From positions 1,916,589 to 1,980,588 of the forward strand of contig NZ_VKKY01000001.1 in the NCBI RefSeq assembly GCF_008271695.1: DNA of 64,000 nt. The letters are read 5' to 3'. This stretch comes from Rufibacter hautae (lineage in GTDB: Bacteria; Bacteroidota; Bacteroidia; Cytophagales; Hymenobacteraceae). The translations under genes and the position numbers were made by a program. The notes under the pieces were generated by a model. The model was not told where the DNA came from. It was given only the letters and a program-made list of their open reading frames with translations, and ran no database searches. Below, in pieces: positions 1-64,000 of the stretch; the stretch's first letter is position 1, and each line of letters opens with the position of its first letter.

Positions 1-157
1 TACCCACTTTCCAGGCGGTGGTGGGCGTCACGTCCTCGCGGGCCACTACTTCTTCTACGTAGGTGTTCCACTCGCCGCAGGCCGGGCAGCGGCCTATCCA
101 TTTAGCCGACTGCGCCCCGCAGCTCTGGCAGAAATATGCTGTTTTGATTTTAGCCAT
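1..157 (-). CDS. radA: DNA repair protein RadA, N-terminal part (cut by window edge)
   Basis: The first 52 codons of RadA (Sms), a RecA-like ATPase that processes recombination intermediates in the cytoplasm; the gene runs off the left edge. The visible part is the zinc finger: Cys10-x2-Cys13 and Cys24-x2-Cys27, with the typical stretch [16 protein letters not shown]. The ATPase and Lon-like domains lie outside the window. The ATG at 155-157 is the only start in front of the finger. A possible -7 box lies at 187-194 on the same strand. The zinc-finger pattern is what is seen; the rest follows from the family. Confidence 0.9.
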
Positions 158-186
158 AAGATTGATTTTCCGCGCCGCGAATACGG

Positions 187-194
187 CGAAGGTA
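187..194 (-). promoter_or_regulatory. candidate -7 box for radA
   Basis: On the minus strand this reads TACCTTCG, one base from the Bacteroidota consensus TAnnTTTG, about 30 nt before the radA ATG. The same octamer precedes polA at 62551. No clear -33 box is visible. Confidence 0.35.
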
Positions 195-249
195 AGAATC
201 CGCGGTAGTAACCGGGTACAGAGATAACAACTTCTATCCTATAATTACT

Positions 250-289
250 CCGTTCTGGGCCGCATTTTCCAAAAATAAACCAAAATCAC
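250..289. repeat. degenerate copy of the ~40-bp palindromic repeat
   Basis: CCGTTCTGGGCC, then ATTTTCCAAAAAT as centre, then ACCAAAATCACG. It keeps the spacing of the family but the arms pair poorly. It lies between the divergent radA and the lipoprotein gene at 362. Confidence 0.4.
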
Positions 290-361
290 GCGCATCCCTT
301 TCTTCTGTTCAGCCATTTGGGCGCGGTTTTCGTTCATAGATTTCTAGCTAAGTACAAGACC

Positions 362-817
362 ATGAAGAAGATAAAAACCCTTACGTTGTATTTGTTCTTT
401 CTGCTGTGTGCCGGCTTCTCTCTAACCGGTTGCCAGACCACGGCGCCAACAGGCACCGAAAACCAAGCCAGCACGGCCAATGCCGAGGAAGACACCACCC
501 CAGCCGGACCCCGGTTCTCGCCGCAGCGCGTAGACGTGCGGGGCACCATCACCCAGCGGGAATATAACCAGGGCCAGATGCTCATCTTGGTGGAAGGTTT
601 CCCCGATAGATTCTCCCGTTTTGGGCGAGCAGTGGTGCTGGTGACGCCTATTACCCAGATTGTGGGCCTGGACGGGAAATCCATCAGCCTGAGCGAATTA
701 CAGAACGGGCAGCAGGTGGCGGTGCAGTTTAGAGGCAGGTTCCGGGAGTCGGTGACCGGTTTCGCGGCCCAGGCGGTGGCCCGCAAAATGTGGATTGAGC
801 CGCTGGGTGGCTACTAG
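362..817 (+). CDS. small lipoprotein of unknown function
   Basis: A 151-residue protein with a lipoprotein signal peptide: charged start MKKIK, a hydrophobic stretch, and lipobox LTGC with the lipidated cysteine at residue 24. A Thr/Ala/Glu-rich linker follows, then a compact domain from about residue 60 with alternating strands (VDVRGTITQREYNQGQMLIL and on to the end). The in-frame start at 317 would add 15 residues that spoil the signal, so ATG 362 is chosen. It is divergent from radA and stands alone. I do not recognise the C-terminal domain; its small beta-rich look suggests an OB-like or barrel fold, which is a guess. Confidence 0.75.
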   Translation: MKKIKTLTLYLFFLLCAGFSLTGCQTTAPTGTENQASTANAEEDTTPAGPRFSPQRVDVRGTITQREYNQGQMLILVEGFPDRFSRFGRAVVLVTPITQIVGLDGKSISLSELQNGQQVAVQFRGRFRESVTGFAAQAVARKMWIEPLGGY

Positions 818-1016
818 CACTGCTTCAGCTTAAACACGTGGCTTTGGCTTTGATGAGACGAACGCGCAGCTTCTGGTGGTGATGTAAGCCGAGCCCGGAA
901 ACTGGAGCAGGCGGGAACCAGGCTTGGCCGGAAAGTTGTAGTGGAAGCCTATGCCCTGATTATGAGGCGATTTTTGTAAATTGCACGCAAATCAGGTTTG
1001 GCTTCTGTTTACCTAT

Positions 1017-2090
1017 ATGTCTGGGACTTTTCTTCGTTCTGCGCTGGCTTTTTGCGGGCTGCTTTTTACTTTCTCCTTCACCCTATCGGCGCAAGCCGGC
1101 AAACCCATCAAGATCGCGGATCTGGAATTGCAGGTAGCGGGCACCGGGCAACCGGCCACGCAGCTGCAGTATGCCTTCCAAGCCGGGGATGTGCTGGTGC
1201 TGGACCTGGAGAACAAGGCCAAAACGATCTACAAGGTGACGGTGCAGGAGTATTTCTCTTCCTCGCCGCTGTACAGCACCGAGGAAACTAAGAAACTGAA
1301 CAACCTGCGCCTCACGGTGCCGCAGAAATCGGTGTACACCATTACGCTGCAGAGTTTGTCGCAGACCAGCACCAAAAGCCATTTCACGCTTACCCGCATT
1401 CCTAAAATCGAGGCCACGCAGAATTTCAACACGCTGGTGGCTTGGCGCACGGTCAAAGACACCGTTTGGACCACCGCTACCGAGAAAGTACTGGTGAAGA
1501 ACGACCTCAAATCTGAGACAATAGTAGACAAAACCTTCCGCCTGGCGTCACTCACCAACATCACCAGCAACAACCGCAGCACCGAGCGCTTCAAGCTGCC
1601 GGCCGGTACCAAACACTGGGTGTACTGGGTGGGCGTAGGACAAGAATCGGTGGAGGCGCTACAGGAAACGGGCAAGACGCTGGCCAAAGGCGCCACGGCC
1701 CTGCTCACAGGCAGCAATCCGTTGGTGGCGTTCGGGTTAGGGCTGTTGCCGCAGCTGCCGCAGGTGAAATCCAGCGGATACATCAGCTACCACCTGTTCA
1801 ACAAGAACAACGCTTACCTTTTCAAGGAAGACGAAGACGGCTGGAAACCCTACAGTGTGGCCAGCGGCAAGGACGTGCTTTCTGATTACGGCAAGGTGCT
1901 GATCAACCAGACCCCCAAGACCGATGATAGCTACCTGTACCTGGGTTTTGAGAACCCCAGCACCATCACCGGCCTGGACCTTACGTTGAAAGTGGTGGCG
2001 TTCATAGACAATCCTGTGTACCAGACCCGCACCGTGCGCAAACCGGCCAAGATCACCACCCGCCGCGAGCCTATCTTGGCCGCAGACTAA
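1017..2090 (+). CDS. exported protein of unknown function
   Basis: A 357-residue protein with a clear Sec signal peptide (hydrophobic residues about 8-24, ending LSAQAG). The ATG at 1017 is preferred over the upstream TTG at 981, which would put a polar tail before the signal. The mature part looks beta-rich, with many Thr/Lys/Val alternations, and has a small hydrophobic Gly/Leu-rich segment near residues 225-245 (GLGLLPQLPQ). No catalytic motif or known domain was recognised. It probably acts in the periplasm or at the outer membrane. Palindromic repeat 2093-2132 starts two bases after its stop. Confidence 0.7.
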   Translation: MSGTFLRSALAFCGLLFTFSFTLSAQAGKPIKIADLELQVAGTGQPATQLQYAFQAGDVLVLDLENKAKTIYKVTVQEYFSSSPLYSTEETKKLNNLRLTVPQKSVYTITLQSLSQTSTKSHFTLTRIPKIEATQNFNTLVAWRTVKDTVWTTATEKVLVKNDLKSETIVDKTFRLASLTNITSNNRSTERFKLPAGTKHWVYWVGVGQESVEALQETGKTLAKGATALLTGSNPLVAFGLGLLPQLPQVKSSGYISYHLFNKNNAYLFKEDEDGWKPYSVASGKDVLSDYGKVLINQTPKTDDSYLYLGFENPSTITGLDLTLKVVAFIDNPVYQTRTVRKPAKITTRREPILAAD

Positions 2091-2092
2091 AT

Positions 2093-2132
2093 CTGCTTTC
2101 GCGCGCCTTTTTGGGAAACAGGCCAAAAACAG
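2093..2132. repeat. palindromic repeat copy after the exported protein gene
   Basis: Left arm CTGCTTTcgcGCGCC, centre TTTTTGGGAAACA, right arm GGCCAAAAACAG. It starts two bases after the stop at 2090 and ends just before the rsmF -7 box. Confidence 0.6.
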
Positions 2133-2138
2133 AAGTAG

Positions 2139-2146
2139 TATCTTTG
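2139..2146 (+). promoter_or_regulatory. -7 box for the RsmF-like methyltransferase
   Basis: TATCTTTG matches TAnnTTTG exactly, 30 nt upstream of the ATG at 2176. The -33 element is not clear. Confidence 0.5.
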
Positions 2147-2175
2147 CCGGAGCTTCGGCCTAAGCCCGGGCACCC

Positions 2176-3603
2176 ATGTTTATGAGCCTAGCACTTCCTG
2201 CCCCTTTCCAGACCCGCATGCAGTCGCAGTTGGGCGAGGCCTACTCTGCCTTCACCGATGCCCTAGACCAGCCCTCACCTACTAGCATCCGGGTGAACCG
2301 CGCGAAGATGCCGCTGCCTACCAGTTTGCCCCAGGTGCCCTGGACCGAGACCGGGTTCTACCTATCGGTGCGGCCCAGTTTTACCCTGGACCCCATGTTC
2401 CACGGTGGGGCCTACTACGTGCAGGAAGCCAGTTCCATGTTCCTGGAGCAAGCCCTGAAGCAGAGTGTAGACCTAAGCGAACCTTTGGCCGTGCTGGACC
2501 TGTGCGGTGCCCCCGGCGGAAAATCCACTCACATTGCCTCTTTGCTTTCCGAGGAAAGCCTGCTGGTAGCCAATGAAGTCATTAAGCCCAGGGCCAATAT
2601 TCTCGCGGAGAACATCCAGAAATGGGGCTCCGGCAATGTGGTGGTCACGAACAATGACCCCAGCCACATAGGTAAATTGATCGGTTTTTTCGATGTGATG
2701 GTGGTAGACGCGCCCTGCTCCGGCGAGGGCATGTTCCGCAAAGACCCCGATGCCATGAACGAGTGGTCGGAGGCCAACGTGAAACTCTGCTCAGAGCGCC
2801 AGCGCCGCATTCTCATGGATGTCTGGGACGCGCTCAAGCCCGGCGGCGTGCTCATCTACAGCACCTGTACCTACAACCTGGAGGAAAACGAGGAGAACCT
2901 GGCTTGGCTCGCCCAGCAACAAGACGCCGAGACCATCACCTTAGACTTGTCTCCCGATTGGGGCATCACCGAGACAGAACTGGAAGGCATGCACGGCTAC
3001 CGCTTCTACCCGCACCGCACCCAGGGCGAAGGCTTCTTCCTGGCCGCCGTGCGCAAAACCGAGGGTGAGGAGGCGCGCACCTTCAAAAAGAGCAAGCGTC
3101 CGTTCCTGGTCCTGGCCTCCAAGCAGGAGAAAGCGTTGGTGCAGGGTTGGCTGAAAGAGCCTAAAAATTGGGAACTGGTGAAGCACAAAGAAACCCTCCG
3201 CGCCCTGCCCCACGCCTGGATGCTGGAACTGGAACAGCTCTACGAGAACCTGCGCGTGGTTTACGGTGGTATTGAAGTGGCCGAGGTCATGAAGAACAAC
3301 GCCAAACCCCTGCCCGCCTTAGCGCTGTCTCAGCACGTGTCTGAAGATGCTTTCCCCCGCGCCGAGGTAGACCTGGCCACCGCCCTCAAATTCCTGCACC
3401 GCGAAGACGTGGTCCTGGAAAACTCCGCCAACGGCTGGGTGTTGGTGCAGTTCAACGGAGTAGCCCTGGGCTGGGGCAAAAAACTCCAAAACCGCGTCAA
3501 CAACCACTACCCCAAAGAATGGCGCATCAGAATGAGCCTGGATGAAGCTTTGAAACCGGAGAATGTAGGAGGTTTGTTTACGCTGGGAAGTACCATCGAG
3601 TAG
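2176..3603 (+). CDS. RsmF/NOL1-NOP2-Sun family rRNA m5C methyltransferase
   Basis: A 475-residue cytoplasmic enzyme that transfers a methyl group from SAM to C5 of cytosine in rRNA, most like 16S methyltransferase RsmF (YebU). Visible motifs: SAM motif I DLCGAPGGKST at 108-118, motif IV DAPCSGEGMF with Cys181, and motif VI YSTCTYN with the nucleophile Cys231. The two-cysteine arrangement is diagnostic of the family. Residues after about 300 form the C-terminal RNA-binding (PUA-like) part. A second ATG two codons later is also possible. It is transcribed alone from the -7 box at 2139. The exact target base cannot be read from the sequence. Confidence 0.88.
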   Translation: MFMSLALPAPFQTRMQSQLGEAYSAFTDALDQPSPTSIRVNRAKMPLPTSLPQVPWTETGFYLSVRPSFTLDPMFHGGAYYVQEASSMFLEQALKQSVDLSEPLAVLDLCGAPGGKSTHIASLLSEESLLVANEVIKPRANILAENIQKWGSGNVVVTNNDPSHIGKLIGFFDVMVVDAPCSGEGMFRKDPDAMNEWSEANVKLCSERQRRILMDVWDALKPGGVLIYSTCTYNLEENEENLAWLAQQQDAETITLDLSPDWGITETELEGMHGYRFYPHRTQGEGFFLAAVRKTEGEEARTFKKSKRPFLVLASKQEKALVQGWLKEPKNWELVKHKETLRALPHAWMLELEQLYENLRVVYGGIEVAEVMKNNAKPLPALALSQHVSEDAFPRAEVDLATALKFLHREDVVLENSANGWVLVQFNGVALGWGKKLQNRVNNHYPKEWRIRMSLDEALKPENVGGLFTLGSTIE

Positions 3604-3609
3604 CAAGAA

Positions 3610-3651
3610 TTCGTTTTCGGCTTTATTTCTGAAAGTGAGGCAGAAAACGAA
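3610..3651. repeat. palindromic repeat copy after the RsmF-like gene
   Basis: Outer arms TTCGTTTTCGGC and GCAGAAAACGAA pair around a TTATTTCTGAAAGTGA centre. It begins 7 bases after the stop codon. Confidence 0.6.
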
Positions 3652-3687
3652 GAGCCAATCCAACTAAGACATTGCTTTTTAAGCGCA

Positions 3688-3843
3688 GACTCTCCCCTTG
3701 AGGGGAGATAAAGAGGGGTGTAAATTGTTTGAAGAACAGTTAAGCTTTAGCTAAGCCGAAGCAAGCATGTTGGAATAGCTTCCGCAATACACAGCCTGAT
3801 TTTGTAAACACCCCACTGCGCTCCCCTCAAGGGGAGAGTCTCG
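3688..3843. repeat. long inverted repeat, two ~40-bp arms around ~75 bp
   Basis: The arm at 3688-3727 (GACTCTCCCCTTGAGGGGAG, spacer, GGGGTGTAAA) is repeated as its reverse complement at 3803-3843 (TGTAAACACCCC, spacer, CTCCCCTCAAGGGGAGAGTC). Each arm also folds on itself (CTCCCCttgaGGGGAG). A related block lies at 60579-60604. It separates a plus-strand gene from a convergent AT-rich gene. It could be a remnant of a non-autonomous mobile element or a bidirectional terminator. Confidence 0.7.
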
Positions 3844-3874
3844 CTTAATTTACATCTCTGGTGTTTAAAGGTGA

Positions 3875-4300
3875 TTACTTCTCCTCTAAATCTAAAATTT
3901 GATACTCTTTCACTTCAAACCCACTGGAAGTAGAGTCGATCAGAACAGAAAGCTTTACATCAGCTTTGCTTCCAGAGAGTGATAACTCAACAAGTGAGGG
4001 AAATTCATGTATCTGCTCAATCTTATGAGTATTGTATCCATATCCTGTGTACTCACCTATTGATGTTTGAATTTCTGGCTTTTGTTTCAACTGCTCAACA
4101 GCCTGTTCTACTATCTCTGGAGAAGCTATTAGGTAAGTTCCTAAAGCTGTCAAAGCAAAGACAAACAAGAAAAGCCCTAACAGGTATTTAAAGAATTTCG
4201 CCCTGAATAGTTGGTCTTTATTACCTGTTAATTTCCGCAGGATAAAGTAGGCGATAATTACACCTACTACCGTTTGCAGAATATTGATTGCAAATTGCAT
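3875..4300 (-). CDS. AT-rich small membrane protein, unknown function
   Basis: A 141-residue protein with two predicted membrane helices (about residues 3-21, IVGVIIAY region, and 38-58, LLGLFLFVFALTALGTYLI) and a soluble C-terminal part of about 80 residues outside the membrane. The codons are visibly richer in A/T than in the neighbouring genes, and an inverted-repeat block lies beside it, which suggests recent acquisition. No known domain was recognised. It is convergent with the RsmF-like gene, and its ATG is 30 bases from the converging operon partner's stop at 4331 on the same strand, so it may be read through from the RlmI-like gene. Confidence 0.65.
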   Translation of the reverse strand: MQFAINILQTVVGVIIAYFILRKLTGNKDQLFRAKFFKYLLGLFLFVFALTALGTYLIASPEIVEQAVEQLKQKPEIQTSIGEYTGYGYNTHKIEQIHEFPSLVELSLSGSKADVKLSVLIDSTSSGFEVKEYQILDLEEK

Positions 4301-4330
4301 GGATCAGACTGGATATCAATAACTTATTTC

Positions 4331-5515
4331 CTATTCCACGTACAGCACCAAGCCCTTCAAGTACTCGCCCTCCGGGTGGAAGATGCTCACGGGGTGATCG
4401 GCGGGTTGGGAAAGGTGGTGCATGACTTTGACGTTGCGGCCGGCTTCAATGGCGGCAGCCATCACGGTGCTCGCGAAGAGGTATTTGTCTACCACACCGG
4501 AGCAGGAGAAGGTGAAGATGATGCCGCCCGGTTTTATCTTCTGGATGGCCTCGGCGTTCAGGCGTTTGTAGCCCATGAGCGCGTTGTGGCGTACTTTCTG
4601 GCTTTTCGCGAAGGCGGGCGGGTCCAGCACAATCAGGTCATACAGGCCTTCTTTGCCGCGCAGGAATTCAAAGGTGTCTACGGCGTAGGCTTCGTGGCGG
4701 TCCTGGCCGTTGTTCAGGGCAGCGTTCTGGTCGGTGAGGTCAATGGCCTTTTTGGAGACATCCACAGAATGCACGGCGGTGGCGCCGGCGTTGAGCGCGT
4801 AGATAGAGAAGCCCCCGGTGTAGCAGAAGGTATTGAGCACAGTTTTGCCTTTGGAGTAGTGCGCCAGCAGTTGGCGGTTCTCGCGCTGGTCAATGAAGAA
4901 GCCGGTTTTCTGGCCTGTCACCCAGTCTACCAGAAACTTGTTGCCGTTCTCAGTGACCACGTGCGGCGTAGGGGTCTCGCCAATTAAGTAGCCGTTCTGG
5001 CCCTGCACCGGACCTTTGGCCGGCAAGGTCTCGGCGCTCTTGTCATACACGGCGGTCAGTTTGCCGTCATAAACCTCTATGAGCGCCTGCGCGATGTGTT
5101 GTCTCACGTGGAACATTCCCACGTTGTGGGCCTGCAAGACGGCGGTGTTGCCGTACACGTCAATGATGAGGCCGGGCAGATTGTCGCCCTCCGCGAAGAC
5201 CAAGCGGTAGACATCGGTATCTGGGGTGTCCAGGAAACCCTGCTCACGGCGGTAATCCACGGCCCGCTGCACACGGCTTTTCCAGAAAGCGTAATCGGGC
5301 TCCACTTCCTCAAACGAGAAAATGCGCACCGCGATGGAACCCGGCTGGAAATGCCCGAGGCCCAGGAACTCGCGTCGGTTCGTGTACACGGCCACGATGT
5401 CGCCTTCCTGCACCTCGCCCTCCACTTTTTTGATGGCCCCCGAGAAAACCCAGGGGTGGAAGCGCTTGAGGGAATGTTCTTTGCCTGCGTGTAATAAGAT
5501 AGAAGGAAGTACCAT
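4331..5515 (-). CDS. RlmI-like class I 23S rRNA (cytosine-C5) methyltransferase
   Basis: A 394-residue cytoplasmic enzyme of the RlmI (YccW) type, which makes m5C in 23S rRNA using SAM. An N-terminal PUA domain spans about residues 1-80 (HPWVFSGAIKKVEGEVQEGD, then GLGHFQPGSIAVRIFS). The Rossmann methyltransferase domain shows VLNTFCYTGGFSIYALNAGA for SAM binding, then DLIVLDPPAFAKS and the late TFSCSG motif. The length matches the family. The initial ATG gives the expected start just ahead of the PUA domain. E. coli RlmI targets C1962, but the exact target here is inferred from family only. Confidence 0.87.
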   Translation of the reverse strand: MVLPSILLHAGKEHSLKRFHPWVFSGAIKKVEGEVQEGDIVAVYTNRREFLGLGHFQPGSIAVRIFSFEEVEPDYAFWKSRVQRAVDYRREQGFLDTPDTDVYRLVFAEGDNLPGLIIDVYGNTAVLQAHNVGMFHVRQHIAQALIEVYDGKLTAVYDKSAETLPAKGPVQGQNGYLIGETPTPHVVTENGNKFLVDWVTGQKTGFFIDQRENRQLLAHYSKGKTVLNTFCYTGGFSIYALNAGATAVHSVDVSKKAIDLTDQNAALNNGQDRHEAYAVDTFEFLRGKEGLYDLIVLDPPAFAKSQKVRHNALMGYKRLNAEAIQKIKPGGIIFTFSCSGVVDKYLFASTVMAAAIEAGRNVKVMHHLSQPADHPVSIFHPEGEYLKGLVLYVE

Positions 5516-5660
5516 AGCCGAAGGGTACGCGCCAGCGGGGCGTACGTTTTGAATTGTTTTTGCAAAATTCGGGAAAAAATCCGGCTTTTGGGCTGCGGTC
5601 CGGCAGTTCTTCGTAAACTCGGGCTTTGTTGGATTTCTTTAGACCTGTATTCACGCCATC

Positions 5661-6671
5661 GTGCCTTCACCTATTCACCATTTGGAAGATTCCCGCCTGC
5701 CCATCATTGACCTGCACTGCGACCTCACCGGCTACCTGGCCTGGATTCCCGGCGCCACGCCCATGGACGTGGACCGGATTGGCTGCGCGATCCCACATCT
5801 GCAGGCCGGTAAGGTAAAGCTGCAAACCATGGCTTTTTTCACGCCCACCGAGCCCGGCAGCGCCGATTTCACCTTAAAACAGGCCCTGCTTTTCCGGGAG
5901 GACCTGCTGAGAAGGGAAGATGTTTTTGCCCTGGTTTCCCCAAAAGAACTCCAAAACCAGGTGCTGCACGGGAAGCGCATAGCCATGGTGGCGGCCATTG
6001 AGAACGCCTCGGGGCTCTGCGAGGAAGAAGAACCATTGAAACTTGCTTTTTCAAGGCTGGAAAAAATCACAGAACTGGCGGGGCCGATGCTCTACATCAG
6101 CCTGACCCACGTGGACGAGAACCGGTTCAGCGGTGGCAATCTCACGCCTGGCATCGGGCTGAAGCCGGATGGCGAGCAACTGCTCCGTTACCTCAGCGGC
6201 CGGCGCATTGCCGTGGACCTGGCCCACACCTCAGACGCAGCCGCCTTTGACATCCTCTCCTTCATTGACCGGCAGAACCTGGATATCCCCGTGATGGCCA
6301 GCCATTCCAATTTCAGAGCAGTGTGCGACCATCCTCGGAACCTGCCGCAGGAATTGGTAGCGGAGATAGTGCGGCGGCAAGGGCTCATCGGGCTGAATTT
6401 CCTGAGGAGTTTTGTGCACCCAGACCGGCCCGAAGGGCTGCTGGAGCACATTCGCTACGGTTTCCGGCACGCGCCGCAAGCCCTGGCCTTCGGGGCCGAC
6501 TTCTTCCAGGAGTCCGGCGGGACAGGTGAATCCTATTACCATGAAGAACACCGGACGGCAGCCCGGTACCAGAACATCCTGGCGGAGTTAAGGCAGGAGT
6601 TTTCCCCCGATCAACTAGGGGACCTCAGCTACCGGAACGTGCTCAGGTTTCTGGGAAGGCTGTGGGGCTAA
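5661..6671 (+). CDS. peptidase M19 (renal dipeptidase-type) dipeptidase
   Basis: A 336-residue metallo-dipeptidase of family M19, which hydrolyses dipeptides with a binuclear zinc site in an amidohydrolase-like barrel. Visible signatures: IDLHCDLTGYL near the N-terminus (the HxD pair), AVDLAHTSDAA around residue 190, MASHSNFRAVCDHPRNL near 215, and ALAFGADFF near 275. There is no signal peptide, so it is probably cytoplasmic. The start is GTG at 5661, placed directly ahead of the conserved IIDLHCD block. It is divergent from the RlmI-like gene and single. Length fits the shorter bacterial M19 enzymes. Confidence 0.83.
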   Translation: MPSPIHHLEDSRLPIIDLHCDLTGYLAWIPGATPMDVDRIGCAIPHLQAGKVKLQTMAFFTPTEPGSADFTLKQALLFREDLLRREDVFALVSPKELQNQVLHGKRIAMVAAIENASGLCEEEEPLKLAFSRLEKITELAGPMLYISLTHVDENRFSGGNLTPGIGLKPDGEQLLRYLSGRRIAVDLAHTSDAAAFDILSFIDRQNLDIPVMASHSNFRAVCDHPRNLPQELVAEIVRRQGLIGLNFLRSFVHPDRPEGLLEHIRYGFRHAPQALAFGADFFQESGGTGESYYHEEHRTAARYQNILAELRQEFSPDQLGDLSYRNVLRFLGRLWG

Positions 6672-6690
6672 CCCGAAATGGTCTTCCAAA

Positions 6691-6730
6691 CGTTTCAAAG
6701 CTGTTTTACAGAAAAGAGCCGGTAAACAGG
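6691..6730. repeat. palindromic repeat copy after the dipeptidase gene
   Basis: CGTTTCAAAGCTGTTTT, ACAG loop, then AAAAGAGCCGGTAAACAGG. It lies 20 bases after the stop and has a good core but weak outer pairing. Confidence 0.55.
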
Positions 6731-6871
6731 AAACTGTAACTTGTCTGGTCCAGAGGAATGAATCAAGTATATAAAAGGTGCTATATGTGGTAGCCAAACT
6801 AATCAGGGATTTCGCTACATTTAGGAATATATCCAGTATTCCTATTCAAGCTATTATCCTTTAGTACTTAC

Positions 6872-9574
6872 ATGCCCCCAAGATTAAGACTCATCCCCTG
6901 TCTGCTGCTTTTTGTTTTAGCCACACTTTTTGCGTTTGGGCCCAAAAACGCATCCTTCACCACCAGTTTTGAAGAAATCATTGCCCGGTTCCAGCGCTTT
7001 ACGAAAGAATATCCGCAGGAGAAAGTGTACCTGCACCTGGACAAACCATACTATGCCGCCGGCGAGGATGCCTGGTTCAAAGCCTATCTGGTGAACGCCA
7101 AGGAGCATACGCCCAGCCAGCTCAGCAAGGTGCTGTATGTGGAGCTGCTCAACCCCGAGGACTCTGTTTACAGCCGGGTGGCGGTGGAGGTGCAGAACGG
7201 ACTGGGCCATGGTGATTTCGCCCTGCCCGATACCATTCCGGCCGGACAGTACCGGCTGCGGGCGTACACCAGCTGGATGCAGAACTTTGACGAGGAGTAT
7301 TTTTTCCACCAAAACCTGACCATCTACAACCCCAGAATGGAAGACGTGGTGCCTTCCGTGGTTTTTGAGGTGAAGCCACAGAGCAAAGGAGACTCCGTGC
7401 GGGTAAGCCTTTCTTTGAAAAACCACCAGGGAGAGCCGCTGGCCAACACGCCGTTCACGTACCTTACCCAAACGGGCCGCAAGACATCGGCTAAGCAAAA
7501 AGGGGTGACCAACGCCCAAGGATTGTCTCGGTTCGCGCTGCTCCTATCTGAGAAGGAGGACCGGCAGAACACCAAACTGCAGCTAACGGTCACCGAAGGC
7601 CAGAACGCGTACGTGAAAAGCTTTCCTATCCCGTTGCCCAACCTCAAACCAGATCTGCAGTTCTTCCCTGAGGGCGGAAACCTGGTGGCGGGCATGTGGA
7701 ACGTGGTGGGCTTCAAAGCCGTGGATGCCACGGGTCTGGGCGCAGACGTATCCGGCGCCATCTACGACCAGACCGGCAAGAAAGTCACCGATTTCAAGAG
7801 CCTGAAGTTTGGGATGGGCCGCATCAGGTTCATGCCTTTCAAGGGAATGACGTATGAGGCCCGCCTATCTTTGCCCAACGGGAGTTCCGCGGTGTATCCC
7901 TTGCCTGCCGCCAAAGAACAGGGCGTGCTGATGACCGTGGACAACAGCAGCCCTGAACTTATCAGATTGAAAGTCTACCTGCTGGGCTACGCCGATGGGG
8001 TGAACCGGCCCAAGGCTCTCCATTTCCTGGGCCAGAGCCGGGGCGAGATGTATTTCAGGGGAACGGGTACTACGGGCAAAGACTTGGTAGTGGTGGAGGT
8101 GCCCAGAAAGAGCTTCCCCGATGGGGTTTCCCAGATCACCCTGTTCTCAGGCACCGGCGAACCCCTGGCCGAGCGTTTGGTCTTCGTGAACCAGGGCCGG
8201 CAACTGCGTTTAAGCCTCACTTCTGATAAAACAGCCTATAAACCCCGCGAGAAAGTAACCATGCGCCTGCAGGCCAAAGATGAGGCGGGCAACCCTGTGG
8301 CGGGCACCTTCTCCGTAGCCGTCACGGACCAGCAGAAGATTACGCCTGATGTGAACGGCAATAACATCCTCACCAACCTGCTGCTCACCTCAGACCTGCG
8401 CGGGCACATAGAAGCGCCGGGGTACTATTTCTCCGGGCAAGACCCTGAGGCCGCCCTGGCGCTGGACAACCTCATGCTCACCCAAGGCTGGCGCCGGTTT
8501 GTGTGGCAAGACCTGCTGCAGAGCAAGCCTCCCCAGCTTACCCACCCCATAGAACAGGCGCTCACGGTCAGGGGAACCGTCTTGAAAACATCGGGGAAGC
8601 CGGAGCCCAATGCCGTGGTGAACCTCTTTGAGCTTAGCAACATCGCCGGCACACTCACCGACACCACAGACGCGCAGGGCAAGTTCATGTTTGGGGTGGC
8701 CGGCCTGGATGACAGCGCCCGCATTGTGGTGAAGGCCCTCTCGGCCAAAGGCAAGAACGCGTTGGAAGTGGTGCTGGAGAAAGGGTTGCCGCTCACGCTG
8801 GCGAAACCCAGGGCTCCGCTGCCCCCGCCTCCCGGCCCATTCTCCCAGGAACTGGCCAGGTACCTGCAAGGCAACCGCGAGCAACTCAAGCTAGACCAGC
8901 TATCCGGTAAAAGCATTCTCCTGAACACGGTGAACATCAAAGGCCGGGTACAGAAAGAAGAAGACGATTATGCCAGCCGAGGGCTTTACAGCAGGCCAGA
9001 CAGAACCCTCAAAGCGGCAGACCTGCCACCGGGCATGAACCTGATCGCCAGTCTGCAGGGCCGCATTGCCGGGTTGTATGTGTCAGGAGACAACATTTCC
9101 ATGCGCGGGGGCGGACCACCGCTTTTCCTGCTGGACGGCATGCCCATGGAAATGGAATTCTTCAGAACCATGTCTATGAGTGACGTGGACCGGATTGATG
9201 TGCTCATGCCCGGGGCGTCCTCCGCTGTTTACGGGTCCCAGGGAGGCAATGGCGTGATTGCCGTTTCGCTCAAGCGCGGGAGCGCCGCCACACCCGAGAT
9301 CTCCCGCTGGAGAGGCATTTCGTCCTACAAAGGAATTCGGTACCAGACCGCTCGGGAATTTTATATGCCCCGCTACGATGCGCCCGCCGAAACCAAGCTG
9401 CCTGACCTGCGGAGCACTATTTTCTGGTCGCCCACCATCACCACCAATGCCTCGGGTACCGCGGAGTGGACCTTTTTCGCCGCCGATGCCCTTACCACGT
9501 ACCAGGCGGTAGTGGAGGGAATCACGGGCCGCGGGCAGGTAGGGCGCGGGCTGGCAACCGTGCAGGTGAGGTAA
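6872..9574 (+). CDS. exported MG2 (alpha-2-macroglobulin-like) protein with TonB-receptor plug domain
   Basis: A 900-residue exported protein. It has a signal peptide at 1-24, then a macroglobulin MG2-type module (EKVYLHLDKPYYAAGEDAWF at about 50-70; YRLRAYTSWMQNFDEEYF near 130). Further beta-sandwich repeats follow to about 570, then a carboxypeptidase-regulatory-like domain (TVRGTVLKTSGKPEPNAVVN near 570) and a TonB-receptor plug module at about 725-810 (LFLLDGMPM, then ASSAVYGSQGGNGVIAV). A final Ig-like strand set ends the chain. No beta-barrel follows the plug. Similar proteins in Bacteroidota are annotated as TonB-dependent receptor plug proteins; their role is not established. It stands alone, and the plug without a barrel suggests interaction with a TonB complex or another outer-membrane protein. 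Confidence 0.8.
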   Translation: MPPRLRLIPCLLLFVLATLFAFGPKNASFTTSFEEIIARFQRFTKEYPQEKVYLHLDKPYYAAGEDAWFKAYLVNAKEHTPSQLSKVLYVELLNPEDSVYSRVAVEVQNGLGHGDFALPDTIPAGQYRLRAYTSWMQNFDEEYFFHQNLTIYNPRMEDVVPSVVFEVKPQSKGDSVRVSLSLKNHQGEPLANTPFTYLTQTGRKTSAKQKGVTNAQGLSRFALLLSEKEDRQNTKLQLTVTEGQNAYVKSFPIPLPNLKPDLQFFPEGGNLVAGMWNVVGFKAVDATGLGADVSGAIYDQTGKKVTDFKSLKFGMGRIRFMPFKGMTYEARLSLPNGSSAVYPLPAAKEQGVLMTVDNSSPELIRLKVYLLGYADGVNRPKALHFLGQSRGEMYFRGTGTTGKDLVVVEVPRKSFPDGVSQITLFSGTGEPLAERLVFVNQGRQLRLSLTSDKTAYKPREKVTMRLQAKDEAGNPVAGTFSVAVTDQQKITPDVNGNNILTNLLLTSDLRGHIEAPGYYFSGQDPEAALALDNLMLTQGWRRFVWQDLLQSKPPQLTHPIEQALTVRGTVLKTSGKPEPNAVVNLFELSNIAGTLTDTTDAQGKFMFGVAGLDDSARIVVKALSAKGKNALEVVLEKGLPLTLAKPRAPLPPPPGPFSQELARYLQGNREQLKLDQLSGKSILLNTVNIKGRVQKEEDDYASRGLYSRPDRTLKAADLPPGMNLIASLQGRIAGLYVSGDNISMRGGGPPLFLLDGMPMEMEFFRTMSMSDVDRIDVLMPGASSAVYGSQGGNGVIAVSLKRGSAATPEISRWRGISSYKGIRYQTAREFYMPRYDAPAETKLPDLRSTIFWSPTITTNASGTAEWTFFAADALTTYQAVVEGITGRGQVGRGLATVQVR

Positions 9575-9598
9575 AGAACTCTCTTACACAGAGCACCT

Positions 9599-9639
9599 TG
9601 TTTTACGGCCCTTTTTCCTGAAACAAGCCTGAAACGCAC
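9599..9639. repeat. palindromic repeat copy between the MG2 protein gene and prfA
   Basis: TGTTTTACGGCC, centre CTTTTTCCTGAAACA, right arm AGCCTGAAACGCA. It begins 25 bases after the stop and lies 26 bases ahead of the prfA -7 box. Confidence 0.6.
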
Positions 9640-9664
9640 ACAAACAATTGCGCCGGAAATTTCG

Positions 9665-9672
9665 TATCTTTG
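9665..9672 (+). promoter_or_regulatory. -7 box for prfA
   Basis: TATCTTTG, an exact TAnnTTTG match, 25 nt upstream of the prfA ATG at 9698. Confidence 0.5.
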
Positions 9673-9697
9673 CGGCCTGAATTAAGTAAAGCAGAAG

Positions 9698-10771
9698 ATG
9701 TTAGATAAACTGGAAGCCATAAAACAGCGGTTTGAAGAGGTTAATGAGCAACTCATCCAACCAGATGTTGCCAGTGACCTGAAAAGATATAAGTCTCTGA
9801 ACAAAGAGTTCAAGGACCTGGAGAAGATAGTGGCCGAGTATGAGCGTTACAAGCTGCTGCTCAGCAATATTGAGCATACCAAAGAGGTGATCGCCACGGA
9901 GAAAGACGAAGATTTCCGGGAGATGGCCAAAGAAGAGCTGGACGAGCTGTTGCCGCAGCGCACCGAGATGGAAGAGCGCATCAAAGAGATGCTCATCCCT
10001 ACCGATCCAGACGACAGCAAAGACATTATCATGGAGATCAGAGCGGGTGCCGGTGGCGATGAGGCCTCTCTTTTCGCCGGTGATTTGTACCGCATGTACA
10101 GCCGTTTCGCAGAGAAGCAAGGCTGGAAAATGGAGGTGATTGACGTAATGGAAGGCACCGCCGGAGGGTACAAAGAGGTGATTGTAGGCATCAAGGGCGA
10201 AGACGTGTACGGCAAGCTTAAGTTTGAGTCAGGTGTGCACCGCGTGCAGCGTGTTCCCGCCACCGAGACCGCCGGACGTATCCACACCTCCGTGGCCTCA
10301 GTAGTAGTTCTGCCTGAGGTGGAGGAACTGGACGTGGAACTGAACATGAACGACATCCGCAAGGACCTTTTCATGTCCTCAGGACCAGGTGGTCAGTCGG
10401 TGAACACCACGTATTCTGCCGTACGCTTAACCCACATCCCAACCGGTATCGTGGCCCAGTGCCAGGACCAGAAATCGCAGCTCAAGAACTTTGACAAGGC
10501 CTTGGCGGTGTTGCGTTCCCGTATCTACGAGATAGAGCTGGCCAAGAAAAACGAGGCAGAAGGCGCCCAGCGCAAGAGCATGGTGGGCGGCGGTGACCGT
10601 TCAGATAAAATCAGAACCTATAACTATCCGCAGGGCCGTGTCACCGATCACCGAATTGGACTGACTGTGTACAACCTGCCTAGCGTGGTAGACGGTAACA
10701 TTGACGAGTTTGTGGAGCAGCTTCGTATCGCTGAGAACGCTGAGCGTTTGAAAGAAGGCGTGCAGGCCTAA
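9698..10771 (+). CDS. prfA: peptide chain release factor 1
   Basis: A 357-residue class I release factor that reads UAA and UAG in the ribosomal A site and triggers peptide release. The GGQ motif is at 231-233 ([20 protein letters not shown]), where Gln is the methylated catalytic residue. The codon-recognition tripeptide is PAT at 187-189, as in RF1, rather than the SPF of RF2. The length is normal. A -7 box sits at 9665 and an intrinsic terminator at 10789, so it is probably transcribed alone. Confidence 0.96.
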
Positions 10772-10788
10772 GCCAACCCATACCAGAA

Positions 10789-10818
10789 AGCGCAGTTCAC
10801 CAGAGCTGCGCTTTTTTT
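10789..10818 (+). terminator. intrinsic terminator of prfA
   Basis: Stem AGCGCAG / CTGCGCT with a 10-nt loop, followed by a run of seven T. It lies 18 bases after the stop. Confidence 0.8.
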
Positions 10819-10826
10819 ATTCCTTT

Positions 10827-10862
10827 GTTTTGGGCCCGATTTTTATCAAATAGCCTCAAATC
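10827..10862. repeat. palindromic repeat copy after the prfA terminator
   Basis: GTTTTGGGCC, centre GATTTTTATCAAATA, right arm GCCTCAAATCAGG. It is a separate element from the prfA terminator next to it. Confidence 0.5.
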
Positions 10863-10887
10863 AGGTCCGCTACGTACAGGCAGATCA

Positions 10888-10923
10888 ATTAGCACATCAG
10901 CACCTTAAATCATTAGCACCTTA
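10888..10923 (+). repeat. AGCACa/c short tandem element
   Basis: ATTAGCACATCAGCACCTTA, then AATCATTAGCACCTTA: four spaced repeats of AGCAC(A/C)T. A near-identical block lies at 60681-60716. It ends 5 bases before the ATG at 10929. Confidence 0.55.
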
Positions 10924-10928
10924 CCTTC

Positions 10929-12314
10929 ATGCCGCTTCCCTCCTTTCTTTCTGCTTCCTGGCGACTTTGGCTGCAAAGCCTGGCCCTGGTTTGCGTAGTG
11001 GGCTGGTGGATGAGCGCGTGCACGCCCCGCGACGAGGAAATCACCGCCGATGCCGGGGCCTTGCTCAGATTGGAGGCCGATACAGTGCTGTTTGATACTG
11101 TTTTCACCGAGGTGGGTAGCGTCACCAGGCGCCTGAAAGTCTACAACCCCAACAAGAACGCCGTCCGGATCTCGGAGATAAAAGTGGGTGGGCTCGCCGG
11201 CTCGCCGTTCCAGGTGTTTGTGAACGGAAGGCCGGGACCGCAACTGCAGGACGTGGAGCTCCGGGGCGAAGACAGTCTGCTGGTGCTGGTCAAAGCCACC
11301 ATCAACCCCAACGTGCAGGAGCAGCCTTTCCTGGTGAACGACTCTATCCTGTTTCTCACCAACGGAAACCAGCAGAAAGTGAAATTGGTGGCTTATGGGC
11401 AGAACGCCACGTATTACCGCCAAAACTACCTCACGGTTCCCGCCGAGGTCTGGACTTCCGCCAAAGCGCACATCATCTATGATTCTGTCACGGTACCGGC
11501 GGGGCAAACCCTCACCATCCAGAAAGGCAGCCAGGTCCATCTGCATCGTAAGGCCAAGATAAAAGTGCTGGGGACGTTGAAAGTGGAAGGCGAGCACGAG
11601 AAGCGGGTGGTGTTTCAGCAGGTGCGCCTGGAGGAGCAGTACCGCAACGCGCCCGGCCAATGGCAGGGGTTGGAGTTCTTGGCGGCCAGCCAGGGCAATG
11701 ACCTGCGCTTCGTAGAGATCAAAAATGCGGTGAACGGCGTGTACCTGAAAGCCGAAGCCAACAAAGTGCCCCAGGTGACGCTTAGGAACGCTTTTCTCAA
11801 AAACATGCTGCAAAACGGGGTGCAAAGCATTGGCGGCCATGTGCGGCTGGAAAACAGCATCATCGCTAACTGCGCCGAATACGCCTTTATGGGTTTGGGA
11901 GGGCGCTATGAAATTATCTTCAGTACGGTGGCCAATTATGCCAATGACTTTGTCCGGTTTATGCCTTCCATTTCGTTTGACGGGGAATACGTGTTGAGCG
12001 TGGTCAACAGCATTTTGTGGGGCCGGCAGGAAGAGGAACTGCAGTTTGGCGCCTTGACGGGGACTGCCAGCAGAACCATCCGGAACTCCTTTTTGAAGAC
12101 AAAAGCCTACCAGACCGAGTTTGGAAAAGACGGAAACCAACTCAACGTAGACCCGCAGTTCCGCGATGCGCCCAAGTTGGATTTCCAGATCATCAAGCTG
12201 TCACCGGCCAACGCCGCCGGTACGCCGGTGCCCGGTATCACCACGGACTACGAGAACAAACCGCGTGACCCTCAGAAACCCGATGCCGGGGCGCTGGAAG
12301 TAGACTACCAATAA
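10929..12314 (+). CDS. lipoprotein with Ig-like and right-handed beta-helix domains
   Basis: A 461-residue lipoprotein. The signal ends in a WWMSAC lipobox with Cys at about residue 31. Residues about 45-150 form an Ig/DUF1573-like domain (LFDTVFTEVGSVTRRLKVYN). From about 175 the sequence turns to repeated short strands typical of a parallel beta-helix (PAGQTLTIQKGSQVHLHRKA, then many Asn-ladder-like turns). The C-terminus NPRDPQ-KPDAGALEVDY is the usual ending of Bacteroidota choice-of-anchor/beta-helix proteins. It is probably attached to the outer membrane; ligand unknown. The yjbQ gene follows after 15 bases on the same strand, so the two may share a transcript. Confidence 0.75.
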   Translation: MPLPSFLSASWRLWLQSLALVCVVGWWMSACTPRDEEITADAGALLRLEADTVLFDTVFTEVGSVTRRLKVYNPNKNAVRISEIKVGGLAGSPFQVFVNGRPGPQLQDVELRGEDSLLVLVKATINPNVQEQPFLVNDSILFLTNGNQQKVKLVAYGQNATYYRQNYLTVPAEVWTSAKAHIIYDSVTVPAGQTLTIQKGSQVHLHRKAKIKVLGTLKVEGEHEKRVVFQQVRLEEQYRNAPGQWQGLEFLAASQGNDLRFVEIKNAVNGVYLKAEANKVPQVTLRNAFLKNMLQNGVQSIGGHVRLENSIIANCAEYAFMGLGGRYEIIFSTVANYANDFVRFMPSISFDGEYVLSVVNSILWGRQEEELQFGALTGTASRTIRNSFLKTKAYQTEFGKDGNQLNVDPQFRDAPKLDFQIIKLSPANAAGTPVPGITTDYENKPRDPQKPDAGALEVDYQ

Positions 12315-12329
12315 TTTTTCCTTAGCTGT

Positions 12330-12752
12330 ATGAAGTGGTTCCAGAAAACCTTACGCCTGCCCGCCGTGAAACGCGGCTTTCACCTCATCACCGATCTCTT
12401 GGAGGCTCAGTTGCCCGAGCTGGAGGAGATAGAAGTAGGCCTGGCGCACATTTTCATCCAGCACACCTCGGCCAGCCTCTCCATCAACGAGAACGCAGAC
12501 CCCACCGTGCGCCACGATTTTGAGCAGCACTTCAACCGCATGGTCCCGGAGAACGCGCCCTATTACCGCCACACCCTGGAGGGCCCCGATGATATGCCCG
12601 CGCACATCAAGGCTTCCCTCATGGGCGCCTCCGTGACGGTGCCCATCACCAACGGCCGCCTGAACGTGGGTACCTGGCAAGGCATCTACCTCTGCGAGCA
12701 CCGCAATCAAGGCGGCAAACGCACGGTGGTGGTTACCCTGCAAGGCAAGTAG
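12330..12752 (+). CDS. YjbQ/UPF0047 family protein (secondary thiamine-phosphate synthase)
   Basis: A 140-residue protein of the UPF0047 family. Members have weak thiamine-phosphate synthase activity in E. coli (YjbQ), but the main role is unclear. Signatures: HIFIQHTSASLSINENADP near residues 40-60, DMPAHIKASLMGASVTVPI near 85-105, and the terminal GTWQGIYLCEHRNQGGKR with conserved His and Glu. The length is normal and it lacks a signal peptide. It lies 15 bases after the beta-helix lipoprotein gene, and a palindromic repeat begins two bases after its stop. Confidence 0.88.
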   Translation: MKWFQKTLRLPAVKRGFHLITDLLEAQLPELEEIEVGLAHIFIQHTSASLSINENADPTVRHDFEQHFNRMVPENAPYYRHTLEGPDDMPAHIKASLMGASVTVPITNGRLNVGTWQGIYLCEHRNQGGKRTVVVTLQGK

Positions 12753-12753
12753 A

Positions 12754-12790
12754 GTTTGAAGGCTGTTTTTGGGAAAACCCGTCTAAAACG
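12754..12790. repeat. palindromic repeat copy after yjbQ
   Basis: GTTTGAAGGCTGTTTTT, GGG loop, then AAAACCCGTCTAAAAC. It starts right after the stop codon and lies between two convergent genes. Confidence 0.6.
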
Positions 12791-12793
12791 GAG

Positions 12794-15028
12794 TTACCTT
12801 TCCTCAGAGGAATAGTTGATCTGGGTGAAGTTTACCGTAAAGGTGGTGCCCTTGCCTAATTCACTGTCCACGTCAATGGTGCCGCCCAGGGTTTTCACCT
12901 GCATGCGGGTAAGGTAGAGTCCTAGCCCTTTGGACTGTTCCACTTTATGGAACACCTTGTACAAGCCAAACAGTTTATCGCCCACGAAGTCCAGGTCCAT
13001 GCCAATGCCGTTGTCGGAGACGGAAAGGTGCAGGGTGTCTGAGGTGCGCCAGCTTCTGATGTTGATCTCCGGCCGGCGCTCCGGCGAACGGTACTTCAGG
13101 GCGTTGGAGATGAAGTTGTGCAGAATACTTTCCAAATACAGCTTAGGAATGTGGATGGTAGCCACCTCCAGCTCAGAGGTGATCTGGGCGTTGGTCTCGG
13201 CCAGGATGGCCGCCAGGTTCTGGGTTTCCTTCTGGATGAGCTCGGCCAGGGAGACTTCCTCGTGCGGGAGTTCATTCACCAAATGCGTCTTCAGGATCAC
13301 GTTGAGGTCATCAATGGTCTCAGACATGTTATCACTCACCTTTCGCACGTTTTTCATGACATAGGCGGCGCTCTCCTGATCCGGCTCCTCAATGTAAAAT
13401 TGATGCAGGCTTTTGATAGTGGCCAGCGGGGAGCGCAGGTTGTGCGAGATGATGTACGCGAAATCCTCCAGTTGGGCATTTCTGGTGCGCAGCTGCTCGG
13501 TGTTGAGCAGGAGTTCCTGGTTAAGGCCCTCCAGGGCGGCGGTTTGGTTGCGAAGCCGGATGGCAATAAGGTCTTTGAGCAGAATCTGCGTAATCTCCAC
13601 CTCGTTGATGCTCCAGGGCTGTGATTTCCCTTTGATCACCTCCACCCACTTCTCAAAGGATTTCCGCGGATGGATGCGCAGGCCATCGGTGAGCATGGGT
13701 TTCTCGGGGTTGCCGGCCCACACCCGGGTTTCCCTGATCTCGGGCTTGAAGAACAGCAGGTATTCCTGGTTGTACCGCGAGATCTCCAGCGCCAGCAATC
13801 CGCTGGCTACCTCCCTTATGCGTTCTGCCTCGGGCCATTCCTTTGACAGTTGGTTTGTGCAGAACACCCCTTCAGACACATGCTCTGAAAGCCAACCCGT
13901 GAGTTTGCTGATCTCCTCCTGCGGCGGGGTCTGGCCGTACGTGGTGAGGGAGCCGTTCAGGAAAAGAGCTGCGCCCTGGCTCTGGGTGATGTCCAGCAGG
14001 TTGGGTTGCGGCCCGAAAAGTCCTTCGGACAGGTTCATGCCGTTGTTTAGGCGCTTGACCAAGGTCCGGGCAATCTGTTTATAGCGGTTGAACTGTTCCT
14101 GGTCGCGCTTTTCCTGCATGGAGGCAATGACCTCGCCAAAGGTCTTGCACACCAGGTCACAGAGTTGGCGGCGCCAGACATCTATAAAGGTAGGTTCCAC
14201 GTGGTGGCAGGCAATTACCCCCCAAAGCTTGTTCTTTACCAGAATGGAGAATGAAATAGTGGCGGCTACGCCCGTGTTCCGGATGTATTCCAGGTGAATC
14301 TCAGAAGGGTTGCGCAGCTCAGATTTGAGGATGTTGATGGGCTGGCCGGTACCGGGGTTGAAGTAAGGGCTGATCTCCACCGCCTGGGCGTTCACGTCTG
14401 GGATCTGCCGCACGTGTTTCTGAAGCAGCAGTTCCCGGGCCGGCGCCGGAATGTCAGTGGCCGGGAAATGGTGGCCTATAAAGGTGTCCAGCTTTTCGTT
14501 GCGGCTTTCGGCAATGACATCGGTGTTCCACTCCTGGTCAAACTGGGTGACATCCACGCGGTCATAGTCCAGGATGGTGCGCAAGGTATGGGCCACGGTC
14601 TGGGCTGCTTCCTCCAAAGTGTAAATGGCCCCAAGCTGCTGGTGCAGTTGGCTCAGGAGGTTGTTGTGGCACAGCTTCTCCGCATCTGAATACGGGGCGC
14701 AGGGCTCACACTCCAAAATGATTTTTCCCTCTGTTTCGTGAAAATGGCCTATAAACGGCCGCCCGCTCAAGGAAAGGAACTGGGTGCCCGTCATGCTCGG
14801 GTCAAACGCAGTCTCTGCGGAGGAGAGTAAGTCCTTCAAGGGCTTGCCCAGTATTTCCTCCAACTCCAGCGGCAGGTACGCGCCCACGTTGCGGCTGGCT
14901 TGCTCTACCTGCAGGGTGTCTTGGTCCAGGACGAGTAAGAAGCCGTGGGGCTGGATGCGACCGATCAGGTGAATGGGCTCACTGTCACAATTAGAAAGGT
15001 CAACTTGGTGATTCTGATAATTTTGCAT
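12794..15028 (-). CDS. bacteriophytochrome sensor histidine kinase
   Basis: A 744-residue red/far-red light sensor kinase. The N-terminal segment holds the biliverdin-binding Cys14 in NCDSEPIHLIGRIQPHG, followed by PAS (to about 110), GAF (about 130-300, with the family motif PATDIPAPARELL), and PHY (about 310-490, WAGNPEKPM). The kinase core has the H-box FAYIISHNLRSPL with phospho-acceptor His529, N-box NFISNALKYRSPE, and G-boxes VSDNGIGMD and GLGLYLTRM. No receiver domain is fused, and no response regulator or heme oxygenase (bphO) lies nearby. It is divergent from the IsdG/ABM-like gene 164 bases upstream. The absorption state cannot be read from sequence. Confidence 0.93.
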   Translation of the reverse strand: MQNYQNHQVDLSNCDSEPIHLIGRIQPHGFLLVLDQDTLQVEQASRNVGAYLPLELEEILGKPLKDLLSSAETAFDPSMTGTQFLSLSGRPFIGHFHETEGKIILECEPCAPYSDAEKLCHNNLLSQLHQQLGAIYTLEEAAQTVAHTLRTILDYDRVDVTQFDQEWNTDVIAESRNEKLDTFIGHHFPATDIPAPARELLLQKHVRQIPDVNAQAVEISPYFNPGTGQPINILKSELRNPSEIHLEYIRNTGVAATISFSILVKNKLWGVIACHHVEPTFIDVWRRQLCDLVCKTFGEVIASMQEKRDQEQFNRYKQIARTLVKRLNNGMNLSEGLFGPQPNLLDITQSQGAALFLNGSLTTYGQTPPQEEISKLTGWLSEHVSEGVFCTNQLSKEWPEAERIREVASGLLALEISRYNQEYLLFFKPEIRETRVWAGNPEKPMLTDGLRIHPRKSFEKWVEVIKGKSQPWSINEVEITQILLKDLIAIRLRNQTAALEGLNQELLLNTEQLRTRNAQLEDFAYIISHNLRSPLATIKSLHQFYIEEPDQESAAYVMKNVRKVSDNMSETIDDLNVILKTHLVNELPHEEVSLAELIQKETQNLAAILAETNAQITSELEVATIHIPKLYLESILHNFISNALKYRSPERRPEINIRSWRTSDTLHLSVSDNGIGMDLDFVGDKLFGLYKVFHKVEQSKGLGLYLTRMQVKTLGGTIDVDSELGKGTTFTVNFTQINYSSEER

Positions 15029-15192
15029 GCTGTTGCTACACCCTCTAAAGAGGTTCTAAGGCATAGGAAGGAGTTTGAGGTTAACGCGGCAAGATAATTT
15101 ACGTTACATATTTTCCTAACTTACCTTCAATTGTCACATCTCTCCGGGATTATGGATAAGAACGCCGCCTCTCGGGTTATATTTTTCATTTT

Positions 15193-15492
15193 ATGTTTGT
15201 TTCCCTTAGTTCCTTTACCATTGCCAATGACACCGAAGCCAGCGTGAAAGAGGCATTCAGAAATAGGCCGCACCTGGTAGATGACGCGCCCGGTTTTCAG
15301 AAACTGGAGGTGCTCTCGCCGCAGGACAACCCCAACGAGATCTGGCTCATGACCTACTGGGACGATGAGGAAAGCTTCAAGACTTGGTACAAAAGCCATC
15401 AGTACCAAGACTCGCACAAAGGCATTCCCAAAGACACCAAGCTGGTGCCGGGCAGCGTGAAAATCCGGTATTTCTCTAAAATAAGTGAGTAG
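15193..15492 (+). CDS. antibiotic biosynthesis monooxygenase (ABM)/IsdG-like protein
   Basis: A 99-residue dimeric-barrel protein of the ABM superfamily. The segment TYWDDEESFKTWYKSHQYQD aligns with the heme-degrading IsdG/HmoB group, giving Trp65 and His75 with the ten-residue spacing of the IsdG Trp/His pair. The catalytic Asn position of IsdG appears to be Ser6, so heme turnover is uncertain. It is divergent from the bacteriophytochrome, which needs a heme-derived bilin, and this context is suggestive. A TATATTTT box right ahead of the ATG could give a leaderless mRNA. It may instead be a general ABM protein of unknown substrate. Confidence 0.75.
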   Translation: MFVSLSSFTIANDTEASVKEAFRNRPHLVDDAPGFQKLEVLSPQDNPNEIWLMTYWDDEESFKTWYKSHQYQDSHKGIPKDTKLVPGSVKIRYFSKISE

Positions 15493-15502
15493 AAAGATTA
15501 GG

Positions 15503-16123
15503 TTATTGGGCCACCTCGCCGGTAACGCTGTAGCGCTCGGCGCCCATGAGCAGCAGTTTCTGGGTTTCATCCAGGTGGTAACGCACCAAGTGCGGCGCGG
15601 TGCCGGAGTGAGCCTCCAGGTGCAGTACTTTCTTCGTCCCGAACAGCATGTTGTCCTGCAGAATGGTGGCGTCTAGCTGCACCAACTGGCCTTTGGCATC
15701 CAGAGTGTAGGTGACTTCCTGTACGTTGGTGCGGGCGTCTTCCTTAGCGGTGTAGCGGCGAACCTGCTGCCCTAAGGCGTCTGAGGAAGAGTCTACCGTG
15801 AAAAGTCCTTTGAGCGCCGGCTTGTTGATATCGGCATCGGCGAAGGGCGCCAGTTCCTCGGTCCAGTTCAGGGAGGTGATGGTCTTGGTTTCTTTCACGG
15901 TACCATCTTCCGCTACGGCTTTCCGCACCATGGCTTTCTTTGTATTAAGCGCTTGGGCCTCGCGGTCCAGAAATCCTACCAGATCATACGCTTGATGCGT
16001 GCTCTTCACCACCGGGGCCATGGTTCCCTTATCCTGGCAGGCACTACCCCCCAGAACAAAGGCCGAAAGCAGGACCAAGGTTGATTTTTGATACCAGAAG
16101 CGAAGAGACGGAACGTTGAACAT
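15503..16123 (-). CDS. lipoprotein of unknown function
   Basis: A 206-residue lipoprotein with signal peptide and lipobox LGGSAC (Cys about residue 29). The mature part is predicted mainly beta (RYTAKEDARTNVQEVTYTLD and similar), ending in SVTGEVAQ. An upstream in-frame TTG at 16174 falls inside palindromic repeat 16152-16190, so the ATG at 16123 is chosen. It is convergent with the ABM gene (10 bases between stops). No known domain was recognised. Confidence 0.68.
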   Translation of the reverse strand: MFNVPSLRFWYQKSTLVLLSAFVLGGSACQDKGTMAPVVKSTHQAYDLVGFLDREAQALNTKKAMVRKAVAEDGTVKETKTITSLNWTEELAPFADADINKPALKGLFTVDSSSDALGQQVRRYTAKEDARTNVQEVTYTLDAKGQLVQLDATILQDNMLFGTKKVLHLEAHSGTAPHLVRYHLDETQKLLLMGAERYSVTGEVAQ

Positions 16124-16151
16124 GGACGGCAGGAAAGAGAAAGCTGTAAAT

Positions 16152-16190
16152 GGTTTTGGGCTTGTTTTACGCAAAACAGATGAAAAACGG
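16152..16190. repeat. palindromic repeat copy overlapping a terminator
   Basis: GGTTTTGGGCTTGTTTT, ACGC loop, AAAACAGATGAAAAACGG. Its right end is the first arm of the stem-loop at 16185-16228. Confidence 0.6.
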
Positions 16191-16228
16191 AGATAGAAAA
16201 GCAGCAGGTGCTTCGCTATCTCCGTTTC
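16185..16228 (-). terminator. stem-loop terminator downstream of gpmI
   Basis: AAACGGAGATAG pairs perfectly with CTATCTCCGTTT over an 18-nt loop. Read on the minus strand it comes 16 bases after the gpmI stop and is followed by TTTTC. It overlaps the palindromic repeat, so an alternative fold exists. Confidence 0.65.
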
Positions 16229-16243
16229 TTATTTGCGGTAAGG

Positions 16244-17779
16244 CTATTCTACGCTGGAAATCAGCAGCGAGGTTCCGGTCATGTCGGCGGGGGCTTGTAC
16301 GCCCATCAGGGTCAGCACGGTAGGCGCGATATCACCTAGTTTCCCGTCCATCAGTTCGCCTTTGTACTCCTCATCTGCCAAGATGATAGGCACCAGGTTG
16401 GTGGTGTGGGCCGTGTTAGGCGTACCATCGGGGTTGCGCATCATGTCGGCGTTGCCGTGGTCTGCGATGATAATGGACGCGTAGCCGTGCGCTAAGGCAG
16501 CGGTCACTACGGCCTGGGTACACTGGTCCACGGTCTCCACGGCTTTCACGGCCGCTTCAAACACCCCGGTGTGGCCTACCATGTCTGGGTTGGCGAAGTT
16601 AAGGCAGATAAAGTCCACCGTCTCCCCTTCAATCTCGGGGAGAATGGCATCCCTGATGTCAAAGGCGCTCATCTCAGGCTGCAGGTCATACGTGGCTACT
16701 TTGGGCGATGGGCATAACAAACGTTTCTCGCCTTCAAACGGCTGCTCGCGGCCACCGGAGAAGAAGAAGGTCACGTGCGGGTATTTCTCGGTCTCGGCAA
16801 TCCTGATCTGGGTTCTACCGGCGTGGGCCAGCACTTCGCCCAGCGTGTTGGCCAGGTTGTCTTTGTCGAAGATGGGGTACACGCCTACGAAGGTATCATC
16901 GTAGTTGGTGAGGGTGTAGTAGCGGAGGCTCAGCGGGTGCATGTCCTGCTCAGGGAAATCGCGCTGGGTCAAGGCCTGCGTGATCTCGCGGCCGCGGTCG
17001 GTCCTGAAGTTGAAGCAGATCACCACGTCGCCTTCCTGGATGTGCGCCATCGGCTCGCCGTTCTCTCCTAAGCATACAATAGGCTGGATGAACTCATCGG
17101 TGACGCCGTTGTCATACGACTCCTGCACGGCTTCGCGCCAGTTCACAGAGCTACGGCCCTGGCCGTGCACCAGCAGGTCGTAGGCCAGTTTTACGCGTTC
17201 CCAGCGGTTGTCACGGTCCATGGCGAAATAGCGGCCAATGATAGAGGCAATCTTGCCGCCGGTAGTGTCCAGGTGGTCCTGCAGGTCTGATAAATATGCC
17301 AAACCGCCTTTGGGATCGGTGTCACGGCCATCGGTGAAGGCGTGTACAAATACATTGGGGGCCCCTTGCTCCTGCGCCAGTGAGCATAGCGCCTTGAGAT
17401 GTTCAATATGGGAGTGGACGCCGCCGTCAGACACCAACCCGATGAAGTGCACGGGTTTGTTGTGCTCGCGGGCGAACTTGAAAGCGTCTTGCAGCACCGG
17501 GTTCTGGCCCAGGGTTTTCTCTCTTATGGCTACGTTCACTTTCACCAGATCTTGGTACACCACGCGGCCGGCGCCCAGGTTCATGTGGCCTACCTCAGAG
17601 TTGCCCATCTGGCCCTCGGGTAGTCCCACGGCCTCACCGGAGGCTTGCAGGCGCGCGTGCGGAAAACGGTGGAACAGGGAATCCATAAAAGGAGTATTGG
17701 CGTGCTCAATCGCCGATACGGATGGGTCTGTGCCCAGGCCCCATCCGTCTAGAATCATCAAAAGTACCTTTTTGCTCAT
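16244..17779 (-). CDS. gpmI: 2,3-bisphosphoglycerate-independent phosphoglycerate mutase
   Basis: A 511-residue glycolytic enzyme interconverting 3- and 2-phosphoglycerate with two Mn ions and a phosphoserine intermediate. The nucleophile is Ser61 in GQMGNSEVGHMNLGAGR. Metal ligands are seen in LMILDGWG (N-terminus) and IIIADHGNADMM (near 440). The ATG at 17779 starts the expected MSKKVLLMILDGWG; an in-frame extension to 17923 would add 48 unrelated residues and overlap the divergent gene, so it is rejected. A -7-like TATCTTTA on the minus strand ends at 17785, just six bases before the ATG, so the mRNA may be leaderless. Confidence 0.95.
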   Translation of the reverse strand: MSKKVLLMILDGWGLGTDPSVSAIEHANTPFMDSLFHRFPHARLQASGEAVGLPEGQMGNSEVGHMNLGAGRVVYQDLVKVNVAIREKTLGQNPVLQDAFKFAREHNKPVHFIGLVSDGGVHSHIEHLKALCSLAQEQGAPNVFVHAFTDGRDTDPKGGLAYLSDLQDHLDTTGGKIASIIGRYFAMDRDNRWERVKLAYDLLVHGQGRSSVNWREAVQESYDNGVTDEFIQPIVCLGENGEPMAHIQEGDVVICFNFRTDRGREITQALTQRDFPEQDMHPLSLRYYTLTNYDDTFVGVYPIFDKDNLANTLGEVLAHAGRTQIRIAETEKYPHVTFFFSGGREQPFEGEKRLLCPSPKVATYDLQPEMSAFDIRDAILPEIEGETVDFICLNFANPDMVGHTGVFEAAVKAVETVDQCTQAVVTAALAHGYASIIIADHGNADMMRNPDGTPNTAHTTNLVPIILADEEYKGELMDGKLGDIAPTVLTLMGVQAPADMTGTSLLISSVE

Positions 17780-17784
17780 GCGCG

Positions 17785-17792
17785 TAAAGATA
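17785..17792 (-). promoter_or_regulatory. candidate -7 box for gpmI
   Basis: On the minus strand TATCTTTA, one base from TAnnTTTG. The start site would fall at or next to the gpmI ATG. Confidence 0.4.
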
Positions 17793-17844
17793 CAAGCCAG
17801 TCCGGAAAAAGTAGCGTCTGCCGTTTGATTATGGAGATTTCCTG

Positions 17845-17852
17845 TATCTTTA
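17845..17852 (+). promoter_or_regulatory. candidate -7 box for the DUF4783 gene
   Basis: TATCTTTA with TTTG at 17824-17827 as a possible -33 element, 17 bases apart. It leaves a leader of about 65 nt before ATG 17922. Confidence 0.4.
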
Positions 17853-17921
17853 GGCCAGTGAACTAAACAGCCTTTGGCATAGTTTTGGCATTGGATAAGG
17901 AAAACCTGCTTAAAACGAGAC

Positions 17922-18323
17922 ATGAAAAATTTAAAGAGATTGATGGCGATGACCTTGGTGCTGTTGGGAATGCTGGTAGGCGCCGAACGGGTAGCAGCTC
18001 AATCTGATGTGATGGGAGGTATCCAGTCTGCAATTAAGTCTGGTTCTTCCCGGGATTTGGCCCGCTACTTCAATTCCAAGGTAGACGTGAACATTGACGG
18101 CGACAACGGCAGCTACAGCCAGAGCCAGGCCGAGATGGTGGTGCGCAATTTCTTCAGCAAGAACGCCCCGGTTGGTTTCAGCTTTGACCACCAAGGTGGT
18201 TCTGAAGACGGCCAGCGGTATGCCATTGGCAAATACAACCACAAAGGCGGCCGCTACAACGTGGTGGTGAAGGTGAAGAAATACGGCGATGCCTATAAGA
18301 TTGACACCATTGAGTTTAAATAA
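17922..18323 (+). CDS. DUF4783 domain exported protein
   Basis: A 133-residue secreted protein of the Bacteroidota DUF4783 family. The signal peptide covers residues 1-26 (ending RVAAQ). The mature part resembles small cystatin/NTF2-like lumazine-type proteins: SRDLARYFNSKVDVNIDGDN, QAEMVVRNFFSKN, and a terminal sheet ending YKIDTIEFK. Function unknown. It is divergent from gpmI and upstream of nadC, a common neighbourhood in this phylum; a terminator separates it from nadC. Confidence 0.82.
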   Translation: MKNLKRLMAMTLVLLGMLVGAERVAAQSDVMGGIQSAIKSGSSRDLARYFNSKVDVNIDGDNGSYSQSQAEMVVRNFFSKNAPVGFSFDHQGGSEDGQRYAIGKYNHKGGRYNVVVKVKKYGDAYKIDTIEFK

Positions 18324-18358
18324 CAGAATATAATTGCCCCTAACAGGACAATCCATAG

Positions 18359-18389
18359 AAAAGGCACCGATAGTTCGGTGCCTTTTTTT
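18359..18389 (+). terminator. intrinsic terminator of the DUF4783 gene
   Basis: AAAGGCACCGA / TCGGTGCCTTT with a TAGT loop and a T-run. The T-run merges into the nadC -7 box. Confidence 0.85.
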
Positions 18390-18396
18390 ATTTTTG
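18389..18396 (+). promoter_or_regulatory. -7 box of nadC fused to the upstream terminator
   Basis: TATTTTTG matches TAnnTTTG exactly and begins on the last T of the preceding terminator. The GTG start lies 5 bases further on, so transcription would start at or next to the start codon. Confidence 0.5.
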
Positions 18397-18400
18397 CACC

Positions 18401-19261
18401 GTGAAAGCATCCTACCTTACCCAAGAAGGCATTAGGGCATTTATCCGGCAGGCCCTGCAGGAAGACGTAGCCGACGGTGACCACTCGTCATTGGCCTCCA
18501 TTCCCGAGAGTGCCCAGAACCAGGCCAAGCTCCTGGTGAAAGACCGCGGTGTGCTGGCCGGGGTGGAACTGGCCTGGAAGATCTTCCATGAGGTAGACCC
18601 TACCCTCCGTTTGGAGGTGTTTTTGCAAGACGGGGCCCAAATCAACCACGGAGACGTAGCCTTCACCGTGCACGGCAACGCCCGGTCCATCTTGACAGCC
18701 GAGCGCCTGGTCCTGAACTGCATGCAGCGCATGAGCGGCATTGCCACCTACACGCAGAGCCTGGCCAAGCTGATTGAGGGTACCGGGGCCAAATTGCTGG
18801 ATACCCGCAAGACCACGCCTAACTTCAGGATGATGGAAAAATGGGCGGTTCTGATAGGCGGCGGCCTCAACCACCGATTTGGCCTCTTTGACATGATCAT
18901 GCTCAAGGACAACCACGTAGACTATGCTGGGGGCATCAAACAAGCCATTGAAGCCACCCACCGCTACCTGGAGAAGCTGGGCAAGCCGTTGAAGATTGAA
19001 GTGGAGACCCGAAACCTGGACGAGGTGCGGCAGGCACTGGAGACCGGCGGTATTGACCGCATCATGCTGGACAACTTTGAAGTACCTTTGCTGCGCGAAG
19101 CGGTGGAACTCATTGGCGGCCGCTTTGAGACCGAGGCCTCGGGCGGAATCACGGAAGAGACCATCAGGGCGGTGGCCGAGACGGGCGTGAACTACATCTC
19201 GGTGGGCGCCTTGACACACTCTAACCGCAGCCTGGACCTTAGTTTGAAGGCATTTAAGTAA
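18401..19261 (+). CDS. nadC: nicotinate-nucleotide pyrophosphorylase (carboxylating)
   Basis: A 286-residue quinolinate phosphoribosyltransferase that makes nicotinate mononucleotide from quinolinate and PRPP in de novo NAD synthesis. Conserved blocks are ILTAERLVLNCMQRMSGIAT, LLDTRKTTPNFRMMEKWAV, GGGLNHRFGLFDMIMLKDNH and the terminal ASGGITEETIRAVAETGVNY barrel strands. The start is GTG at 18401, directly after the -7 box; no ATG lies in frame before the family N-terminus. It is followed after 111 bases by the YcxB-like gene on the same strand. Confidence 0.95.
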   Translation: MKASYLTQEGIRAFIRQALQEDVADGDHSSLASIPESAQNQAKLLVKDRGVLAGVELAWKIFHEVDPTLRLEVFLQDGAQINHGDVAFTVHGNARSILTAERLVLNCMQRMSGIATYTQSLAKLIEGTGAKLLDTRKTTPNFRMMEKWAVLIGGGLNHRFGLFDMIMLKDNHVDYAGGIKQAIEATHRYLEKLGKPLKIEVETRNLDEVRQALETGGIDRIMLDNFEVPLLREAVELIGGRFETEASGGITEETIRAVAETGVNYISVGALTHSNRSLDLSLKAFK

Positions 19262-19372
19262 AAAGACCCAATAAAAATCAATTAAACCAATAAAGGTAGA
19301 AGCGTAGGAAGCAGCAGGTTGGCAAGTGAAAAGTCATGTTACATGATACTTGCTACGTGATACCAGAGAATT

Positions 19373-19972
19373 ATGCAACAACCAAATCAACGCGGCGGAC
19401 AGCGGGTACAACAGCAGCAGCCTTTCAACCCCCTGGCCATCCGCACGAAGAAGAACCAGTTAGACAAAAACGATTACGCCAAGATGGCGCTGGTGCAGGT
19501 CTGGAAAAAAGAATGGTGGCGGGCGCTTATTCCGCTGGTGCTGTTCTCGCTGCCGGCGATCTTCGCCTTCTCTTGGTGGTGGGTAGCCGGTGCCGTAATC
19601 ATGACGGTACTCTACATTCTGGTGCGTTCTGCGCAGGTGATGGGCGTGACCCAGATGGAGCAGAGCAACGTGCTGTTTGAGCGCGTCATGTTTGAGATTG
19701 ACCAGCGCCAGATCCTCATGAAGCGCAACGACAAGGAAGGCATGGCCCTGCAGTGGGAGATGATTGACCGCGTGGTGCAGACCAAGGATGCCTACCAGAT
19801 GTACCTCAAAGGCCCTGCCGCCGACCAACTGCCTACCGGCTGGAAAGGCTGGGTGGCCAAGAATTTCAACGTGCCGGTGTTCCTGCACCTGCCGTTCAAG
19901 ATTTTCAACAGTCCCAATGACATCAAGCTCATGGAAAGTCTGTTGCGCCGCAAAAACTTTATTCCTGCGTAA
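19373..19972 (+). CDS. YcxB-like two-helix membrane protein
   Basis: A 199-residue membrane protein. An N-terminal Gln-rich cytoplasmic tail (about 1-45) is followed by two adjacent helices (about 58-90, LIPLVLFSLPAIFAFSWWWV and VIMTVLYILV). The C-terminal domain resembles YcxB: MALQWEMIDRVVQTKDAYQM, then FNVPVFLHLPFKIFNS. Function unknown in the family. It probably forms a loose unit with nadC upstream and the lipoprotein genes downstream. The call rests on the overall pattern, so it is only moderately certain. Confidence 0.68.
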   Translation: MQQPNQRGGQRVQQQQPFNPLAIRTKKNQLDKNDYAKMALVQVWKKEWWRALIPLVLFSLPAIFAFSWWWVAGAVIMTVLYILVRSAQVMGVTQMEQSNVLFERVMFEIDQRQILMKRNDKEGMALQWEMIDRVVQTKDAYQMYLKGPAADQLPTGWKGWVAKNFNVPVFLHLPFKIFNSPNDIKLMESLLRRKNFIPA

Positions 19973-20017
19973 GCGTCTAAAACCAGAGAAATCGTTTACG
20001 ACTTAAATTTCCTAAAA

Positions 20018-20329
20018 ATGATAAAAAATACCCTTTCCGTATTCGCCGTGGCCGGTGCGCTTTTGCTGGCTTCCTGCAGCAGCCAACCTTCTGACCTGCG
20101 CCCTGAGCTTAAAGTTTCTGCTGACAGCGTTCCTCCCGGAATGCGCAACAACACCGCCAACATTGACAACGCCCGCAACGATGAGGAAACCCGGGAAGAT
20201 ATCCTGATCAACCACGACGAGCACGAGAACCAAACCAAGCCAGGTGCCCAGAAAGGCACGCTTCCTACCCAGAAAAGCAACCAGCAGAACGCGGTAGAAA
20301 ACAACGAAGCAAAAGACCTGCACGAATAA
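20018..20329 (+). CDS. small acidic lipoprotein of unknown function
   Basis: A 103-residue lipoprotein. The signal peptide ends LLLASC (Cys about residue 20), and the mature part is short, polar and Asn/Glu/Asp-rich (NARNDEETREDILINHDEHE), probably disordered. No domain was recognised. It lies between the YcxB-like and heavy-metal-binding genes on the same strand; palindromic repeat 20343-20392 follows 13 bases after the stop. Confidence 0.7.
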   Translation: MIKNTLSVFAVAGALLLASCSSQPSDLRPELKVSADSVPPGMRNNTANIDNARNDEETREDILINHDEHENQTKPGAQKGTLPTQKSNQQNAVENNEAKDLHE

Positions 20330-20342
20330 TCAACTCTAGCTA

Positions 20343-20392
20343 GAAGCCCGTTTTTGGCATGTTTTCCCCAAAACAGACCAAGAACGGGCTTC
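20343..20392. repeat. long-armed palindromic repeat copy
   Basis: GAAGCCCGTTTTTGG pairs with CCAAGAACGGGCTTC around TGTTTTCCCCAAAACA. The conserved core is extended by eight outer base pairs, making it a strong hairpin. Confidence 0.75.
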
Positions 20393-20411
20393 GGCGTACC
20401 TTCTGATTTCT

Positions 20412-20693
20412 ATGAGAAAGACTTTCCTTGCCTGGGCCCTTTTGCTGGGTACCCTAGCTTCTGTTTCTTCCTGCAATAGCTCCCCCAAAACGGAGGATTC
20501 TGCCGCTACAACAGCGCAGCAAGGCACTACCGCCGACAGCACCGCTGCCCAAGGCCAGCAGTTGGCCTACATCTGCCCTATGAAGTGCGAAGGCAGCGCC
20601 AGCATGGAACCCGGCAAATGCCCGGTGTGCAAGATGGACCTGGAGAAGAACCCTGCCTTCCAGGCCTCCGCAGACAGCACCGCTACCTTGTAA
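20412..20693 (+). CDS. heavy-metal-binding-domain lipoprotein
   Basis: A 93-residue lipoprotein: signal peptide with lipobox VSSC (Cys about residue 21), a Thr/Ala/Ser linker, and a heavy-metal-binding domain YICPMKCEGSASMEPGKCPV, then CKMDL. The Cys/Met ligand set (CPM...CPVCKM) is that of HMBD domains found at the ends of copper/silver efflux proteins and of free lipoproteins. It probably holds Cu, Ag or similar ions on the outer side of the membrane; the metal is not shown by sequence. A strong palindromic repeat lies just upstream. Confidence 0.83.
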   Translation: MRKTFLAWALLLGTLASVSSCNSSPKTEDSAATTAQQGTTADSTAAQGQQLAYICPMKCEGSASMEPGKCPVCKMDLEKNPAFQASADSTATL

Positions 20694-20742
20694 GGCCCTG
20701 GCCCAACGCCACGTGCTGCCCGCTTAAACTCCCCGCACCCGC

Positions 20743-21480
20743 ATGATACAGCACCCGGAAGATTGGTTTCATACCTGGTTTGATTCTCCGTATTACCATC
20801 TCCTGTACAAGAACCGCGATGTCCGGGAGGCCCAGTACTTCCTGGACAACCTCCTGCGGCACCTTCGGCCCAAACCCACTTGTGAGCTCATGGACCTGGC
20901 CTGCGGAAAGGGAAGGCACGCCGTCTACCTCAACCAGCAAGGCTACACGGTGACCGGCCTGGACCTGTCTGAGCGCAGCATTGCCTATGCCCGGCAGTTT
21001 GAGAACGAGCGGCTCCATTTCTATGTGCATGACATGCGCGAGGTGTTCAAGCCCGAGGCGTTTGACTTCATCTTCAACCTGTTCACCAGCTTTGGGTACT
21101 TCTCCGCCGATTACGAGAACGTGATCGCGCTCAGGGCCAGCACGGCCTCGCTCAAACCCAGGGGCAAGTTCATCATTGATTTCATGAACACGCCGCGGGT
21201 GATCAATCGGTTGGTGGCCAGGGAGACGAAGGAAGTGGGCGGCATTGCCTTTCATATTACCCGCAAAGTAGAGGCGGGCTTTATCATCAAGACCATTAGG
21301 TTTGAAGACCAGGGCCAGTCGCATGAATTTATAGAAAGGGTACGGGCGCTCCAGTACCAAGAGTTTTTGGAGTACTTCCAGATGGCCCAGCTCCGGTTGG
21401 CAGGCGTGTTCGGGGATTACCACCTGGGGCCGTATGATCCGGAGAAGAGCGAACGTATGATTTTCATCCTGAAGAAATAA
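20743..21480 (+). CDS. class I SAM-dependent methyltransferase
   Basis: A 245-residue soluble methyltransferase. SAM motif I is LMDLACGKGRHAVYLNQQG (about 53-70), followed by TVTGLDLSERSI. The typical post-motif FDFIFNLFTSFGYF around residue 108 and KPRGKFIIDFMNTPRVINRL near 145 complete a Rossmann fold. The substrate is unknown. Its stop is three bases from the ZIP transporter ATG, so the two are almost certainly one operon. The join with a metal transporter is odd and might hint at metallophore or small-molecule methylation, but that is speculative. Confidence 0.82.
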   Translation: MIQHPEDWFHTWFDSPYYHLLYKNRDVREAQYFLDNLLRHLRPKPTCELMDLACGKGRHAVYLNQQGYTVTGLDLSERSIAYARQFENERLHFYVHDMREVFKPEAFDFIFNLFTSFGYFSADYENVIALRASTASLKPRGKFIIDFMNTPRVINRLVARETKEVGGIAFHITRKVEAGFIIKTIRFEDQGQSHEFIERVRALQYQEFLEYFQMAQLRLAGVFGDYHLGPYDPEKSERMIFILKK

Positions 21481-21483
21481 CCC

Positions 21484-22272
21484 ATGATAGTAGCGGTCTC
21501 CGTTCTATTTTTTACCGTTTTGGGCGCCGGCTGGCTCGTGCGTTTCCTGCCCCAGGACAACCAGCGCTGGCTTAAGCTGTTGCTGGCGTTCAGTGGGGCG
21601 TACCTGTTTGCGCTCACCATCCTGCACATTCTCCCCGATGTCCTGCTCAGTACCCAGGACCCGCACCGCGTGGGGTTCTACATTCTGGCCGGCTTCTTTC
21701 TGCAACTGGTTTTGGAGGTGTTCTCGCACGGCGTGGAGCACGGCCACATTCATGCGCATCCGCAGGGGAACGGGCATCACCACCACAACCACGGCACGGT
21801 GCCGGTGCTGTTGCTCACGTCGCTCATCATCCACTCTTTTCTGGAGGGCAGCGTGATGGTGCAGAGCCGCATGGCCGCCCAACAGGCGCATGAGCACCTG
21901 CACAGCCATGCCCACGTAACCGATAACTTCTACCACATTCTGGCCGGCATTGCACTGCACCACATTCCGGCGGCGATTGCCTTGATGTCAGTTTTGGTGG
22001 CGCAGCTGCACAGTTTCAAGAAGGCGTTCCTATACCTGCTCTTGTTTGCCGTGGCCTCGCCGCTAGGCTTGCTGTTCAGTAATTATGTGGCCCTGGAGAA
22101 ACTGCTTTCCGGCGAAGCCTATACTGTGTTGTCTGGCCTGGTAGTGGGTAATTTCCTGCACATCTCCACCACCATCCTGTTTGAGACCAGCCCCGAGCAC
22201 CGCTTCAACCGCGGCAAACTGCTGGCCACCATCGCCGGAGCCTTGATCGCCATCGGGGCGGGGATGCTGTAG
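21484..22272 (+). CDS. ZIP family divalent metal transporter
   Basis: A 262-residue inner-membrane protein with about eight helices and the His-rich loop HGHIHAHPQGNGHHHH between helices 3 and 4. The core ZIP signatures TSLIIHSFLEGSVM and GIALHHIPAAIALM contain the metal-site His/Glu residues. Family members import Zn, Fe or Mn down the gradient. The start lies three bases after the methyltransferase stop, so translation is likely coupled. No Fur/Zur-like operator was seen nearby. Confidence 0.87.
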   Translation: MIVAVSVLFFTVLGAGWLVRFLPQDNQRWLKLLLAFSGAYLFALTILHILPDVLLSTQDPHRVGFYILAGFFLQLVLEVFSHGVEHGHIHAHPQGNGHHHHNHGTVPVLLLTSLIIHSFLEGSVMVQSRMAAQQAHEHLHSHAHVTDNFYHILAGIALHHIPAAIALMSVLVAQLHSFKKAFLYLLLFAVASPLGLLFSNYVALEKLLSGEAYTVLSGLVVGNFLHISTTILFETSPEHRFNRGKLLATIAGALIAIGAGML

Positions 22273-22306
22273 AAATCCGTAACTAGAACCGTTCATAGAA
22301 GCACCG

Positions 22307-22362
22307 CCGCTCCTCCGTTTCCAGCCTGGTTTCCATAAAACTGGCTTGAAACGGAGGAGCGG
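22307..22362. repeat. long-armed palindromic repeat copy / terminator after the ZIP gene
   Basis: CCGCTCCTCCGTTTCCAGCC pairs with GGCTTGAAACGGAGGAGCGG around TGGTTTCCATAAAACT. The TTTTCTTTT following it makes it a plausible terminator for the methyltransferase-ZIP operon. Confidence 0.75.
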
Positions 22363-22506
22363 TTTTCTTTTGGCGCTTTGCCCCGAACCGCTATCTTCAT
22401 GAGACCTGAAACCAAGGAAAGAAAAATTCGCTCTGCAAGTCACACTGAGCCGGCGAACGCATAGGTTTTACGTAGAAAGGTTTCTACTCAGATTGAACAT
22501 AATGCT

Positions 22507-23181
22507 ATGAAGAAAATCATGGTTTGGCTCTCCATTCTGGTGTTGGTGAGCGCCGTAGGTTACTGGCTATACAAACGCTACGCCCAAGGCCCCGAGTTTT
22601 CGCTGTACCAGATAAAGAAAGCGGTAGATAACCGCGACCTGACGGCGCTGGAGAAGTACGTAGACGTGGACCGCACCACCGCCAGCTTCCTGGACCAAGC
22701 CGTACAGGCCGGCATGGCCGAGCTGCCCCAGAAAGAGCAGGCCCTGGCCGCCATGGCGCTGGGTATGGCCATGGCCTCCAAGAAGGAAGAAGTGCTGCAG
22801 ACCCTGCGGGGCGGAATTGAGGAGTACGTGGCCCACCGGAAAGGCCTTGACGGCCGGCCCGAGACCGTGAGCGAGGAAGAGTGGCAGCAGTTGCAGGCGG
22901 TATTGCCCATCCAGAAACTACTGAAGGAGAACCCGCTCTCTAATGGCCGGCTGGAAGGTATTTCCTACGTGAACCGCACGGATACCGTGGCCGTGGTGGG
23001 CCTTGACCTGCGCGTGCCTTCCCAGCCCAACCCCGTAATTGTGGAGGTGAAGATGCGGGATCGCGACGGTTACTGGCAGGTGGTGGGCCTGCCCAATGCC
23101 GGCGTGGTGATGAAGCAACTGGGGCTCCTGGAGACGTTCAAACAGTTCAAGAACCTGCCTCAGATGAAACTGCGCCTGTGA
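22507..23181 (+). CDS. DUF2939 domain membrane-anchored protein
   Basis: A 224-residue protein of the DUF2939 family, found in many proteobacteria and Bacteroidota with unknown function. One N-terminal membrane helix (residues about 5-22) is followed by FSLYQIKKAVDNRDLTALEK, the family hallmark, then a periplasmic domain with VDVDRTTASFLDQAVQAGM and the closing VIVEVKMRDRDGYWQVVGL. No signal cleavage site is obvious. It stands alone; palindromic repeats flank it at both ends (22307 and 23217). Confidence 0.78.
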   Translation: MKKIMVWLSILVLVSAVGYWLYKRYAQGPEFSLYQIKKAVDNRDLTALEKYVDVDRTTASFLDQAVQAGMAELPQKEQALAAMALGMAMASKKEEVLQTLRGGIEEYVAHRKGLDGRPETVSEEEWQQLQAVLPIQKLLKENPLSNGRLEGISYVNRTDTVAVVGLDLRVPSQPNPVIVEVKMRDRDGYWQVVGLPNAGVVMKQLGLLETFKQFKNLPQMKLRL

Positions 23182-23216
23182 TCTCAGGAGCACAAATCCT
23201 TTTCCTATCTCTTTTT

Positions 23217-23254
23217 CCCTTTTGAGGCTGCTTTCTAAAAAATAGCCTTAGAAC
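23217..23254. repeat. palindromic repeat copy before purU
   Basis: CTTTTGAGGCTGCTTT, CTAAA loop, AAATAGCCTTAGAAC. The GGCT/AGCC core is present; outer arms are short. Confidence 0.5.
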
Positions 23255-23278
23255 AACCTGCCTGCCAATTCTCAGCCC

Positions 23279-24109
23279 ATGGTTAATTTTCTGCTCATTG
23301 ACTGCCCAGACCGCAAAGGCCTCATCTTCACCATCACGCAGATTGTCTTCCGCAACAACCTCAACATCACCAGCAACGATGAGTTTGTAGATCGGCAACA
23401 AAACCATTTCTTTATGCGCGCTGAACTAGCCGGACAGGTGCAACCCGAGGTGCTGGTGGCCGAACTCAGAGCCGAGCTGCCACCCGAAGCCCACATCCGG
23501 CTGGTACCTGAGCGCAAGAAAGACATCGTGATTCTGGTCACCAAAGAGCACCACTGCCTGGGTGATCTGCTGCTGCGCCATGAGTACGGTGATCTGAACG
23601 CGAACATCAGGGCGGTGATAGGCAACTATGCCGAGCTGGACTCGCTCGTGTCCAGGTTCGGGATTCCGTTTCACCATGTCTCGCATGAAAACAAGACCCG
23701 CGAGGAGCATGACCAGGAAATGAGCCAGGTCATTGCCGCTTACGCGCCTGAATACGTGGTGCTGGCCAAATACATGCGGGTGCTGAGTTCCGGTTTTGTG
23801 GCGCAGTTCCCTAACCGTATCATCAACATCCACCATTCGTTCTTGCCTGCTTTCATTGGCGCCAATCCGTACCGGCAGGCCTACGAGCGTGGCGTGAAGA
23901 TCATTGGCGCCACGGCACACTTCGTGAACAGTGACTTGGACGAGGGGCCTATTATTGCCCAAAACGTGATCCAGGTGAACCATACCCAGGATGCCCGCGA
24001 CATGGCGCAGTCGGGACGCGATGTGGAGAAGATTGTGCTGGCGCAGGCCCTCAAGCTGGTGTTCGCCGAGAAGGTGTTCGTGAGCAACAACAAAACCATC
24101 ATCTTCTAA
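23279..24109 (+). CDS. purU: formyltetrahydrofolate deformylase
   Basis: A 276-residue enzyme that hydrolyses 10-formyl-THF to formate and THF. An ACT domain fills the N-terminus (about 1-85, FLLIDCPDRKGLIFTITQIV), followed by the formyl-transferase-type domain with the catalytic Asn/His/Asp set: INIHHSFLPAFIGANPYRQA, then GATAHFVNSDLDEGPIIAQ. The ATG at 23279 is the only start ahead of the ACT domain. It is single and flanked by a palindromic repeat. Confidence 0.93.
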   Translation: MVNFLLIDCPDRKGLIFTITQIVFRNNLNITSNDEFVDRQQNHFFMRAELAGQVQPEVLVAELRAELPPEAHIRLVPERKKDIVILVTKEHHCLGDLLLRHEYGDLNANIRAVIGNYAELDSLVSRFGIPFHHVSHENKTREEHDQEMSQVIAAYAPEYVVLAKYMRVLSSGFVAQFPNRIINIHHSFLPAFIGANPYRQAYERGVKIIGATAHFVNSDLDEGPIIAQNVIQVNHTQDARDMAQSGRDVEKIVLAQALKLVFAEKVFVSNNKTIIF

Positions 24110-24202
24110 AAGGCCTCGGCTCCCGCCGATTTCCTCAAAGACACGGTTCTTTCCTTCGGCAAGCGGATGGGGAAAGCCCATTTTCAAGCTAAAAATCAGA
24201 AA

Positions 24203-24240
24203 GTTAAACCTTTGTTAAACCTTAGGTAAGTCTAGGTTAA
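24203..24240. promoter_or_regulatory. cluster of TTAAACC / AGGTTAA motifs upstream of the TlpA gene
   Basis: GTTAAACC, GTTAAACCTTAGG and CTAGGTTAAAT occur within 38 bases, about 75-110 nt before the ATG at 24316. The last is an inverted copy of the first two. It looks like an operator, but no known regulator is implied. Confidence 0.3.
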
Positions 24241-24315
24241 ATACAGTTATTTCTTCATATTTACCATAGTCGTTCCCGTTGGGGAGATGCGTTCACTTGC
24301 TTTAATGGTACAATC

Positions 24316-26223
24316 ATGAAGAATCTACTACTGCTACTGCTGTGTTTGTGCTGGCTTCCGCTGGCGCAGGCCCAAACCCCCACTGGCTCCCTCACCCTGA
24401 AACAGGCGCAACCCAAGGCAGGTCAGGAAGTACGGTTCACCTACAATCCGGCAGGCACGGTTCTGGAGAAAGCGGCCAGTGTCACGGCGCTGGTATACGC
24501 CTATGACCAGAACAAACCCAAGGCCCACGAGATAGAGCTCAAGAAAGTCAAAGCCGGCTGGGAGGGCAGGTTTAGGCCCGAGGCTGGGGTAGACGGCGCG
24601 GTGCTGCTGTTCAGGGAAGAAGAGACCTATGACCGCAACAACGGCAAAGGCTATTCCTTCTTTTTATATGATAACAAAAAGCAGCCGGTGCAGGGCGCGT
24701 TGTACGGCCTGGCCGCTGCCTACGCGGAATGGGGCGGTATGGTAGGAATCGAAAACGACGGTCTCAAAGCCCTGGATCTCCTCCGGCAGGAAGCTGCCTT
24801 GTACCCGGCCCAAAAGCGGGAGATGACCCAGACAAGAACCTACGCCCTGAGTTATGCTTACAAAGGGGAAGAAAGCAAGCAGAAAGTGCTGCAGGAACTG
24901 GAAGACCTGTCTAAAGAGCCTAACTTAACGGCCAAAGAATTGGGTTTCCTGGCCAACTACTACAACCGCCTGGAGCAGAAAGACAAAGGAGAGGCTTTCG
25001 GGGAGCAGGCCCGCGCTCTGGAGCCTACTGGCGAATTTGTGCAGACCCAGCGTCTGATGGAGTTTTACAACACGGAAGATCCCGCCAAAAAGAAAGAACT
25101 GGCGCTGGCCTTCGCGAAAGAGTATCCGGGGCACGAGCGCGTGGCGAGTCTGTTGAGCGGCATCGCGCTGGAATACGCTGAGGCCGGCAACTGGCCCGAG
25201 TTTGAGGGGTTGCTAACGAAGTACCCGGTGCTGGCTACTTCCTCCTTGTACAACTCGGCGGCCTGGCGGCTGTATGAGAAAGGCGAAGACCTGACCAAAG
25301 CCAAAGCCCTGGCCCAGAAAGGCTATGAGCTGGCTCAGAAAGAAGTCCAGCAACCCACCGAGCCCAAGCCAGACCTCTATGCCGCCACCGACTGGAAGAA
25401 GAGCCGCGAATATACCGTAGGCCAGGTGGCCGATACCTACGGCGCCATCCTCCTCAAAGAAGGGAACAAAGCCGCTGCCGAGAAATACTTGGCGGAGGGC
25501 TACAGTTACACCCGCGGCAACAGCCCCGACATCACCGAGCGGTACGCAGAGGTTTTGGCTTCTGGAGGAGACAAAGCCAAAGCCCGCAAAATCATGGAAG
25601 AGATGGCAGCCAGCGGCAACGGCACCGCCAAGGTAAAAGGCTACCTCAAAGACATCTACACCCAGCAGCAGAACGGCGAAACTGGGTTTGAGGCCTATCT
25701 GGCCAAAGTGGAAGCCCCCGCCCTAGAAAAGCTGCGCACCGACCTGAAACGGAAAATGATCCTGGAAGCTGCTCCCGCCTTTGAACTCCGCGACCTCAAC
25801 GGCACTGTGGTGTCTCTGGCTTCGCTCAAAGGAAAGACGGTGGTAGTGGATTTCTGGGCAACCTGGTGCGGACCCTGCGTGTCCTCTTTCCCGGGCATGC
25901 AGCAGGCGGTGAACAAGTTCAAGGACAACGGCAAAGTGGCGTTTGTGTTTGTGAACTCCTGGGAGAGCGGGAAAGACAAAAAGAAAACCGCGGCAGATTT
26001 CATCAGCAAAAAGAATTACTCGTTCCAGGTGCTGCTGGATGAGGAAAACAAGATGATAGACGCCTATAAAGTACAGGGCATCCCTACCAAATTCATTTTG
26101 GACGCCAACGGCAACATCCGGTTCAAGAGCGTGGGTTTCTCCGGCAACAGTGACAAAGCCGTGCAGGAAATCAGCACGATGATTGACCTGCTCCGCCCCG
26201 AGTTACTGACGAGTGTGAAATAA
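24316..26223 (+). CDS. exported TlpA-type thioredoxin protein
   Basis: A 635-residue periplasmic protein with a signal peptide (1-19). A beta-sandwich segment spans about 20-115, and an all-alpha TPR-like part follows (about 150-480, repeated LAFAKEYPGHERVASLL and YAEVLASGGDKAKARKIME patterns). The C-terminal TlpA/ResA-like thioredoxin domain (about 485-635) has active site W517-C518-G519-P520-C521 in VVDFWATWCGPC and the cis-Pro IPTKFIL. It probably reduces disulfides in the periplasm or acts in cytochrome or outer-membrane protein maturation; the partner is unknown. The length and TPR insertion are typical of Bacteroidota TlpA disulfide reductases. Confidence 0.85.
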   Translation: MKNLLLLLLCLCWLPLAQAQTPTGSLTLKQAQPKAGQEVRFTYNPAGTVLEKAASVTALVYAYDQNKPKAHEIELKKVKAGWEGRFRPEAGVDGAVLLFREEETYDRNNGKGYSFFLYDNKKQPVQGALYGLAAAYAEWGGMVGIENDGLKALDLLRQEAALYPAQKREMTQTRTYALSYAYKGEESKQKVLQELEDLSKEPNLTAKELGFLANYYNRLEQKDKGEAFGEQARALEPTGEFVQTQRLMEFYNTEDPAKKKELALAFAKEYPGHERVASLLSGIALEYAEAGNWPEFEGLLTKYPVLATSSLYNSAAWRLYEKGEDLTKAKALAQKGYELAQKEVQQPTEPKPDLYAATDWKKSREYTVGQVADTYGAILLKEGNKAAAEKYLAEGYSYTRGNSPDITERYAEVLASGGDKAKARKIMEEMAASGNGTAKVKGYLKDIYTQQQNGETGFEAYLAKVEAPALEKLRTDLKRKMILEAAPAFELRDLNGTVVSLASLKGKTVVVDFWATWCGPCVSSFPGMQQAVNKFKDNGKVAFVFVNSWESGKDKKKTAADFISKKNYSFQVLLDEENKMIDAYKVQGIPTKFILDANGNIRFKSVGFSGNSDKAVQEISTMIDLLRPELLTSVK

Positions 26224-26243
26224 CCAATAAGGTAAGTCTATAA

Positions 26244-26280
26244 ACAAAAAGGCCACTGCGTAAAGCGGTGGCCTTTTTGT
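26244..26280 (+). terminator. intrinsic terminator of the TlpA gene
   Basis: ACAAAAAGGCCACTGC pairs with GCGGTGGCCTTTTTGT; strong G/C stem with T-run at the 3' end. Confidence 0.8.
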
Positions 26281-26371
26281 GTTAATTTGTGGAAATCAGC
26301 CTCAAAACGCATCCTTTCTATGCGCCAGCCTATTATTAAGAATTTGGGTTGAGCCTTAAACGAAACCAGCT

Positions 26372-27001
26372 ATGTTATTCAGGTTATTCTCCGCTCTTCT
26401 TTTAATTGGTTGTGTGTCTTGTTCTTTGAGTGACCCCAAAGAGGACTATCATGCTTTAGCGGCAAAAGAGATAAAAGAAAAAGGGTTTATAGCTTCAGGC
26501 GTTCTTGGCACTCCCAATGTATTAATTCAGGCAGAAGATTTCACCGGAGTGATCATTGACAAAGGAAACAAAGATATAGTTGATGATAGCGCCTTTACCC
26601 CAACAGTAGAAGAGGCGATCCTAGCAGAGAATATCATGCGGAATTGTTTCGACATCAATACGGTGGATTATGCTTTTGATTCAGCCTATATAAATAAAAG
26701 AGAAATTGAACCGCTGATGGAGTACCGAAGACAGTATTCTGGATTTTATAACGAAGAAGGAGAGCGGGTAATAGGAGTTAATTGTTTCAGACATACCAAA
26801 GAAGACTTTCATTCTTCTCCCCAATGGTTAAGAAGAATGAAATATGTCAAAGATGGTGGAAATAGATTCTGGAGAATCGAAGTGAACTTAAAGACAAAGC
26901 GTTGCGGAAGATTTAGAGTTAATGGACTAGCATTCCAGCAAAGGCAATTATTCAATGCCTCCCTAGTTCGCCCACAAGATCTTTCCAAGATGACAACGTA
27001 G
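26372..27001 (+). CDS. AT-rich lipoprotein of unknown function
   Basis: A 209-residue lipoprotein: LLLIGCVSC holds the lipobox, Cys about residue 17. The mature part has charged stretches (DYHALAAKEIKEKGF; EAILAENIMRNCFDINTVDY). Base composition is clearly more A/T-rich than that of the neighbours, and the gene stands alone between a terminator and the convergent dgt. No domain was recognised. It may be a recent arrival or a fast-evolving Bacteroidota lipoprotein. Confidence 0.68.
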   Translation: MLFRLFSALLLIGCVSCSLSDPKEDYHALAAKEIKEKGFIASGVLGTPNVLIQAEDFTGVIIDKGNKDIVDDSAFTPTVEEAILAENIMRNCFDINTVDYAFDSAYINKREIEPLMEYRRQYSGFYNEEGERVIGVNCFRHTKEDFHSSPQWLRRMKYVKDGGNRFWRIEVNLKTKRCGRFRVNGLAFQQRQLFNASLVRPQDLSKMTT

Positions 27002-27022
27002 GGGGTGAGTGTCCTGCAAAGA

Positions 27023-27050
27023 ACAATCAGCAATCAACAATTAACAATCA
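27023..27050. repeat. CAATCA-type short tandem repeat
   Basis: ACAATCAGCAATCAACAATT then AACAATCA: four near-repeats of CAAT(C/T)A(A/G). It lies between the convergent lipoprotein and dgt genes and ends next to the dgt stop. Confidence 0.5.
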
Positions 27051-27051
27051 C

Positions 27052-28419
27052 CTAATACATCCTAGGCAAGTCAATCCCTTTGATCTTCCGGAACAGACTA
27101 ATGGCGCTGCTGTCGGTGAGGCCTGAGATGAAATCGGTGATGTTGAGGATTTTCTCGTAGTTGTCCTCAGAGAGTTGGCGCTGCGGACCCAGGAACTGAT
27201 CGGGTACCAGGTCCAGGTATTTGCGGTGTTTTCCGGAAAACGGCTCGAAAACGGCTTTCAGGAAAGCTTCCAGCAAGCCGCCCAGTACCTCAAAACCAGC
27301 GGCCTCAATCTCCAGCACCGGACGGTGGCGATAGATGCGGTCAATGGAGATTTTCTTGATCTCGTCCAGGGCGGCTTTCTGCTGCACCAGGTTGATGAGC
27401 GACTGGTCAAAAGTCCCGTTCAGGATGGCTTCTTCGTTATCCAGGAAAATGCCGGCGCATTCATAGATCAGGTTGTTGATGATGACGGCCCGCCAGACGC
27501 CCAGTTGCTCACGCCAATCATGGAAAGTGGTGCTGTGGGTTTTGCCCGGGCGTTCGTTCAACAGCGGATGCAGCAGCGCTGCGGCCTGTTCAAACGGAAT
27601 CAGCCCCAAACGGCAGCCATCCTCAAAGTCAATGATGCGGTAACAGATGTCATCGGCGGCTTCTACCAGAAACGCCAACGGGTGCCGATGGAATGCGTGT
27701 TCGCCGGCCGGCAGCAAGCCCAATTCCTCGGCAATTTTCCTGAAATGCGCCTGCTCGGCTTGGAAGAACCCGTACTTTTTCTCGCTGGCCTTTTTGGTGC
27801 CTTTCACCACCGCATCGGAGGGGCGCGGATATTTGGTGAAGGTAGCCAGGGTGCTGTAAGTAAGGCGCATGCCACAGGAGCCGGTGCTTTGGCCCGGGTA
27901 CGTGTGCGTGATGATCCGGAAACCGGCGGCGTTGCCTTCAAAGTTCTGCAGGTCTGAGATTTGGGCCGAGGTTAAGTCTTTCAGATAGTCAGCCGCCTCA
28001 GAGCTCCGGAAGAAAGCGGAGATGGCGTCTTCGCCGGAATGGCCGAGGGGTGGGTTTCCGATGTCATGCGTGAGGCAGGCGGCGGCCACCATGTCCCCGA
28101 AATCAGATTCCAGCATGCCAGGGTGCGTCTGCAGAATGGCCGGGTGCCGCTCCAGCAACACCTTGCCTACCATACGCCCCAGAGACCGGCCCACACAGGA
28201 GGTTTCCAAACTATGGGTAAGCCGGTTGTGCACGAAATCGCTCTCCGGCATGGGCATGACCTGCGTCTTGTTCTGCAGCCGGCGGAAAGGCGTGGAGAAC
28301 ACCAATCGGTCATAATCGCGCTGGAACTCCCCGCGCACCGACTCATCGGTGGCGTGTTCTTTGGTCTGAAGGTCAAAGCGTTTCTTGGAGATCAGGCGCT
28401 CCCAATTCATCTGTGGCAT
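27052..28419 (-). CDS. dgt: deoxyguanosinetriphosphate triphosphohydrolase
   Basis: A 455-residue HD-domain dNTP triphosphohydrolase that splits dGTP into deoxyguanosine and tripolyphosphate, which tunes dNTP pools. The metal site is visible: RLTHSLETSCVGRSLG (first His) and AACLTHDIGNPPLGHSGEDA (HD pair). A third His/Asp cluster follows near residue 250 (FLVEAADDICYRIIDFEDG). The start MPQMNWERLISKKRF matches the family opening. It is convergent with the AT-rich lipoprotein. Confidence 0.9.
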   Translation of the reverse strand: MPQMNWERLISKKRFDLQTKEHATDESVRGEFQRDYDRLVFSTPFRRLQNKTQVMPMPESDFVHNRLTHSLETSCVGRSLGRMVGKVLLERHPAILQTHPGMLESDFGDMVAAACLTHDIGNPPLGHSGEDAISAFFRSSEAADYLKDLTSAQISDLQNFEGNAAGFRIITHTYPGQSTGSCGMRLTYSTLATFTKYPRPSDAVVKGTKKASEKKYGFFQAEQAHFRKIAEELGLLPAGEHAFHRHPLAFLVEAADDICYRIIDFEDGCRLGLIPFEQAAALLHPLLNERPGKTHSTTFHDWREQLGVWRAVIINNLIYECAGIFLDNEEAILNGTFDQSLINLVQQKAALDEIKKISIDRIYRHRPVLEIEAAGFEVLGGLLEAFLKAVFEPFSGKHRKYLDLVPDQFLGPQRQLSEDNYEKILNITDFISGLTDSSAISLFRKIKGIDLPRMY

Positions 28420-28492
28420 GGCAAAACTCTAAGCCCCGAAACTACGCCTCCCCAGCGTGCAATGCAAGGGAAAGCTCTGATTACGAGTGATT

Positions 28493-28532
28493 CTGTTTCA
28501 AGGCTGTTTTACCCAAAAGAGCCTTAAAACAG
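28493..28532. repeat. palindromic repeat copy upstream of dgt, overlapping a long hairpin
   Basis: CTGTTTCAAGGCTGTTTT, ACCC loop, AAAAGAGCCTTAAAACAG. The last eight bases also form the first arm of the 22-bp inverted repeat at 28525-28576. Confidence 0.75.
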
Positions 28533-28576
28533 AGCGGGTACGGAAGACCAAATGCTTCCGTACCCGCTCTGTTTTA
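28525..28576 (-). terminator. perfect 22-bp inverted repeat, probable terminator
   Basis: Left arm TAAAACAGAGCGGGTACGGA (continuing AG) pairs perfectly with the right arm CTTCCGTACCCGCTCTGTTT (continuing TA) over an 8-nt loop. It lies 21 bases from the protease stop at 28598 on the minus strand and can end that transcript. Confidence 0.75.
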
Positions 28577-28597
28577 GAATCAGCCTGGCTAGAACAC

Positions 28598-30751
28598 TTA
28601 TTCCAGTTTCAGATACCTTAGAGTGCCGCTCTCGCGGGAGGTGGACCACCTGATGAGCAGCAGCCCGCGCACGGTAGGTATCTCGTCATCATCGTTTCCG
28701 GGGAACAGCGTGAGGTCATACCGGTTGGCTTCTGGGGTCACCAATATCTCAAAGCTCCGGTAGAGGCGGCCAGATACGTCGTAGATAGACAGGCGTACCC
28801 TTTCTTCCTGGGCGGCATTAAAGAACAAAGAAGTCTGGTTTCCGCCGGGGTTAGGGGCTAGTTGCCGCACAAAGCCCGGTCCTGCCACCTGCACCACATC
28901 AGAATACTCAGTGGTGTTGTTGGTCCTCACCAGCCGCAACCGGTAGTAGTTGAGCTGGGAGAATGGGTTGGGGTCTACAAACTCATAAGACTGCGGGGTA
29001 GTGGGGCTGCCGGTGGCGTTCACGGTGCCAATGGTGGTGTAATTCTCCCCATCGGGGCTTCTTTCTATGGCGAAGGCGGTGATGCCGTTTTCCTGTTCCG
29101 TGGTCCACTGCAGCAACACCGTGCCCTCGGTGGTGAGTTCTCCCTCCAGTTCAATCAGCTCCACCGGAATGGCGCAGGCGTTGGCCGGCTTGGGAACCAT
29201 GGGGTCTACATTGCAGGGGAAGGCCGTGGTGCTGCGGTCCATGACATACTTACCACCGTCTATGTCGCTTATCTGGTTGAGGGTTCTGGAAGACGGGCCC
29301 CGGGCCACCGCGTAGTGCATGATGGCTCTAGGCAGGATAAGGTGGCTTAGCTGATGCCCATGCCCTAACTCATGCACCAGCACCGACGGAAAATCGAACT
29401 GGGTGGTGGTGGAGCCGTCTGGGCCGTACTGCCAGTCGCCGCGCGGGGAGTATTCCATGTCGATCTCGTCTACCCAGAAGTTCACCGTAGTGCCGCCCGA
29501 GATACAGCCCTTGTACCGGCTGATGGTTCTGCCCAGCACGTTGGCGGGCAACTCGCCGGAGGCGGCGAACCGTACCGAGTTGATGCCGTCATCGGCGGTG
29601 CTGGCCACAGGGTCATTGGAAGCGGTGATCCAGTTCACGAACGTGTTACAGGACCACTCATTCATGGCGCGTTTAAAGGCATACAGCGCCGGGATATTGG
29701 TCTCAAAGTTGGCCGAGAACCGGAAGGTGTAGCCGCCCAGGTTGTTTTGGTCTATGAGCCGGGGCTGGTAGCTCTGCTCAGGGATGTTCCGTTCGTCGTC
29801 TTCGTAGCTTACGTTGGAGTACGCGAAGATAATGGTGAGGGGCGCGGCCGAGGTAGCGGTGTTGGGGTCGTTGTTCACCACCCTGAAATCGCCGGTGCCA
29901 GCGGTGCCGCCGTCAAGGCCGTACGAGGGTACTTTTACTCTTATCTGGGTGTTGGTCCAGCTCACGTAATCAGAGGCTAGCGGCTGGATAAAGGTCTTGC
30001 CTCCGTCATCGGCGTTGCGGAACTCCACGTAGCCGTTGCCTCTGGTTGCCCCAAAGTTGGTGCCGTTGATGGTGAGCACATCGCCGGTGCCCGCCCGTAG
30101 GGTCAAAGGACTGAAACTGGAGATAAGCGGAATGGCCCGCCGCTGGTTCTGCGTGCTGGCTTTGGGTTTAAGGGCCAGTTCCAGTTCTGGATTGGCTTTT
30201 ACAGAGCGTATAGGAGTGCCAGAAAGGCGCGAAAGCGAACCGTACAGTTCCAGCGGAATAGAGCTGTATTGCGCAAACGGGTCTTTGGCCGTGCCCTGCG
30301 TTAACTGGTACCTGATGAAGCCCTGCAAACTCCCGAACACCGTGTACCGGGATTGCGCTTTGCCCGCTTGCAGGAAGAAAACGCCCTGTTGATTTGTTTT
30401 CAGTTGCAGCGTGGCAGAGTACGTCTGCATGTCCAGGCCTACGCGGCCGCCCTCAGTGATGATCTCCACGGTGGTAGCCGTGGGCGTGCCTTTGAACACT
30501 TTGTAGATCTCTACCTGGTTGGCGGTGTAGATGTTCTTGTGCCCTTCATCCCAGAAAGAACGCTGGCTGATTACTTTTCCTTCCACCACCACTTGGGCGG
30601 CCTGCGTGCGCTCTTCCAAAGACAGCGGAATAAGCAAACACGCGTCCTGGGCCCGCACGGCTGTGTTGCCCAACAAGCCAAAAGCCAGGAGAAGGGCAGC
30701 AAGAAGGTTCTTAGGTAAGCATGAGAAAAGACGGGTAAAGCGATGCTTCAT
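28598..30751 (-). CDS. secreted HExxH zinc metalloprotease with IPT/TIG domain and T9SS sorting domain
   Basis: A 717-residue exported protein. The signal peptide ends about residue 36 (GLLGNTAVRAQ). An IPT/TIG-like Ig domain lies near 220-320 (TLRAGTGDVLTINGTNFGAT). The metzincin-type protease domain carries HELGHGHQLSH with His460, Glu461, His464 and His470, followed by the Met-turn AIMHYAV. The C-terminal 80 residues are a T9SS type A sorting domain (LAPNPGGNQTSLFFN, YDVSGRLYRSFEI). It is probably secreted through the gliding/T9SS route and cell-attached. The ATG at 30751 is chosen over an in-frame start at 30934 that would precede the signal by 61 residues. Substrate unknown. Confidence 0.82.
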   Translation of the reverse strand: MKHRFTRLFSCLPKNLLAALLLAFGLLGNTAVRAQDACLLIPLSLEERTQAAQVVVEGKVISQRSFWDEGHKNIYTANQVEIYKVFKGTPTATTVEIITEGGRVGLDMQTYSATLQLKTNQQGVFFLQAGKAQSRYTVFGSLQGFIRYQLTQGTAKDPFAQYSSIPLELYGSLSRLSGTPIRSVKANPELELALKPKASTQNQRRAIPLISSFSPLTLRAGTGDVLTINGTNFGATRGNGYVEFRNADDGGKTFIQPLASDYVSWTNTQIRVKVPSYGLDGGTAGTGDFRVVNNDPNTATSAAPLTIIFAYSNVSYEDDERNIPEQSYQPRLIDQNNLGGYTFRFSANFETNIPALYAFKRAMNEWSCNTFVNWITASNDPVASTADDGINSVRFAASGELPANVLGRTISRYKGCISGGTTVNFWVDEIDMEYSPRGDWQYGPDGSTTTQFDFPSVLVHELGHGHQLSHLILPRAIMHYAVARGPSSRTLNQISDIDGGKYVMDRSTTAFPCNVDPMVPKPANACAIPVELIELEGELTTEGTVLLQWTTEQENGITAFAIERSPDGENYTTIGTVNATGSPTTPQSYEFVDPNPFSQLNYYRLRLVRTNNTTEYSDVVQVAGPGFVRQLAPNPGGNQTSLFFNAAQEERVRLSIYDVSGRLYRSFEILVTPEANRYDLTLFPGNDDDEIPTVRGLLLIRWSTSRESGTLRYLKLE

Positions 30752-30893
30752 ATAATGACTTTGAATAGGGACTGCTGGTTGGAAGATAGTGCAGGGTAAC
30801 GCCGGTTGTGAAAGATACTGGTCTGGAGACATCAATGCAATATCACTACGGATAAAATAGCCCCTTCGGTTGGGTGCGGTCGCTTCTGGCGGT

Positions 30894-30932
30894 AAAAAAA
30901 AGAGGCACTTACCCAGTACAGATAAATGCCTC
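30894..30932 (-). terminator. minus-strand stem-loop with T8 tail
   Basis: On the minus strand GAGGCA / TGCCTC over a 19-nt loop, followed by eight T. It lies about 140 bases upstream of the protease start, so it would stop transcription coming from the YciI side. Confidence 0.6.
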
Positions 30933-31011
30933 AAAAGCTAAACAGAAACTACTTCGGGTTGAAAACGGGCAACTGGGGTAAATTATTGTGGATCAGGGGA
31001 AACATAGCCGT

Positions 31012-31048
31012 TGATTTTGACCACTTTCCAGAAAATCGGGCTAGAAAC
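31012..31048. repeat. degenerate palindromic repeat copy
   Basis: TTGATTTTGACCACTTT, CCAG loop, AAAATCGGGCTAGAAAC. Core spacing is retained, but pairing is imperfect. Confidence 0.4.
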
Positions 31049-31194
31049 AATCCATAAGCAGCCGAGCTATGAAAAGGATGGTTCCAAATAAACGCTTCTT
31101 AGGCCTGAGTTGAGGGAAGATGCTGTTAGAAAGAGGAAGTTTTAGGTGGATTTCTGCTGCCGGAAAAGGAGAAGAAGGGAGGGCTTGAAAACAC

Positions 31195-31225
31195 AAAAGG
31201 ATCCGGCTAAGTCAGTCGAATCCTT
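31195..31225 (-). terminator. minus-strand stem-loop after the YciI-like gene
   Basis: On the minus strand AAGGAT / ATCCTT over a 17-nt loop, followed by TTgtgttttc. It sits 125 bases beyond the YciI-like stop. Confidence 0.45.
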
Positions 31226-31306
31226 CTGGTACGTTACACAACAACTATTTCCCCTCTAAAACGGAAGTAGGTATGTGCATATTGTATGGCGGTAAAAATT
31301 TATTTT

Positions 31307-31347
31307 CCGTTTTAAGGCTATTTTTTCTGAAACAGCTCAAAAGCGGG
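31307..31347. repeat. palindromic repeat copy at the 3' end of the YciI-like gene
   Basis: CCGTTTTAAGGCTATTTTTT, CTG loop, AAACAGCTCAAAAGCGGG. It ends three bases from the YciI stop on the minus strand. Confidence 0.6.
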
Positions 31348-31349
31348 CT

Positions 31350-31847
31350 TTACTTAAGTTTGGCGCCTTTCTGGGCAAACCAGGGGTGCAGTTCCATAAT
31401 CAGACGGCCGGCTTTCACGGCTGGGTCGGCTTCAGTGAGCGCTTTGGCTTCCTCCATGGTCGCGACGTTGAAAATAAAGATGCCGCGCAGGTCGCCATCG
31501 TCCATGAACGGGCCGGCCAGAGTGAGCTTGCCCTCGGCGGCCAGCTTGTTGATGTGGGCCATGTGCGCGTCCTGTATTCTCATGGATGTCAAAGAGTCTT
31601 GGTTGCGGTTGGGACCTTTCTTCAGCAAAGCCATGAAATAGAGCTTCATCTCGCCCTCGGCCGGCTCCTTGGTCACGGGTTTCACCTGTTCCTGGGCGGC
31701 GGGCTTGGCGGGTTCTGGCGTGCCTTGTTTGGCGGTGGCTTTCGGCGCTTGTTTGGCTGGTTCTTTGGCAACGGGTTTGGTTTGGGCCTGGGCCGAGGCA
31801 GCTCCCCAGAAAAGTCCGGCCAACAGTAAAATGTGCTTACATCGCAT
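31350..31847 (-). CDS. exported YciI-domain protein with Pro/Ala/Lys-rich linker
   Basis: A 165-residue protein. The signal peptide (1-20, ASAQAQ) is followed by a 45-residue low-complexity linker built of KPAKQAP/EPAKPA-like repeats. A YciI (ferredoxin-like) domain then runs from about residue 68 to the end (YFMALLKKGPNRNQDS, GPFMDDGDLRGIFIFNVATM, GRLIMELHPW). YciI domains are dimeric and often bind small ligands; most are cytoplasmic, so the signal and linker are unusual. It is probably in the periplasm, tethered through the linker. Role unknown. Confidence 0.8.
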   Translation of the reverse strand: MRCKHILLLAGLFWGAASAQAQTKPVAKEPAKQAPKATAKQGTPEPAKPAAQEQVKPVTKEPAEGEMKLYFMALLKKGPNRNQDSLTSMRIQDAHMAHINKLAAEGKLTLAGPFMDDGDLRGIFIFNVATMEEAKALTEADPAVKAGRLIMELHPWFAQKGAKLK

Positions 31848-32221
31848 AGTGGTGAGAGGGTGTGTGGGTCTGTATGCTTACAATTCCTGAAGATACGAGG
31901 TTTGTGACCAGATACCTGACAAACCCGCTTCTGCTCCCCGGGTCAGCCTGGTTTTAGGTCTGTGCCGGGCAGCGTCGTGCCGATATTCTTTATTGGGAAT
32001 ATAAGAATGTTTTCTCTAATATAGTATAGCTGCCCGCCCGCCAGATGCCGCATTTTGAATGGATTGAACCGTGCCAGGGTTTTCTGGATTCTGGCCTGCG
32101 GAATAACCCAGGAAAGGCTTCTGTTTCGTAAATCTGGAGGGGTCTGGATGCTTTCCATGGAATACTGTCCCGGAGCCGATGCCCTTTTGCTTTTCAATTG
32201 GTGAAACTAACACACATAAAC
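31848..32221. other. 374-bp stretch without a gene between divergent units
   Basis: This lies between the YciI-like gene (minus) and the prolyl oligopeptidase (plus). It holds an AT-rich patch near 31980-32025, a likely promoter zone, and only short frames on both strands with no protein-like composition. No palindromic copy was seen. Confidence 0.55.
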
Positions 32222-34414
32222 ATGAACAAATCCTTTACGTTTATCTGGGTTGCTGCTTTGGCGGCAATGACCGGCTGCAAAACCAGCACGCCTCCCGCTT
32301 CACCCTCCGCTGCCGCAAGCGCCACCGCGCCTGCGACCACCGCGGCAGCCAAATCCGTTAACCATATGTACCCGAAAACCGAAAAGATAAACCACCTAGA
32401 CACGTACCACGGCACCCAGGTGCCAGACCCGTACCGCTGGCTTGAAGCCGATACTGCCCAGAACGTGGCCCAATGGGTAAAAGAGCAGAACGCCGTCACC
32501 TTTGATTACCTGGCCAAGATTCCGTTCCGGGAGCAGATTCAGAAGCGCCTGACCCAGCTCTGGAACTATCCCAAATACGGGGCTCCTTTCCGCGAGGGTG
32601 ACTATTACTACTTCTACAAAAATGACGGGCTCCAGAACCAAAGCGTGCTCTACCGCCAGAAAGGCCTGAACGGCACGCCTGAGCTTTTCCTGGACCCCAA
32701 CAAACTCTCTGAAGACGGTACCACCTCTTTGGGCAGCCTTGATTTCAGCAAAGACGCTAGATACGCCGTCTACACCACCTCCACCGGCGGTTCTGACTGG
32801 CGCGATGCCTACGTGCTGGATGTGACCACGGGCAAAAAGCTGGCTGATGAGCTGCACTGGATCAAGTTCTCGGGCACCAGCTGGTACAAAGACGGGTTCT
32901 TCTACAGCCGCTACGCAGAGCCCACGCAGGGTTCCAAAATGGCCAACAAGAACGAGTACCACAAAGTCTACTACCACAAAGTAGGCACGCCCCAGAGCCA
33001 GGACCAACTCATCTGGGAAGCCAAAGCTCACCCGCTCCGCCTCCTGTTCGCCAGCACCACTGAAGACGAGAAGTACCTCGTGCTCACCGCCTCAGAAGGC
33101 ACCAGCAACAATTCTTTGTATGTGAAAGACCTCACCAAGAACAACAGCCCTATTGTGCCGTTGGTGGAAAGCTTTGAAAAAGAGTATGGCGTGGTGGAGA
33201 ACATAGGCGACAAGCTTATTGTGCTCACAAACCAGGATGCGCCTAAGTACAGGCTCATCCAGATAGACCTGAAGAAACCGCAGCAAACCAACTGGAAAAC
33301 GCTAGTGCCGCAAACCGATAATGTGCTGAACTACGCCTCGCTAATAGGCGGCCGGTTGGTTCTGAACTACATGAAAGATGCGGCTACCTTGGTGCGGGTG
33401 CACGATACCAGCGGCAAGTGGCTGCATGACGTGACCTTGCCTACGCTGGGCACCGCCGATGGCTTCACCGGAAAGAAGGAAGACAAAACCGTTTTCTACT
33501 CTTTCACCTCTTACACCTATCCTACCACCATCTACCAGTATGACGTGGCCTCCAACAAGTCCACCTTGTTCCGGAAGTCTGAGGTAGATGTGAACATGGA
33601 AGGCTACGAGACCAAGCAGGTGTTCTATACCAGCAAAGACGGCACCAAGGTGCCCATGTTCATCACCCACAAAAAAGGCTTGGTGCTGAACGGCAACAAC
33701 CCCACGTATCTGTATGCCTACGGCGGATTCAACGCCTCCATGACCCCGGGCTTCAGCATCGCGCGTATGGTGTGGCTGGAAAACGGCGGCGTGTTTGCGG
33801 TGGCCAACATCAGAGGTGGCGGCGAGTACGGCGAGGCCTGGCACAAAGCGGGCATGACGCCCAACAAACAGAATGTCTTTGACGACTTCATTGCGGCCGC
33901 TGAGTACCTGAGAGACCAGAAATACACTTCTCCCCAGAAACTGGCCATTGCCGGTGGGTCTAACGGCGGATTGCTGATTGGCGCCGTGGTAAACCAACGG
34001 CCTGATCTCTTCAAAGTGGCGCTTCCGGCGGTAGGTGTGATGGACATGCTGCGGTTCCATAAGTTCACCATCGGGTGGGCGTGGGTGCCCGAGTATGGGT
34101 CATCGGATGACGCTGCGCAGTTCCAGAACCTCATGAAGTTCTCGCCCATCCACAACCTCAAGGAAGGTGTGAATTATCCGGCCACCCTGGTCACCACCGC
34201 CGATCATGACGACCGCGTGGTGCCGGCGCACTCGTTCAAGTACATTGCCACGCTGCAGGAGAAAGGTGCCGGTAACAACCCGTACCTCATCAGGGTAGAC
34301 GTGAAAGCCGGGCACGGCGCCGGAAAATCCACCACCGCCCAGATTGCGGAAGCCGCTGATGTTTGGTCCTTTGTGTACTACAACATGGGCGTGAACCCGT
34401 ACGCGGCGCAGTAA
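32222..34414 (+). CDS. prolyl oligopeptidase (S9A) lipoprotein
   Basis: A 730-residue serine peptidase cleaving after Pro in short peptides. It has a lipobox (ALAAMTGC, Cys about 18) and a Ser/Pro/Thr/Ala-rich linker (to about 45). The beta-propeller runs from about 60 to 440 (DPYRWLEADTA), followed by an alpha/beta-hydrolase domain. Catalytic Ser580 is in IAGGSNGGLLIGAV, Asp in DHDDRVVPAHSFKY, and His in KAGHGAGKST. The ATG at 32222 follows a likely promoter; the in-frame TTG at 32198 is rejected because the signal peptide starts at 32222. A strong terminator follows. It is a periplasmic or outer-membrane-anchored enzyme. Confidence 0.93.
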   Translation: MNKSFTFIWVAALAAMTGCKTSTPPASPSAAASATAPATTAAAKSVNHMYPKTEKINHLDTYHGTQVPDPYRWLEADTAQNVAQWVKEQNAVTFDYLAKIPFREQIQKRLTQLWNYPKYGAPFREGDYYYFYKNDGLQNQSVLYRQKGLNGTPELFLDPNKLSEDGTTSLGSLDFSKDARYAVYTTSTGGSDWRDAYVLDVTTGKKLADELHWIKFSGTSWYKDGFFYSRYAEPTQGSKMANKNEYHKVYYHKVGTPQSQDQLIWEAKAHPLRLLFASTTEDEKYLVLTASEGTSNNSLYVKDLTKNNSPIVPLVESFEKEYGVVENIGDKLIVLTNQDAPKYRLIQIDLKKPQQTNWKTLVPQTDNVLNYASLIGGRLVLNYMKDAATLVRVHDTSGKWLHDVTLPTLGTADGFTGKKEDKTVFYSFTSYTYPTTIYQYDVASNKSTLFRKSEVDVNMEGYETKQVFYTSKDGTKVPMFITHKKGLVLNGNNPTYLYAYGGFNASMTPGFSIARMVWLENGGVFAVANIRGGGEYGEAWHKAGMTPNKQNVFDDFIAAAEYLRDQKYTSPQKLAIAGGSNGGLLIGAVVNQRPDLFKVALPAVGVMDMLRFHKFTIGWAWVPEYGSSDDAAQFQNLMKFSPIHNLKEGVNYPATLVTTADHDDRVVPAHSFKYIATLQEKGAGNNPYLIRVDVKAGHGAGKSTTAQIAEAADVWSFVYYNMGVNPYAAQ

Positions 34415-34435
34415 CAGACTCACCCGTGATATAGC

Positions 34436-34470
34436 CAAAAGCCGATGTTTTCAGAAAGCATCGGCTTTTG
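34436..34470 (+). terminator. intrinsic terminator of the prolyl oligopeptidase gene
   Basis: CAAAAGCCGATG / CATCGGCTTTTG with an 11-nt loop; perfectly paired. Confidence 0.8.
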
Positions 34471-34598
34471 TGCTTCTTTGGCCAAACCGGCCCGAAAACA
34501 GAACGCGATATCTGTATAAAAATGGAGCCAGGAGATGGTGTACTCGCTCACAGATTGCTATTTTTAATGGCCAATCAAATCCCTGTTGCCCAGCAATT

Positions 34599-35444
34599 AT
34601 GGCCCGTTACCCTGACCTGAAAACCAGACTAGCCGTAGCCCCTGTCCTGGGCCTGTTGTTCAGGCACGTAGGGGAGCCGGCCTCCTTGATTGAATTGCTG
34701 CGGAACCCCGACTATTACGCTGACCTGAGCGTGTGCATCGTCTCCATGTGGTTGCTTTGGGAATACAACCACTGGGTCATCAAAAAGCTGGACAAGCGGT
34801 ACTCCTGGCTTGAGGCACCCCTGGAGCGGGGGCTTCAGCAGATCTTGCTGGGCCTTGGAGTAACGGTGCTGTATGTCACGCTGGTCTCCTTTGTCTACAA
34901 TGAGTTTATCATGAATGGGCATCGGGCAACGGTTTTCAATATCACGGTGGTGTTTGTGACCGATGTGCCCGTTTCTTTCCTCATCTTCCTGAGCCTGCAT
35001 CTGGTGTACACGCTGCTGCGGGTGCAGCAAGAATACGAAGCCAAACTGCAGAACCTGCGGCAAACAGCGCCGGTTCCTGAGGCCAGACCAGAGGCCCCGG
35101 CCCGCAACATCATGGCGCAGCAGGGCAAAGCGCTGGTGCCGGTTCCCCTTTCAGAAGTGGCCTATCTCTACAAAGCCAAGGAACTCACCTTCCTGCGAAC
35201 CTTCTCGGGGAAAGATTACCTGGTAGACGAGACGCTGGAGCACTTTGAGAACACCTTGCCCGCTGAATCGTTTTTCAGGCTGAACCGGCAGGTGCTGGCG
35301 CAGATGAGCGCCATCCAGAAGTTCACCTCAGACGGAGCCGGCAGACTGCTTATTTCTTTAGGTCCGCCGTTCAAGGAAGAAGTCTTTGTCAGCCGAAGAA
35401 GAACCCCGGAGTTCAACGGCTGGATGCGCGAAGTGGCGGTATAA
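34599..35444 (+). CDS. membrane-bound LytTR family transcriptional regulator
   Basis: A 281-residue regulator. Three or four membrane helices fill the N-terminal half (LSVCIVSMWLLWEY, ILLGLGVTVLYVTLVSF, VPVSFLIFLSLHLVYTLL). A short linker follows, and the C-terminal LytTR DNA-binding domain spans about 175-275 (LVPVPLSEVAYLYKAKELTF, FFRLNRQVLAQMSAI). LytTR proteins bind short tandem sites and often answer to sensor kinases, but here no kinase is adjacent. ATG 34599 is chosen because the upstream 43 residues of the longest frame have no LytTR or membrane character. Confidence 0.85.
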   Translation: MARYPDLKTRLAVAPVLGLLFRHVGEPASLIELLRNPDYYADLSVCIVSMWLLWEYNHWVIKKLDKRYSWLEAPLERGLQQILLGLGVTVLYVTLVSFVYNEFIMNGHRATVFNITVVFVTDVPVSFLIFLSLHLVYTLLRVQQEYEAKLQNLRQTAPVPEARPEAPARNIMAQQGKALVPVPLSEVAYLYKAKELTFLRTFSGKDYLVDETLEHFENTLPAESFFRLNRQVLAQMSAIQKFTSDGAGRLLISLGPPFKEEVFVSRRRTPEFNGWMREVAV

Positions 35445-35459
35445 CCCAACCGTTAAATC

Positions 35460-35499
35460 CTGTATTGGGACCATTTTCGCGAAAACAGCCCCAATACAG
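35460..35499. repeat. palindromic repeat copy after the LytTR gene
   Basis: CTGTATTGGG pairs with CCCCAATACAG around ACCATTTTCGCGAAAACAG. The centre TTTTCGCGAAAA is itself a perfect palindrome. Confidence 0.7.
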
Positions 35500-35508
35500 C
35501 GCTAAGGC

Positions 35509-36207
35509 TCACGGTGCCAACTCCACATACTCCACGTACACGCCCAGCAGAATATGCCACAGCAGGTAATGCGATAACCTGATCAGCAGCGTGGCCAGAA
35601 AACCCGCCTTTTTAAGATAGAGTGCCTGCAGAAAGTTAAAGGCGAAACCCGAGCCAAAAGAGTACACGATAAACCACCAGGCCCCGTCGGGGAACTGCTC
35701 CAGCGGCTCGCGCAAGGCACTCAGCGTGGCGATGCCCCAGAAGGCTACGTGGGCATACTTTCCTCGCCAGATGATCTGCTCCAGCAGCAAGACCAGCGTG
35801 ATGGGTACCAACCGGTAAAAGACCTCTACATACAGCGCGCCAGAGAAGTAAAGTCCTATGGAGTAAGGAAACGGCTGCAGAAAAGGCGGAAGCTCGGTGT
35901 ACGGATCTGGGTGCAAAATCATCTTCACCACCAGGATGTCCAAAGCGCCAAACACCAGGCCAATGGCCACGGGCAGCCAGATTCTTTGCTTGCGGTTTAC
36001 GGTGGGCTCCCAGATGTTGGGCAACCCAGCCTGAGGCTGTAGCCAGAGAAACGGCAACGCCAACATGAGCCAGCCAATGCCGTCCAGCCCTACCAGCCGG
36101 AGATTAGGGGTGTTCTGGGGAAAGCGCTGGCCCCAGAAGAACGTGAGTACTACCAGTAACAGGAAAAAGAAGAAGGTAAACAGGGATTTGGTTCTTTGCA
36201 GGTGCAT
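35509..36207 (-). CDS. CPBP-like intramembrane protein with degenerate motif
   Basis: A 232-residue membrane protein with six to eight helices. The middle segment ALYVEVFYRLVPITLVLLLE resembles CPBP (Abi) motif 1, EExxxR, but the second Glu is Val and the motif reads EVFYR. A late ATLLIRLSHYLLWHILLG fits the C-terminal CPBP helix with two His. The remaining His/Asn motif is unclear, so it may be inactive or a related non-protease fold. CPBP proteases process signal peptides or modify membrane proteins in other systems. ATG 36207 is chosen; a start at 36261 adds a polar leader. Adjacent genes give no clue. Confidence 0.62.
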   Translation of the reverse strand: MHLQRTKSLFTFFFFLLLVVLTFFWGQRFPQNTPNLRLVGLDGIGWLMLALPFLWLQPQAGLPNIWEPTVNRKQRIWLPVAIGLVFGALDILVVKMILHPDPYTELPPFLQPFPYSIGLYFSGALYVEVFYRLVPITLVLLLEQIIWRGKYAHVAFWGIATLSALREPLEQFPDGAWWFIVYSFGSGFAFNFLQALYLKKAGFLATLLIRLSHYLLWHILLGVYVEYVELAP

Positions 36208-36269
36208 GGGATAAAATTGAAAGAGGTTTAGTGCGGATTTTAGAGCGATGGATAAAGGCACAGGGCTCT

Positions 36270-36310
36270 CCGTTTCTGGCCTGTTTTCAGGAAAACAAGC
36301 CAGAAATAGG
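36270..36310. repeat. palindromic repeat copy, near-consensus
   Basis: CCGTTTCTGGCCTGTTTT, CAGG loop, AAAACAAGCCAGAAATAGG. One of the best matches to the family consensus; it lies between two minus-strand genes. Confidence 0.75.
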
Positions 36311-36371
36311 ATCAGGAAGAACTTCTGGGTGGGGCTGTGATGGATTCAGCTCGCTTCTGTTGGCCGCTGAG

Positions 36372-38462
36372 TCACCGCTTGACAGATGGATTATTGGAAA
36401 GCACCTCTCTTTTCTCCATGTGTTTTAAAATCTCCTGCTTCTCCAGCAAAGCCGGCCGAAGCTTCTTCTCAGACAGGAGCTGGAGTTGGTCGCCACGGTG
36501 CTTGCTGCCGGGTTGGGTGGCGTTGCCGTAACTGAGCAAAACCTGGGCTTTCACCTTGTCCCCGAACTCCGTGATGGCCACGTACGAATCTCCGTGGAAG
36601 GCGTATTCTTTGTTGTCCTCACCGCTGTAGTAGTACATGGTCCGGAAGACGCCGTAGTGACTGTGCGCACCGTTGCCGGGCACGTTGTAATCACCTACCC
36701 TGAAGCGGTACACATCACCCCAGGCTACGTCCAGGGAGCCGTACTTTTTCTCTACTTCGTCTGCGGTGGTTACCAGGAGCGCTACTGCTTTCTGCGGGTC
36801 TTTGAGACCGTCTGGCGTGGTGAACGGCTGATCAGGGTTCCAGGGCGTAGTGAACATGTCCTCGCGCATCTTGTCAAACCAGCGGGCGAACAGGATGGCG
36901 CCTTTGCTGTTGGTCTCGGTCTTCTTGTCCCATTTCTGCAGCACGGCGGCGGCTCTTTGGGCTATGGGGTCAGGGTGTTTTTGCACTGCTTTGAGCAAAT
37001 CATCCAGAAAACGGTCCGCCGATTCCATGCCGGTGTTCATCTTGTAGGCCACCAGTTCGTCAAAAGAGATAGAGGCATCGTCTTTGATCATGTTCACGGC
37101 GCGTTGCGGGCGCAAAGGTGTTTCCTGCGGCGCCATGTAGGGCGGGAAATCAGCGGGTTTGAGGGCTACGGGGTAGGTGCTGGTCCAGGGGGCGTCATTG
37201 GCGTTCTGCACAAAGCCGGTGCTGGGATTGAAGACTTTGGGCAGGTCTTCGTAGCGATGGTAGGAGTTCCAGATGTACTTGGAGGAGCGTCCGTCTACGG
37301 TGCCGTTCCAGAACGCCCAGTCACCCTCAGGGCGTTTGGGCACGTTGCCGTTGAACAGGTACAGGATGTTGCCGGTTTTATCGGCGTAGATGATGTTGAA
37401 CAGCGGGTTCTGCAGCATTTTGACCGCTGATTCAAACTGCTGCCAGTTCTTGGCCTGCGCCATCTTGTGGTACTGCGTGCCCAACAAAGCGTTCTCCAGC
37501 CCAGCAATGCGTACGGCGTAGGCTTTGCCGTTCTTCTCTCCCACCACGGGGCCGTGCTTAGAGGCGGCGATGACCAGGTTCTCCGTTTTCACAGAGCCAT
37601 CGGCTTGCCGAATCTTCAGCGGCACGGTTCTTTTCTCGAAGGCTTGTACTTTGCCATCCAGCAGGTAGCCGCCGTTCTGCAGTGTGAGTTCGTAGCGGTC
37701 CGAGGCATCAATGGTGTTCACGGTGTGCGTCCAACCCAAGTAGTCATTAAAAGCGATGTTCAGGATAGGCTGCCCTATCAGCGACACGCCATAAGCGTTG
37801 AACCCCGGTGCCGATAAATGCGCCTCAAAAAACACGAAGAAATCGTCCCAGGGCAGGTGCGGATTGGTCACCAGCATCGCTTTCTTAGACGCCGACCGGG
37901 AAGGCGCAATGGCGTAGGCGTTGGAACCGGGCGTGATCTCGCGCACGGCTGCCCGTATGTCATCGCTGCCCAGGAACTCCAGGCAGACCACGCGGGAACT
38001 GTGGGCCAGCACATCAGCAGGCGTAATGGGCAGCACTTGCTTTCTGGCCGGGTCAATCGCCTCTGGATGGGCCTGGGCATAGGCGTTCACTCCGCGCACG
38101 AAGGCATCTAAGTGCTGCTTGCCCTCGGGTGGTTGCTGGGCATACTGCTTTTTGGCCGTTTCGGGCAGGCTAAAGAGATGCACCTGCTTGTCGCCGTTAA
38201 GGTATTTCTCGCCCCAGTATTCTGCGGCTCGGCCCCGCGCCTGTCCGTAGAGTTCCAGCAATAGGTTGGCGTGGTTGTGCATCTGCGCCCACCCGAAGGC
38301 GTAGTACATCTCACTGGTGTTCTGGCCGTACACGTGCGGTACGCCGTAGTTATCCCAGATGATTTCAGTAGGCGCCTTTTGGGCCTGTACGTTGCTTAAA
38401 GTGGCGCAGAAAAAGAACGCCAGCCACACCGCCGCTTTGAAAGTTGTGCTTACCTGTTTCAT
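36372..38462 (-). CDS. penicillin acylase family (Ntn hydrolase) enzyme
   Basis: A 696-residue exported Ntn hydrolase of the S45 family (penicillin G acylase, AHL acylase). The signal peptide ends about residue 27 (SNVQAQ). The nucleophile is Ser180 in TPGSNAYAIAPS, to be freed by self-cleavage between a small and a large subunit. The context MLVTNPHLPWDDFFVFFEAH and LGWTHTVNTIDASDRYEL is typical of the group. The substrate may be N-acyl-homoserine lactones or other amides, which cannot be separated from sequence. The ATG at 38462 is chosen; an ATG at 38531 adds 23 residues before the signal. Confidence 0.88.
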   Translation of the reverse strand: MKQVSTTFKAAVWLAFFFCATLSNVQAQKAPTEIIWDNYGVPHVYGQNTSEMYYAFGWAQMHNHANLLLELYGQARGRAAEYWGEKYLNGDKQVHLFSLPETAKKQYAQQPPEGKQHLDAFVRGVNAYAQAHPEAIDPARKQVLPITPADVLAHSSRVVCLEFLGSDDIRAAVREITPGSNAYAIAPSRSASKKAMLVTNPHLPWDDFFVFFEAHLSAPGFNAYGVSLIGQPILNIAFNDYLGWTHTVNTIDASDRYELTLQNGGYLLDGKVQAFEKRTVPLKIRQADGSVKTENLVIAASKHGPVVGEKNGKAYAVRIAGLENALLGTQYHKMAQAKNWQQFESAVKMLQNPLFNIIYADKTGNILYLFNGNVPKRPEGDWAFWNGTVDGRSSKYIWNSYHRYEDLPKVFNPSTGFVQNANDAPWTSTYPVALKPADFPPYMAPQETPLRPQRAVNMIKDDASISFDELVAYKMNTGMESADRFLDDLLKAVQKHPDPIAQRAAAVLQKWDKKTETNSKGAILFARWFDKMREDMFTTPWNPDQPFTTPDGLKDPQKAVALLVTTADEVEKKYGSLDVAWGDVYRFRVGDYNVPGNGAHSHYGVFRTMYYYSGEDNKEYAFHGDSYVAITEFGDKVKAQVLLSYGNATQPGSKHRGDQLQLLSEKKLRPALLEKQEILKHMEKREVLSNNPSVKR

Positions 38463-38815
38463 GATGCCTGTAGATGGATTGGGTGCTTGTAGCCCCTTAA
38501 GTGTAAGATGTTTTAAGGCTTTATTTTTCATAGGGTTATGGATGTGTTTTGTTTTCAGGGAAAGATTTCTGCTTTCTGGGAAGGACAGTCGCTGGGGCGT
38601 TTGTCTGGGACAATAGTAAGGGGTTTGAGAACCAAAAACCGTCCTGATTAAGCGGATGGGACGTATTCTGGGGTGAGTGGTAGGGAATTGAAAGGTGAAT
38701 GGCCGACGCTGTTGGGCGGAGAAAGAACGGAAAGCGGTAGCCGTGGCTTTTTGTTTGCGCCTGCGGAGGCGTAATTTGCGGGACCATCGGCCGATAGGCC
38801 CTTTAGAAAAGCATT
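38463..38815. other. 353-bp promoter region between divergent acylase and GNAT genes
   Basis: It contains a small stem-loop (CGCCTgcggAGGCG) at 38758-38771 next to TAATTTGC, a -7-like box 38 bases before the GNAT ATG. No palindromic family copy or protein-like frame was seen. Confidence 0.5.
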
Positions 38816-39292
38816 ATGAGTTTACCTGTATCTGTCCGTAGAGGAACCGAGGCCGATCTGCCCGGCGTGCATGCCCTGATTGTAGAACTGGCCGTGTACG
38901 AGAAAGCCCCCGATGAAGTCACCAACACCATAGAAGACATGCGCCGCGATGGCTTCGGGGGCAAGCCTATCTTTGAGTTCTATGTGGCGGAGTCTCCCGA
39001 GGAAGGCATTGTGGGCATCGCGCTGTACTACACCGCCTACTCTACCTGGAAAGGCAAGATGCTGTTTCTGGAAGACATTGTGGTGACCGAGCGGCACCGG
39101 AGAAAAGGCCTGGGCCGGTTGTTGTTCAATGCCGTGGTGCAGACGGCTAAAGAAGAGAACTACAAGCGCATGAAGTGGCAGGTGCTGGATTGGAACGAGC
39201 CCGCCATCACTTTCTACCGCAGCATTGGCGCCAACCTAGACGGCGAGTGGATCAACTGCAACCTAAGCCACGAGGAACTGCAGCGGTTCTAG
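38816..39292 (+). CDS. GNAT family N-acetyltransferase (diamine acetyltransferase-like)
   Basis: A 158-residue acetyl-CoA-dependent acetyltransferase. The acetyl-CoA loop is RHRRKGLGRLLFN, preceded by LFLEDIVVTE and followed by KEENYKRMKWQVLDWNEPAI and FYRSIGA, which resemble spermidine/spermine or thialysine acetyltransferases. The N-terminus VSVRRGTEADLPGVHALIVE is typical of the fold. Probably cytoplasmic; the acceptor is not fixed. It stands alone; a palindromic copy and a hairpin terminator follow. Confidence 0.85.
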   Translation: MSLPVSVRRGTEADLPGVHALIVELAVYEKAPDEVTNTIEDMRRDGFGGKPIFEFYVAESPEEGIVGIALYYTAYSTWKGKMLFLEDIVVTERHRRKGLGRLLFNAVVQTAKEENYKRMKWQVLDWNEPAITFYRSIGANLDGEWINCNLSHEELQRF

Positions 39293-39332
39293 TTTCTCCC
39301 CAGCCAAAAGCAACAGCTTGAGAAGCTCTGCG

Positions 39333-39371
39333 GCGTTTCGCAGGCGTTTTTGTAAAAACGGCCTTAAAGCA
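39333..39371. repeat. palindromic repeat copy after the GNAT gene
   Basis: GCGTTTCGCAGGCGTTTTT, GT loop, AAAAACGGCCTTAAAGC. It lies 41 bases after the stop. Confidence 0.55.
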
Positions 39372-39428
39372 GCTGAAAAGAGGATTGTGGGTACTGGAAG
39401 CTCTCGGTAGCCTGAGAGCCGCCCAAAA

Positions 39429-39470
39429 AAAAACGCCCTGAAACCGAATAGTCGTTTTCAGGGCGTTTTT
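39429..39470. terminator. bidirectional terminator between convergent GNAT and DUF4286 genes
   Basis: AAAAACGCCCTGAAAC pairs with GTTTTCAGGGCGTTTTT. A- and T-runs on both sides allow function in both directions. Its right arm is also the left arm of the palindromic repeat at 39453-39492. Confidence 0.75.
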
Positions 39471-39492
39471 ATGCAAACAGGCCTAAACAAGG
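39453..39492. repeat. palindromic repeat copy overlapping the terminator
   Basis: CGTTTTCAGGGCGTTTTT, ATGC loop, AAACAGGCCTAAACAAGG. The left arm is shared with 39429-39470. Confidence 0.55.
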
Positions 39493-39536
39493 TTCAGAAA
39501 CACCGAGGTTCTTGGGACTAGTCTCTGTCCATCAGG

Positions 39537-39842
39537 CTATTCTATTACCTCCAGCACAGTCCGGAAAGACACGAACTGGCCGGGGTACTGGGCCTGCATT
39601 TTGGCCTGCATGTTTTGGTCGTGTTCGCGGTGGTATTCCAGCAGATCGTCCATGTGGCGGGCGTAGTACTGGATGGCGTACGTGGTGCCTCCGTTGTCTT
39701 CCTCCTCCATCACCTTGGCAATCTGGAACTTGACAAAGAAGGTAGTGGCCATCACCTCCGGAATATGGGTTTCCTGCATCCACTGGAGCCAGTCTGCGGC
39801 CACAGCGTTGTCTATGTTTACGGTCTCGTTGAAAAGAATCAT
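39537..39842 (-). CDS. DUF4286 family protein
   Basis: A 101-residue Bacteroidota protein of the DUF4286 family with a ferredoxin-like fold: MILFNETVNIDNAVAADWL, then MQETHIPEVMATTFFVKFQI, and YAIQYYARHMDDLLEYHRE. No catalytic residue is known; such dimeric barrels often bind small molecules. ATG 39842 is chosen over a TTG two codons upstream. It is convergent with the GNAT gene across the shared hairpin region and divergent from the MORN/TonB gene (93 bases). Confidence 0.82.
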   Translation of the reverse strand: MILFNETVNIDNAVAADWLQWMQETHIPEVMATTFFVKFQIAKVMEEEDNGGTTYAIQYYARHMDDLLEYHREHDQNMQAKMQAQYPGQFVSFRTVLEVIE

Positions 39843-39935
39843 CCTCAAAAATACTGCTTATCTTGCGATAACATACATCGGAGTACAAAAGGTGCCTTCC
39901 AAAGTCACCGCGCATTTAAGTCTATTTAAAATCTA

Positions 39936-40745
39936 ATGAAGAAAGTTTTACTGGCCATGCTCCTATGGCTATGTGGCGCTGCCACTGGTTTTTGCCAAAC
40001 AGACACTGTTATTTATCTGAACAGTAATTTTGCACCAGCCCCCAAGAACAAAGCCCTCTATTACAGAGTTGAACGCTACACAGACCTAGCTAAAATCCAG
40101 GGCTACAAACGTGATTTCTACCTTACAGGTGAGAAGTACCAAGAGGTGTATTTCAGTAAGATGGACTCAGTTAAGGAGGGGCCCAACACGGTATGGCACA
40201 AGAACGGGAAAGTAAAATCCGTGGACCATTATGTGCACAACAAACTGCAAGGGAAATCTGAGGGCTGGTTTGAAGACGGGGAGGTGCAGTATGAGTATAA
40301 CTATGACAAAAACGAGCTGCATGGCGAGGTGAAGTCTTACCACGCTAACCGCCAGTTAAGACGTAAGGACCTGTTCTCTGAAGGTAAATTAGTAGAAGGG
40401 CACTGTTATGATGAAAACGGAACTGAAGTGCCTCATTATCCGCATTCGGTCATGCCCGAGTTCCCGGGTGGAATCCAGGCGATGTTCAAGTTTGTGGGGC
40501 AGTCTGTCAGAATTCCTTTCGGGATGCGTCTGGTGGGTGCCGAGGGCATTGCCTTGGTCAACTTTATCGTAGACAAATCTGGTAAAATATCTGAGGTGGA
40601 GGTGATAAGAGCCACCCATGAAAAGCTAGGCAAAGAATGTGTTAGGGTAGTAAAATCAATGCCCCGTTGGACGCCTGGTCAACAAGAAGGCGAGAAAGTA
40701 GCCGTGCGGTACACCATACCTATTAGAATAAAGCTTGCTGACTAA
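39936..40745 (+). CDS. exported protein with MORN-like repeats and TonB C-terminal domain
   Basis: A 269-residue exported protein. The signal peptide ends about residue 20 (ATGFCQ). The middle holds MORN/YwqK-type repeats: NTVWHKNGKVKSVDHYV, SEGWFEDGEVQYEYNYDKN, HGEVKSYHANRQLRRKDLF. The C-terminal 90 residues form a TonB_C domain (EGIALVNFIVDKSGKISEVE, SMPRWTPGQQEGEKVAVRYT). There is no N-terminal membrane anchor beyond the signal and no ExbBD partners nearby, so it is unlikely to act as a main energy transducer. Codon use is slightly more A/T-rich than average. Similar fusions occur in Bacteroidota with unknown roles. A perfect palindromic repeat follows. Confidence 0.78.
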   Translation: MKKVLLAMLLWLCGAATGFCQTDTVIYLNSNFAPAPKNKALYYRVERYTDLAKIQGYKRDFYLTGEKYQEVYFSKMDSVKEGPNTVWHKNGKVKSVDHYVHNKLQGKSEGWFEDGEVQYEYNYDKNELHGEVKSYHANRQLRRKDLFSEGKLVEGHCYDENGTEVPHYPHSVMPEFPGGIQAMFKFVGQSVRIPFGMRLVGAEGIALVNFIVDKSGKISEVEVIRATHEKLGKECVRVVKSMPRWTPGQQEGEKVAVRYTIPIRIKLAD

Positions 40746-40748
40746 GCC

Positions 40749-40790
40749 TCTGTTTAGGGCCTGTTTTTCTCAAAACAGGCCCTAAATTTT
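40749..40790. repeat. perfect palindromic repeat copy / bidirectional terminator
   Basis: TTTAGGGCCTGTTTT pairs perfectly with AAAACAGGCCCTAAA over a TCTC loop. It fills the gap between the convergent MORN/TonB and MFS genes, a few bases from each stop, so it very likely ends both transcripts. Confidence 0.8.
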
Positions 40791-42024
40791 ATTCGGTGTA
40801 GTCCAGGTCTTTGTGGAAACTCTCGGGCAGGGTGCTGATGGAGATGAGCGCGATGATGATGGTGATGGCGCCCAGCAAACCGGCGGTGGTCAACAACCCC
40901 AGATCGTCTTGCAGGCTCTTGAAAGACAGCGTGAGCGCCACCACGGCCCCGCGCACGAAGTTGGGTACGGTAGTAGTGACGGTAGCCCTGATGTTGGTCC
41001 CGAACTGCTCTGCCGCGATGGTCACAAACACCGCCCAGTACCCACTCCCGAAGCCCAACGCCACACACAAGGCATAGAAGTACGCTTCACTGGCACCCTG
41101 CGCCAGCAGGAACAAGGCCACGATGCCTGAAAGCAGCAGCAAAAACAGCACCACCACCTTTTTGCGGCTGCGTAACTTCTGGCTCACTAGCCCGCTGGCC
41201 AGATCGCCCACTGTGAGTCCGAAATAGGAGAAACCGATACCTTTAGCCGCCGAGATGGCTGCTGTTATGCCTAAGGCCTGGCTGATCTCGGGCGAGAACG
41301 TGATGAGCACGCCAATCACAAACCAGATGGGCACGCCAATGAGAATGCATTTGAGGTATTTGAAGAAGCGCGTGCTGCTGGTGAACAAACTGAGGAAATT
41401 ACCCCGGGCCACCTCCTGTTTCTGGGCCTTTTCAAACATGCCAGACTCATAGACCCCAATCCGGAGCAAGAGCAGCAGCAAGCCCAGCCCCCCGCCCACA
41501 AAGTAAGCCGTGCGCCAATGGAAGTACTCACCAATAACGCCGGCCAAAATAGCCCCTGAAATGCCCACCGAAGCCACAATGGTGGTACCGTAGCCCCGTT
41601 TTTCTTTGGGCAGCACCTCAGAAACCAAGGTAATGCCGGCGCCCAGTTCGCCCGCCAAACCTACCCCGGCAATGAACCTAAGCCAGGCATAAAGGCCTAA
41701 ATCCGTCACAAAACCGTTGGCGATATTCGCGGCAGAATACAAGAAGATGGAGCCAAAAAGCACCGAAATACGCCCTCGCTTGTCGCCTAGTACACCCCAG
41801 AAGATTCCGCCCAGTAACATGCCTGTCATTTGCATATTTATGAGATGAACCCCCTCCTCCAGCAGTGCCGCAGGGCTGGTGACGCCTACCTCCTTCAAGC
41901 TCGCAATCCTTACAATACTAAAGAGGACAAGGTCATAGATGTCTACAAAGTAGCCTAGTGCTGCTACAATAACGGCCGTGTTTAACAGTTTACTACTTGT
42001 GACCGGGGAAGTGGTGGATTGCAT
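40789..42024 (-). CDS. MFS transporter (metabolite/proton symporter type)
   Basis: A 411-residue inner-membrane transporter with about 12 helices. The first helix AALGYFVDIYDLVLFSIVRI carries the Asp-rich motif of aromatic acid or metabolite:H+ symporters. The loop 2/3 motif A is GVLGDKRGRISVLFGSI, and motif B is seen in LYAWLRFIAGVGLAGELGAG. Substrate not shown by sequence; sugar or organic acid uptake is possible. It stands alone, with a long AT-rich promoter region upstream shared with the TraB-type gene. Confidence 0.85.
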   Translation of the reverse strand: MQSTTSPVTSSKLLNTAVIVAALGYFVDIYDLVLFSIVRIASLKEVGVTSPAALLEEGVHLINMQMTGMLLGGIFWGVLGDKRGRISVLFGSIFLYSAANIANGFVTDLGLYAWLRFIAGVGLAGELGAGITLVSEVLPKEKRGYGTTIVASVGISGAILAGVIGEYFHWRTAYFVGGGLGLLLLLLRIGVYESGMFEKAQKQEVARGNFLSLFTSSTRFFKYLKCILIGVPIWFVIGVLITFSPEISQALGITAAISAAKGIGFSYFGLTVGDLASGLVSQKLRSRKKVVVLFLLLLSGIVALFLLAQGASEAYFYALCVALGFGSGYWAVFVTIAAEQFGTNIRATVTTTVPNFVRGAVVALTLSFKSLQDDLGLLTTAGLLGAITIIIALISISTLPESFHKDLDYTE

Positions 42025-42196
42025 AAAGGGAGCGCAGATTTTATGGGGTTAGGTGAATTTGTACTTTGTCTATAATTCTGTATACACGCCCTGCGGGCAT
42101 AAAATATTTATCGACAGGAGGTTAGTTTTGGGCGGGTATTTTTCCGGTTTCATCGGAATATTGACAATGATCATATGTAGCTCTGAAAAAAAATTA

Positions 42197-42204
42197 TACT
42201 TTTG
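42197..42204 (+). promoter_or_regulatory. -7 box of the TraB/GumN gene
   Basis: TACTTTTG matches TAnnTTTG exactly, 25 nt before ATG 42229. A TTG inside this box opens the same frame, but it is part of the promoter and not the true start. Confidence 0.55.
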
Positions 42205-42228
42205 TTAAAGTTCTGTAACCTTCTTTCT

Positions 42229-43119
42229 ATGGGGACGTATAAACACGGCATTTTTTGGTTTTTCTTCGTAAGTCTTTTCTTTGGCGTTCTGCTTTTTCCT
42301 GAGAATGGAGCTTGCGCTACCCCTGGCACCCACAGCAACTCCCTGCTTTGGAAAGTAAGCGGAAAAGGAATAAAAACCTCCTACCTGTACGGAACCTTCC
42401 ACTTAGTACCCAAAGATCAGTTTGTTCTGCCTAGTAAGGTAAAACAAAAAATGATAAAGTCCGAGACCGTGGTCTTTGAAGTAGACTTGGACAGCCCCAA
42501 GCTAAGCCGCCTCATCTCTAAGTCTATGCGCATGAGCCAGCCGCTGGAGTCTCTGATGACAGCACAGGAATACAACCTGCTCACCAGCTTCGTGAAAGAT
42601 ACCTTGGAGCGCAGCATGCAACAGTTCCGCTACATTAAGCCCGGCTTCCTGGGTCAGTTGCTCCTCTACCCTAAACTGTTAGGCTACAGCCCAGAATCGT
42701 ATGACTTGGCCCTGCTGGACCTGGCCAAAAAGTGGCACAAAAACGTGTATGTGCTGGAAACCCCCGAAGAGCAGGTAGCGCTTTTTGACCAGTCTACCCT
42801 GGAAGACCAGACTTCGCAGTTACTCAACAACGTAAAGCAGTTTGACAAGCAGCGCAAGCTCATGAAAAGCATGCTGTCACTGTACCAGCAAGAAGACCTC
42901 AACGGATTGTATAACCTGATTACCTCGCAGGAAGATGCAGCCAAGTCTAACGACATGCTGCTGGATGAGCGTAACCACAAATGGATGGCTCCTATGGTAG
43001 ATATGATGCAGAAAAGCTCTTCTTTTGTAGCTGTAGGCGCCGCCCACCTAGCCGGCGAAGAAGGACTCATCCAATTATTGCGTGCCCAAGGCTACAAAGT
43101 AGAGCCAGTACTGGACTAA
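42229..43119 (+). CDS. TraB/GumN family exported protein
   Basis: A 296-residue protein of the TraB/GumN fold. The signal peptide spans about 1-25 (IFWFFFVSLFFGVLLF). It keeps the family blocks SYLYGTFHLVPKDQF (GTxH motif), LLLYPKLLGYSPESYDLAL, LDEVRNHKW-like DERNHKWMAPMV, and the closing FVAVGAAHLAGEEGLIQLLR, which holds GxxHLxG. Members are thought to be metal-dependent hydrolases, with proven cases as metallopeptidases in vertebrates and bacteria. It probably acts in the periplasm. It is divergent from the MFS gene. Confidence 0.85.
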   Translation: MGTYKHGIFWFFFVSLFFGVLLFPENGACATPGTHSNSLLWKVSGKGIKTSYLYGTFHLVPKDQFVLPSKVKQKMIKSETVVFEVDLDSPKLSRLISKSMRMSQPLESLMTAQEYNLLTSFVKDTLERSMQQFRYIKPGFLGQLLLYPKLLGYSPESYDLALLDLAKKWHKNVYVLETPEEQVALFDQSTLEDQTSQLLNNVKQFDKQRKLMKSMLSLYQQEDLNGLYNLITSQEDAAKSNDMLLDERNHKWMAPMVDMMQKSSSFVAVGAAHLAGEEGLIQLLRAQGYKVEPVLD

Positions 43120-43148
43120 TATTCAAAATAGATCTATCTAAACCCTAA

Positions 43149-43184
43149 GAAGGCCCGTCTCAGTTACATGAGGCGGGCCTTTCT
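43149..43184 (+). terminator. intrinsic terminator of the TraB/GumN gene
   Basis: AGAAGGCCCGTCTCA pairs with TGAGGCGGGCCTTTCT over a short loop, T-rich at the end. Confidence 0.75.
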
Positions 43185-43190
43185 GTTGAT

Positions 43191-43228
43191 GCGTTTACGG
43201 CACGTTTTTAGAAAATAGGCTTAAAAAG
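43191..43228. repeat. palindromic repeat copy between two terminators
   Basis: GCGTTTACGGCACGTTTTT, AG loop, AAAATAGGCTTAAAAAG. Its right end overlaps the hairpin at 43227. Confidence 0.5.
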
Positions 43229-43260
43229 AAAAGCCCCGGCTTACACCGAGGCCTTTCTTA
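43227..43260 (-). terminator. terminator of the TonB receptor/lipoprotein unit
   Basis: AAGAAAAGCCCCGG pairs with CCGAGGCCTTTCTT over a short loop. It lies 17 bases beyond the lipoprotein stop on the minus strand. Confidence 0.6.
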
Positions 43261-43276
43261 GTGCTTGGGTTTATCT

Positions 43277-43834
43277 TTATTGGATAGTAATCGGGAAACT
43301 TACCTCTACATCTGTCTCGCCAGTATTGACAGTGCTGGTAGCGCTTTTCTGGCCGGGTTGATGCTTGAGTACCACTTTCAGCGTGCCTGCAGAGGCGGCT
43401 CCAGTAGTCGCTAGGTTGTTGATACCCATCGGCAGGTTATTCTTGTCAGCATCATTGTAAGTCACCGTCAAGTTAAGACCTGAAGATGGAACATAGAAGA
43501 ACTGGTGCTCATCACCTTCTTCCTCTACTTCCTCCGTAATCTCTCCCACCGGGGTTTTTGACTCATCCAGAACCGTTACAGACAAGGCATAATTTGTATT
43601 AGGGTTCAATTGAACTGGGGTAATAGTAGGAGCCTGTCCACCGGGACCGTCTATGTCACGGTAAGTGGCTGTTGGAATATTGCCAGCTGCATTTATAGGG
43701 TTGAAATAAAGCTGCACCGTGGTGATCAGTTCTTCCTCATTAGTAGGAATCGGGTCTTCGTCATTGCTGCACGAAGTCATGAACACAGAAGCGGTAAACA
43801 ATATGGCGAGGGATGGTTTCAAAAATACTTTCAT
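43277..43834 (-). CDS. lipoprotein downstream of the TonB receptor (type 1 periplasmic-binding-fold-like annotation group)
   Basis: A 185-residue lipoprotein: signal peptide ending VFMTSC (Cys about 22), then acidic NDEDPIPTNEEELITTV and a beta-rich mature domain (TPVQLNPNTNYALSVTVLDE, LNLTVTYNDADKNNLP). Proteins of this shape follow TonB-dependent receptors in many Flavobacteriia and Cytophagia genomes. It is 37 bases downstream of the TonB receptor on the same strand, so it is cotranscribed. It may help the receptor bind or pass on its ligand; direct function is not known. Confidence 0.75.
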   Translation of the reverse strand: MKVFLKPSLAILFTASVFMTSCSNDEDPIPTNEEELITTVQLYFNPINAAGNIPTATYRDIDGPGGQAPTITPVQLNPNTNYALSVTVLDESKTPVGEITEEVEEEGDEHQFFYVPSSGLNLTVTYNDADKNNLPMGINNLATTGAASAGTLKVVLKHQPGQKSATSTVNTGETDVEVSFPITIQ

Positions 43835-43871
43835 GGGGATTTTAAATCTTAAGTCTAATGAAAAAATCAGG

Positions 43872-46274
43872 TTAGAAATTCAGCGGGATGCTCACCCGCA
43901 GGGTAATGGACCGGCCTATTTCATCGGCATAATACCGGAAACGGTTCAGGTAATCACGATAAGCGGTGTTCAGGAGATTGCGGCCGATTAAGCCCACCTC
44001 AATCTGCTGTTTACCTAGCTGAAGGGTAGTACCAGCTTCAGCGTTCAGCAGGAAGTAACCAGCTGGTGGCATGGCGTAATCTCGGGCCAGGTAATTGGCT
44101 GGGATGTGGCGCTGCCGAGGCACGGCCAGTCCGCTGATGGATATAAAGTTTTGCGCAAATACTCCCTGGGCTCCCAACCGCTCTACCGAGTAGCGCAGGC
44201 TGTTCTCGTAGCGGTCACTAGGAATCCAGATCAGGTACTCATCGGCGGATTGGTTGTAAGCCCGCACCAGCGAGGCCTTCGTGGCGAACAGCAGGTGATC
44301 GGTCAACTGGTAAGACGCACTTACATCTACCCCCGAGAACGTGGCATTGGTTTGCTTCTGACGGGCCGTCAGGAAGGCGCCTCTGATGGTGAGTGTAGGT
44401 ACCGTATCGGGTTCCTGGTAGATGTAATTGTCTATGAGGTTGTGGTACACACTAATCTCACCGTTCAGGCGCTTATTCTGCACGTACGCCAGCGTAGCCA
44501 TGAAATTGTAGGCCCGCTCCACGCCTAGATTCGCATTGCCGTACTCATAGGTGCCCGTACCGTGGTGGATGCCGTTGCTGTACAACTCACTGGTGGTAGG
44601 TGAACGCCAGGCCGTGGAGGCATTCAGGTTCAGGTCCAGGTGCGGCCCGAAGTGGTAGATGGCGCCCAACGTACCAGACAAGTTCTGGAACCGGTGCGTA
44701 GGCGTGAGCAGCTCATTGTCCAACTCAGACTGACCGGTTCTCTCCGGGGTGTCTTTGCGGTACAACTTGGCCTGCAGGTAGCGGTAATCGTACCGGAGAC
44801 CTGCTTCCACGTGCCACTTGCCTTTCTCCCAGTTTTCAATCCAGAACAAGCCACCGGTATGACTCTGGTAAAAGGGCACAAAGAAACGTCCCTCGTAGCG
44901 GTTGAACTGGTACTGGTACGTGGCCCCAATGCTTCCTTTCAGATTCCAGATGAGCGGATGCTCCCAAACGGCTTCGCTGCTGTGCGTAGTGATCTCAAAC
45001 CTTAAGCCTGGAGTGCTTTGGTCACCGTGTGCGTCATACTCCTCACGCTGGTTGTACTGCCGGGCGTAGGTGAAGAGCAATCGGCTGGCCGATCCGGTGC
45101 GGTAGAACCCATGCAGGCGCATCAAATCATGCGTCACGTTCTGGTACGGCACCCCGATGTCATAGGTGAAAGCGGCCTCCGGCTCCGGGCGTTCCCGCTG
45201 CAACGCATTGCGGATATCGGTGAGGTTACCCACGTGCGAGGCCGAGAACACACCTAGCTTGGTGTCAAATCGGCTGAAAAAGGCATCTACCCCAAACTTC
45301 TCCCGCGTGTAACCGGCGGCGGCCGAGAAGTTCTGCTCCTGGTAACCGGTGTTGGCCAAGTAATAGTCTGGGGTTTTGCTGTTGCCGGCCTTTTTGAGCG
45401 TGCCTTGCAGGCGCCAGCTCAGCGACGGGATGCCCGCCGGATTGCTTTCCACCATACCCGACACCACACCTTGACGGTTATGGCTCACGCCCACCAGATT
45501 CAGCTCGGCACTGGTGCCGGCGGAGTCTCTCAAGGCTTTAGGTTCCACCAGGATCACGCCGCCGATGGCATCGGCGCCGTAGCGCACGCCGGCGGCCCCT
45601 TTCACCACGGTCAGTGCAGAAGCCACAAACGGGTCAATCTCGGGCGCGTGTTCAGAACCCCACTGTTGGGCCTCGTGGCGCACGCCGTTGTTCATGACCA
45701 GCACGCGGTTGCTGTGCATGCCGTGGATCACGGGTTTGGCAATGCTGGGTCCGGTCTGGATGCTGGTCAGCCCCGTCATCCGTTCCAGTGACTGGGCCAA
45801 TGACTGGCCATGCGTCTGCCGCAACTCCTGCCCGCTTAAGTGGCTGGTGGCCTGAGGAATCTGCTCCCGCTGTTTGGCAATCCGGACCTCCACAGAGTGC
45901 AGTTGGAGGGCATCCGGGTGCAGCCGGAAGTTGATCACCTCCGGGGCTCGAACGAATTTCTCCAGCCGTTCTGGGTTGTAGCCAAGGTAAGACACTGCCA
46001 ACCGGTACGTGCCGGGGCAGAGATCATGGAAATGGTAATGGCCGTTGGCATCGGTGATGCTGGTGTGCGGGGTGCCTTCCAAAACCACGGTGGCACCTAT
46101 CAAAGGGCTGCGGTCTTCATGGTCGGTGACTTTGCCGGAAAGCGTGATGCCGCAGTCTGCATCGGCAGGAGCATCTTTTCCGGGAGTCATAGGACCATCC
46201 TGTGCAAGGACATTGACAGACGCCAGGCCAATACACAGCAGAAGCAGCACCAAATAGTTTACATATTTGCGCAA
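43872..46274 (-). CDS. TonB-dependent outer-membrane receptor (probable metal uptake)
   Basis: An outer-membrane receptor of about 800 residues. The signal peptide begins at a TTG (46274) reading RKYVNYLVLLLLCIGLASVN; a longer frame to 46316 adds a Pro/Phe-rich leader. A carboxypeptidase-regulatory-like domain spans about 35-115 (LSGKVTDHEDRSPLIGATVV), then a plug domain (VVKGAAGVRYGADAIGGVIL) and a 22-strand beta-barrel ending in the usual aromatic-F-type C-terminus. The plug motif SNRVLVMNNGVRHEAQQWGS then EHAPEIDP is like that of zinc-type receptors. A His-rich gene lies upstream and the lipoprotein downstream, which fits a transition-metal ligand, but this is inference. Confidence 0.85.
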   Translation of the reverse strand: MRKYVNYLVLLLLCIGLASVNVLAQDGPMTPGKDAPADADCGITLSGKVTDHEDRSPLIGATVVLEGTPHTSITDANGHYHFHDLCPGTYRLAVSYLGYNPERLEKFVRAPEVINFRLHPDALQLHSVEVRIAKQREQIPQATSHLSGQELRQTHGQSLAQSLERMTGLTSIQTGPSIAKPVIHGMHSNRVLVMNNGVRHEAQQWGSEHAPEIDPFVASALTVVKGAAGVRYGADAIGGVILVEPKALRDSAGTSAELNLVGVSHNRQGVVSGMVESNPAGIPSLSWRLQGTLKKAGNSKTPDYYLANTGYQEQNFSAAAGYTREKFGVDAFFSRFDTKLGVFSASHVGNLTDIRNALQRERPEPEAAFTYDIGVPYQNVTHDLMRLHGFYRTGSASRLLFTYARQYNQREEYDAHGDQSTPGLRFEITTHSSEAVWEHPLIWNLKGSIGATYQYQFNRYEGRFFVPFYQSHTGGLFWIENWEKGKWHVEAGLRYDYRYLQAKLYRKDTPERTGQSELDNELLTPTHRFQNLSGTLGAIYHFGPHLDLNLNASTAWRSPTTSELYSNGIHHGTGTYEYGNANLGVERAYNFMATLAYVQNKRLNGEISVYHNLIDNYIYQEPDTVPTLTIRGAFLTARQKQTNATFSGVDVSASYQLTDHLLFATKASLVRAYNQSADEYLIWIPSDRYENSLRYSVERLGAQGVFAQNFISISGLAVPRQRHIPANYLARDYAMPPAGYFLLNAEAGTTLQLGKQQIEVGLIGRNLLNTAYRDYLNRFRYYADEIGRSITLRVSIPLNF

Positions 46275-46336
46275 CTCAGTAAGAAAAAAAATGGGAAAAG
46301 GAGGAGCGTCCTCCAAACCGCCTTCAAGCGCAGGGT

Positions 46337-46374
46337 ATTTCTGGCCTGTTTTTACAAAAATCAGCTGAAAACAG
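46337..46374. repeat. palindromic repeat copy between the His-rich and receptor genes
   Basis: ATTTCTGGCCTGTTTTT, AC loop, AAAAATCAGCTGAAAACAG. It sits in the 135-base gap between the two minus-strand genes. Confidence 0.55.
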
Positions 46375-46409
46375 CGTGACTTGGCAAGCCTGCCTTAAAG
46401 GAAAAAGAA

Positions 46410-46742
46410 TTAACTGAGCGGGGCCACAGGCGGGCCGCGCGGAGAAGCGGTATGCGGATAGCTGAACTTCCAGATAAAGGCGTAGCCATCCTGGTAACTG
46501 TCTATCAGAGGAATGGGAGCGGTAAACGCCACTATAGTCTCTGAGGGGTGAAAAGGCGTATTGAACAACTCGGCTGTAGGACAGTGCGTGTGCTTGTTGT
46601 CAATGTGCGGCCGGTTCTCATCGTGGGGTTTGTCTTCTGAGTGCGCGTGGGCGTGCAGAGCCACCAGTACCTTTTCAGGCACCATCACCCGCATGAACAG
46701 CAGGAGCAGGAGGTAGGCACTTATGGTTCTAAGACAACGCAC
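46410..46742 (-). CDS. small His-rich exported protein
   Basis: A 110-residue protein with GTG start at 46742. A hydrophobic signal (TISAYLLLLLFMRVMVPEKV) is followed by a His-rich patch ALHAHAHSEDKPHDENRPHI, then DNKHTHCPTAEL. It ends YPHTASPRGPPVA, a C-terminal pattern often seen in small proteins next to TonB receptors of this phylum. It is the first gene of the receptor unit and probably handles Zn, Cu or Ni outside the inner membrane. The longest frame starts at a TTG in the -7 box (46761), so it is not used. Confidence 0.65.
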   Translation of the reverse strand: MRCLRTISAYLLLLLFMRVMVPEKVLVALHAHAHSEDKPHDENRPHIDNKHTHCPTAELFNTPFHPSETIVAFTAPIPLIDSYQDGYAFIWKFSYPHTASPRGPPVAPLS

Positions 46743-46760
46743 TTCAAAGGGGCTTACGAG

Positions 46761-46768
46761 CAAATATA
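46761..46768 (-). promoter_or_regulatory. -7 box of the His-rich gene and receptor unit
   Basis: On the minus strand TATATTTG, an exact TAnnTTTG match, 18 bases before the GTG start. Confidence 0.5.
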
Positions 46769-46858
46769 GGTCCTAAAAATAATATTTCTGCAGCAAACGT
46801 CAGACAAGCAGAAAGAACGGCAGCTTTCAGCTATTGAAACGAGGAGGTGCGAGCTTAT

Positions 46859-46897
46859 GTTTTTAGGCTGTTTCTCAGAAACTGGGCCATAAATGGG
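46859..46897. repeat. palindromic repeat copy upstream of htpG (first)
   Basis: GTTTTTAGGCTGTTTCTC, AG loop, AAACTGGGCCATAAATGGG. Confidence 0.5.
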
Positions 46898-46947
46898 AAA
46901 TGCTTTGTCTTCACAGAACTGCAAGCTCGCGCCAGCGGAGCGGAGGC

Positions 46948-46987
46948 CTGTTTTCAAGCGGTTTATCAGAAAACGGGCGGTAAACGG
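46948..46987. repeat. palindromic repeat copy upstream of htpG (second)
   Basis: CTGTTTTCAAGCGGTTTAT, CAG loop, AAAACGGGCGGTAAACGG. It lies 50 bases after the previous copy, forming a pair. Confidence 0.5.
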
Positions 46988-47059
46988 CCAGTTCGGCTAA
47001 AGGTAAGTTTATCTATGGCTGCTCGCCATAGAGGTAAAACAACCTCCTGTTTGCTTTCT

Positions 47060-47092
47060 TTTGACAAATATTCTGCCATCCTGTCACTTTTG
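47060..47092 (+). promoter_or_regulatory. candidate promoter of htpG
   Basis: TTTG at 47060-47063 and CACTTTTG at 47085-47092, 21 bases apart; the -7 box differs from TAnnTTTG at its first base. The start site would lie near 47098, leaving a leader of about 70 nt. Confidence 0.4.
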
Positions 47093-47166
47093 GTTTAGGT
47101 GGAACAGCTTTTGCCAAGCCTCTTCAAAACTGCAACCCACAACATTTTTTACATAGATAGAAGGAA

Positions 47167-48993
47167 ATGGAAGAAAAAGGCACGATTTCGATTCACACCG
47201 AGAACATTTTCCCCATCATCAAGAAGTTCTTGTACTCAGACCACGAGATTTTCTTGCGTGAGTTGGTGTCCAACGCCGTGGATGCGAGCCAGAAAGCCAA
47301 AAGCCTCTCCAGCATCGGGGAGCTGAAAGGCGACCTGGGCGAGCTGAAGGTGACCGTGAAGGTAGACAAAGAGAAAAAGCAGATCATCATCTCGGACAAC
47401 GGGATAGGAATGACCGCCGAGGAGATCAAGAAATACATCAACCAGATCGCGTTCTCCGGCGCCACTGAGTTTGTGGAGCGCTACAAAGACTCCAATGCCG
47501 ACAAAAGCCAGATCATCGGGCAGTTCGGTTTAGGGTTCTACTCGGCGTTTATGGTGGCCGGCACTGTAGAAATTGACACCTTGTCACACCAGGACGGCGC
47601 CGAGGCAGCGCACTGGATCTGCGACGGTTCTACCGAGTTCTCTATCACCAACGGAACCCGCACTGAGCGCGGTACTGATGTGATCTTGAACATCGCCGAA
47701 GATTCTGAGGAGTTCCTGGAGGAAGCCCGCTTGCAAACCATCCTGAACAAATACTGCAAGTTCCTGCCCATTCCGGTAGAGTTCAATGGTGAGACCATCA
47801 ACAACCCGAACCCGATCTGGACCAAGTCTCCGTCTGAACTGACAGATGAAGATTACAAGAACTTCTACAAAGAACTGTATCCGTTCTCAGAAGACCCCTT
47901 GTTCTGGATTCACCTCAACGTGGACTATCCGTTCAACCTGACTGGTATCCTGTACTTCCCTAAGGTGAAGAATGAGTTCGATTTCCAGAAAAACAAAATC
48001 CAGCTATACAGCCGCCAGGTGTTCATCACCGATGAGGTGAAAGACGTGGTACCGGAGTTCCTGATGCTGCTGCACGGCGTGATCGACTCCCCGGACATTC
48101 CGTTGAACGTGAGCCGCTCTTTCTTGCAAGCCGATGCGAACGTGAAGAAAATCAACACCTACATTACCCGTAAGGTGGCCGATAAACTGAACGAAATCTA
48201 CAAGAAAGACCGCACTGCCTACGAAGAGAAGTGGAACGACATTGCGGTGTTCGTGAAGTACGGCATGCTCTCCGATGACAAGTTCTACGAGAAAGCCAAA
48301 GACTTTACCCTGCTGCAAAGCACCGACGAGAAATTCTACACCCTGGAAGAGTACCGCAACTACGTACAGGCGAACCAAACCGACAAAGACGGCAACTTGG
48401 TCATCTTGTATACTACAGATCCTGAGAAGCAGCACGCTTTCATTGAAACCGCCAAGAACCGCAACTACGATGTGGTGAAACTGGACACCATGATTGACCC
48501 GCACTTCATTGGTCAGTTAGAGCAGAAACTGGAGAAAACAACGCTGAAACGCGTAGACGCCGACACCATTGACAAGCTCATCCAGACCAATGCCAAGCCT
48601 GAAAGCGTGCTGTCTGAAGACGAGACCACCCGTTTAAAGGAGCTTTTCGAGAAAGCGATCGCAAACCAGAACATGACCGTAGGCGTGGAAGCCCTCAGCA
48701 CCGATGACCAACCGGTGATCATCACCCTGCCCGAGTTCATGCGCCGCATGAAAGACATGAACCGCATGGGCGGCGGTGGCATGATGATGATGGGCAACCT
48801 ACCCGACATGTACAACGTGACCATCAACGCCAACCACCCTATCAACCACCGCATCCTCAAGCACAATGACGAGCGCGGCGAGAAGATAGCCAAACAGGCC
48901 TATGACCTGGCGTTGCTGTCACAAAACATGCTTTCGGGTGCTGCCTTAACGGCCTTCGTGAAACGCAGCGTAGAGTTGATTGACAAAGAATAG
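47167..48993 (+). CDS. htpG: molecular chaperone HtpG (Hsp90)
   Basis: A 608-residue cytoplasmic chaperone. The GHKL ATPase domain covers about 1-215: FLRELVSNAVDASQKAK (Asn/Glu of the ATP site), IIISDNGIGMTAEEIKKYI, and GQFGLGFYSAFMVA. The middle domain carries RQVFITDEVKDVVPEFLMLL and DIPLNVSRSFLQAD with the catalytic Arg loop. The C-terminal part is shorter than in eukaryotes, as expected. It has its own promoter at 47060 and a palindromic-repeat/terminator pair after the stop. Confidence 0.95.
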   Translation: MEEKGTISIHTENIFPIIKKFLYSDHEIFLRELVSNAVDASQKAKSLSSIGELKGDLGELKVTVKVDKEKKQIIISDNGIGMTAEEIKKYINQIAFSGATEFVERYKDSNADKSQIIGQFGLGFYSAFMVAGTVEIDTLSHQDGAEAAHWICDGSTEFSITNGTRTERGTDVILNIAEDSEEFLEEARLQTILNKYCKFLPIPVEFNGETINNPNPIWTKSPSELTDEDYKNFYKELYPFSEDPLFWIHLNVDYPFNLTGILYFPKVKNEFDFQKNKIQLYSRQVFITDEVKDVVPEFLMLLHGVIDSPDIPLNVSRSFLQADANVKKINTYITRKVADKLNEIYKKDRTAYEEKWNDIAVFVKYGMLSDDKFYEKAKDFTLLQSTDEKFYTLEEYRNYVQANQTDKDGNLVILYTTDPEKQHAFIETAKNRNYDVVKLDTMIDPHFIGQLEQKLEKTTLKRVDADTIDKLIQTNAKPESVLSEDETTRLKELFEKAIANQNMTVGVEALSTDDQPVIITLPEFMRRMKDMNRMGGGGMMMMGNLPDMYNVTINANHPINHRILKHNDERGEKIAKQAYDLALLSQNMLSGAALTAFVKRSVELIDKE

Positions 48994-48997
48994 CCTG

Positions 48998-49036
48998 CTG
49001 TTTTAAAGCAATTTTTACCAAAAGAGCCCGGAAACG
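48998..49036. repeat. palindromic repeat copy after htpG, nested with a terminator
   Basis: CTGTTTTAAAGCAATTTTT, ACC loop, AAAAGAGCCCGGAAACG. Its right arm pairs better with the next 20 bases (terminator 49020-49055), giving two exclusive hairpins. Confidence 0.6.
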
Positions 49037-49055
49037 TAAGTTTTCGGGCTCTTTT
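49020..49055. terminator. terminator of htpG
   Basis: AAAAGAGCCCGGAAAC pairs with GTTTTCGGGCTCTTTT, GTAA-like loop. A T-rich tail follows on the plus strand. Confidence 0.8.
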
Positions 49056-49087
49056 GATTTTAGGCGTTTTCTGAAATAAAAGCCATC

Positions 49088-49190
49088 CTACTTTTGTCAT
49101 TCTGGAAGAATCTTGTGGGCAAACGGCAGTAGCGGTTGAGTAAATGCTTCTCAAGCTTGCTTACAAGGTCCTTTCAGGATGACAAAGTAA
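49088..49190. repeat. ~103-bp element with 20-bp terminal inverted repeats
   Basis: The ends CTACTTTTGTCATTCTGGAA and CTTTCAGGATGACAAAGTAA are inverted copies with a few mismatches. The inside has no frame or family motif. The ends TTTGTCATTCTGGAAGAATC resemble short elements repeated between genes in related genomes; only one copy was noticed here. Confidence 0.5.
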
Positions 49191-49202
49191 AAACTACAGT
49201 TT

Positions 49203-50150
49203 CTAATAGGGACATCCTTCTTTTGACCAAGTGAAGATTAACTCCTTTCTACGGTATTGTGCTAGCAACTTTTGGGCAGTGGTTTTATCGCCTTTCTTTA
49301 ACTCCTGAAAATAAGGTTTTACCAGTTTGTTCGCTTCAGAAGTTGGAGCCAGTTTATTTAACCTAGTATAAGCAGAAGCATAATATTGATTAATCTTCGT
49401 GCTATCCGCCATATCCATTATGGGTGTGTTGTCCATTCCTTCCAAAAAGTAGGTAAGGTATTCTTTTAGTTTTTTTTTGCCCTGCCCGCGCATCACAAAG
49501 CTTGGGTTCTCCTTCATAAAATTCTCCCACCAAAGAATGCGGTTTACAAATTCTGTCTCCGTAATAAATATTCCTCCATCAGTATTGAAACCATCTTCGT
49601 TTTCTTCCTCCACTTGAACCAGATATTCCTTCATGATAGGGCTAACAAAGGGATAAAAGTGGCGAGTTATAAAAGTTCGGTTTTGCTTGAGATAAGTTCC
49701 ACCCTCTTGGTAGTCAACCGAAAACCCGTTCGTGTTCATAAGGTTACTGTATTCTTGCAGCTTCTTGGGGATAGGTTCTTCTGTGTCTGACACTAAAGGC
49801 ATAAAATAGTCTGATGTGTCTCTGTAATGGACTTCGTTGAGTTTGTCATTTGTCCGCTGATAAAATTCTTCAAACAGCACATAACCAGAGTCTGCTACTG
49901 AAGTGGGTTGGCCTTTGAACAAAGAGGCGTATTTGTCTGCAGCCTTCGTCATGCTGGCAACGTCTCCGCTATCCAGTTTGGTCAAAAACTGTTCATATTC
50001 GACTACCAGAGAACTTTCAGGCTTGCTTTCTTTATCAAGAAGTTGGGCTGGTGCCTTTGCATCTTGACTGGTGGGAGGAGAATCAGTCTTTTGTTGGCAA
50101 GTCACCATTAGAAGCAAAACGCATGCAGCCAAATAGGTCAATCCTCTCAT
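49203..50150 (-). CDS. lipoprotein of unknown function, AT-leaning
   Basis: A 315-residue lipoprotein with lipobox LLMVTC (Cys about 18) and a Ser/Pro/Lys linker to about 45. The mature domain is helix-rich: EQFLTKLDSGDVASMTKAAD, LTYFLEGMDNTPIMDMADST, ANKLVKPYFQELKKGDK. No domain was recognised. The AT content is higher than in htpG and trxA beside it. It stands alone between two repeat/terminator blocks. Confidence 0.65.
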   Translation of the reverse strand: MRGLTYLAACVLLLMVTCQQKTDSPPTSQDAKAPAQLLDKESKPESSLVVEYEQFLTKLDSGDVASMTKAADKYASLFKGQPTSVADSGYVLFEEFYQRTNDKLNEVHYRDTSDYFMPLVSDTEEPIPKKLQEYSNLMNTNGFSVDYQEGGTYLKQNRTFITRHFYPFVSPIMKEYLVQVEEENEDGFNTDGGIFITETEFVNRILWWENFMKENPSFVMRGQGKKKLKEYLTYFLEGMDNTPIMDMADSTKINQYYASAYTRLNKLAPTSEANKLVKPYFQELKKGDKTTAQKLLAQYRRKELIFTWSKEGCPY

Positions 50151-50186
50151 AGGGTTAGAAGCTGGAAAGTGGTTGAGACTAAAGTA

Positions 50187-50227
50187 ACGGTTTTAAAGCA
50201 GTTTTTACCAAAAGAGGCCGGAAACGT
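50187..50227. repeat. palindromic repeat copy, nested with a terminator
   Basis: ACGGTTTTAAAGCAGTTTTT, ACC loop, AAAAGAGGCCGGAAACGT. It is almost the same design as the copy after htpG; the right arm is shared with 50210-50245. Confidence 0.6.
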
Positions 50228-50245
50228 ACGTTCCCGGCCTCTTTG
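50210..50245 (-). terminator. terminator between trxA and the lipoprotein gene
   Basis: AAAAGAGGCCGGAAACGT pairs with ACGTTCCCGGCCTCTTT. It lies 24 bases beyond the trxA stop on the minus strand. Confidence 0.75.
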
Positions 50246-50268
50246 CTTTTAGGGTCCTTGAATACCTA

Positions 50269-50589
50269 TTACAAATGCGCCGTCAGCTTTTGCTCCAGCA
50301 CCTTTTTGGGTACAGCGCCTACTTGCTTCTCTACCACCTGCCCGTTCTTGATGACCAGTACGGTAGGCATGCTCCTGATGCCGTATTTTGCGGAGATGAT
50401 GGGGTTGTTATCCACGTCCAGCTTCCCGATGATGGCTTTGCCCTCGTATTCCTGCGCCAGTTCTTCTACCAACGGACCGATCATCCGGCAAGGACCGCAC
50501 CACTCGGCCCAGAAATCTACCAACACGGGTTTATCGGATTGAAGGAACTCCTCAAAGGTGGTGTCTGAGAAATGAACTGCTTTTGTCAT
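50269..50589 (-). CDS. trxA: thioredoxin
   Basis: A 106-residue cytoplasmic thioredoxin. The active site is W30-C31-G32-P33-C34 in VDFWAEWCGPCRMIGP, and the cis-Pro loop is MPTVLVI. Length and all core residues fit the family; it donates electrons to ribonucleotide reductase and others. A -7 box (TACTTTTG) lies 24 bases upstream on the minus strand. Transcription ends at the hairpin 50210-50245. Confidence 0.94.
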   Translation of the reverse strand: MTKAVHFSDTTFEEFLQSDKPVLVDFWAEWCGPCRMIGPLVEELAQEYEGKAIIGKLDVDNNPIISAKYGIRSMPTVLVIKNGQVVEKQVGAVPKKVLEQKLTAHL

Positions 50590-50612
50590 GTTGCTTTCGT
50601 TTAAGTACAGGG

Positions 50613-50620
50613 CAAAAGTA
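50613..50620 (-). promoter_or_regulatory. -7 box of trxA
   Basis: On the minus strand TACTTTTG, an exact TAnnTTTG match, 23 bases before ATG 50589. Confidence 0.5.
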
Positions 50621-50665
50621 GCGGCGGCAGTGCGACTAGGATTGTATCAGAACGACATTCTGCGG

Positions 50666-51475
50666 TTAGATGCGGAGACCCGGGTCTTGCGGGTCCTCGG
50701 AGAAAAAGGTGCGGGGCGTTACGCCTGATAATTCCTTGAAATCGCGGTTGAAGTGGGCCTGGTCATAGTAACCGCTGTTGAGCGCCAGTTGGGTGAAGCT
50801 TTGGTTTGGTGCCTCCAGGTACTGCTGCAGGGCATAGCGGAACCGCTGAATTTTGGCGTACTCGCGCGGGCTGAAGCCTAGCAAGTTCTTGAAGCGCCGC
50901 TCAAACTGGCGCCGGGAGGTGTGCATCTGCTCGTAGAGGTTTTCCACATCGGGTTGCTGGCCGGCGTCAATCTCAGCTTTGATCAGCTGCTGGAGCGGCG
51001 CATCGGGGTTTTTTTCCTGCAGCAGTTGCTCCGTCAGGAATTGCACCAACAAGTCCAGCCGTTCTTCCGTGCTGGCCGAGGTGGTGATCTGTTCTTCCAG
51101 TTGCCTTAACCCGCTACCCAACATTTCCTGCATCGGTCTTGCCTGGTCTCTTACCTCCTGGCCCGGCGTTTTGAACAGCAGACTGGCCGTGTACGGGTAC
51201 AAGGCCGCCCCTAATATCCCGAAACTCTCCTGCGTCACCAGTTTGGTAGGTTTGCTGGACGGCCCTTGCAGGTAGAACTCGGGTACGGTTTGCTCTGTGC
51301 CCGGCGCCATGAAAGACCCTTTGTAATGGAACGTGAGCTGCGCGCAGCCATTAGCCACGGAGCTGAAGTGATACGGCGCGGAGATGTCCTGTCCCTCGGC
51401 GATCCAGAAATGGCGCACGTACTCCGCCAGGTGCGGCGGCGGCGGAATTTGCCGGTAAGAGGTGGTGTGCGCCAT
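50666..51475 (-). CDS. AraC family transcriptional regulator
   Basis: A 269-residue regulator. The N-terminal 150 residues (PPPPHLAEYVRHFWIAEGQD, then FQLQGPSSKP-like FYLQGPSSKPTKLVT) are the DUF6597-type sensor of many Bacteroidota AraC proteins. The C-terminal two-helix-turn-helix domain has DVENLYEQMHTSRRQFERRF, GFSPREYAKIQRFRYALQQ and the second helix SGYYDQAHFNRDFKELSGVT. Target genes may include the DoxX-type gene upstream on the same strand (86 bases away). Confidence 0.86.
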   Translation of the reverse strand: MAHTTSYRQIPPPPHLAEYVRHFWIAEGQDISAPYHFSSVANGCAQLTFHYKGSFMAPGTEQTVPEFYLQGPSSKPTKLVTQESFGILGAALYPYTASLLFKTPGQEVRDQARPMQEMLGSGLRQLEEQITTSASTEERLDLLVQFLTEQLLQEKNPDAPLQQLIKAEIDAGQQPDVENLYEQMHTSRRQFERRFKNLLGFSPREYAKIQRFRYALQQYLEAPNQSFTQLALNSGYYDQAHFNRDFKELSGVTPRTFFSEDPQDPGLRI

Positions 51476-51561
51476 GCGAAAGAAGAATCTAGTGCCTTTA
51501 ACTGAACCCCGCCAGCGAGATTCTGCTCCGCTAAAGTAAAGAATTCAGGAGACTTTCAGGC

Positions 51562-52329
51562 CTACGCCGCCGCAGAAGTAAGCTGCGGCGTACGCTCCTT
51601 TTTCCTTCCGTTTCGCCAAATATAGAATAACAACACCAGGAGAATCACCCCACAATTAGCCGCCACCAGCATGGGCGCAAAAGGAAACACGAAGCCCAGC
51701 GTCATTAGGAACATATTAACGATAGCCTGCGCCACCAGCACTTTCTCCAGCCTGCTGAGCAAAGCGGAGGTGAGCAAGATAGCGCCCGCCAGCCCGAAGG
51801 TGATCAATCCGGAGATGTTGGTGAGTTGGTATTGGAAAGGCGCCAGCACCATGGTGACCAGAGCGGCCCCCAGAATAGCCCAAGGCAGCCGTCCTATTCT
51901 GAGCGGTTCTACTCTTGAGGGAATGGCCGGGGCCACTGCCTCGGCTGAAAACAGAAACCGGAACCGCTGGTATTCATAGCCCAACAGCAGGAGGTTTAGG
52001 AGCAGGAAAACGGTGTTCACGTAAGGTGTGCCGGTCCAGTTTTGCGAGACGGTAACCGCCAGAATGGAAACGTTCATAGGCACCAGCATCACCGCGCCCA
52101 GCGTGCTGAACCGCTGCGTAAACAGCAAGGCCCCGCAGAGTACCTGGCAGCACGCCACCACCTGCGCAAACAAACCCAACCCGTATTTCGCCAGCGACTG
52201 CTCCAGCCAGGGCGGACCAATCAACTGCCCGAAATTCCCGTGGGTGAGTTTGCAGATACCCGCCGAGAAAAACACATAGCCCAGAAACAGGCGGATAAGC
52301 AGTACCAGAAAGTCTTTGTTCTTGAGCAT
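51562..52329 (-). CDS. DoxX family membrane protein
   Basis: A 255-residue inner-membrane protein with about seven helices. The N-terminal helical bundle LIRLFLGYVFFSAGICKLTH and VVACCQVLCGALLFTQRFST fits DoxX-type oxidoreductase subunits; more helices follow in 150-245 (LVTMVLAPFQYQLTNISGLI). The two Cys-rich spots VVACCQVLCGAL may bind cofactors or be redox-active. DoxX proteins often work with quinone or thiol oxidation. It precedes the AraC gene on the same strand. Confidence 0.75.
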   Translation of the reverse strand: MLKNKDFLVLLIRLFLGYVFFSAGICKLTHGNFGQLIGPPWLEQSLAKYGLGLFAQVVACCQVLCGALLFTQRFSTLGAVMLVPMNVSILAVTVSQNWTGTPYVNTVFLLLNLLLLGYEYQRFRFLFSAEAVAPAIPSRVEPLRIGRLPWAILGAALVTMVLAPFQYQLTNISGLITFGLAGAILLTSALLSRLEKVLVAQAIVNMFLMTLGFVFPFAPMLVAANCGVILLVLLFYIWRNGRKKERTPQLTSAAA

Positions 52330-52349
52330 GGCCTTATCGTTTACAGTTG

Positions 52350-52387
52350 CATTTCAAGGCTGATTTCTGAAAAACGCCTTCAAAACG
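52350..52387. repeat. palindromic repeat copy upstream of the DoxX gene
   Basis: CATTTCAAGGCTGATTTCT, GA loop, AAAACGCCTTCAAAACG. Confidence 0.5.
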
Positions 52388-52493
52388 ATGACAAGTAAAG
52401 CAGCCGAGAACCGAAATGAAAATCTTTTAGACTAACCGGCGCATGATCTAGACTAACACCAAGTTAAAGCAGAAAACCACCCGGAAAAGCACT

Positions 52494-52531
52494 GCGTTTC
52501 TGAGCCCATTTTTACAAAAAAGGCCGGAATC
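52494..52531. repeat. palindromic repeat copy, nested with a terminator
   Basis: GCGTTTCTGAGCCCATTTTT, ACA loop, AAAAAGGCCGGAATCGC. The GGCC part of the right arm is also used by hairpin 52519-52543. Confidence 0.55.
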
Positions 52532-52543
52532 GCTCCGGCCTTT
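52519..52543 (-). terminator. terminator of the DODA-type dioxygenase gene
   Basis: AAAGGCCGGA pairs with TCCGGCCTTT, 5-base loop. It lies 29 bases beyond the dioxygenase stop on the minus strand. Confidence 0.7.
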
Positions 52544-52571
52544 GGCAGTGGTTCTAGTGCGGGGAAGTTGC

Positions 52572-53450
52572 TTAGGCACCTATTCTCACCGAGGTCATGG
52601 TCAGGGAGCCGCCCACCATCTTGTCGTTGAAGAAAGAGGTCTCCTCGTCTTTGTCCTGCAGCCCCAGCGTGTACATCAGTGGCAGGTAATGCTCCACCGT
52701 CGGGATAGCCAGCAACGCCTCTTTGCCCAGGGTCTGGTAGTTGATGAGCGGCTGGTGATCACGGATAGTAATGAGGTCCTTGAACTTCTCATTGATGGTC
52801 TGGGTCCAGTCATAGCCACCGCCGTTAATCATGCTCCAGTCCATCATGCGGAGGTTATGCACCATGTTGCCGCTGCCTACAATGAGCACGCCTTTCTTCC
52901 GTAGAGCGGTGAGTTCTTTGGCAAGGTCATAGTGGTACTGCGGACCTTTGGTGTAGTCAATGCTGAGCTGCAGCACGGGCACGTTGGCCTCGGGGTACAT
53001 GTGCCGGATAATGGTCCAGGTGCCGTGGTCCAGGCCCCAGTCGTGGTCCAGTTCTACCTGCGTGGTGGTGATGAGCGCAGCGGTTTCCTTGGCCAGGGTT
53101 GCATTGCCAGGCGAGGGGTACTGCACCGCGAACAGCTCTCTGGGAAAGCCCCCGAAATCATGGATGGTCTGCGGGAAGTCCATGGCTGTGATCTTGGTGC
53201 CCTTGGTAAACCAGTGCGCCGATACCACCAGCACCGCCTTGGGTATCGGAATCTCCTGCGCCATCTTCTTCCAGCGCTGGCTGAACTCGTTGTCTTCAAT
53301 GCCGTTCATCGGCGAGCCGTGTCCAATAAAGAGCACCGGCATGGTATAGTCCTGAGGGGTTAATTCCTCGGTGAATTTTCTGAAAGCACTTAAAGTCGTC
53401 ATAGCGATTGCTCCTCCTGCGAGCGATTTTATAAAGGTTCTTCTTTCCAC
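52572..53450 (-). CDS. Tat-exported 4,5-DOPA-type extradiol dioxygenase
   Basis: A 292-residue class III extradiol ring-cleaving dioxygenase of the DODA/YgiD type. The GTG start at 53450 opens a Tat signal ERRTFIKSLAGGAIAMTTLS with the twin arginine; the longest frame adds 24 residues before it and is rejected. The non-heme metal site is seen in PVLFIGHGSPMNGIEDNEF (first His), SAHWFTKGTKITAM, and LDHDWGLDHGTWTIIRHMYP. The C-terminal GSGNMVHNLRMMDW carries the last His. E. coli YgiD is a cytoplasmic zinc-dependent L-DOPA 4,5-dioxygenase; export by Tat is unusual. Directly upstream on the same strand lies a Crp-type regulator. Confidence 0.85.
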   Translation of the reverse strand: MERRTFIKSLAGGAIAMTTLSAFRKFTEELTPQDYTMPVLFIGHGSPMNGIEDNEFSQRWKKMAQEIPIPKAVLVVSAHWFTKGTKITAMDFPQTIHDFGGFPRELFAVQYPSPGNATLAKETAALITTTQVELDHDWGLDHGTWTIIRHMYPEANVPVLQLSIDYTKGPQYHYDLAKELTALRKKGVLIVGSGNMVHNLRMMDWSMINGGGYDWTQTINEKFKDLITIRDHQPLINYQTLGKEALLAIPTVEHYLPLMYTLGLQDKDEETSFFNDKMVGGSLTMTSVRIGA

Positions 53451-53579
53451 GGATGTTGGGTTTATGGGTGAAGAAGGGCGTGAACCGGCGGGTGGAGTCA
53501 ATTGTAAAACAACGTTTCGCAAGCCTCAGGTTCACCATACAAAGATCGGACAACCCAGGGCCTAAAAGAATAAGGTAGT

Positions 53580-54170
53580 TTAAGAAATGGCTTGTTGGTA
53601 GAGGTCCAGGCCTTCAGACTTGATGGAACTGAAGAACTCCGGCGTGATGCCAAGGTAGGAGGCGATGTGGTACTGCGGAATGCGCTGGCTGAGGGTGGGA
53701 AACTTGAGCAGGAAATCGCGGTAGTTCTCAGCGGCGGTCTGGGTCATGCCGCTCAGCATCCGTTTCTTGAACGCGAAGTAGCCGTTTTGGAGCAGTTTTC
53801 TATAAAACAGGTTGAAAACGGGATGCTGTTGGGTGAGTTCCTCAAAGGCCGAACTGTTGATCTGCACGTATCGCGTAGGCTCCAGCGCCTGAATGGACAG
53901 CAAGGCCGGTTTGTTAAACGCGATGTCACTGATCCAGTACCGCTCCACAGCAAACTCCAGGTTCACTTCCTTGCCTGCCTGGTCTATGATGAAAGAGCGC
54001 AGGCAGCCGCTCAGCACGAAGTAGATGTAATGGTTCTGCTCGCCGGTGCGCAGCAGAAATTCCTTTTTCTTCGCCTCGCGCAGCTCACAGATAGCCATGA
54101 ACGCCGCTTCCTGTTCAGGGGAAACAGAGACGTGTTGGGCAAGGGCGGCGGCGAGAAGGTCTTGGGACAA
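53580..54170 (-). CDS. Crp/Fnr family transcriptional regulator
   Basis: A 196-residue regulator. The N-terminal cyclic-nucleotide-binding-like domain (HYIYFVLSGCLRSFIIDQAG and FVLSG to LSIQALEPTRYVQIN) leads to a helix (FNLFYRKLLQNGYFAFKKRM) and a C-terminal HTH (YHIASYLGITPEFFSSIKSE). The key Arg/Ser of cAMP binding are not present, as usual for Bacteroidota Crp-like proteins. The start TTG at 54170 is the only one that gives a full N-terminus, but a -7-like TATCTTTT overlaps it, so the true start may differ by some residues. It sits 129 bases upstream of the dioxygenase, which may be its target. Confidence 0.8.
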   Translation of the reverse strand: MSQDLLAAALAQHVSVSPEQEAAFMAICELREAKKKEFLLRTGEQNHYIYFVLSGCLRSFIIDQAGKEVNLEFAVERYWISDIAFNKPALLSIQALEPTRYVQINSSAFEELTQQHPVFNLFYRKLLQNGYFAFKKRMLSGMTQTAAENYRDFLLKFPTLSQRIPQYHIASYLGITPEFFSSIKSEGLDLYQQAIS

Positions 54171-54220
54171 AAGATATGAGTTGTGGTGCAGGGTATTTAC
54201 GGCGATGCGCCTTGCCGGGG

Positions 54221-54682
54221 TTACTGTTTGGTCACCTGTAACTCCATGCGTGAGTCGGCCAGCATGGAATTATGCTCGTAGAGCGACATGGTCAGCACGA
54301 ATCCATGGAGGGAGGCTTCCAGACTGGATACGCACCCGCAACTCTTCGCCGACATGAGGTAAGTCAGTTGGCTTCCTATCACGTCTACCTTTATGTAGTT
54401 CTGGACTCGGCCAGTGGGTAGTTCCACCGTCACGTACACCTGTTTAGCGTCCTCGGGGTTTCTACCGATGGTCACCAGCACATTGGTGTACGCGGTGTCT
54501 TTCTGGGTACTGCTTTTTGTGTCTAAAAAGGTCTCCTGCGCCGTGCCTTTAAAGGTGCCTATGAATTTTTGTGGGAAGTCTAGTTCCTCCTCTTCCAGTT
54601 CCTTTTCCGCGCAAGAGAAGAGAAGCAAAACCAAGGGCAGGAGATACCAGGTTGATCTTTGAAAGGCACGGAGAAGAAACAT
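54221..54682 (-). CDS. small lipoprotein of unknown function
   Basis: A 153-residue lipoprotein. After a charged start (LLRAFQRSTWYLLPLVLLLF), Cys at about residue 24 (LFSC) is the lipid site. The mature part is beta-rich (AYTNVLVTIGRNPEDAKQVY) with a CGCVSS spot at about 117-122 (Cys pair). No known domain. ATG 54682 is chosen over a TTG two codons ahead. Confidence 0.65.
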   Translation of the reverse strand: MFLLRAFQRSTWYLLPLVLLLFSCAEKELEEEELDFPQKFIGTFKGTAQETFLDTKSSTQKDTAYTNVLVTIGRNPEDAKQVYVTVELPTGRVQNYIKVDVIGSQLTYLMSAKSCGCVSSLEASLHGFVLTMSLYEHNSMLADSRMELQVTKQ

Positions 54683-54759
54683 GAGCAACGGGAGTGATTA
54701 GGCGCAAGGAATACGCCCTTACTACATAAAGACAGCGAGTTACGGCTTTCCCCCTATTC

Positions 54760-55707
54760 CTAAGACCACGCTCCGCAAAAGTTTGTCTTGGCCTCCAGAA
54801 ACTCCTGCCACATCTCGCTCAGGATCTCTCCGGCGGGTTGTATCTTCTGCACGATGGCTGCGGCCTGACCTATCTCCAGCTCGCCTTCTTCCAGGTCGCC
54901 CTCGTACATGCCGCGTTTTGCCCGTCTGGATCCCAAAAGTTGGGCCAGTTCCAGGTTACTGGCGCCCCGCAGTTCGGCGGCTTTTACATCTTGGTAGAAT
55001 TTGTTTTTGAGCAGGCGCACCGGCGTAAGTTGTTTCAGGGAGAGCTCGGTGTCTCCTTCCTGGGCAGCCACCACGCGGTCTTTGAAGCTCTGGTGCGCAC
55101 TGGATTCCACGCTGGCCACAAACCGGCTGCCCACCTGTACCCCATCGGCCCCTAGGGCCAGCGCCCCAAAGATACCGGCTCCGTTCGCCACACCACCGGC
55201 GGCAATCAGTGGCAGGTTCACGGCCTGGCGTACCAGCGGAATAAGGCAGAAGGTGGTGGTTTCTTCGCGGCCGTTGTGCCCGCCGGCCTCAAACCCTTCC
55301 GCCACGATGGCGTCTACCCCGGCTTCCTCGCATTTGCGCGCAAACTTCACGTTGCTCACCACATGAATCACTTTGGCCCCGTTGTCTTGCAGCTTTTTGG
55401 TCCAGGTCTTCGGATTTCCCGCTGAGGTCACCACCACCGGCACTTTCTCTTCCATGATAATCCTGAAATGCTCGTCCAGGTCTGGGTACAGCAGCGGCAC
55501 ATTCACCCCGAAAGGTTTATCGGTGGCTTTCTTGCATTTCTGGATGTGCTCGCGCAGCACCTCGGGGTACATGGAGCCGGCGCCAATAAGGCCCAGCCCC
55601 CCGGCGTTGCTCACCGCCGAGGCCAGTTTCCAGCCGCTGCACCAGATCATGCCTGCCTGAATAATGGGGTATTGTATGTTGAAGAGTTGGGTGATTCTGT
55701 TGCTCAT
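54760..55707 (-). CDS. nitronate monooxygenase (NPD family, FMN-dependent)
   Basis: A 315-residue FMN enzyme of the nitronate monooxygenase group, which oxidises alkyl nitronates or acts as FabK-like reductase in related enzymes. The FMN-barrel signature YPIIQAGMIWCSGWKLASAV lies near the start; GGLGLIGAGSM follows, then the family stretch DAIVAEGFEAGGHNGREETT with the catalytic His. The GADGVQVGSRFVAS segment binds phosphate of FMN. Length and order fit the FabK/NMO fold; which reaction occurs is not clear. Confidence 0.85.
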   Translation of the reverse strand: MSNRITQLFNIQYPIIQAGMIWCSGWKLASAVSNAGGLGLIGAGSMYPEVLREHIQKCKKATDKPFGVNVPLLYPDLDEHFRIIMEEKVPVVVTSAGNPKTWTKKLQDNGAKVIHVVSNVKFARKCEEAGVDAIVAEGFEAGGHNGREETTTFCLIPLVRQAVNLPLIAAGGVANGAGIFGALALGADGVQVGSRFVASVESSAHQSFKDRVVAAQEGDTELSLKQLTPVRLLKNKFYQDVKAAELRGASNLELAQLLGSRRAKRGMYEGDLEEGELEIGQAAAIVQKIQPAGEILSEMWQEFLEAKTNFCGAWS

Positions 55708-55807
55708 CTGGTATTCGGTATCAACTATCAGTAATTAAGCCCTTGTAGCTTTCAACAAGGTACTTAGTTGATTTTTAAATGATGTTTTGTAGAAGGCTGA
55801 CTTGATT

Positions 55808-56404
55808 TTAAATCTTATCTATGAGTTGATTAGGCAGCAATTTATCCAAGAAGGGCTTTTGCTTCTTTTCAACAACAAGAAACTTCCAATCAGTTTTTCC
55901 GTCTACTGAGATTGCATAAGCCTGTTTTTCAACTACTATTTCATAAAAGCCTGTTTTCTCATCATGCAAAACATTCTTAAAACCGAAGGCTTGTTGAAGT
56001 CCCATTTTGGTTAGGTTCATCCTTTGTGTCTGCTCATCCTTGGTTTCCTCTTCATTATCACTTTTCAACTTAATTTTCATTAAGCTTGAATAATGGAGGT
56101 GTGAGTAGAACCTATTGCCGATTTTTTCCGCATCTGAAATTTCAATGATTTCAGGAGTATTTAACTCAAACTCCATTTCAGAATTATTGAAGGTCATCTC
56201 CATTGCTTTTATCATTTGAGCTTTGGGAACCAGTTCGAAAACATCCGTTGGAACGTAATCCATTGACTTCTCAAATTCTTTAGCAATGATTAAGCTGTTA
56301 TAACTTATGAATTGCTTCTCAATTAGCTTTTTATAGTCTTGGCAGAAGCCAACTGTAGATATGGTTAAAAAGAGAAAAATCAGAATTGTAGAACTGGGTT
56401 TCAT
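55808..56404 (-). CDS. AT-rich exported protein of unknown function
   Basis: A 198-residue exported protein. The signal peptide ends about residue 21 (ISTVGFCQ). The mature part is helix-rich, Lys/Glu-rich (SYNSLIIAKEFEKSMDYVPT, EEETKDEQTQRMNLTKM) and ends FLDKLLPNQLIDK. It has a strongly A/T-rich codon use unlike its neighbours. It lies 17 bases downstream of the nucleotidyltransferase gene, on the same strand. No domain was recognised; horizontal origin is likely but not shown. Confidence 0.65.
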   Translation of the reverse strand: MKPSSTILIFLFLTISTVGFCQDYKKLIEKQFISYNSLIIAKEFEKSMDYVPTDVFELVPKAQMIKAMEMTFNNSEMEFELNTPEIIEISDAEKIGNRFYSHLHYSSLMKIKLKSDNEEETKDEQTQRMNLTKMGLQQAFGFKNVLHDEKTGFYEIVVEKQAYAISVDGKTDWKFLVVEKKQKPFLDKLLPNQLIDKI

Positions 56405-56421
56405 TAAATGCTTCAATTAGA

Positions 56422-57420
56422 TCAATGGCTGAAATCAATCTCGGTGCTGTCTCCAATGTTCAGGCGCTGGCTCAAGCCTTTCAGGGCGGAGTCTGAGCCT
56501 ACCAGCGAGTCTTCCAGCACAGCGTATCCCAGTTCGGCGTAGCCGCCGATGATGGAGTTGCGCACAATGGTGTAGTTGAGGATGGCGCTCTCGCCAATGG
56601 CTACGTTGGGGCCCACAATGGAATTGGAAATCTGCACGCCCTTGCCAATGCTCACCGGCGGAATGATGATGGTGTTGGGGAACTCGGGGTACTCCGCGCG
56701 CTTGAACTCGGGGCGGTTCAGGAGGGTGGCGTTGGCCTGGAGCAGCGTGTCTTTGCGGCCGCAGTCAAACCACTGGTCTACGGTGTAAGAGACCATCTTC
56801 TCGCCGTGCTGGATCATGTGCATGAGCGCATCGGTGAGGTGGTGCTCGCTCTGCGTCCGGATGTCGTTAATTACAATGTGTTCCAGGGCCTCCACCAGTT
56901 TGCTGGGGTGCGCAATCTTGTAAAGGCCCACTAGTGCCGAGTTTGACTTGGGAATCTTGGGTTTCTCAATCACCTTGGTGATAAAGCCCTGGCCGTCCAT
57001 CTCCGCAATCCCGAACATGGTGGGGTTTTTCACCGATTTCACCGCCAAGATGGTATGGTCTGCCGCAAAGAACTGCTGCATGTCCACGTCCACAATGGTA
57101 TCGCCCAGCTGGATCAGAACCGACTCCTCGTTCCGGAAAGTCTCCCGCGCCGACCACAGGGCGTGGCCCAAGCCCTCGCGCGGCTGCTGCACCACAAACT
57201 CGGCCTCAATGTGGGGGTACTTGCGTTGCACGTAGTGCATGATCTTCTCGCCCAAATACCCCACCACCAGCACAAACTGCGTGATACCCGCCGCTTGCAA
57301 CCGTTCAATGATATGCCCCAGAATGGCCTTGCCGGCAATAGGAACCAAGGCCTTGGGTTGGGTGTGGGTGTGGGGCCGCAAGCGGGCGCCCATGCCAGCC
57401 ACCGGAATTACTGCTTTCAT
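56422..57420 (-). CDS. sugar nucleotidyltransferase with C-terminal beta-helix
   Basis: A 332-residue NDP-sugar pyrophosphorylase-type enzyme. The nucleotide-binding start MKAVIPVAGMGARLRPHTHT then QPKALVPIAGKAILG contains the GxGxRxxPxTxxxPK motif in variant form. The catalytic segment SVLIQLGDTIVDVDM holds the metal-binding Asp, and the C-terminal part (about 255-330) has hexapeptide beta-helix repeats (IVGPNVAIGESAILNYTIVR). It probably makes dTDP- or UDP-sugars; the substrate cannot be fixed. The AT-rich exported gene follows on the same strand. Confidence 0.83.
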   Translation of the reverse strand: MKAVIPVAGMGARLRPHTHTQPKALVPIAGKAILGHIIERLQAAGITQFVLVVGYLGEKIMHYVQRKYPHIEAEFVVQQPREGLGHALWSARETFRNEESVLIQLGDTIVDVDMQQFFAADHTILAVKSVKNPTMFGIAEMDGQGFITKVIEKPKIPKSNSALVGLYKIAHPSKLVEALEHIVINDIRTQSEHHLTDALMHMIQHGEKMVSYTVDQWFDCGRKDTLLQANATLLNRPEFKRAEYPEFPNTIIIPPVSIGKGVQISNSIVGPNVAIGESAILNYTIVRNSIIGGYAELGYAVLEDSLVGSDSALKGLSQRLNIGDSTEIDFSH

Positions 57421-57740
57421 ACTGCGTTATTGAAGGCTTTTCATCACAAGCTACGGAATTCTTGTGGTTTTCCTGCACACCGGCCCGGCAGGAAAACACC
57501 GGAAAAGAATAGAGGAATGAAAATATAAATAGCGTTTTCTGAATATTTATACCGATCCTGCTTATCTTTAGAGGTCTGTAGCTCAGGCGCTTCGCATACG
57601 CACATTGGTCTCCCGTTTAGCGGGTGTTTTCAGGAAAACACGGCAAAAACGCACATTTCTGCCGCAGTTGCGTATAGAGGGTGCCAACGGCTATTAATAC
57701 GCAAGTAAATACCACCCATTCTGAATAAACCACCTCAACT
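57421..57740. other. 320-bp region between divergent nucleotidyltransferase and lemA genes
   Basis: This holds palindromic copy 57613-57651 and a -7-like TATCTTTA at 57563-57570. The string GGTCTGTAGCTCAGGCGC at 57573 looks like a tRNA start but no T-arm or anticodon arm follows. No protein-like frame was found. Confidence 0.5.
57613..57651. repeat. palindromic repeat copy upstream of lemA
   Basis: CCGTTTAGCGGGTGTTTT, CAGG loop, AAAACACGGCAAAAACG. Confidence 0.65.
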
Positions 57741-58319
57741 ATGAAAAAACTATTGCTTTACCTTGTGGGTTTCGTGATTCTGGCCTCGCAGAGCTCCTGC
57801 GGATACAATGACATGGTGCAGAAAGACGAGGCAGTCTCCAGCCAATGGGCCCAGGTGCAGAACTCCTACCAACGCCGCGCCGACTTGGTGCCCAACCTGG
57901 TGAACACCGTGAAAGGTGCCGCTAACTTTGAGAAAACCACCCTCACCGAGGTCATTGAAGCCCGGGCCAAGGCCACCAGCATCCAGCTAAACGCCGACGA
58001 CCTGACGCCCGAGAACCTGGAGAAATTTCAGGCGGCCCAAAGCCAGCTGAGCGGTTCGCTCTCCCGGTTATTGGCTACCGCCGAGGCCTACCCAGACCTG
58101 AAGGCGAACCAAAACTTCCTGGAACTGCAGGCGCAGTTAGAAGGCACCGAGAACCGCATCTCCGTGGAGCGGCAGAAATTCAACGGCTCAGTGCAGGAAT
58201 ATAACACCTACATTAGAGCGTTCCCACGCAACTTCTTCGCCGGTTGGTTCGGGTTTGAGAAGAAAGGCTACTTTGAGGCCGAGGCCGGTGCCCAGAAAGC
58301 TCCTACCGTACAGTTCTAG
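57741..58319 (+). CDS. LemA family protein
   Basis: A 192-residue inner-membrane protein of the LemA family: N-terminal helix/signal (residues 4-20, ending SSCGYND, which could act as a lipobox), then the LemA helical bundle with AQVQNSYQRRADLVPNLVNT, the tract NFEKTTLTEVIEARAKATS, and LEGTENRISVERQKFNGSVQ then EYNTYIRAFP. The fold is a four-helix bundle; function unclear. It precedes the TPM genes on the same strand, a common gene order. Confidence 0.88.
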   Translation: MKKLLLYLVGFVILASQSSCGYNDMVQKDEAVSSQWAQVQNSYQRRADLVPNLVNTVKGAANFEKTTLTEVIEARAKATSIQLNADDLTPENLEKFQAAQSQLSGSLSRLLATAEAYPDLKANQNFLELQAQLEGTENRISVERQKFNGSVQEYNTYIRAFPRNFFAGWFGFEKKGYFEAEAGAQKAPTVQF

Positions 58320-58410
58320 ACTAGTGTTGAGCAGCGGGTATCAGGCAGCAAGACTTTAAAACAGCATCCTGCGATCTCCGTTGCTATGCTCTTCGCTAGA
58401 TCTCCCAATA

Positions 58411-58452
58411 GCGTTTCAGGCTTGTTTTGCAGAAAGCAGGCCTGAAACGTGC
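58411..58452. repeat. palindromic repeat copy between lemA and the TPM genes
   Basis: GCGTTTCAGGCTTGTTTT, GCAG loop, AAAGCAGGCCTGAAACGTGC. Outer arms GTTTCAGGC / GCCTGAAAC pair without mismatch. Confidence 0.75.
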
Positions 58453-58503
58453 TTCCTTACATGACTCAGAACTCAGGTTTCAACCCTCAGAACTCTTTTC
58501 AAA

Positions 58504-58965
58504 ATGCCCCGCGATACCATTACCGAAGCAGACGAAGCCGTCATTGTGCAGGCCATTCAGGAAGCTGAACGCAACACCTCCGGCGAGGTGCGGGTGCACA
58601 TTGAAGACACCTGCGAGGGTCAGGTGCTGGACCGGGCCACCCAGGTGTTTGCCTACCTGCACATGCACCAGACCAAGCTGCGCAACGGTGTGCTGTTCTA
58701 CGTGGCCATGAAAAGCCACAAGTTCGCCGTGCTGGGCGATGCTGGCATCAATGCGGTGGTGCCCAAAGATTTCTGGGTGGAGATCAATAAGGTGGTCATC
58801 GCCGATTTCAAAGAAGGCAAGTACGCCGAGGGCCTCAAGAAAGGCATTACCATGGCGGGCGAGCAACTCAAAAGTTATTTTCCTTACGCCGGAGACCACA
58901 AGGATATCAACGAACTGTCTGATGATATCTCTTTTGGTAAGAACCTGGACGAGAATCAAAAATAA
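58504..58965 (+). CDS. TPM domain protein (soluble)
   Basis: A 153-residue TPM-domain protein without signal peptide. The core reads IQEAERNTSGEVRVHIEDTC and VLFYVAMKSHKFAVLGDAGI, then VIADFKEGKYAEGLKKGITM. TPM domains bind Ca or act as phosphatases in some plants and bacteria. Its stop abuts the start of the next TPM gene (TAA then ATG), so the two are translated from one mRNA. Confidence 0.84.
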   Translation: MPRDTITEADEAVIVQAIQEAERNTSGEVRVHIEDTCEGQVLDRATQVFAYLHMHQTKLRNGVLFYVAMKSHKFAVLGDAGINAVVPKDFWVEINKVVIADFKEGKYAEGLKKGITMAGEQLKSYFPYAGDHKDINELSDDISFGKNLDENQK

Positions 58966-59754
58966 ATGAGAAAATCTATCTGGCTTCTGGGGATATTGTG
59001 GCTATGGGCAGGACTAGGGCTGGCGCAGGATTTTCCGCCGCGTCCTTCTCCGCCGCGCCTGGTCAATGACTTGGCCAACATTCTCTCGCCAGAGGAAGAG
59101 CAAGCCTTGGAGCAAAAGCTGGTCAACTACAATGACAGTACCTCCACCCAGATTGCCGTGGTCAACATCACCTCCATTGGCGGGTATGACGTCTCTGACT
59201 ACGCTTTTAAACTAGCCGAGCAGTGGGGCATTGGCCAGCAAGGCAAAAACAACGGTATCCTTATTCTCACTGCCGTTAATGAGCGCAAGATATACATTGC
59301 TACCGGCTACGGCCTAGAGGGCGCGGTACCAGACGCCATTGCCAAACGCATCACCGAGTACACCATCAAACCCGAGTACAAGCAAGGCAACTACTACGCC
59401 GGCTTGGACAAAGGCACCAGCTTTATCATTGACGTAGCCAGCGGCGAGTACAAAGCCGATCCGCGCCAGCAACAAGGCGATGACGGGGGCGGCATTCCTA
59501 TCCTCTGGATTATCATCGGGATCCTGATCATTATCTTCCTCATCAGTCGCCGCGGCGGCGGACGGGGAGGCAGAGGCGGCGGCATGCGCACCCTTGGCGG
59601 ACCCTTCTTCCCCCCAGTGATCTTCGGGGACTTCTCCGGCGGACGCGGCATCTTCGGAGGTGGCGGCGGCGGCTTTGGAGGCGGCGGAGGCGGTGGTTTC
59701 GGCGGATTTGGTGGCGGAAGCTTTGGCGGTGGCGGTGCCGGATCAGATTGGTAA
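58966..59754 (+). CDS. TPM domain membrane protein with Gly-rich tail
   Basis: A 262-residue protein. The signal peptide spans about 1-20 (GLGLAQD). The TPM domain covers about 28-165 (LVNDLANILSPEEEQALEQK, QIAVVNITSIGGYDV, GILILTAVNERKIYIATGYG). A membrane helix lies near 182-198 (PILWIIIGILIIIFLI). A Gly/Phe-rich tail (GGGGGFGGGGGGGFGG) ends the protein, typical of YgcG-type TPM proteins. It probably forms a unit with LemA and the soluble TPM protein at the membrane. Confidence 0.87.
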   Translation: MRKSIWLLGILWLWAGLGLAQDFPPRPSPPRLVNDLANILSPEEEQALEQKLVNYNDSTSTQIAVVNITSIGGYDVSDYAFKLAEQWGIGQQGKNNGILILTAVNERKIYIATGYGLEGAVPDAIAKRITEYTIKPEYKQGNYYAGLDKGTSFIIDVASGEYKADPRQQQGDDGGGIPILWIIIGILIIIFLISRRGGGRGGRGGGMRTLGGPFFPPVIFGDFSGGRGIFGGGGGGFGGGGGGGFGGFGGGSFGGGGAGSDW

Positions 59755-59798
59755 AAGGTTGCACTGTTTCCGCGTTAACGGAAAGCAAGATACTTATA

Positions 59799-59841
59799 AC
59801 GGAATCGGGGCTGTTTTCTCAAAAACAGCCCCGATTCCGTT
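59799..59841. repeat. perfect long-armed palindromic copy / terminator after the TPM gene
   Basis: The left arm AACGGAATCGGGGCTGTTTT pairs over 20 bases with AAAACAGCCCCGATTCCGTT. It is followed by TTTCTG. One of the strongest members of the family. Confidence 0.8.
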
Positions 59842-59950
59842 TTCTGTTTAACAAGATTGTTTCAATAGTAGGGACCCTGACTTATCGTAGATTTCCCCTT
59901 TGAAGAAAGAAGCGGATGAGAATGCTAAATTTTCTTACCCCTTCTTTTCA

Positions 59951-60017
59951 TGGTTCAAGTCTGTGACTTGGACCTACCATGGTCTGCAGTTTGCAACTGC
60001 AGTGAGGCGCTAGCCTC
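59951..60017. repeat. 67-bp three-hairpin element, copy A
   Basis: Three stem-loops in a row: CAAGTC-TGT-GACTTG, CTGCAGTT-TGC-AACTGCAG, and GAGGC-GCTA-GCCTC. It matches copy B (60398) at 59 of 67 positions. Confidence 0.75.
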
Positions 60018-60097
60018 AAAACTGCTTTATAGGTCTTTACTTCCTATTTCCTTTCTTCTAACTCTTTAGTTGCAGTCGCGGTCTGCCCGCGTTTGTC

Positions 60098-60121
60098 ACT
60101 TTTCTCCTTGATGAGAAAAGT
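60098..60121. repeat. 9-bp-stem hairpin
   Basis: ACTTTTCTC-CTTGAT-GAGAAAAGT, followed by aaccaaaag. It lies inside the repeat-rich desert. Confidence 0.55.
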
Positions 60122-60255
60122 AACCAAAAGAATCAAGAAGAAAAGAAACTCGCTGACGCTCAGACAGTCTTTTCTTCAATTGTTGTGACACCTGGCAGCC
60201 GCCTTCTTTTTCATAGCTCACTTACGCCACTGCTGCTGGAAGAGCCACTGCCTGC

Positions 60256-60300
60256 GCTCGCCGGAGGTTGGGTTACGCACGCGCCCAACCTCCGACGAGC
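60256..60300. repeat. 17-bp inverted repeat
   Basis: GCTCGCCGGAGGTTGGG pairs at 16 of 17 positions with CCCAACCTCCGACGAGC over an 11-base loop. Confidence 0.65.
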
Positions 60301-60397
60301 TGCATGAACCTGTCTTGTTTCAGAGCCGCTGCAATGCCTGCATCGTCCTGCGGACGTAGTGGAGAGAAGCCTCCTTATTTTATATTTATTTATTTTC

Positions 60398-60464
60398 TGG
60401 TTCAAGTCTGCGACTTGGACCCATCATGATCTGAAGTTTGCAACTTCAGTGAGGCGAGAGCCTC
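60398..60464. repeat. 67-bp three-hairpin element, copy B
   Basis: CAAGTC-TGC-GACTTG, CTGAAGTT-TGC-AACTTCAG, GAGGC-GAGA-GCCTC. Against copy A one changed stem pair is C-G to A-T, a compensatory pair; other changes fall in loops or linkers. Confidence 0.75.
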
Positions 60465-60499
60465 AGGGAGGGCATCCAGTTCAAATCTGCTTTCACTGC

Positions 60500-60519
60500 T
60501 GTTGGTGTTATCACCAACA
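60500..60519. repeat. GTTGGTG/CACCAAC hairpin
   Basis: TGTTGGTG-TTAT-CACCAACA: perfect 8-bp stem of the REP-like kind, right after copy B. Confidence 0.55.
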
Positions 60520-60578
60520 ATCAGAACTGCGGCTCAACTGTATCTTAGAGGATACGCTTTTTGGCATCTGAAGCAATT

Positions 60579-60604
60579 CCCCTCCTTGGAGGGGCAGGGG
60601 TGGG
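60579..60604. repeat. CCCCTCC/GGAGGGG block
   Basis: CCCCTCCTTGGAGGGG plus CAGGGGTGGG. It is related in design to the arms at 3688-3843. Confidence 0.5.
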
Positions 60605-60629
60605 TAGCGCATGTGAGCCTTGTAAAACA

Positions 60630-60659
60630 AGAAAGCCGATCCCAAAGGACCGGCTTTCT
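60630..60659 (-). terminator. probable terminator of the aldolase gene
   Basis: AGAAAGCCG pairs with CGGCTTTCT over a 12-base interior with partial pairing. It is about 55 bases past the aldolase stop on the minus strand. Confidence 0.6.
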
Positions 60660-60680
60660 GCCTGTGCTGCTATCCTGAAA

Positions 60681-60716
60681 ATAGCACATCAGCACATTAA
60701 AAAATTAGCACATTAT
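60681..60716. repeat. AGCAC short tandem element, second copy
   Basis: ATAGCACATCAGCACATTAA then AAAATTAGCACATTATT; it matches 10888-10923 closely and runs into the aldolase stop codon. Confidence 0.55.
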
Positions 60717-61783
60717 TCCGCGTTACGGTTGATGCAGTTCAGGTCTTGGAAGGCTTCTTTCAGGCGGGCCACAAAGGTCTCTTCACCGGCGCGTAACCAT
60801 ACGCGTGGGTCGTAGTACTTTTTGTTCGGGCTGTCTTCGCCGGTTGGGTTGCCAATTTGGGCTTGCAGGTAGTCTCTTTTGCCTTCGTAGTAGTTTTTGA
60901 TGCCGTCCCAGAAGGCCCACTGCATGTCGGTGTCAATGTTCATCTTGATGGCGCCGTACTCAATGGCCTCGGTGATTTTCTCTTTCTCAGAGCCGGATCC
61001 GCCGTGGAATACAAATTGCACTGGGTTATCGCCGGTGCCGTATTTCTGCTGGATGAAGTCCTGGGAGTTTTTCAGGATCTCAGGACGAAGCTCCACGTTG
61101 CCTGGCTTGTACACGCCGTGCACGTTCCCGAAAGCAGCAGCCACGGTGAAGCGGTTGCTGATCTTGCCTAGTTCTTCGTAAGCATAGGCTACGTGCTCTG
61201 GCTGGGTGTACAAGTGCGCGCTGTCAATGTCTGAGTTGTCAACGCCGTCTTCCTCACCGCCAGTCACGCCTAATTCAATCTCAATGGTCATGCCCATTTT
61301 AGACATCCGCTCCAGGTATTTGGCAGAGATCTCAATGTTTTCTTCCAGGGGCTCCTCAGAAAGGTCCAGCATGTGGGAACTGAACAGAGGCTTGCCGTGC
61401 TGGACGTAGAATTTCTCACCGGCATCTAACAGACCATCAATCCAGGGAAGTAATTTTTTAGCCGCGTGGTCAGTGTGGAGAACGACGGTGACACCGTAAG
61501 CCTCGGCTAGTTGGTGTACGTGGTGGGCGCCGGAGATAGCACCGGCGATAGAGGCGGCCTGTCCTTCGTTGCTCAGGCTTTTGCCGGCATAGAATTGGGC
61601 ACCGCCTTGGGAGAACTGAATGATAACGGGAGAATTCACCGCTTTGGCCGTTTCCAACACCGCGTTGATGGAGTTGGTACCAATTACGTTTACAGCGGGA
61701 AGTGCAAAGTTATTGTCGTTGGCGTACTTGAATAAGTCCTGCACCTCGTCTCCGTACAGAACCCCAGATCTAAATTTAGGCAT
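60713..61783 (-). CDS. fbaA: class II fructose-bisphosphate aldolase
   Basis: A 356-residue zinc-dependent aldolase joining glyceraldehyde-3-phosphate and dihydroxyacetone phosphate. Zn ligands are in VVLHTDHAAKKLLPWIDG and in later His residues (VAYAYEELGKISNRFTVAAA; FVFHGGSGS). The long-form insert ELGVTGGEEDGVDNSDIDS of the E. coli-type class II enzyme is present. The ATG at 61783 is preceded by a -7 box. It lies next to the repeat-rich desert. Confidence 0.94.
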   Translation of the reverse strand: MPKFRSGVLYGDEVQDLFKYANDNNFALPAVNVIGTNSINAVLETAKAVNSPVIIQFSQGGAQFYAGKSLSNEGQAASIAGAISGAHHVHQLAEAYGVTVVLHTDHAAKKLLPWIDGLLDAGEKFYVQHGKPLFSSHMLDLSEEPLEENIEISAKYLERMSKMGMTIEIELGVTGGEEDGVDNSDIDSAHLYTQPEHVAYAYEELGKISNRFTVAAAFGNVHGVYKPGNVELRPEILKNSQDFIQQKYGTGDNPVQFVFHGGSGSEKEKITEAIEYGAIKMNIDTDMQWAFWDGIKNYYEGKRDYLQAQIGNPTGEDSPNKKYYDPRVWLRAGEETFVARLKEAFQDLNCINRNAE

Positions 61784-61808
61784 GGATTTGCTAGTTTTGG
61801 TCTACTAG

Positions 61809-61816
61809 CAAAACTA
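61809..61816 (-). promoter_or_regulatory. -7 box of the aldolase gene
   Basis: On the minus strand TAGTTTTG, an exact TAnnTTTG match, 25 bases before the ATG at 61783. Confidence 0.5.
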
Positions 61817-61835
61817 AGTAATAAATCCGTTAGTT

Positions 61836-62117
61836 CTAAAGATTCTTGTTCCGGGTTAGTTTCTGGTACTCGCGCTCCACGGCGTAATCATGGGAGCCAT
61901 GGTAGGCGTCATAGTAGTTGAAGGCCAGGCCAACGCCCCAGCCAAGGCTCAGCCAGGCGGGCCAGGGCAGGCCCATGTAATTGAAATCTTCGCCTTTGTT
62001 GAGGTACCAGACACTCCACACCAGCAGGTTAATCACCGCATAGGTGAACAGATGCCGCCTGAAAGCCACGCGCTTTTTGGCCAGTTTCCATAAGAACTTA
62101 TCTTTTTCTCCTTCCAT
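61836..62117 (-). CDS. 2TM domain membrane protein
   Basis: A 93-residue 2TM-domain protein. After KDKFLWKLAKKRVAFRRHLF come two membrane helices (TYAVINLLVWSVWYL; PAWLSLGWGVGLAFNYYDAY), then a short tail with HDYAVEREYQKLT. The domain is common in Bacteroidota, sometimes fused to LytTR or kinases, with unclear function. ATG 62117 gives the expected start; an upstream start at 62168 adds a hydrophobic AT-rich leader without support. Confidence 0.8.
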   Translation of the reverse strand: MEGEKDKFLWKLAKKRVAFRRHLFTYAVINLLVWSVWYLNKGEDFNYMGLPWPAWLSLGWGVGLAFNYYDAYHGSHDYAVEREYQKLTRNKNL

Positions 62118-62441
62118 CTGCTTTCCTATAAGATGATTATATAGTAAAACATAAATATAAAGAATCAAGCCTGAGGTTGGGTGCTTTTCAGGCTAAAGTT
62201 TGTACAACTCCTGCTTTAGAGCCGGTTGGAGAGCCAATATCCTTTTGCGTTATCTATACTGTTTACGAGAATCAGGCGTAAAACGGATTTTTTACCAGTG
62301 AAAGGGAGAACGTTGGATTACAGACGTGTTGTCAGCGTTCTTCAAAATTGCTTGTCGTGTGCCCTAAGCCACTTAGAGAAAACTGATGATAATCAAGAGA
62401 AGCAGCGACGGAGAATCAGAAAGAAGAATCTCTCTGGAACT

Positions 62442-62483
62442 CTGCTTTAGGCCTGTTTTCCTGAATATGGGCTAAAAATACAG
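62442..62483. repeat. palindromic repeat copy upstream of polA
   Basis: CTGCTTTAGGCCTGTTTTC, CTGAAT centre, ATGGGCTAAAAATACAG. Confidence 0.55.
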
Positions 62484-62550
62484 GGTTTAACTTTTTGCCC
62501 GATCCACAGTTTATACAAAAGACACCATTGCATACCCGCGGCATTGCCCG

Positions 62551-62558
62551 TACCTTCG
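62551..62558 (+). promoter_or_regulatory. -7 box of polA
   Basis: TACCTTCG with TTG at 62528-62530, 20 bases apart. ATG 62566 is only 7 bases downstream, so the mRNA leader is very short or absent. Confidence 0.45.
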
Positions 62559-62565
62559 CTAACCT

Positions 62566-64000
62566 ATGAGTACACCAGACAAACGCCTTTTTCTGCTAGA
62601 CGCCATGGCGCTCATTTACCGCGCCCACTTTGCCTTCAGCAAAAACCCAAGAATCAATTCCAAAGGCATGAACACCGGGGCCGCGTTGGGTTTCACCAAC
62701 ACCCTGGTAGACCTGCTTAACCGCGAAAAGCCTACCCACATAGGGGTGTGCTATGATGCGCCCTCCAAGACTTTTCGGCACGATTCCTTTGTGGAATACA
62801 AGGCCAACCGCCAGGCCATGCCCGAGGATATTTCCATCGCCATCCCGTACGTGAAGAAGATTGTGGAAGCGTTCCGGATCCCAGGCCTGATTATGGATGG
62901 CTATGAGGCCGATGACATCATTGGCACGCTTTCCTGCAAAGCCGAGAAAGCCGGGTACGATGTCTTCATGATGACGCCCGACAAAGACTACTACCAACTG
63001 GTCACCGACCACGTGTTTGTCTACAAACCGGCCTTTCTGGGCAACGCCATAGAGGTGATTGACAAACCCAAAGTGCTGGAGCGCTGGGAAATCAGTGACG
63101 TGAAGCAGGTGATTGACATCTTGGGCTTGCAGGGCGATGCCGTGGACAACATCCCCGGAATACCCGGTATTGGCGAAAAGACCGCGAAATCGCTCATTCA
63201 GCGCTTTGGAAGTGTAGAGAACCTGATCGCCAACGCGCATGAGCTCAAAGGCAAGCAGAAAGAGAACGTGGTGAACTTCGCCGAGCAGGGCCTCATGTCC
63301 AAAGAACTGGCGACCATTCACCTGGACGTGCCCATTGACTTTGACGAGGAAGGCCTGCGCTACGATGGTCCGGATACCGAGAAACTGGCTGCCCTGTTTG
63401 ACGAACTGGAGTTCCGGCAATTGGCTACCCGCGTGTTAGGCACTGCCTCGCCCGCCGTTCCCAAGCCCGTGAGCAACAAGCCTACCGTAGGCAAAGGCTT
63501 CAAGTCTGATAAGCCCATGGGACAGACCTCGCTATTTGAGATGCCAGCCGGTGAAACCATGACTTCCGAGGAAGGCGCAGAAGCTGCCGCTCCTGGTGAG
63601 GAATATGCGCCGCGCATAAGAAAAACCATAGACACTACGCTGCACGAGTACCACCTGCTCACCACCCCAGAGCAGCGGCAGCAACTGCTCAAATACCTGA
63701 AGCTGCAGAAAGAGGTTTCCTTTGACACTGAGACCACCAGCATTGACGCCATCACCGCGCGTTTGGTGGGTATTTCGTTCTGCTACATGCCCGGCGAGGC
63801 CTACTACATTCCGGTTCCACCCAAGGATGAGGATGCCGCCCGCGAGATTGTGCAGGAGTTCAAGGAAGTGTTGGAAAGCCCCAGCATCACCAAGATTGGG
63901 CAGAACATCAAGTATGACCTGGTGGTGCTGCAACGCTACGGCATTGACGTGCAAGGTCCGCTTTATGACACCATGCTGGCCCACTACCTGCTGGAGCCGG
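62566..64000 (+). CDS. polA: DNA polymerase I, N-terminal part (cut by window edge)
   Basis: The first 478 codons of DNA polymerase I; the polymerase domain lies outside. The 5'-3' exonuclease domain is complete: LFLLDAMALIYRAHFAF, YEADDIIGTLSCKAEKAGYD, MMTPDKDYYQLV, then the helix-hairpin GIPGIGEKTAKSLIQRFG. A Pro/Gly/Glu linker (about 300-345) follows. The 3'-5' exonuclease domain is intact at its start: SFDTETTSIDAI with Asp387 and Glu389, and GQNIKYDLVVLQRYG and YDTMLAHYLLEP. So proofreading residues are kept. It acts in repair and Okazaki-fragment processing. Confidence 0.95.
   Translation, partial: MSTPDKRLFLLDAMALIYRAHFAFSKNPRINSKGMNTGAALGFTNTLVDLLNREKPTHIGVCYDAPSKTFRHDSFVEYKANRQAMPEDISIAIPYVKKIVEAFRIPGLIMDGYEADDIIGTLSCKAEKAGYDVFMMTPDKDYYQLVTDHVFVYKPAFLGNAIEVIDKPKVLERWEISDVKQVIDILGLQGDAVDNIPGIPGIGEKTAKSLIQRFGSVENLIANAHELKGKQKENVVNFAEQGLMSKELATIHLDVPIDFDEEGLRYDGPDTEKLAALFDELEFRQLATRVLGTASPAVPKPVSNKPTVGKGFKSDKPMGQTSLFEMPAGETMTSEEGAEAAAPGEEYAPRIRKTIDTTLHEYHLLTTPEQRQQLLKYLKLQKEVSFDTETTSIDAITARLVGISFCYMPGEAYYIPVPPKDEDAAREIVQEFKEVLESPSITKIGQNIKYDLVVLQRYGIDVQGPLYDTMLAHYLLEP

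Follow-up and report, generated by a model that had tools for sequence, protein, structure and literature searches.

The window, i.e. the whole stretch of 64,000 nucleotides from Rufibacter hautae that was analysed, contains 36 copies of a palindrome of about 40 bases (Table 1), recovered with a two-arm scan of 28 scored positions in which the loop could span 2-7 bases and a score of at least 20/28 defined a copy. The same scan yielded a mean of 0.2 copies in 30 Markov shuffles and, at a stricter cut-off of at least 21, 24 copies in the window and none in the shuffles; a one-arm pattern with at most 2 mismatches matched 28 times, against a shuffled mean of 0.72. The family that had been proposed from the letters of the window is thus real and is not matched equally by shuffled sequence, and all 15 start positions named in that original prediction are among the scanned copies. 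The loop has 4 bases in 28 of the 36 copies and 3 in the other 8. As had been claimed, most copies (30) are intergenic, the remaining 6 lying inside called genes; gene calls were made with our own hexamer-based ORF caller and no curated annotation. A stop codon is found within 25 nt of 10 of the 30 intergenic copies, so that the predicted proximity to stops holds for 'many' copies but not for 'most'. An Rfam scan of the window returned no family at the gathering score.

Table 1. Palindrome copies in the 64-kb window, with their scores in the two-arm scan
Feature	Position	Strand	Score	Remarks
Palindrome copy	251..288	.	20/28	intergenic
Palindrome copy	2095..2131	.	21/28	stop 4 nt before; TAnnTTTG 7 nt past copy end
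Palindrome copy	3612..3649	.	22/28	stop 8 nt before
Palindrome copy	6691..6728	.	21/28	stop 19 nt before
Palindrome copy	9600..9636	.	23/28	~60 nt upstream of gene at 9698
Palindrome copy	12753..12790	.	23/28	occupies 41-bp convergent gap
Palindrome copy	16152..16189	.	24/28	intergenic
Palindrome copy	17881..17917	.	20/28	divergent genes either side
Class-1 copy	20349..20386	.	26/28	outer stem 6 pairs; stop 19 nt before
Class-1 copy	22316..22353	.	24/28	outer stem 9 pairs, then TTTTC; stop 43 nt before
Palindrome copy	26272..26309	.	20/28	intergenic
Palindrome copy	28494..28531	.	21/28	intergenic
Palindrome copy	31308..31345	.	21/28	stop 4 nt away
Palindrome copy	35461..35498	.	20/28	in convergent gap
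Palindrome copy	36271..36308	.	26/28	intergenic
Palindrome copy	39334..39370	.	20/28	in convergent gap
Palindrome copy	39453..39490	.	21/28	left arm doubles as right half of A-stem/T-tail hairpin
Palindrome copy	40751..40788	.	25/28	occupies 43-bp convergent gap
Palindrome copy	43192..43228	.	24/28	GC-rich inverted repeat immediately after
Palindrome copy	46336..46373	.	22/28	intergenic
Palindrome copy	46858..46895	.	20/28	divergent genes either side
Palindrome copy	46950..46986	.	20/28	divergent genes either side
Palindrome copy	49000..49036	.	21/28	right arm doubles as left half of AAAAGAGCCC..GGGCTCTTTT hairpin
Palindrome copy	50190..50226	.	22/28	arm/hairpin sharing of same kind as copy 49000
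Palindrome copy	52350..52387	.	20/28	intergenic
Palindrome copy	52495..52532	.	21/28	intergenic
Palindrome copy	57614..57651	.	25/28	divergent genes either side
Palindrome copy	58412..58449	.	27/28	top score in window
Terminator-like copy	59801..59838	.	20/28	17/17 arm pairs, outer stem 3, right flank GTTTTCTGTTT
Palindrome copy	62443..62480	.	20/28	divergent genes either side
Copy within called gene	5921..5958	.	21/28
Copy within called gene	8207..8244	.	20/28
Copy within called gene	11779..11816	.	20/28
Copy within called gene	27216..27253	.	21/28
Copy within called gene	36976..37013	.	21/28
Copy within called gene	53783..53820	.	23/28

The window and 20 further stretches of this genome, 464 kb in all, contain 194 copies, against 0-3 in five shuffles, from which the genome total is estimated by extrapolation at some 2,400 and at least 2,000. 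Copies are not equally frequent in coding sequence: 23 of the 194 lie inside called genes, which make up some 78% of these 464 kb. The closest relatives with a name belong to Rufibacter, in agreement with the Hymenobacteraceae originally suggested. Beyond this genome, the palindrome appears to be private to the genus Rufibacter and to lie mostly between genes: its strict form is present in 16/16 Rufibacter genomes and in 0/104 genomes of five sister genera of the same family, and a form with free middle bases occurs at 93 places in this genome but is absent from 147 further genomes of the order. At the level of named loci, five from Rufibacter hold 5-11 copies each (four of these five have a counterpart of copy 9600..9636 at the same place), whereas 75 other loci hold two copies in all; the skeleton of A/T tracts described below did not exceed shuffles at the other loci when at least 14 of its 16 positions had to match, and was not found elsewhere in the order. 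A literature search gave no description that we recognised as the Rufibacter palindromes.

Short extragenic palindromes are usually viewed as selfish repeats or as terminators, and the original prediction had likewise offered REP-like families and dedicated terminators, each of which fits a part of the data. Among 564 copies, 123 (class 1) have an outer stem that is specific to the locus and 380 (class 2) have none, with 15.3 and 11.0 pairs, respectively, in a core of 17; outer stems are commoner among intact copies. Compared with column-shuffled arms, pairing is 15.47 vs 12.77 in class 1, and in class 2 it is 10.58 vs 10.49 (genome G000) and 12.66 vs 12.57 (G012); in 22 window copies taken as a mixed set the covariation was 0.282 vs 0.180, a value that none of 500 shuffles reached. 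The two classes also differ in placement, 6/122 intergenic copies of class 1 and 69/336 of class 2 being in divergent gaps, and 44/380 class-2 copies fall inside called genes.

A class-1 copy makes up the top of a long hairpin, the lower stem of which varies from gene to gene. In three sets, the median distance from the stop codon is 29.5, 36 and 29 nt, and the median MFE, with 10-nt flanks, is -37.1 kcal/mol. Downstream of outer stems of at least 3 pairs, the share of T is 0.48-0.70 at positions 1-9 in G000 (23 cases; 0.14-0.38 otherwise) and, more weakly, 0.29-0.50 at positions 1-8 in G012 (38 cases; 0.10-0.39 otherwise). Class-1 pairing moreover survives sequence change at orthologous gene ends across Rufibacter: orthologous sets show 15.5-16.2 of 17 core pairs within a genome vs 11.8-13.7 across genomes, and 4.8-7.4 vs 3.0-4.0 of 8 pairs in the outer stem, whereas in three orthologous sets from divergent gaps the two values are nearly equal. 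The perfect pairing of the core could in part be due to copying of a paired core and not to compensatory change at the locus; only the outer stems escape this caveat. We infer that class-1 copies would act as intrinsic, often bidirectional, terminators.

An alternative reading takes the whole family to be dedicated intrinsic terminators, in which a missing outer stem or T tail would mark a copy as decayed or as placed in a mis-called gap. The geometry of class 1 is in line with such a view, as is the finding that among gaps of 40-600 bp the convergent ones most often hold a copy (29/43 vs 20/50 of the divergent ones in G000, and 25/30 vs 13/34 in G012). Nevertheless, we consider it very improbable, because it leaves uncovered class 2, which has neither outer stem nor T tail and hardly any covariation in pairing, which is well represented between divergent genes, and which has conserved A/T tracts; some of its divergent-gap copies even lie at similar distances in most genomes (in the remaining gaps of the compared blocks, few genomes or none carry a copy). 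The terminator half of the original prediction fits class 1, with its terminator geometry and its hairpins that stay paired.

The A/T tracts of class 2 consist of TT at about 4 and 15 bp from the dyad in both directions, the two tracts of a half being 11 bp apart. Their identity is 0.857 vs 0.624 in the flanks and 0.752 in other TTT/AAA runs, as derived from pairwise alignments of diverged intergenic DNA in which orthologous copies are non-independent. Matches to the tract skeleton have a loop of 3-4 in 103 of 110 cases, and arm positions 2, 11, 14 and 17 are conserved less, or differently, than a simple four-tract site predicts. The residual covariation (z of 4.5 at position 4 and 3.2 at position 6 in G000; 2.6 at positions 2 and 7 in G012) is the pattern that decayed hairpins would give. 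Class 2 may be read as duplex DNA, most simply by a putative protein of the genus, or may represent old copies kept by homogenisation.

With respect to promoters, 34 copies in G000 lie upstream of the word TAnnTTTG and 5 between the word and the start codon, whereas a control word gave 11 vs 8 in the same test, the two ranges of which are unequal in length. An operator at a fixed distance from the promoter was rejected, as the pooled peak at 14-20 nt counted orthologous loci repeatedly; with genomes taken singly, the peak shrank to 3-5 cases per genome. Uptake sequences were likewise considered and rejected: the paired uptake sequences of Neisseria and the Pasteurellaceae are a shared word that, when inverted, forms terminator hairpins, but the Rufibacter word, in contrast to these, has no solitary arms outside palindromes in 464 kb.

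All copies, and not only those of class 2, might be duplex sites of a putative abundant, genus-specific protein of the nucleoid type, in which case terminators would merely share the same gaps and spellings would follow the preference of the protein. Dyad symmetry, tracts one helical turn apart per half, the restricted loop length, conservation nearly without pairing, the position upstream of TAnnTTTG and the absence of solitary arms are all consistent with such a network. Still, we judge it rather unlikely, given that class 1 requires pairing beyond the site, that the distance to the promoter word is not fixed in single genomes, and that identical, non-symmetric loops in genome G045 suggest copying and not selection site by site.

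Within a species, the copies tend to change in concert: those of one genome are more alike than label shuffling gives (0/200 and 0/100 permutations reach the observed likeness), even at ancient shared positions. G045 harbours 75 identical copies, which share the non-symmetric loops just mentioned. G045 copies have a counterpart in 139/193 comparisons with relatives vs 42/850 for random positions, and insertion at new sites was rejected as the origin of this burst, as 7 of the 8 comparable burst copies (out of 10 in the compared blocks) have a counterpart in at least two relatives; one comparable G045 copy that is no exact burst copy had no counterpart at the threshold, which leaves room for some new sites. 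The copies may instead be rewritten in place via gene conversion or template switching at palindromes, and the same rewriting could also create and mend outer stems. Template switching is linked to the making and mending of long hairpins in PMC8794818.

Identical copies, the frequent outer stems among intact copies and the slight covariation left in class 2 would also be expected of plain REP-like mobile repeats, the hairpin being copied by a RAYT/Y1 single-strand transposase, with class 2 as debris and class 1 as debris recruited by terminators. The absence of a RAYT from the window, as originally noted, was borne out in that it has no Y1 match (PF01797). In favour of mobile repeats, there are two Y1_Tnp genes elsewhere in the genome and matches in 15/16 Rufibacter genomes. 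However, the Rufibacter genome without a match still has 54 strict palindrome places. Within 500 bp to either side, the mean number of copies is 1.0 at Y1_Tnp matches (30 of the 45 examined) vs 0.92 at 333 control genes, and the number of strict places is uncorrelated with that of transposases (rho -0.08, with a strict pattern that misses the spelling of genome G048), on which grounds ownership by a RAYT was rejected. The tails characteristic of known REPs are not enriched either: GTAG occurs, on either strand, within 12 nt of 18/256 copies, compared with 6, 28 and 38 for three comparison tetramers, and CGTC at 10/256. No link between the Y1 transposases and the palindrome family was seen. Taken together with the counterparts of the burst copies and the conserved tracts of class 2, this makes mobile repeats a distinctly unlikely explanation. 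In its copy number, its mostly extragenic placement and a spelling specific to the lineage, the family resembles REPs, yet it is without the REP hallmarks that were tested.

The reading that we favour, and hold to be somewhat probable, is that of one REP-like, genus-private, dyad-symmetric and mainly intergenic family, the copies of which exist in two states (terminators and duplex sites) and are rewritten in place. One word would then occur both as a paired, terminator-like structure and as an unpaired, conserved duplex, at positions that sister species share, while its spelling differs between species and is near-identical within some. The 16 genomes with their syntenic gaps make the joint evolution of dispersed short repeats, and the origin and repair of long hairpins, directly testable. 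A further and rather doubtful step would be a putative architectural protein, specific to Rufibacter, that occupies some 2,000 dyad sites or more, the A/T tracts of which are in helical phase; the same word would serve as the terminator apex and, the sites being rewritten in place as the spelling of a species changes, protein and network would co-evolve. If a protein does read the bare sites, it would represent a novel type of chromosome organiser in bacteria.

Sites of chromosome-organising proteins such as matS and those of Noc are, like class 2, dyad-symmetric, dispersed and conserved as duplex; they number in the tens, whereas the Rufibacter copies are far more numerous, mainly intergenic and restricted to a single genus, and their reader is putative. 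REP elements and REPINs with their RAYTs (the GTAG superfamily, described in part in PMC3733652) are similarly short, high-copy, mainly extragenic and lineage-specific palindromes in genomes with Y1 genes, but the Rufibacter copies are fully dyad-symmetric, have no GTAG tail, do not flank Y1 genes above background, and are often found at orthologous positions genus-wide and homogenised in place. CGTC-tagged REPs, also short palindromes, have loops of 4-5, are reported from Bacteroidetes too and apparently go without a dedicated transposase, according to Di Nocera et al. (2013, PMC3733652); in their tails, the Rufibacter copies differ from these in showing no CGTC enrichment. Class 1 shares with intrinsic (Rho-independent) terminators a stable hairpin some 30 nt past the stop, a T-enriched tail and the frequent presence of one hairpin between convergent genes, and differs from them in that its long stems have a genus-wide A/T-rich apex in common. 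Mutual exclusion of the palindromes with other terminator-like hairpins was not significant. Ordinary A-stem-T hairpins occur beside the palindromes, and also in other genera.

The palindrome family is real and abundant, and in the genomes searched it is confined to a single genus. Within the window, 36 copies match at least 20 of the 28 scored positions (mean of 0.2 in 30 shuffles), and all 15 positions at which the original prediction had placed a dispersed palindrome are recovered among them; 30 copies are intergenic and 6 lie within called genes. Across 464 kb of the same genome, i.e. the window and 20 other stretches with a called coding share of about 78%, 194 copies were counted against 0-3 in five shuffles, divided over tandem gaps (85, i.e. 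47 + 38), convergent gaps (44), divergent gaps (31), called genes (23) and stretch edges (11). By extrapolation the 5.84 Mb genome would contain about 2,400 copies, and the search model R1 yielded at least 150 strand-matches in it (150 of the 8,770 first-look candidates were scored). Copies are sparsest in the two sampled stretches with the highest AT content (L101 and L102, GC 0.47 and 0.44), at just 2 per 20 kb; these stretches are perhaps acquired DNA.

Rufibacter is placed in the Hymenobacteraceae, order Cytophagales. All 16 Rufibacter genomes carry the strict pattern, at 2 to 452 places each, and none of 104 from five other Hymenobacteraceae genera does; R1 likewise matched all 16 genomes of the genus at E <= 1e-7 (150 candidates scored per genome). 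The skeleton GTTT-N7-GTTTT-N3/4-AAAAC-N7-AAAC occurs at 93 places in the window's genome and at none in 147 other genomes of the order, a set without a second Rufibacter genome. When 80 loci around relatives of the presumed prfA gene were compared, the five from Rufibacter held 5-11 copies each and the other 75 two in total; with the skeleton relaxed to at least 14 of 16 positions, the examined loci of Pontibacter, Adhaeribacter, Hymenobacter, the Spirosoma group and Sphingobacteriia showed no excess over three shuffles.

Copies selected by their A/T tracts alone give the consensus arm CYGTTTHRRGSCTGTTTT, followed by a loop and the mirror image; the loop measures 4 in 81 of these 110 matches, 3 in 22 and another length in 7, and no solitary arms were found outside palindromes in the 464 kb. 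The best-preserved copies extend the palindrome by an outer stem whose sequence differs from locus to locus. At least six outer pairs are formed in 18 of 30 copies scoring at least 26 in loci of the related genome G045 (0.3 expected), in 14 of 30 such copies of a second relative, G012 (0.5 expected), and in only 11 of 193 copies scoring at least 20 in the window's own genome, G000 (0.5 expected).

The outer stem divides the family. Among 564 copies from G000, G012 and the syntenic blocks A and B, which include orthologous copies and are thus not independent, 123 have at least four outer pairs (class 1), 380 have none or one (class 2) and 61 have two or three. Class 1 forms 15.3 of the 17 core pairs and class 2 11.0, with median folding energies of -37.1 and -12.5 kcal/mol, respectively. 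The nearest upstream stop lies at a median of 29.5, 36 and 29 nt from class 1 in three sets (quartiles from 24 to 54) and at 35, 43 and 81 nt from class 2 (wider quartiles, 7 to 185). Divergent gaps account for 6 of 122 intergenic class 1 copies and 69 of 336 of class 2, and called genes contain 1 and 44 copies, respectively. Pairing in class 1 exceeds that of column-shuffled arms (15.47 vs 12.77, 110 copies); the class 2 values are 10.58 vs 10.49 in G000 (113 copies) and 12.66 vs 12.57 in G012 (90 copies), with covariation above z = 2.5 confined to positions 4 and 6 (G000) and 2 and 7 (G012). Mixed-class sets show somewhat more covariation than class 2 alone: 0.282 vs 0.180 in shuffles for 22 window copies and, for 146 copies of G000, a signal at positions 4, 6 and 7 and a weaker one at 1 and 10.

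Outer stems of at least three pairs tend to be followed by T-rich tails, the T share being 48-70% over bases 1-9 in G000 (23 cases) and 29-50% over bases 1-8 in G012 (38 cases), against 14-38% and 10-39% after shorter stems (convergent copies were entered in both directions). Gaps of 40-600 bp hold a copy in 29/43 convergent, 62/172 tandem and 20/50 divergent cases in G000, and in 25/30, 70/148 and 13/34 in G012. Class 1 is best read as a set of predicted intrinsic terminators. In the gaps of both genomes, other terminator-like hairpins are neither significantly excluded by nor associated with copies, and conventional hairpins coexist with palindromes in the window. At two places there the right arm of a palindrome can alternatively pair with a downstream arm; such three-arm arrangements could represent a switch, or a terminator derived from an old copy.

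Blocks of conserved synteny within the genus, mostly 65-85% identical in nucleotide sequence, show copies recurring in the same intergenic gap, the best being A9, B0 and B3 (15/15 genomes each), A6 (14/14) and A10 (14/15); other gaps are occupied in part of the genomes (B5 7/15) or in none (B6 0/14). At A6, 12-14 of the 14 genomes form each of the outer pairs 2 to 7 (numbered from the core), every one of which occurs as three or four pair types; pair 8 forms in 9. When left arms of one genome were paired with right arms of another, in sets picked after inspection of the gaps, five class 1 sets (A9, A6, the last copy of B3, C2 and A1) fell from 15.5-16.2 to 11.8-13.7 core pairs and from 4.8-7.4 to 3.0-4.0 outer pairs. 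The drop was weaker in A10 (12.7 vs 11.3), small in the first copy of B3 (12.1/10.6) and next to absent in three divergent-gap sets (B8 11.3/10.95, C10 11.5/11.0, A0 10.4/10.3). Certain divergent-gap copies hold a similar distance to a start codon across genomes, 80-100 nt in 11/15 genomes for B8 (one scoring 18, some being the gap's second copy) and 35-49 nt in 13/14 for C10.

Constraint on class 2 was measured by picking copies in a first genome and recording the aligned bases of a second, in which no copy had to be present (five genome pairs, both directions, 98 comparisons). Identity is 85.7% at the A/T-tract positions (2-5, 14-17), 61.6% in the middle, 68.5% at free positions, 57.1% in the loop and 62.4% in the flanks; outside the cores, the same gaps give 68.2% at all positions and 75.2% in TTT/AAA runs. 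Arm positions 3-5 and 15-16 are highest (0.89-0.96), and positions 2, 11, 17 and 14 reach 0.79, 0.78, 0.76 and 0.69. The Bacteroidota -7 promoter word is TAnnTTTG. In G000, 34 copies lie upstream of this word (0-199 nt) vs 5 between word and gene (up to 120 nt), the corresponding count for a control word being 11 vs 8; short 5' leaders alone could explain part of this excess.

Copies also resemble each other within a genome. Over 145 copies, likeness is 0.730 between different loci of the same genome, 0.690 between different loci of different genomes and 0.719 between orthologous copies, and none of 200 label permutations within loci reached the same-genome value. At variable arm positions the same-genome, orthologous and other values are 0.687, 0.603 and 0.571 for class 1 and, as a weak effect, 0.526, 0.503 and 0.498 for class 2 (0/100 permutations each). 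Differences in base composition between species could feed the class 2 effect; they cannot explain that one identical 36-mer, loop included, occupies 75 places in G045 (45 on one strand, 30 on the other), and hardly the spellings typical of species, namely CGTTTAGGGGC in G045, an ending TTCATTT in G048 and CGTTTTTGGCC in G017 and G022. The blocks contain 23 G045 copies scoring at least 23, of which 20 were comparable with at least two relatives. A counterpart, defined as a copy within 25 nt that scores at least 20, is present in two or more relatives for 18 of these and in none for one. The comparisons were positive in 139/193 cases vs 42/850 for random gap positions, and among exact copies of the 36-mer 7 of 8 have counterparts in at least two relatives (48/67 comparisons positive). 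For class 2 the best reading is either putative duplex sites or old copies that homogenisation has preserved.

Template switching at inverted repeats is described as able to create and repair hairpin stems (PMC8794818). At the palindromes it may act as maker and mender of stems, and ectopic gene conversion would account for the spread of a single spelling through the genome. The family is REP-like, yet it lacks those hallmarks of the described REP superfamilies that were tested for. Y1 transposases are poor candidates for copying the palindromes, because a genome of the genus without a Y1 match has 54 strict places, copy density flanking Y1 genes shows no link (30 of 45 matches examined) and the number of strict places per genome is unrelated to these transposases.

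Features with coordinates in the window and in examined loci (L004, L005, L139)
Location	Feature	Remark
Window 9698-10771	Protein-coding gene, presumably prfA	Product 97% identical to Rufibacter roseus and R. sediminis counterparts
Window 10785-10816	Terminator-like hairpin of the ordinary A-stem-T kind	Follows the presumed prfA gene (end at 10771)
Window 48995-49060	Three-arm arrangement	Alternative pairing gives a conventional terminator-like hairpin
Window 50185-50245	Three-arm arrangement	Alternative pairing gives a conventional terminator-like hairpin
L004 1252-1842	Y1_Tnp (PF01797) protein	196 aa, window's genome
L005 1246-1794	Y1_Tnp (PF01797) protein	182 aa, window's genome
Window 3677-3846	Longer imperfect inverted repeat, GACTCTCCCCTTGAGGGGAG and its mirror ~120 bp on (read by eye)	Convergent gap
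L139 ~92-235	Second dispersed repeat, ~85-140 bp	Matches several genomes of the genus

Two other repeats were seen. The longer inverted repeat of the window is unlike the palindrome studied here and is perhaps a separate repeat or a miniature element. The second dispersed repeat, found in L139, is probably itself an inverted repeat, since both strands often match at one place.
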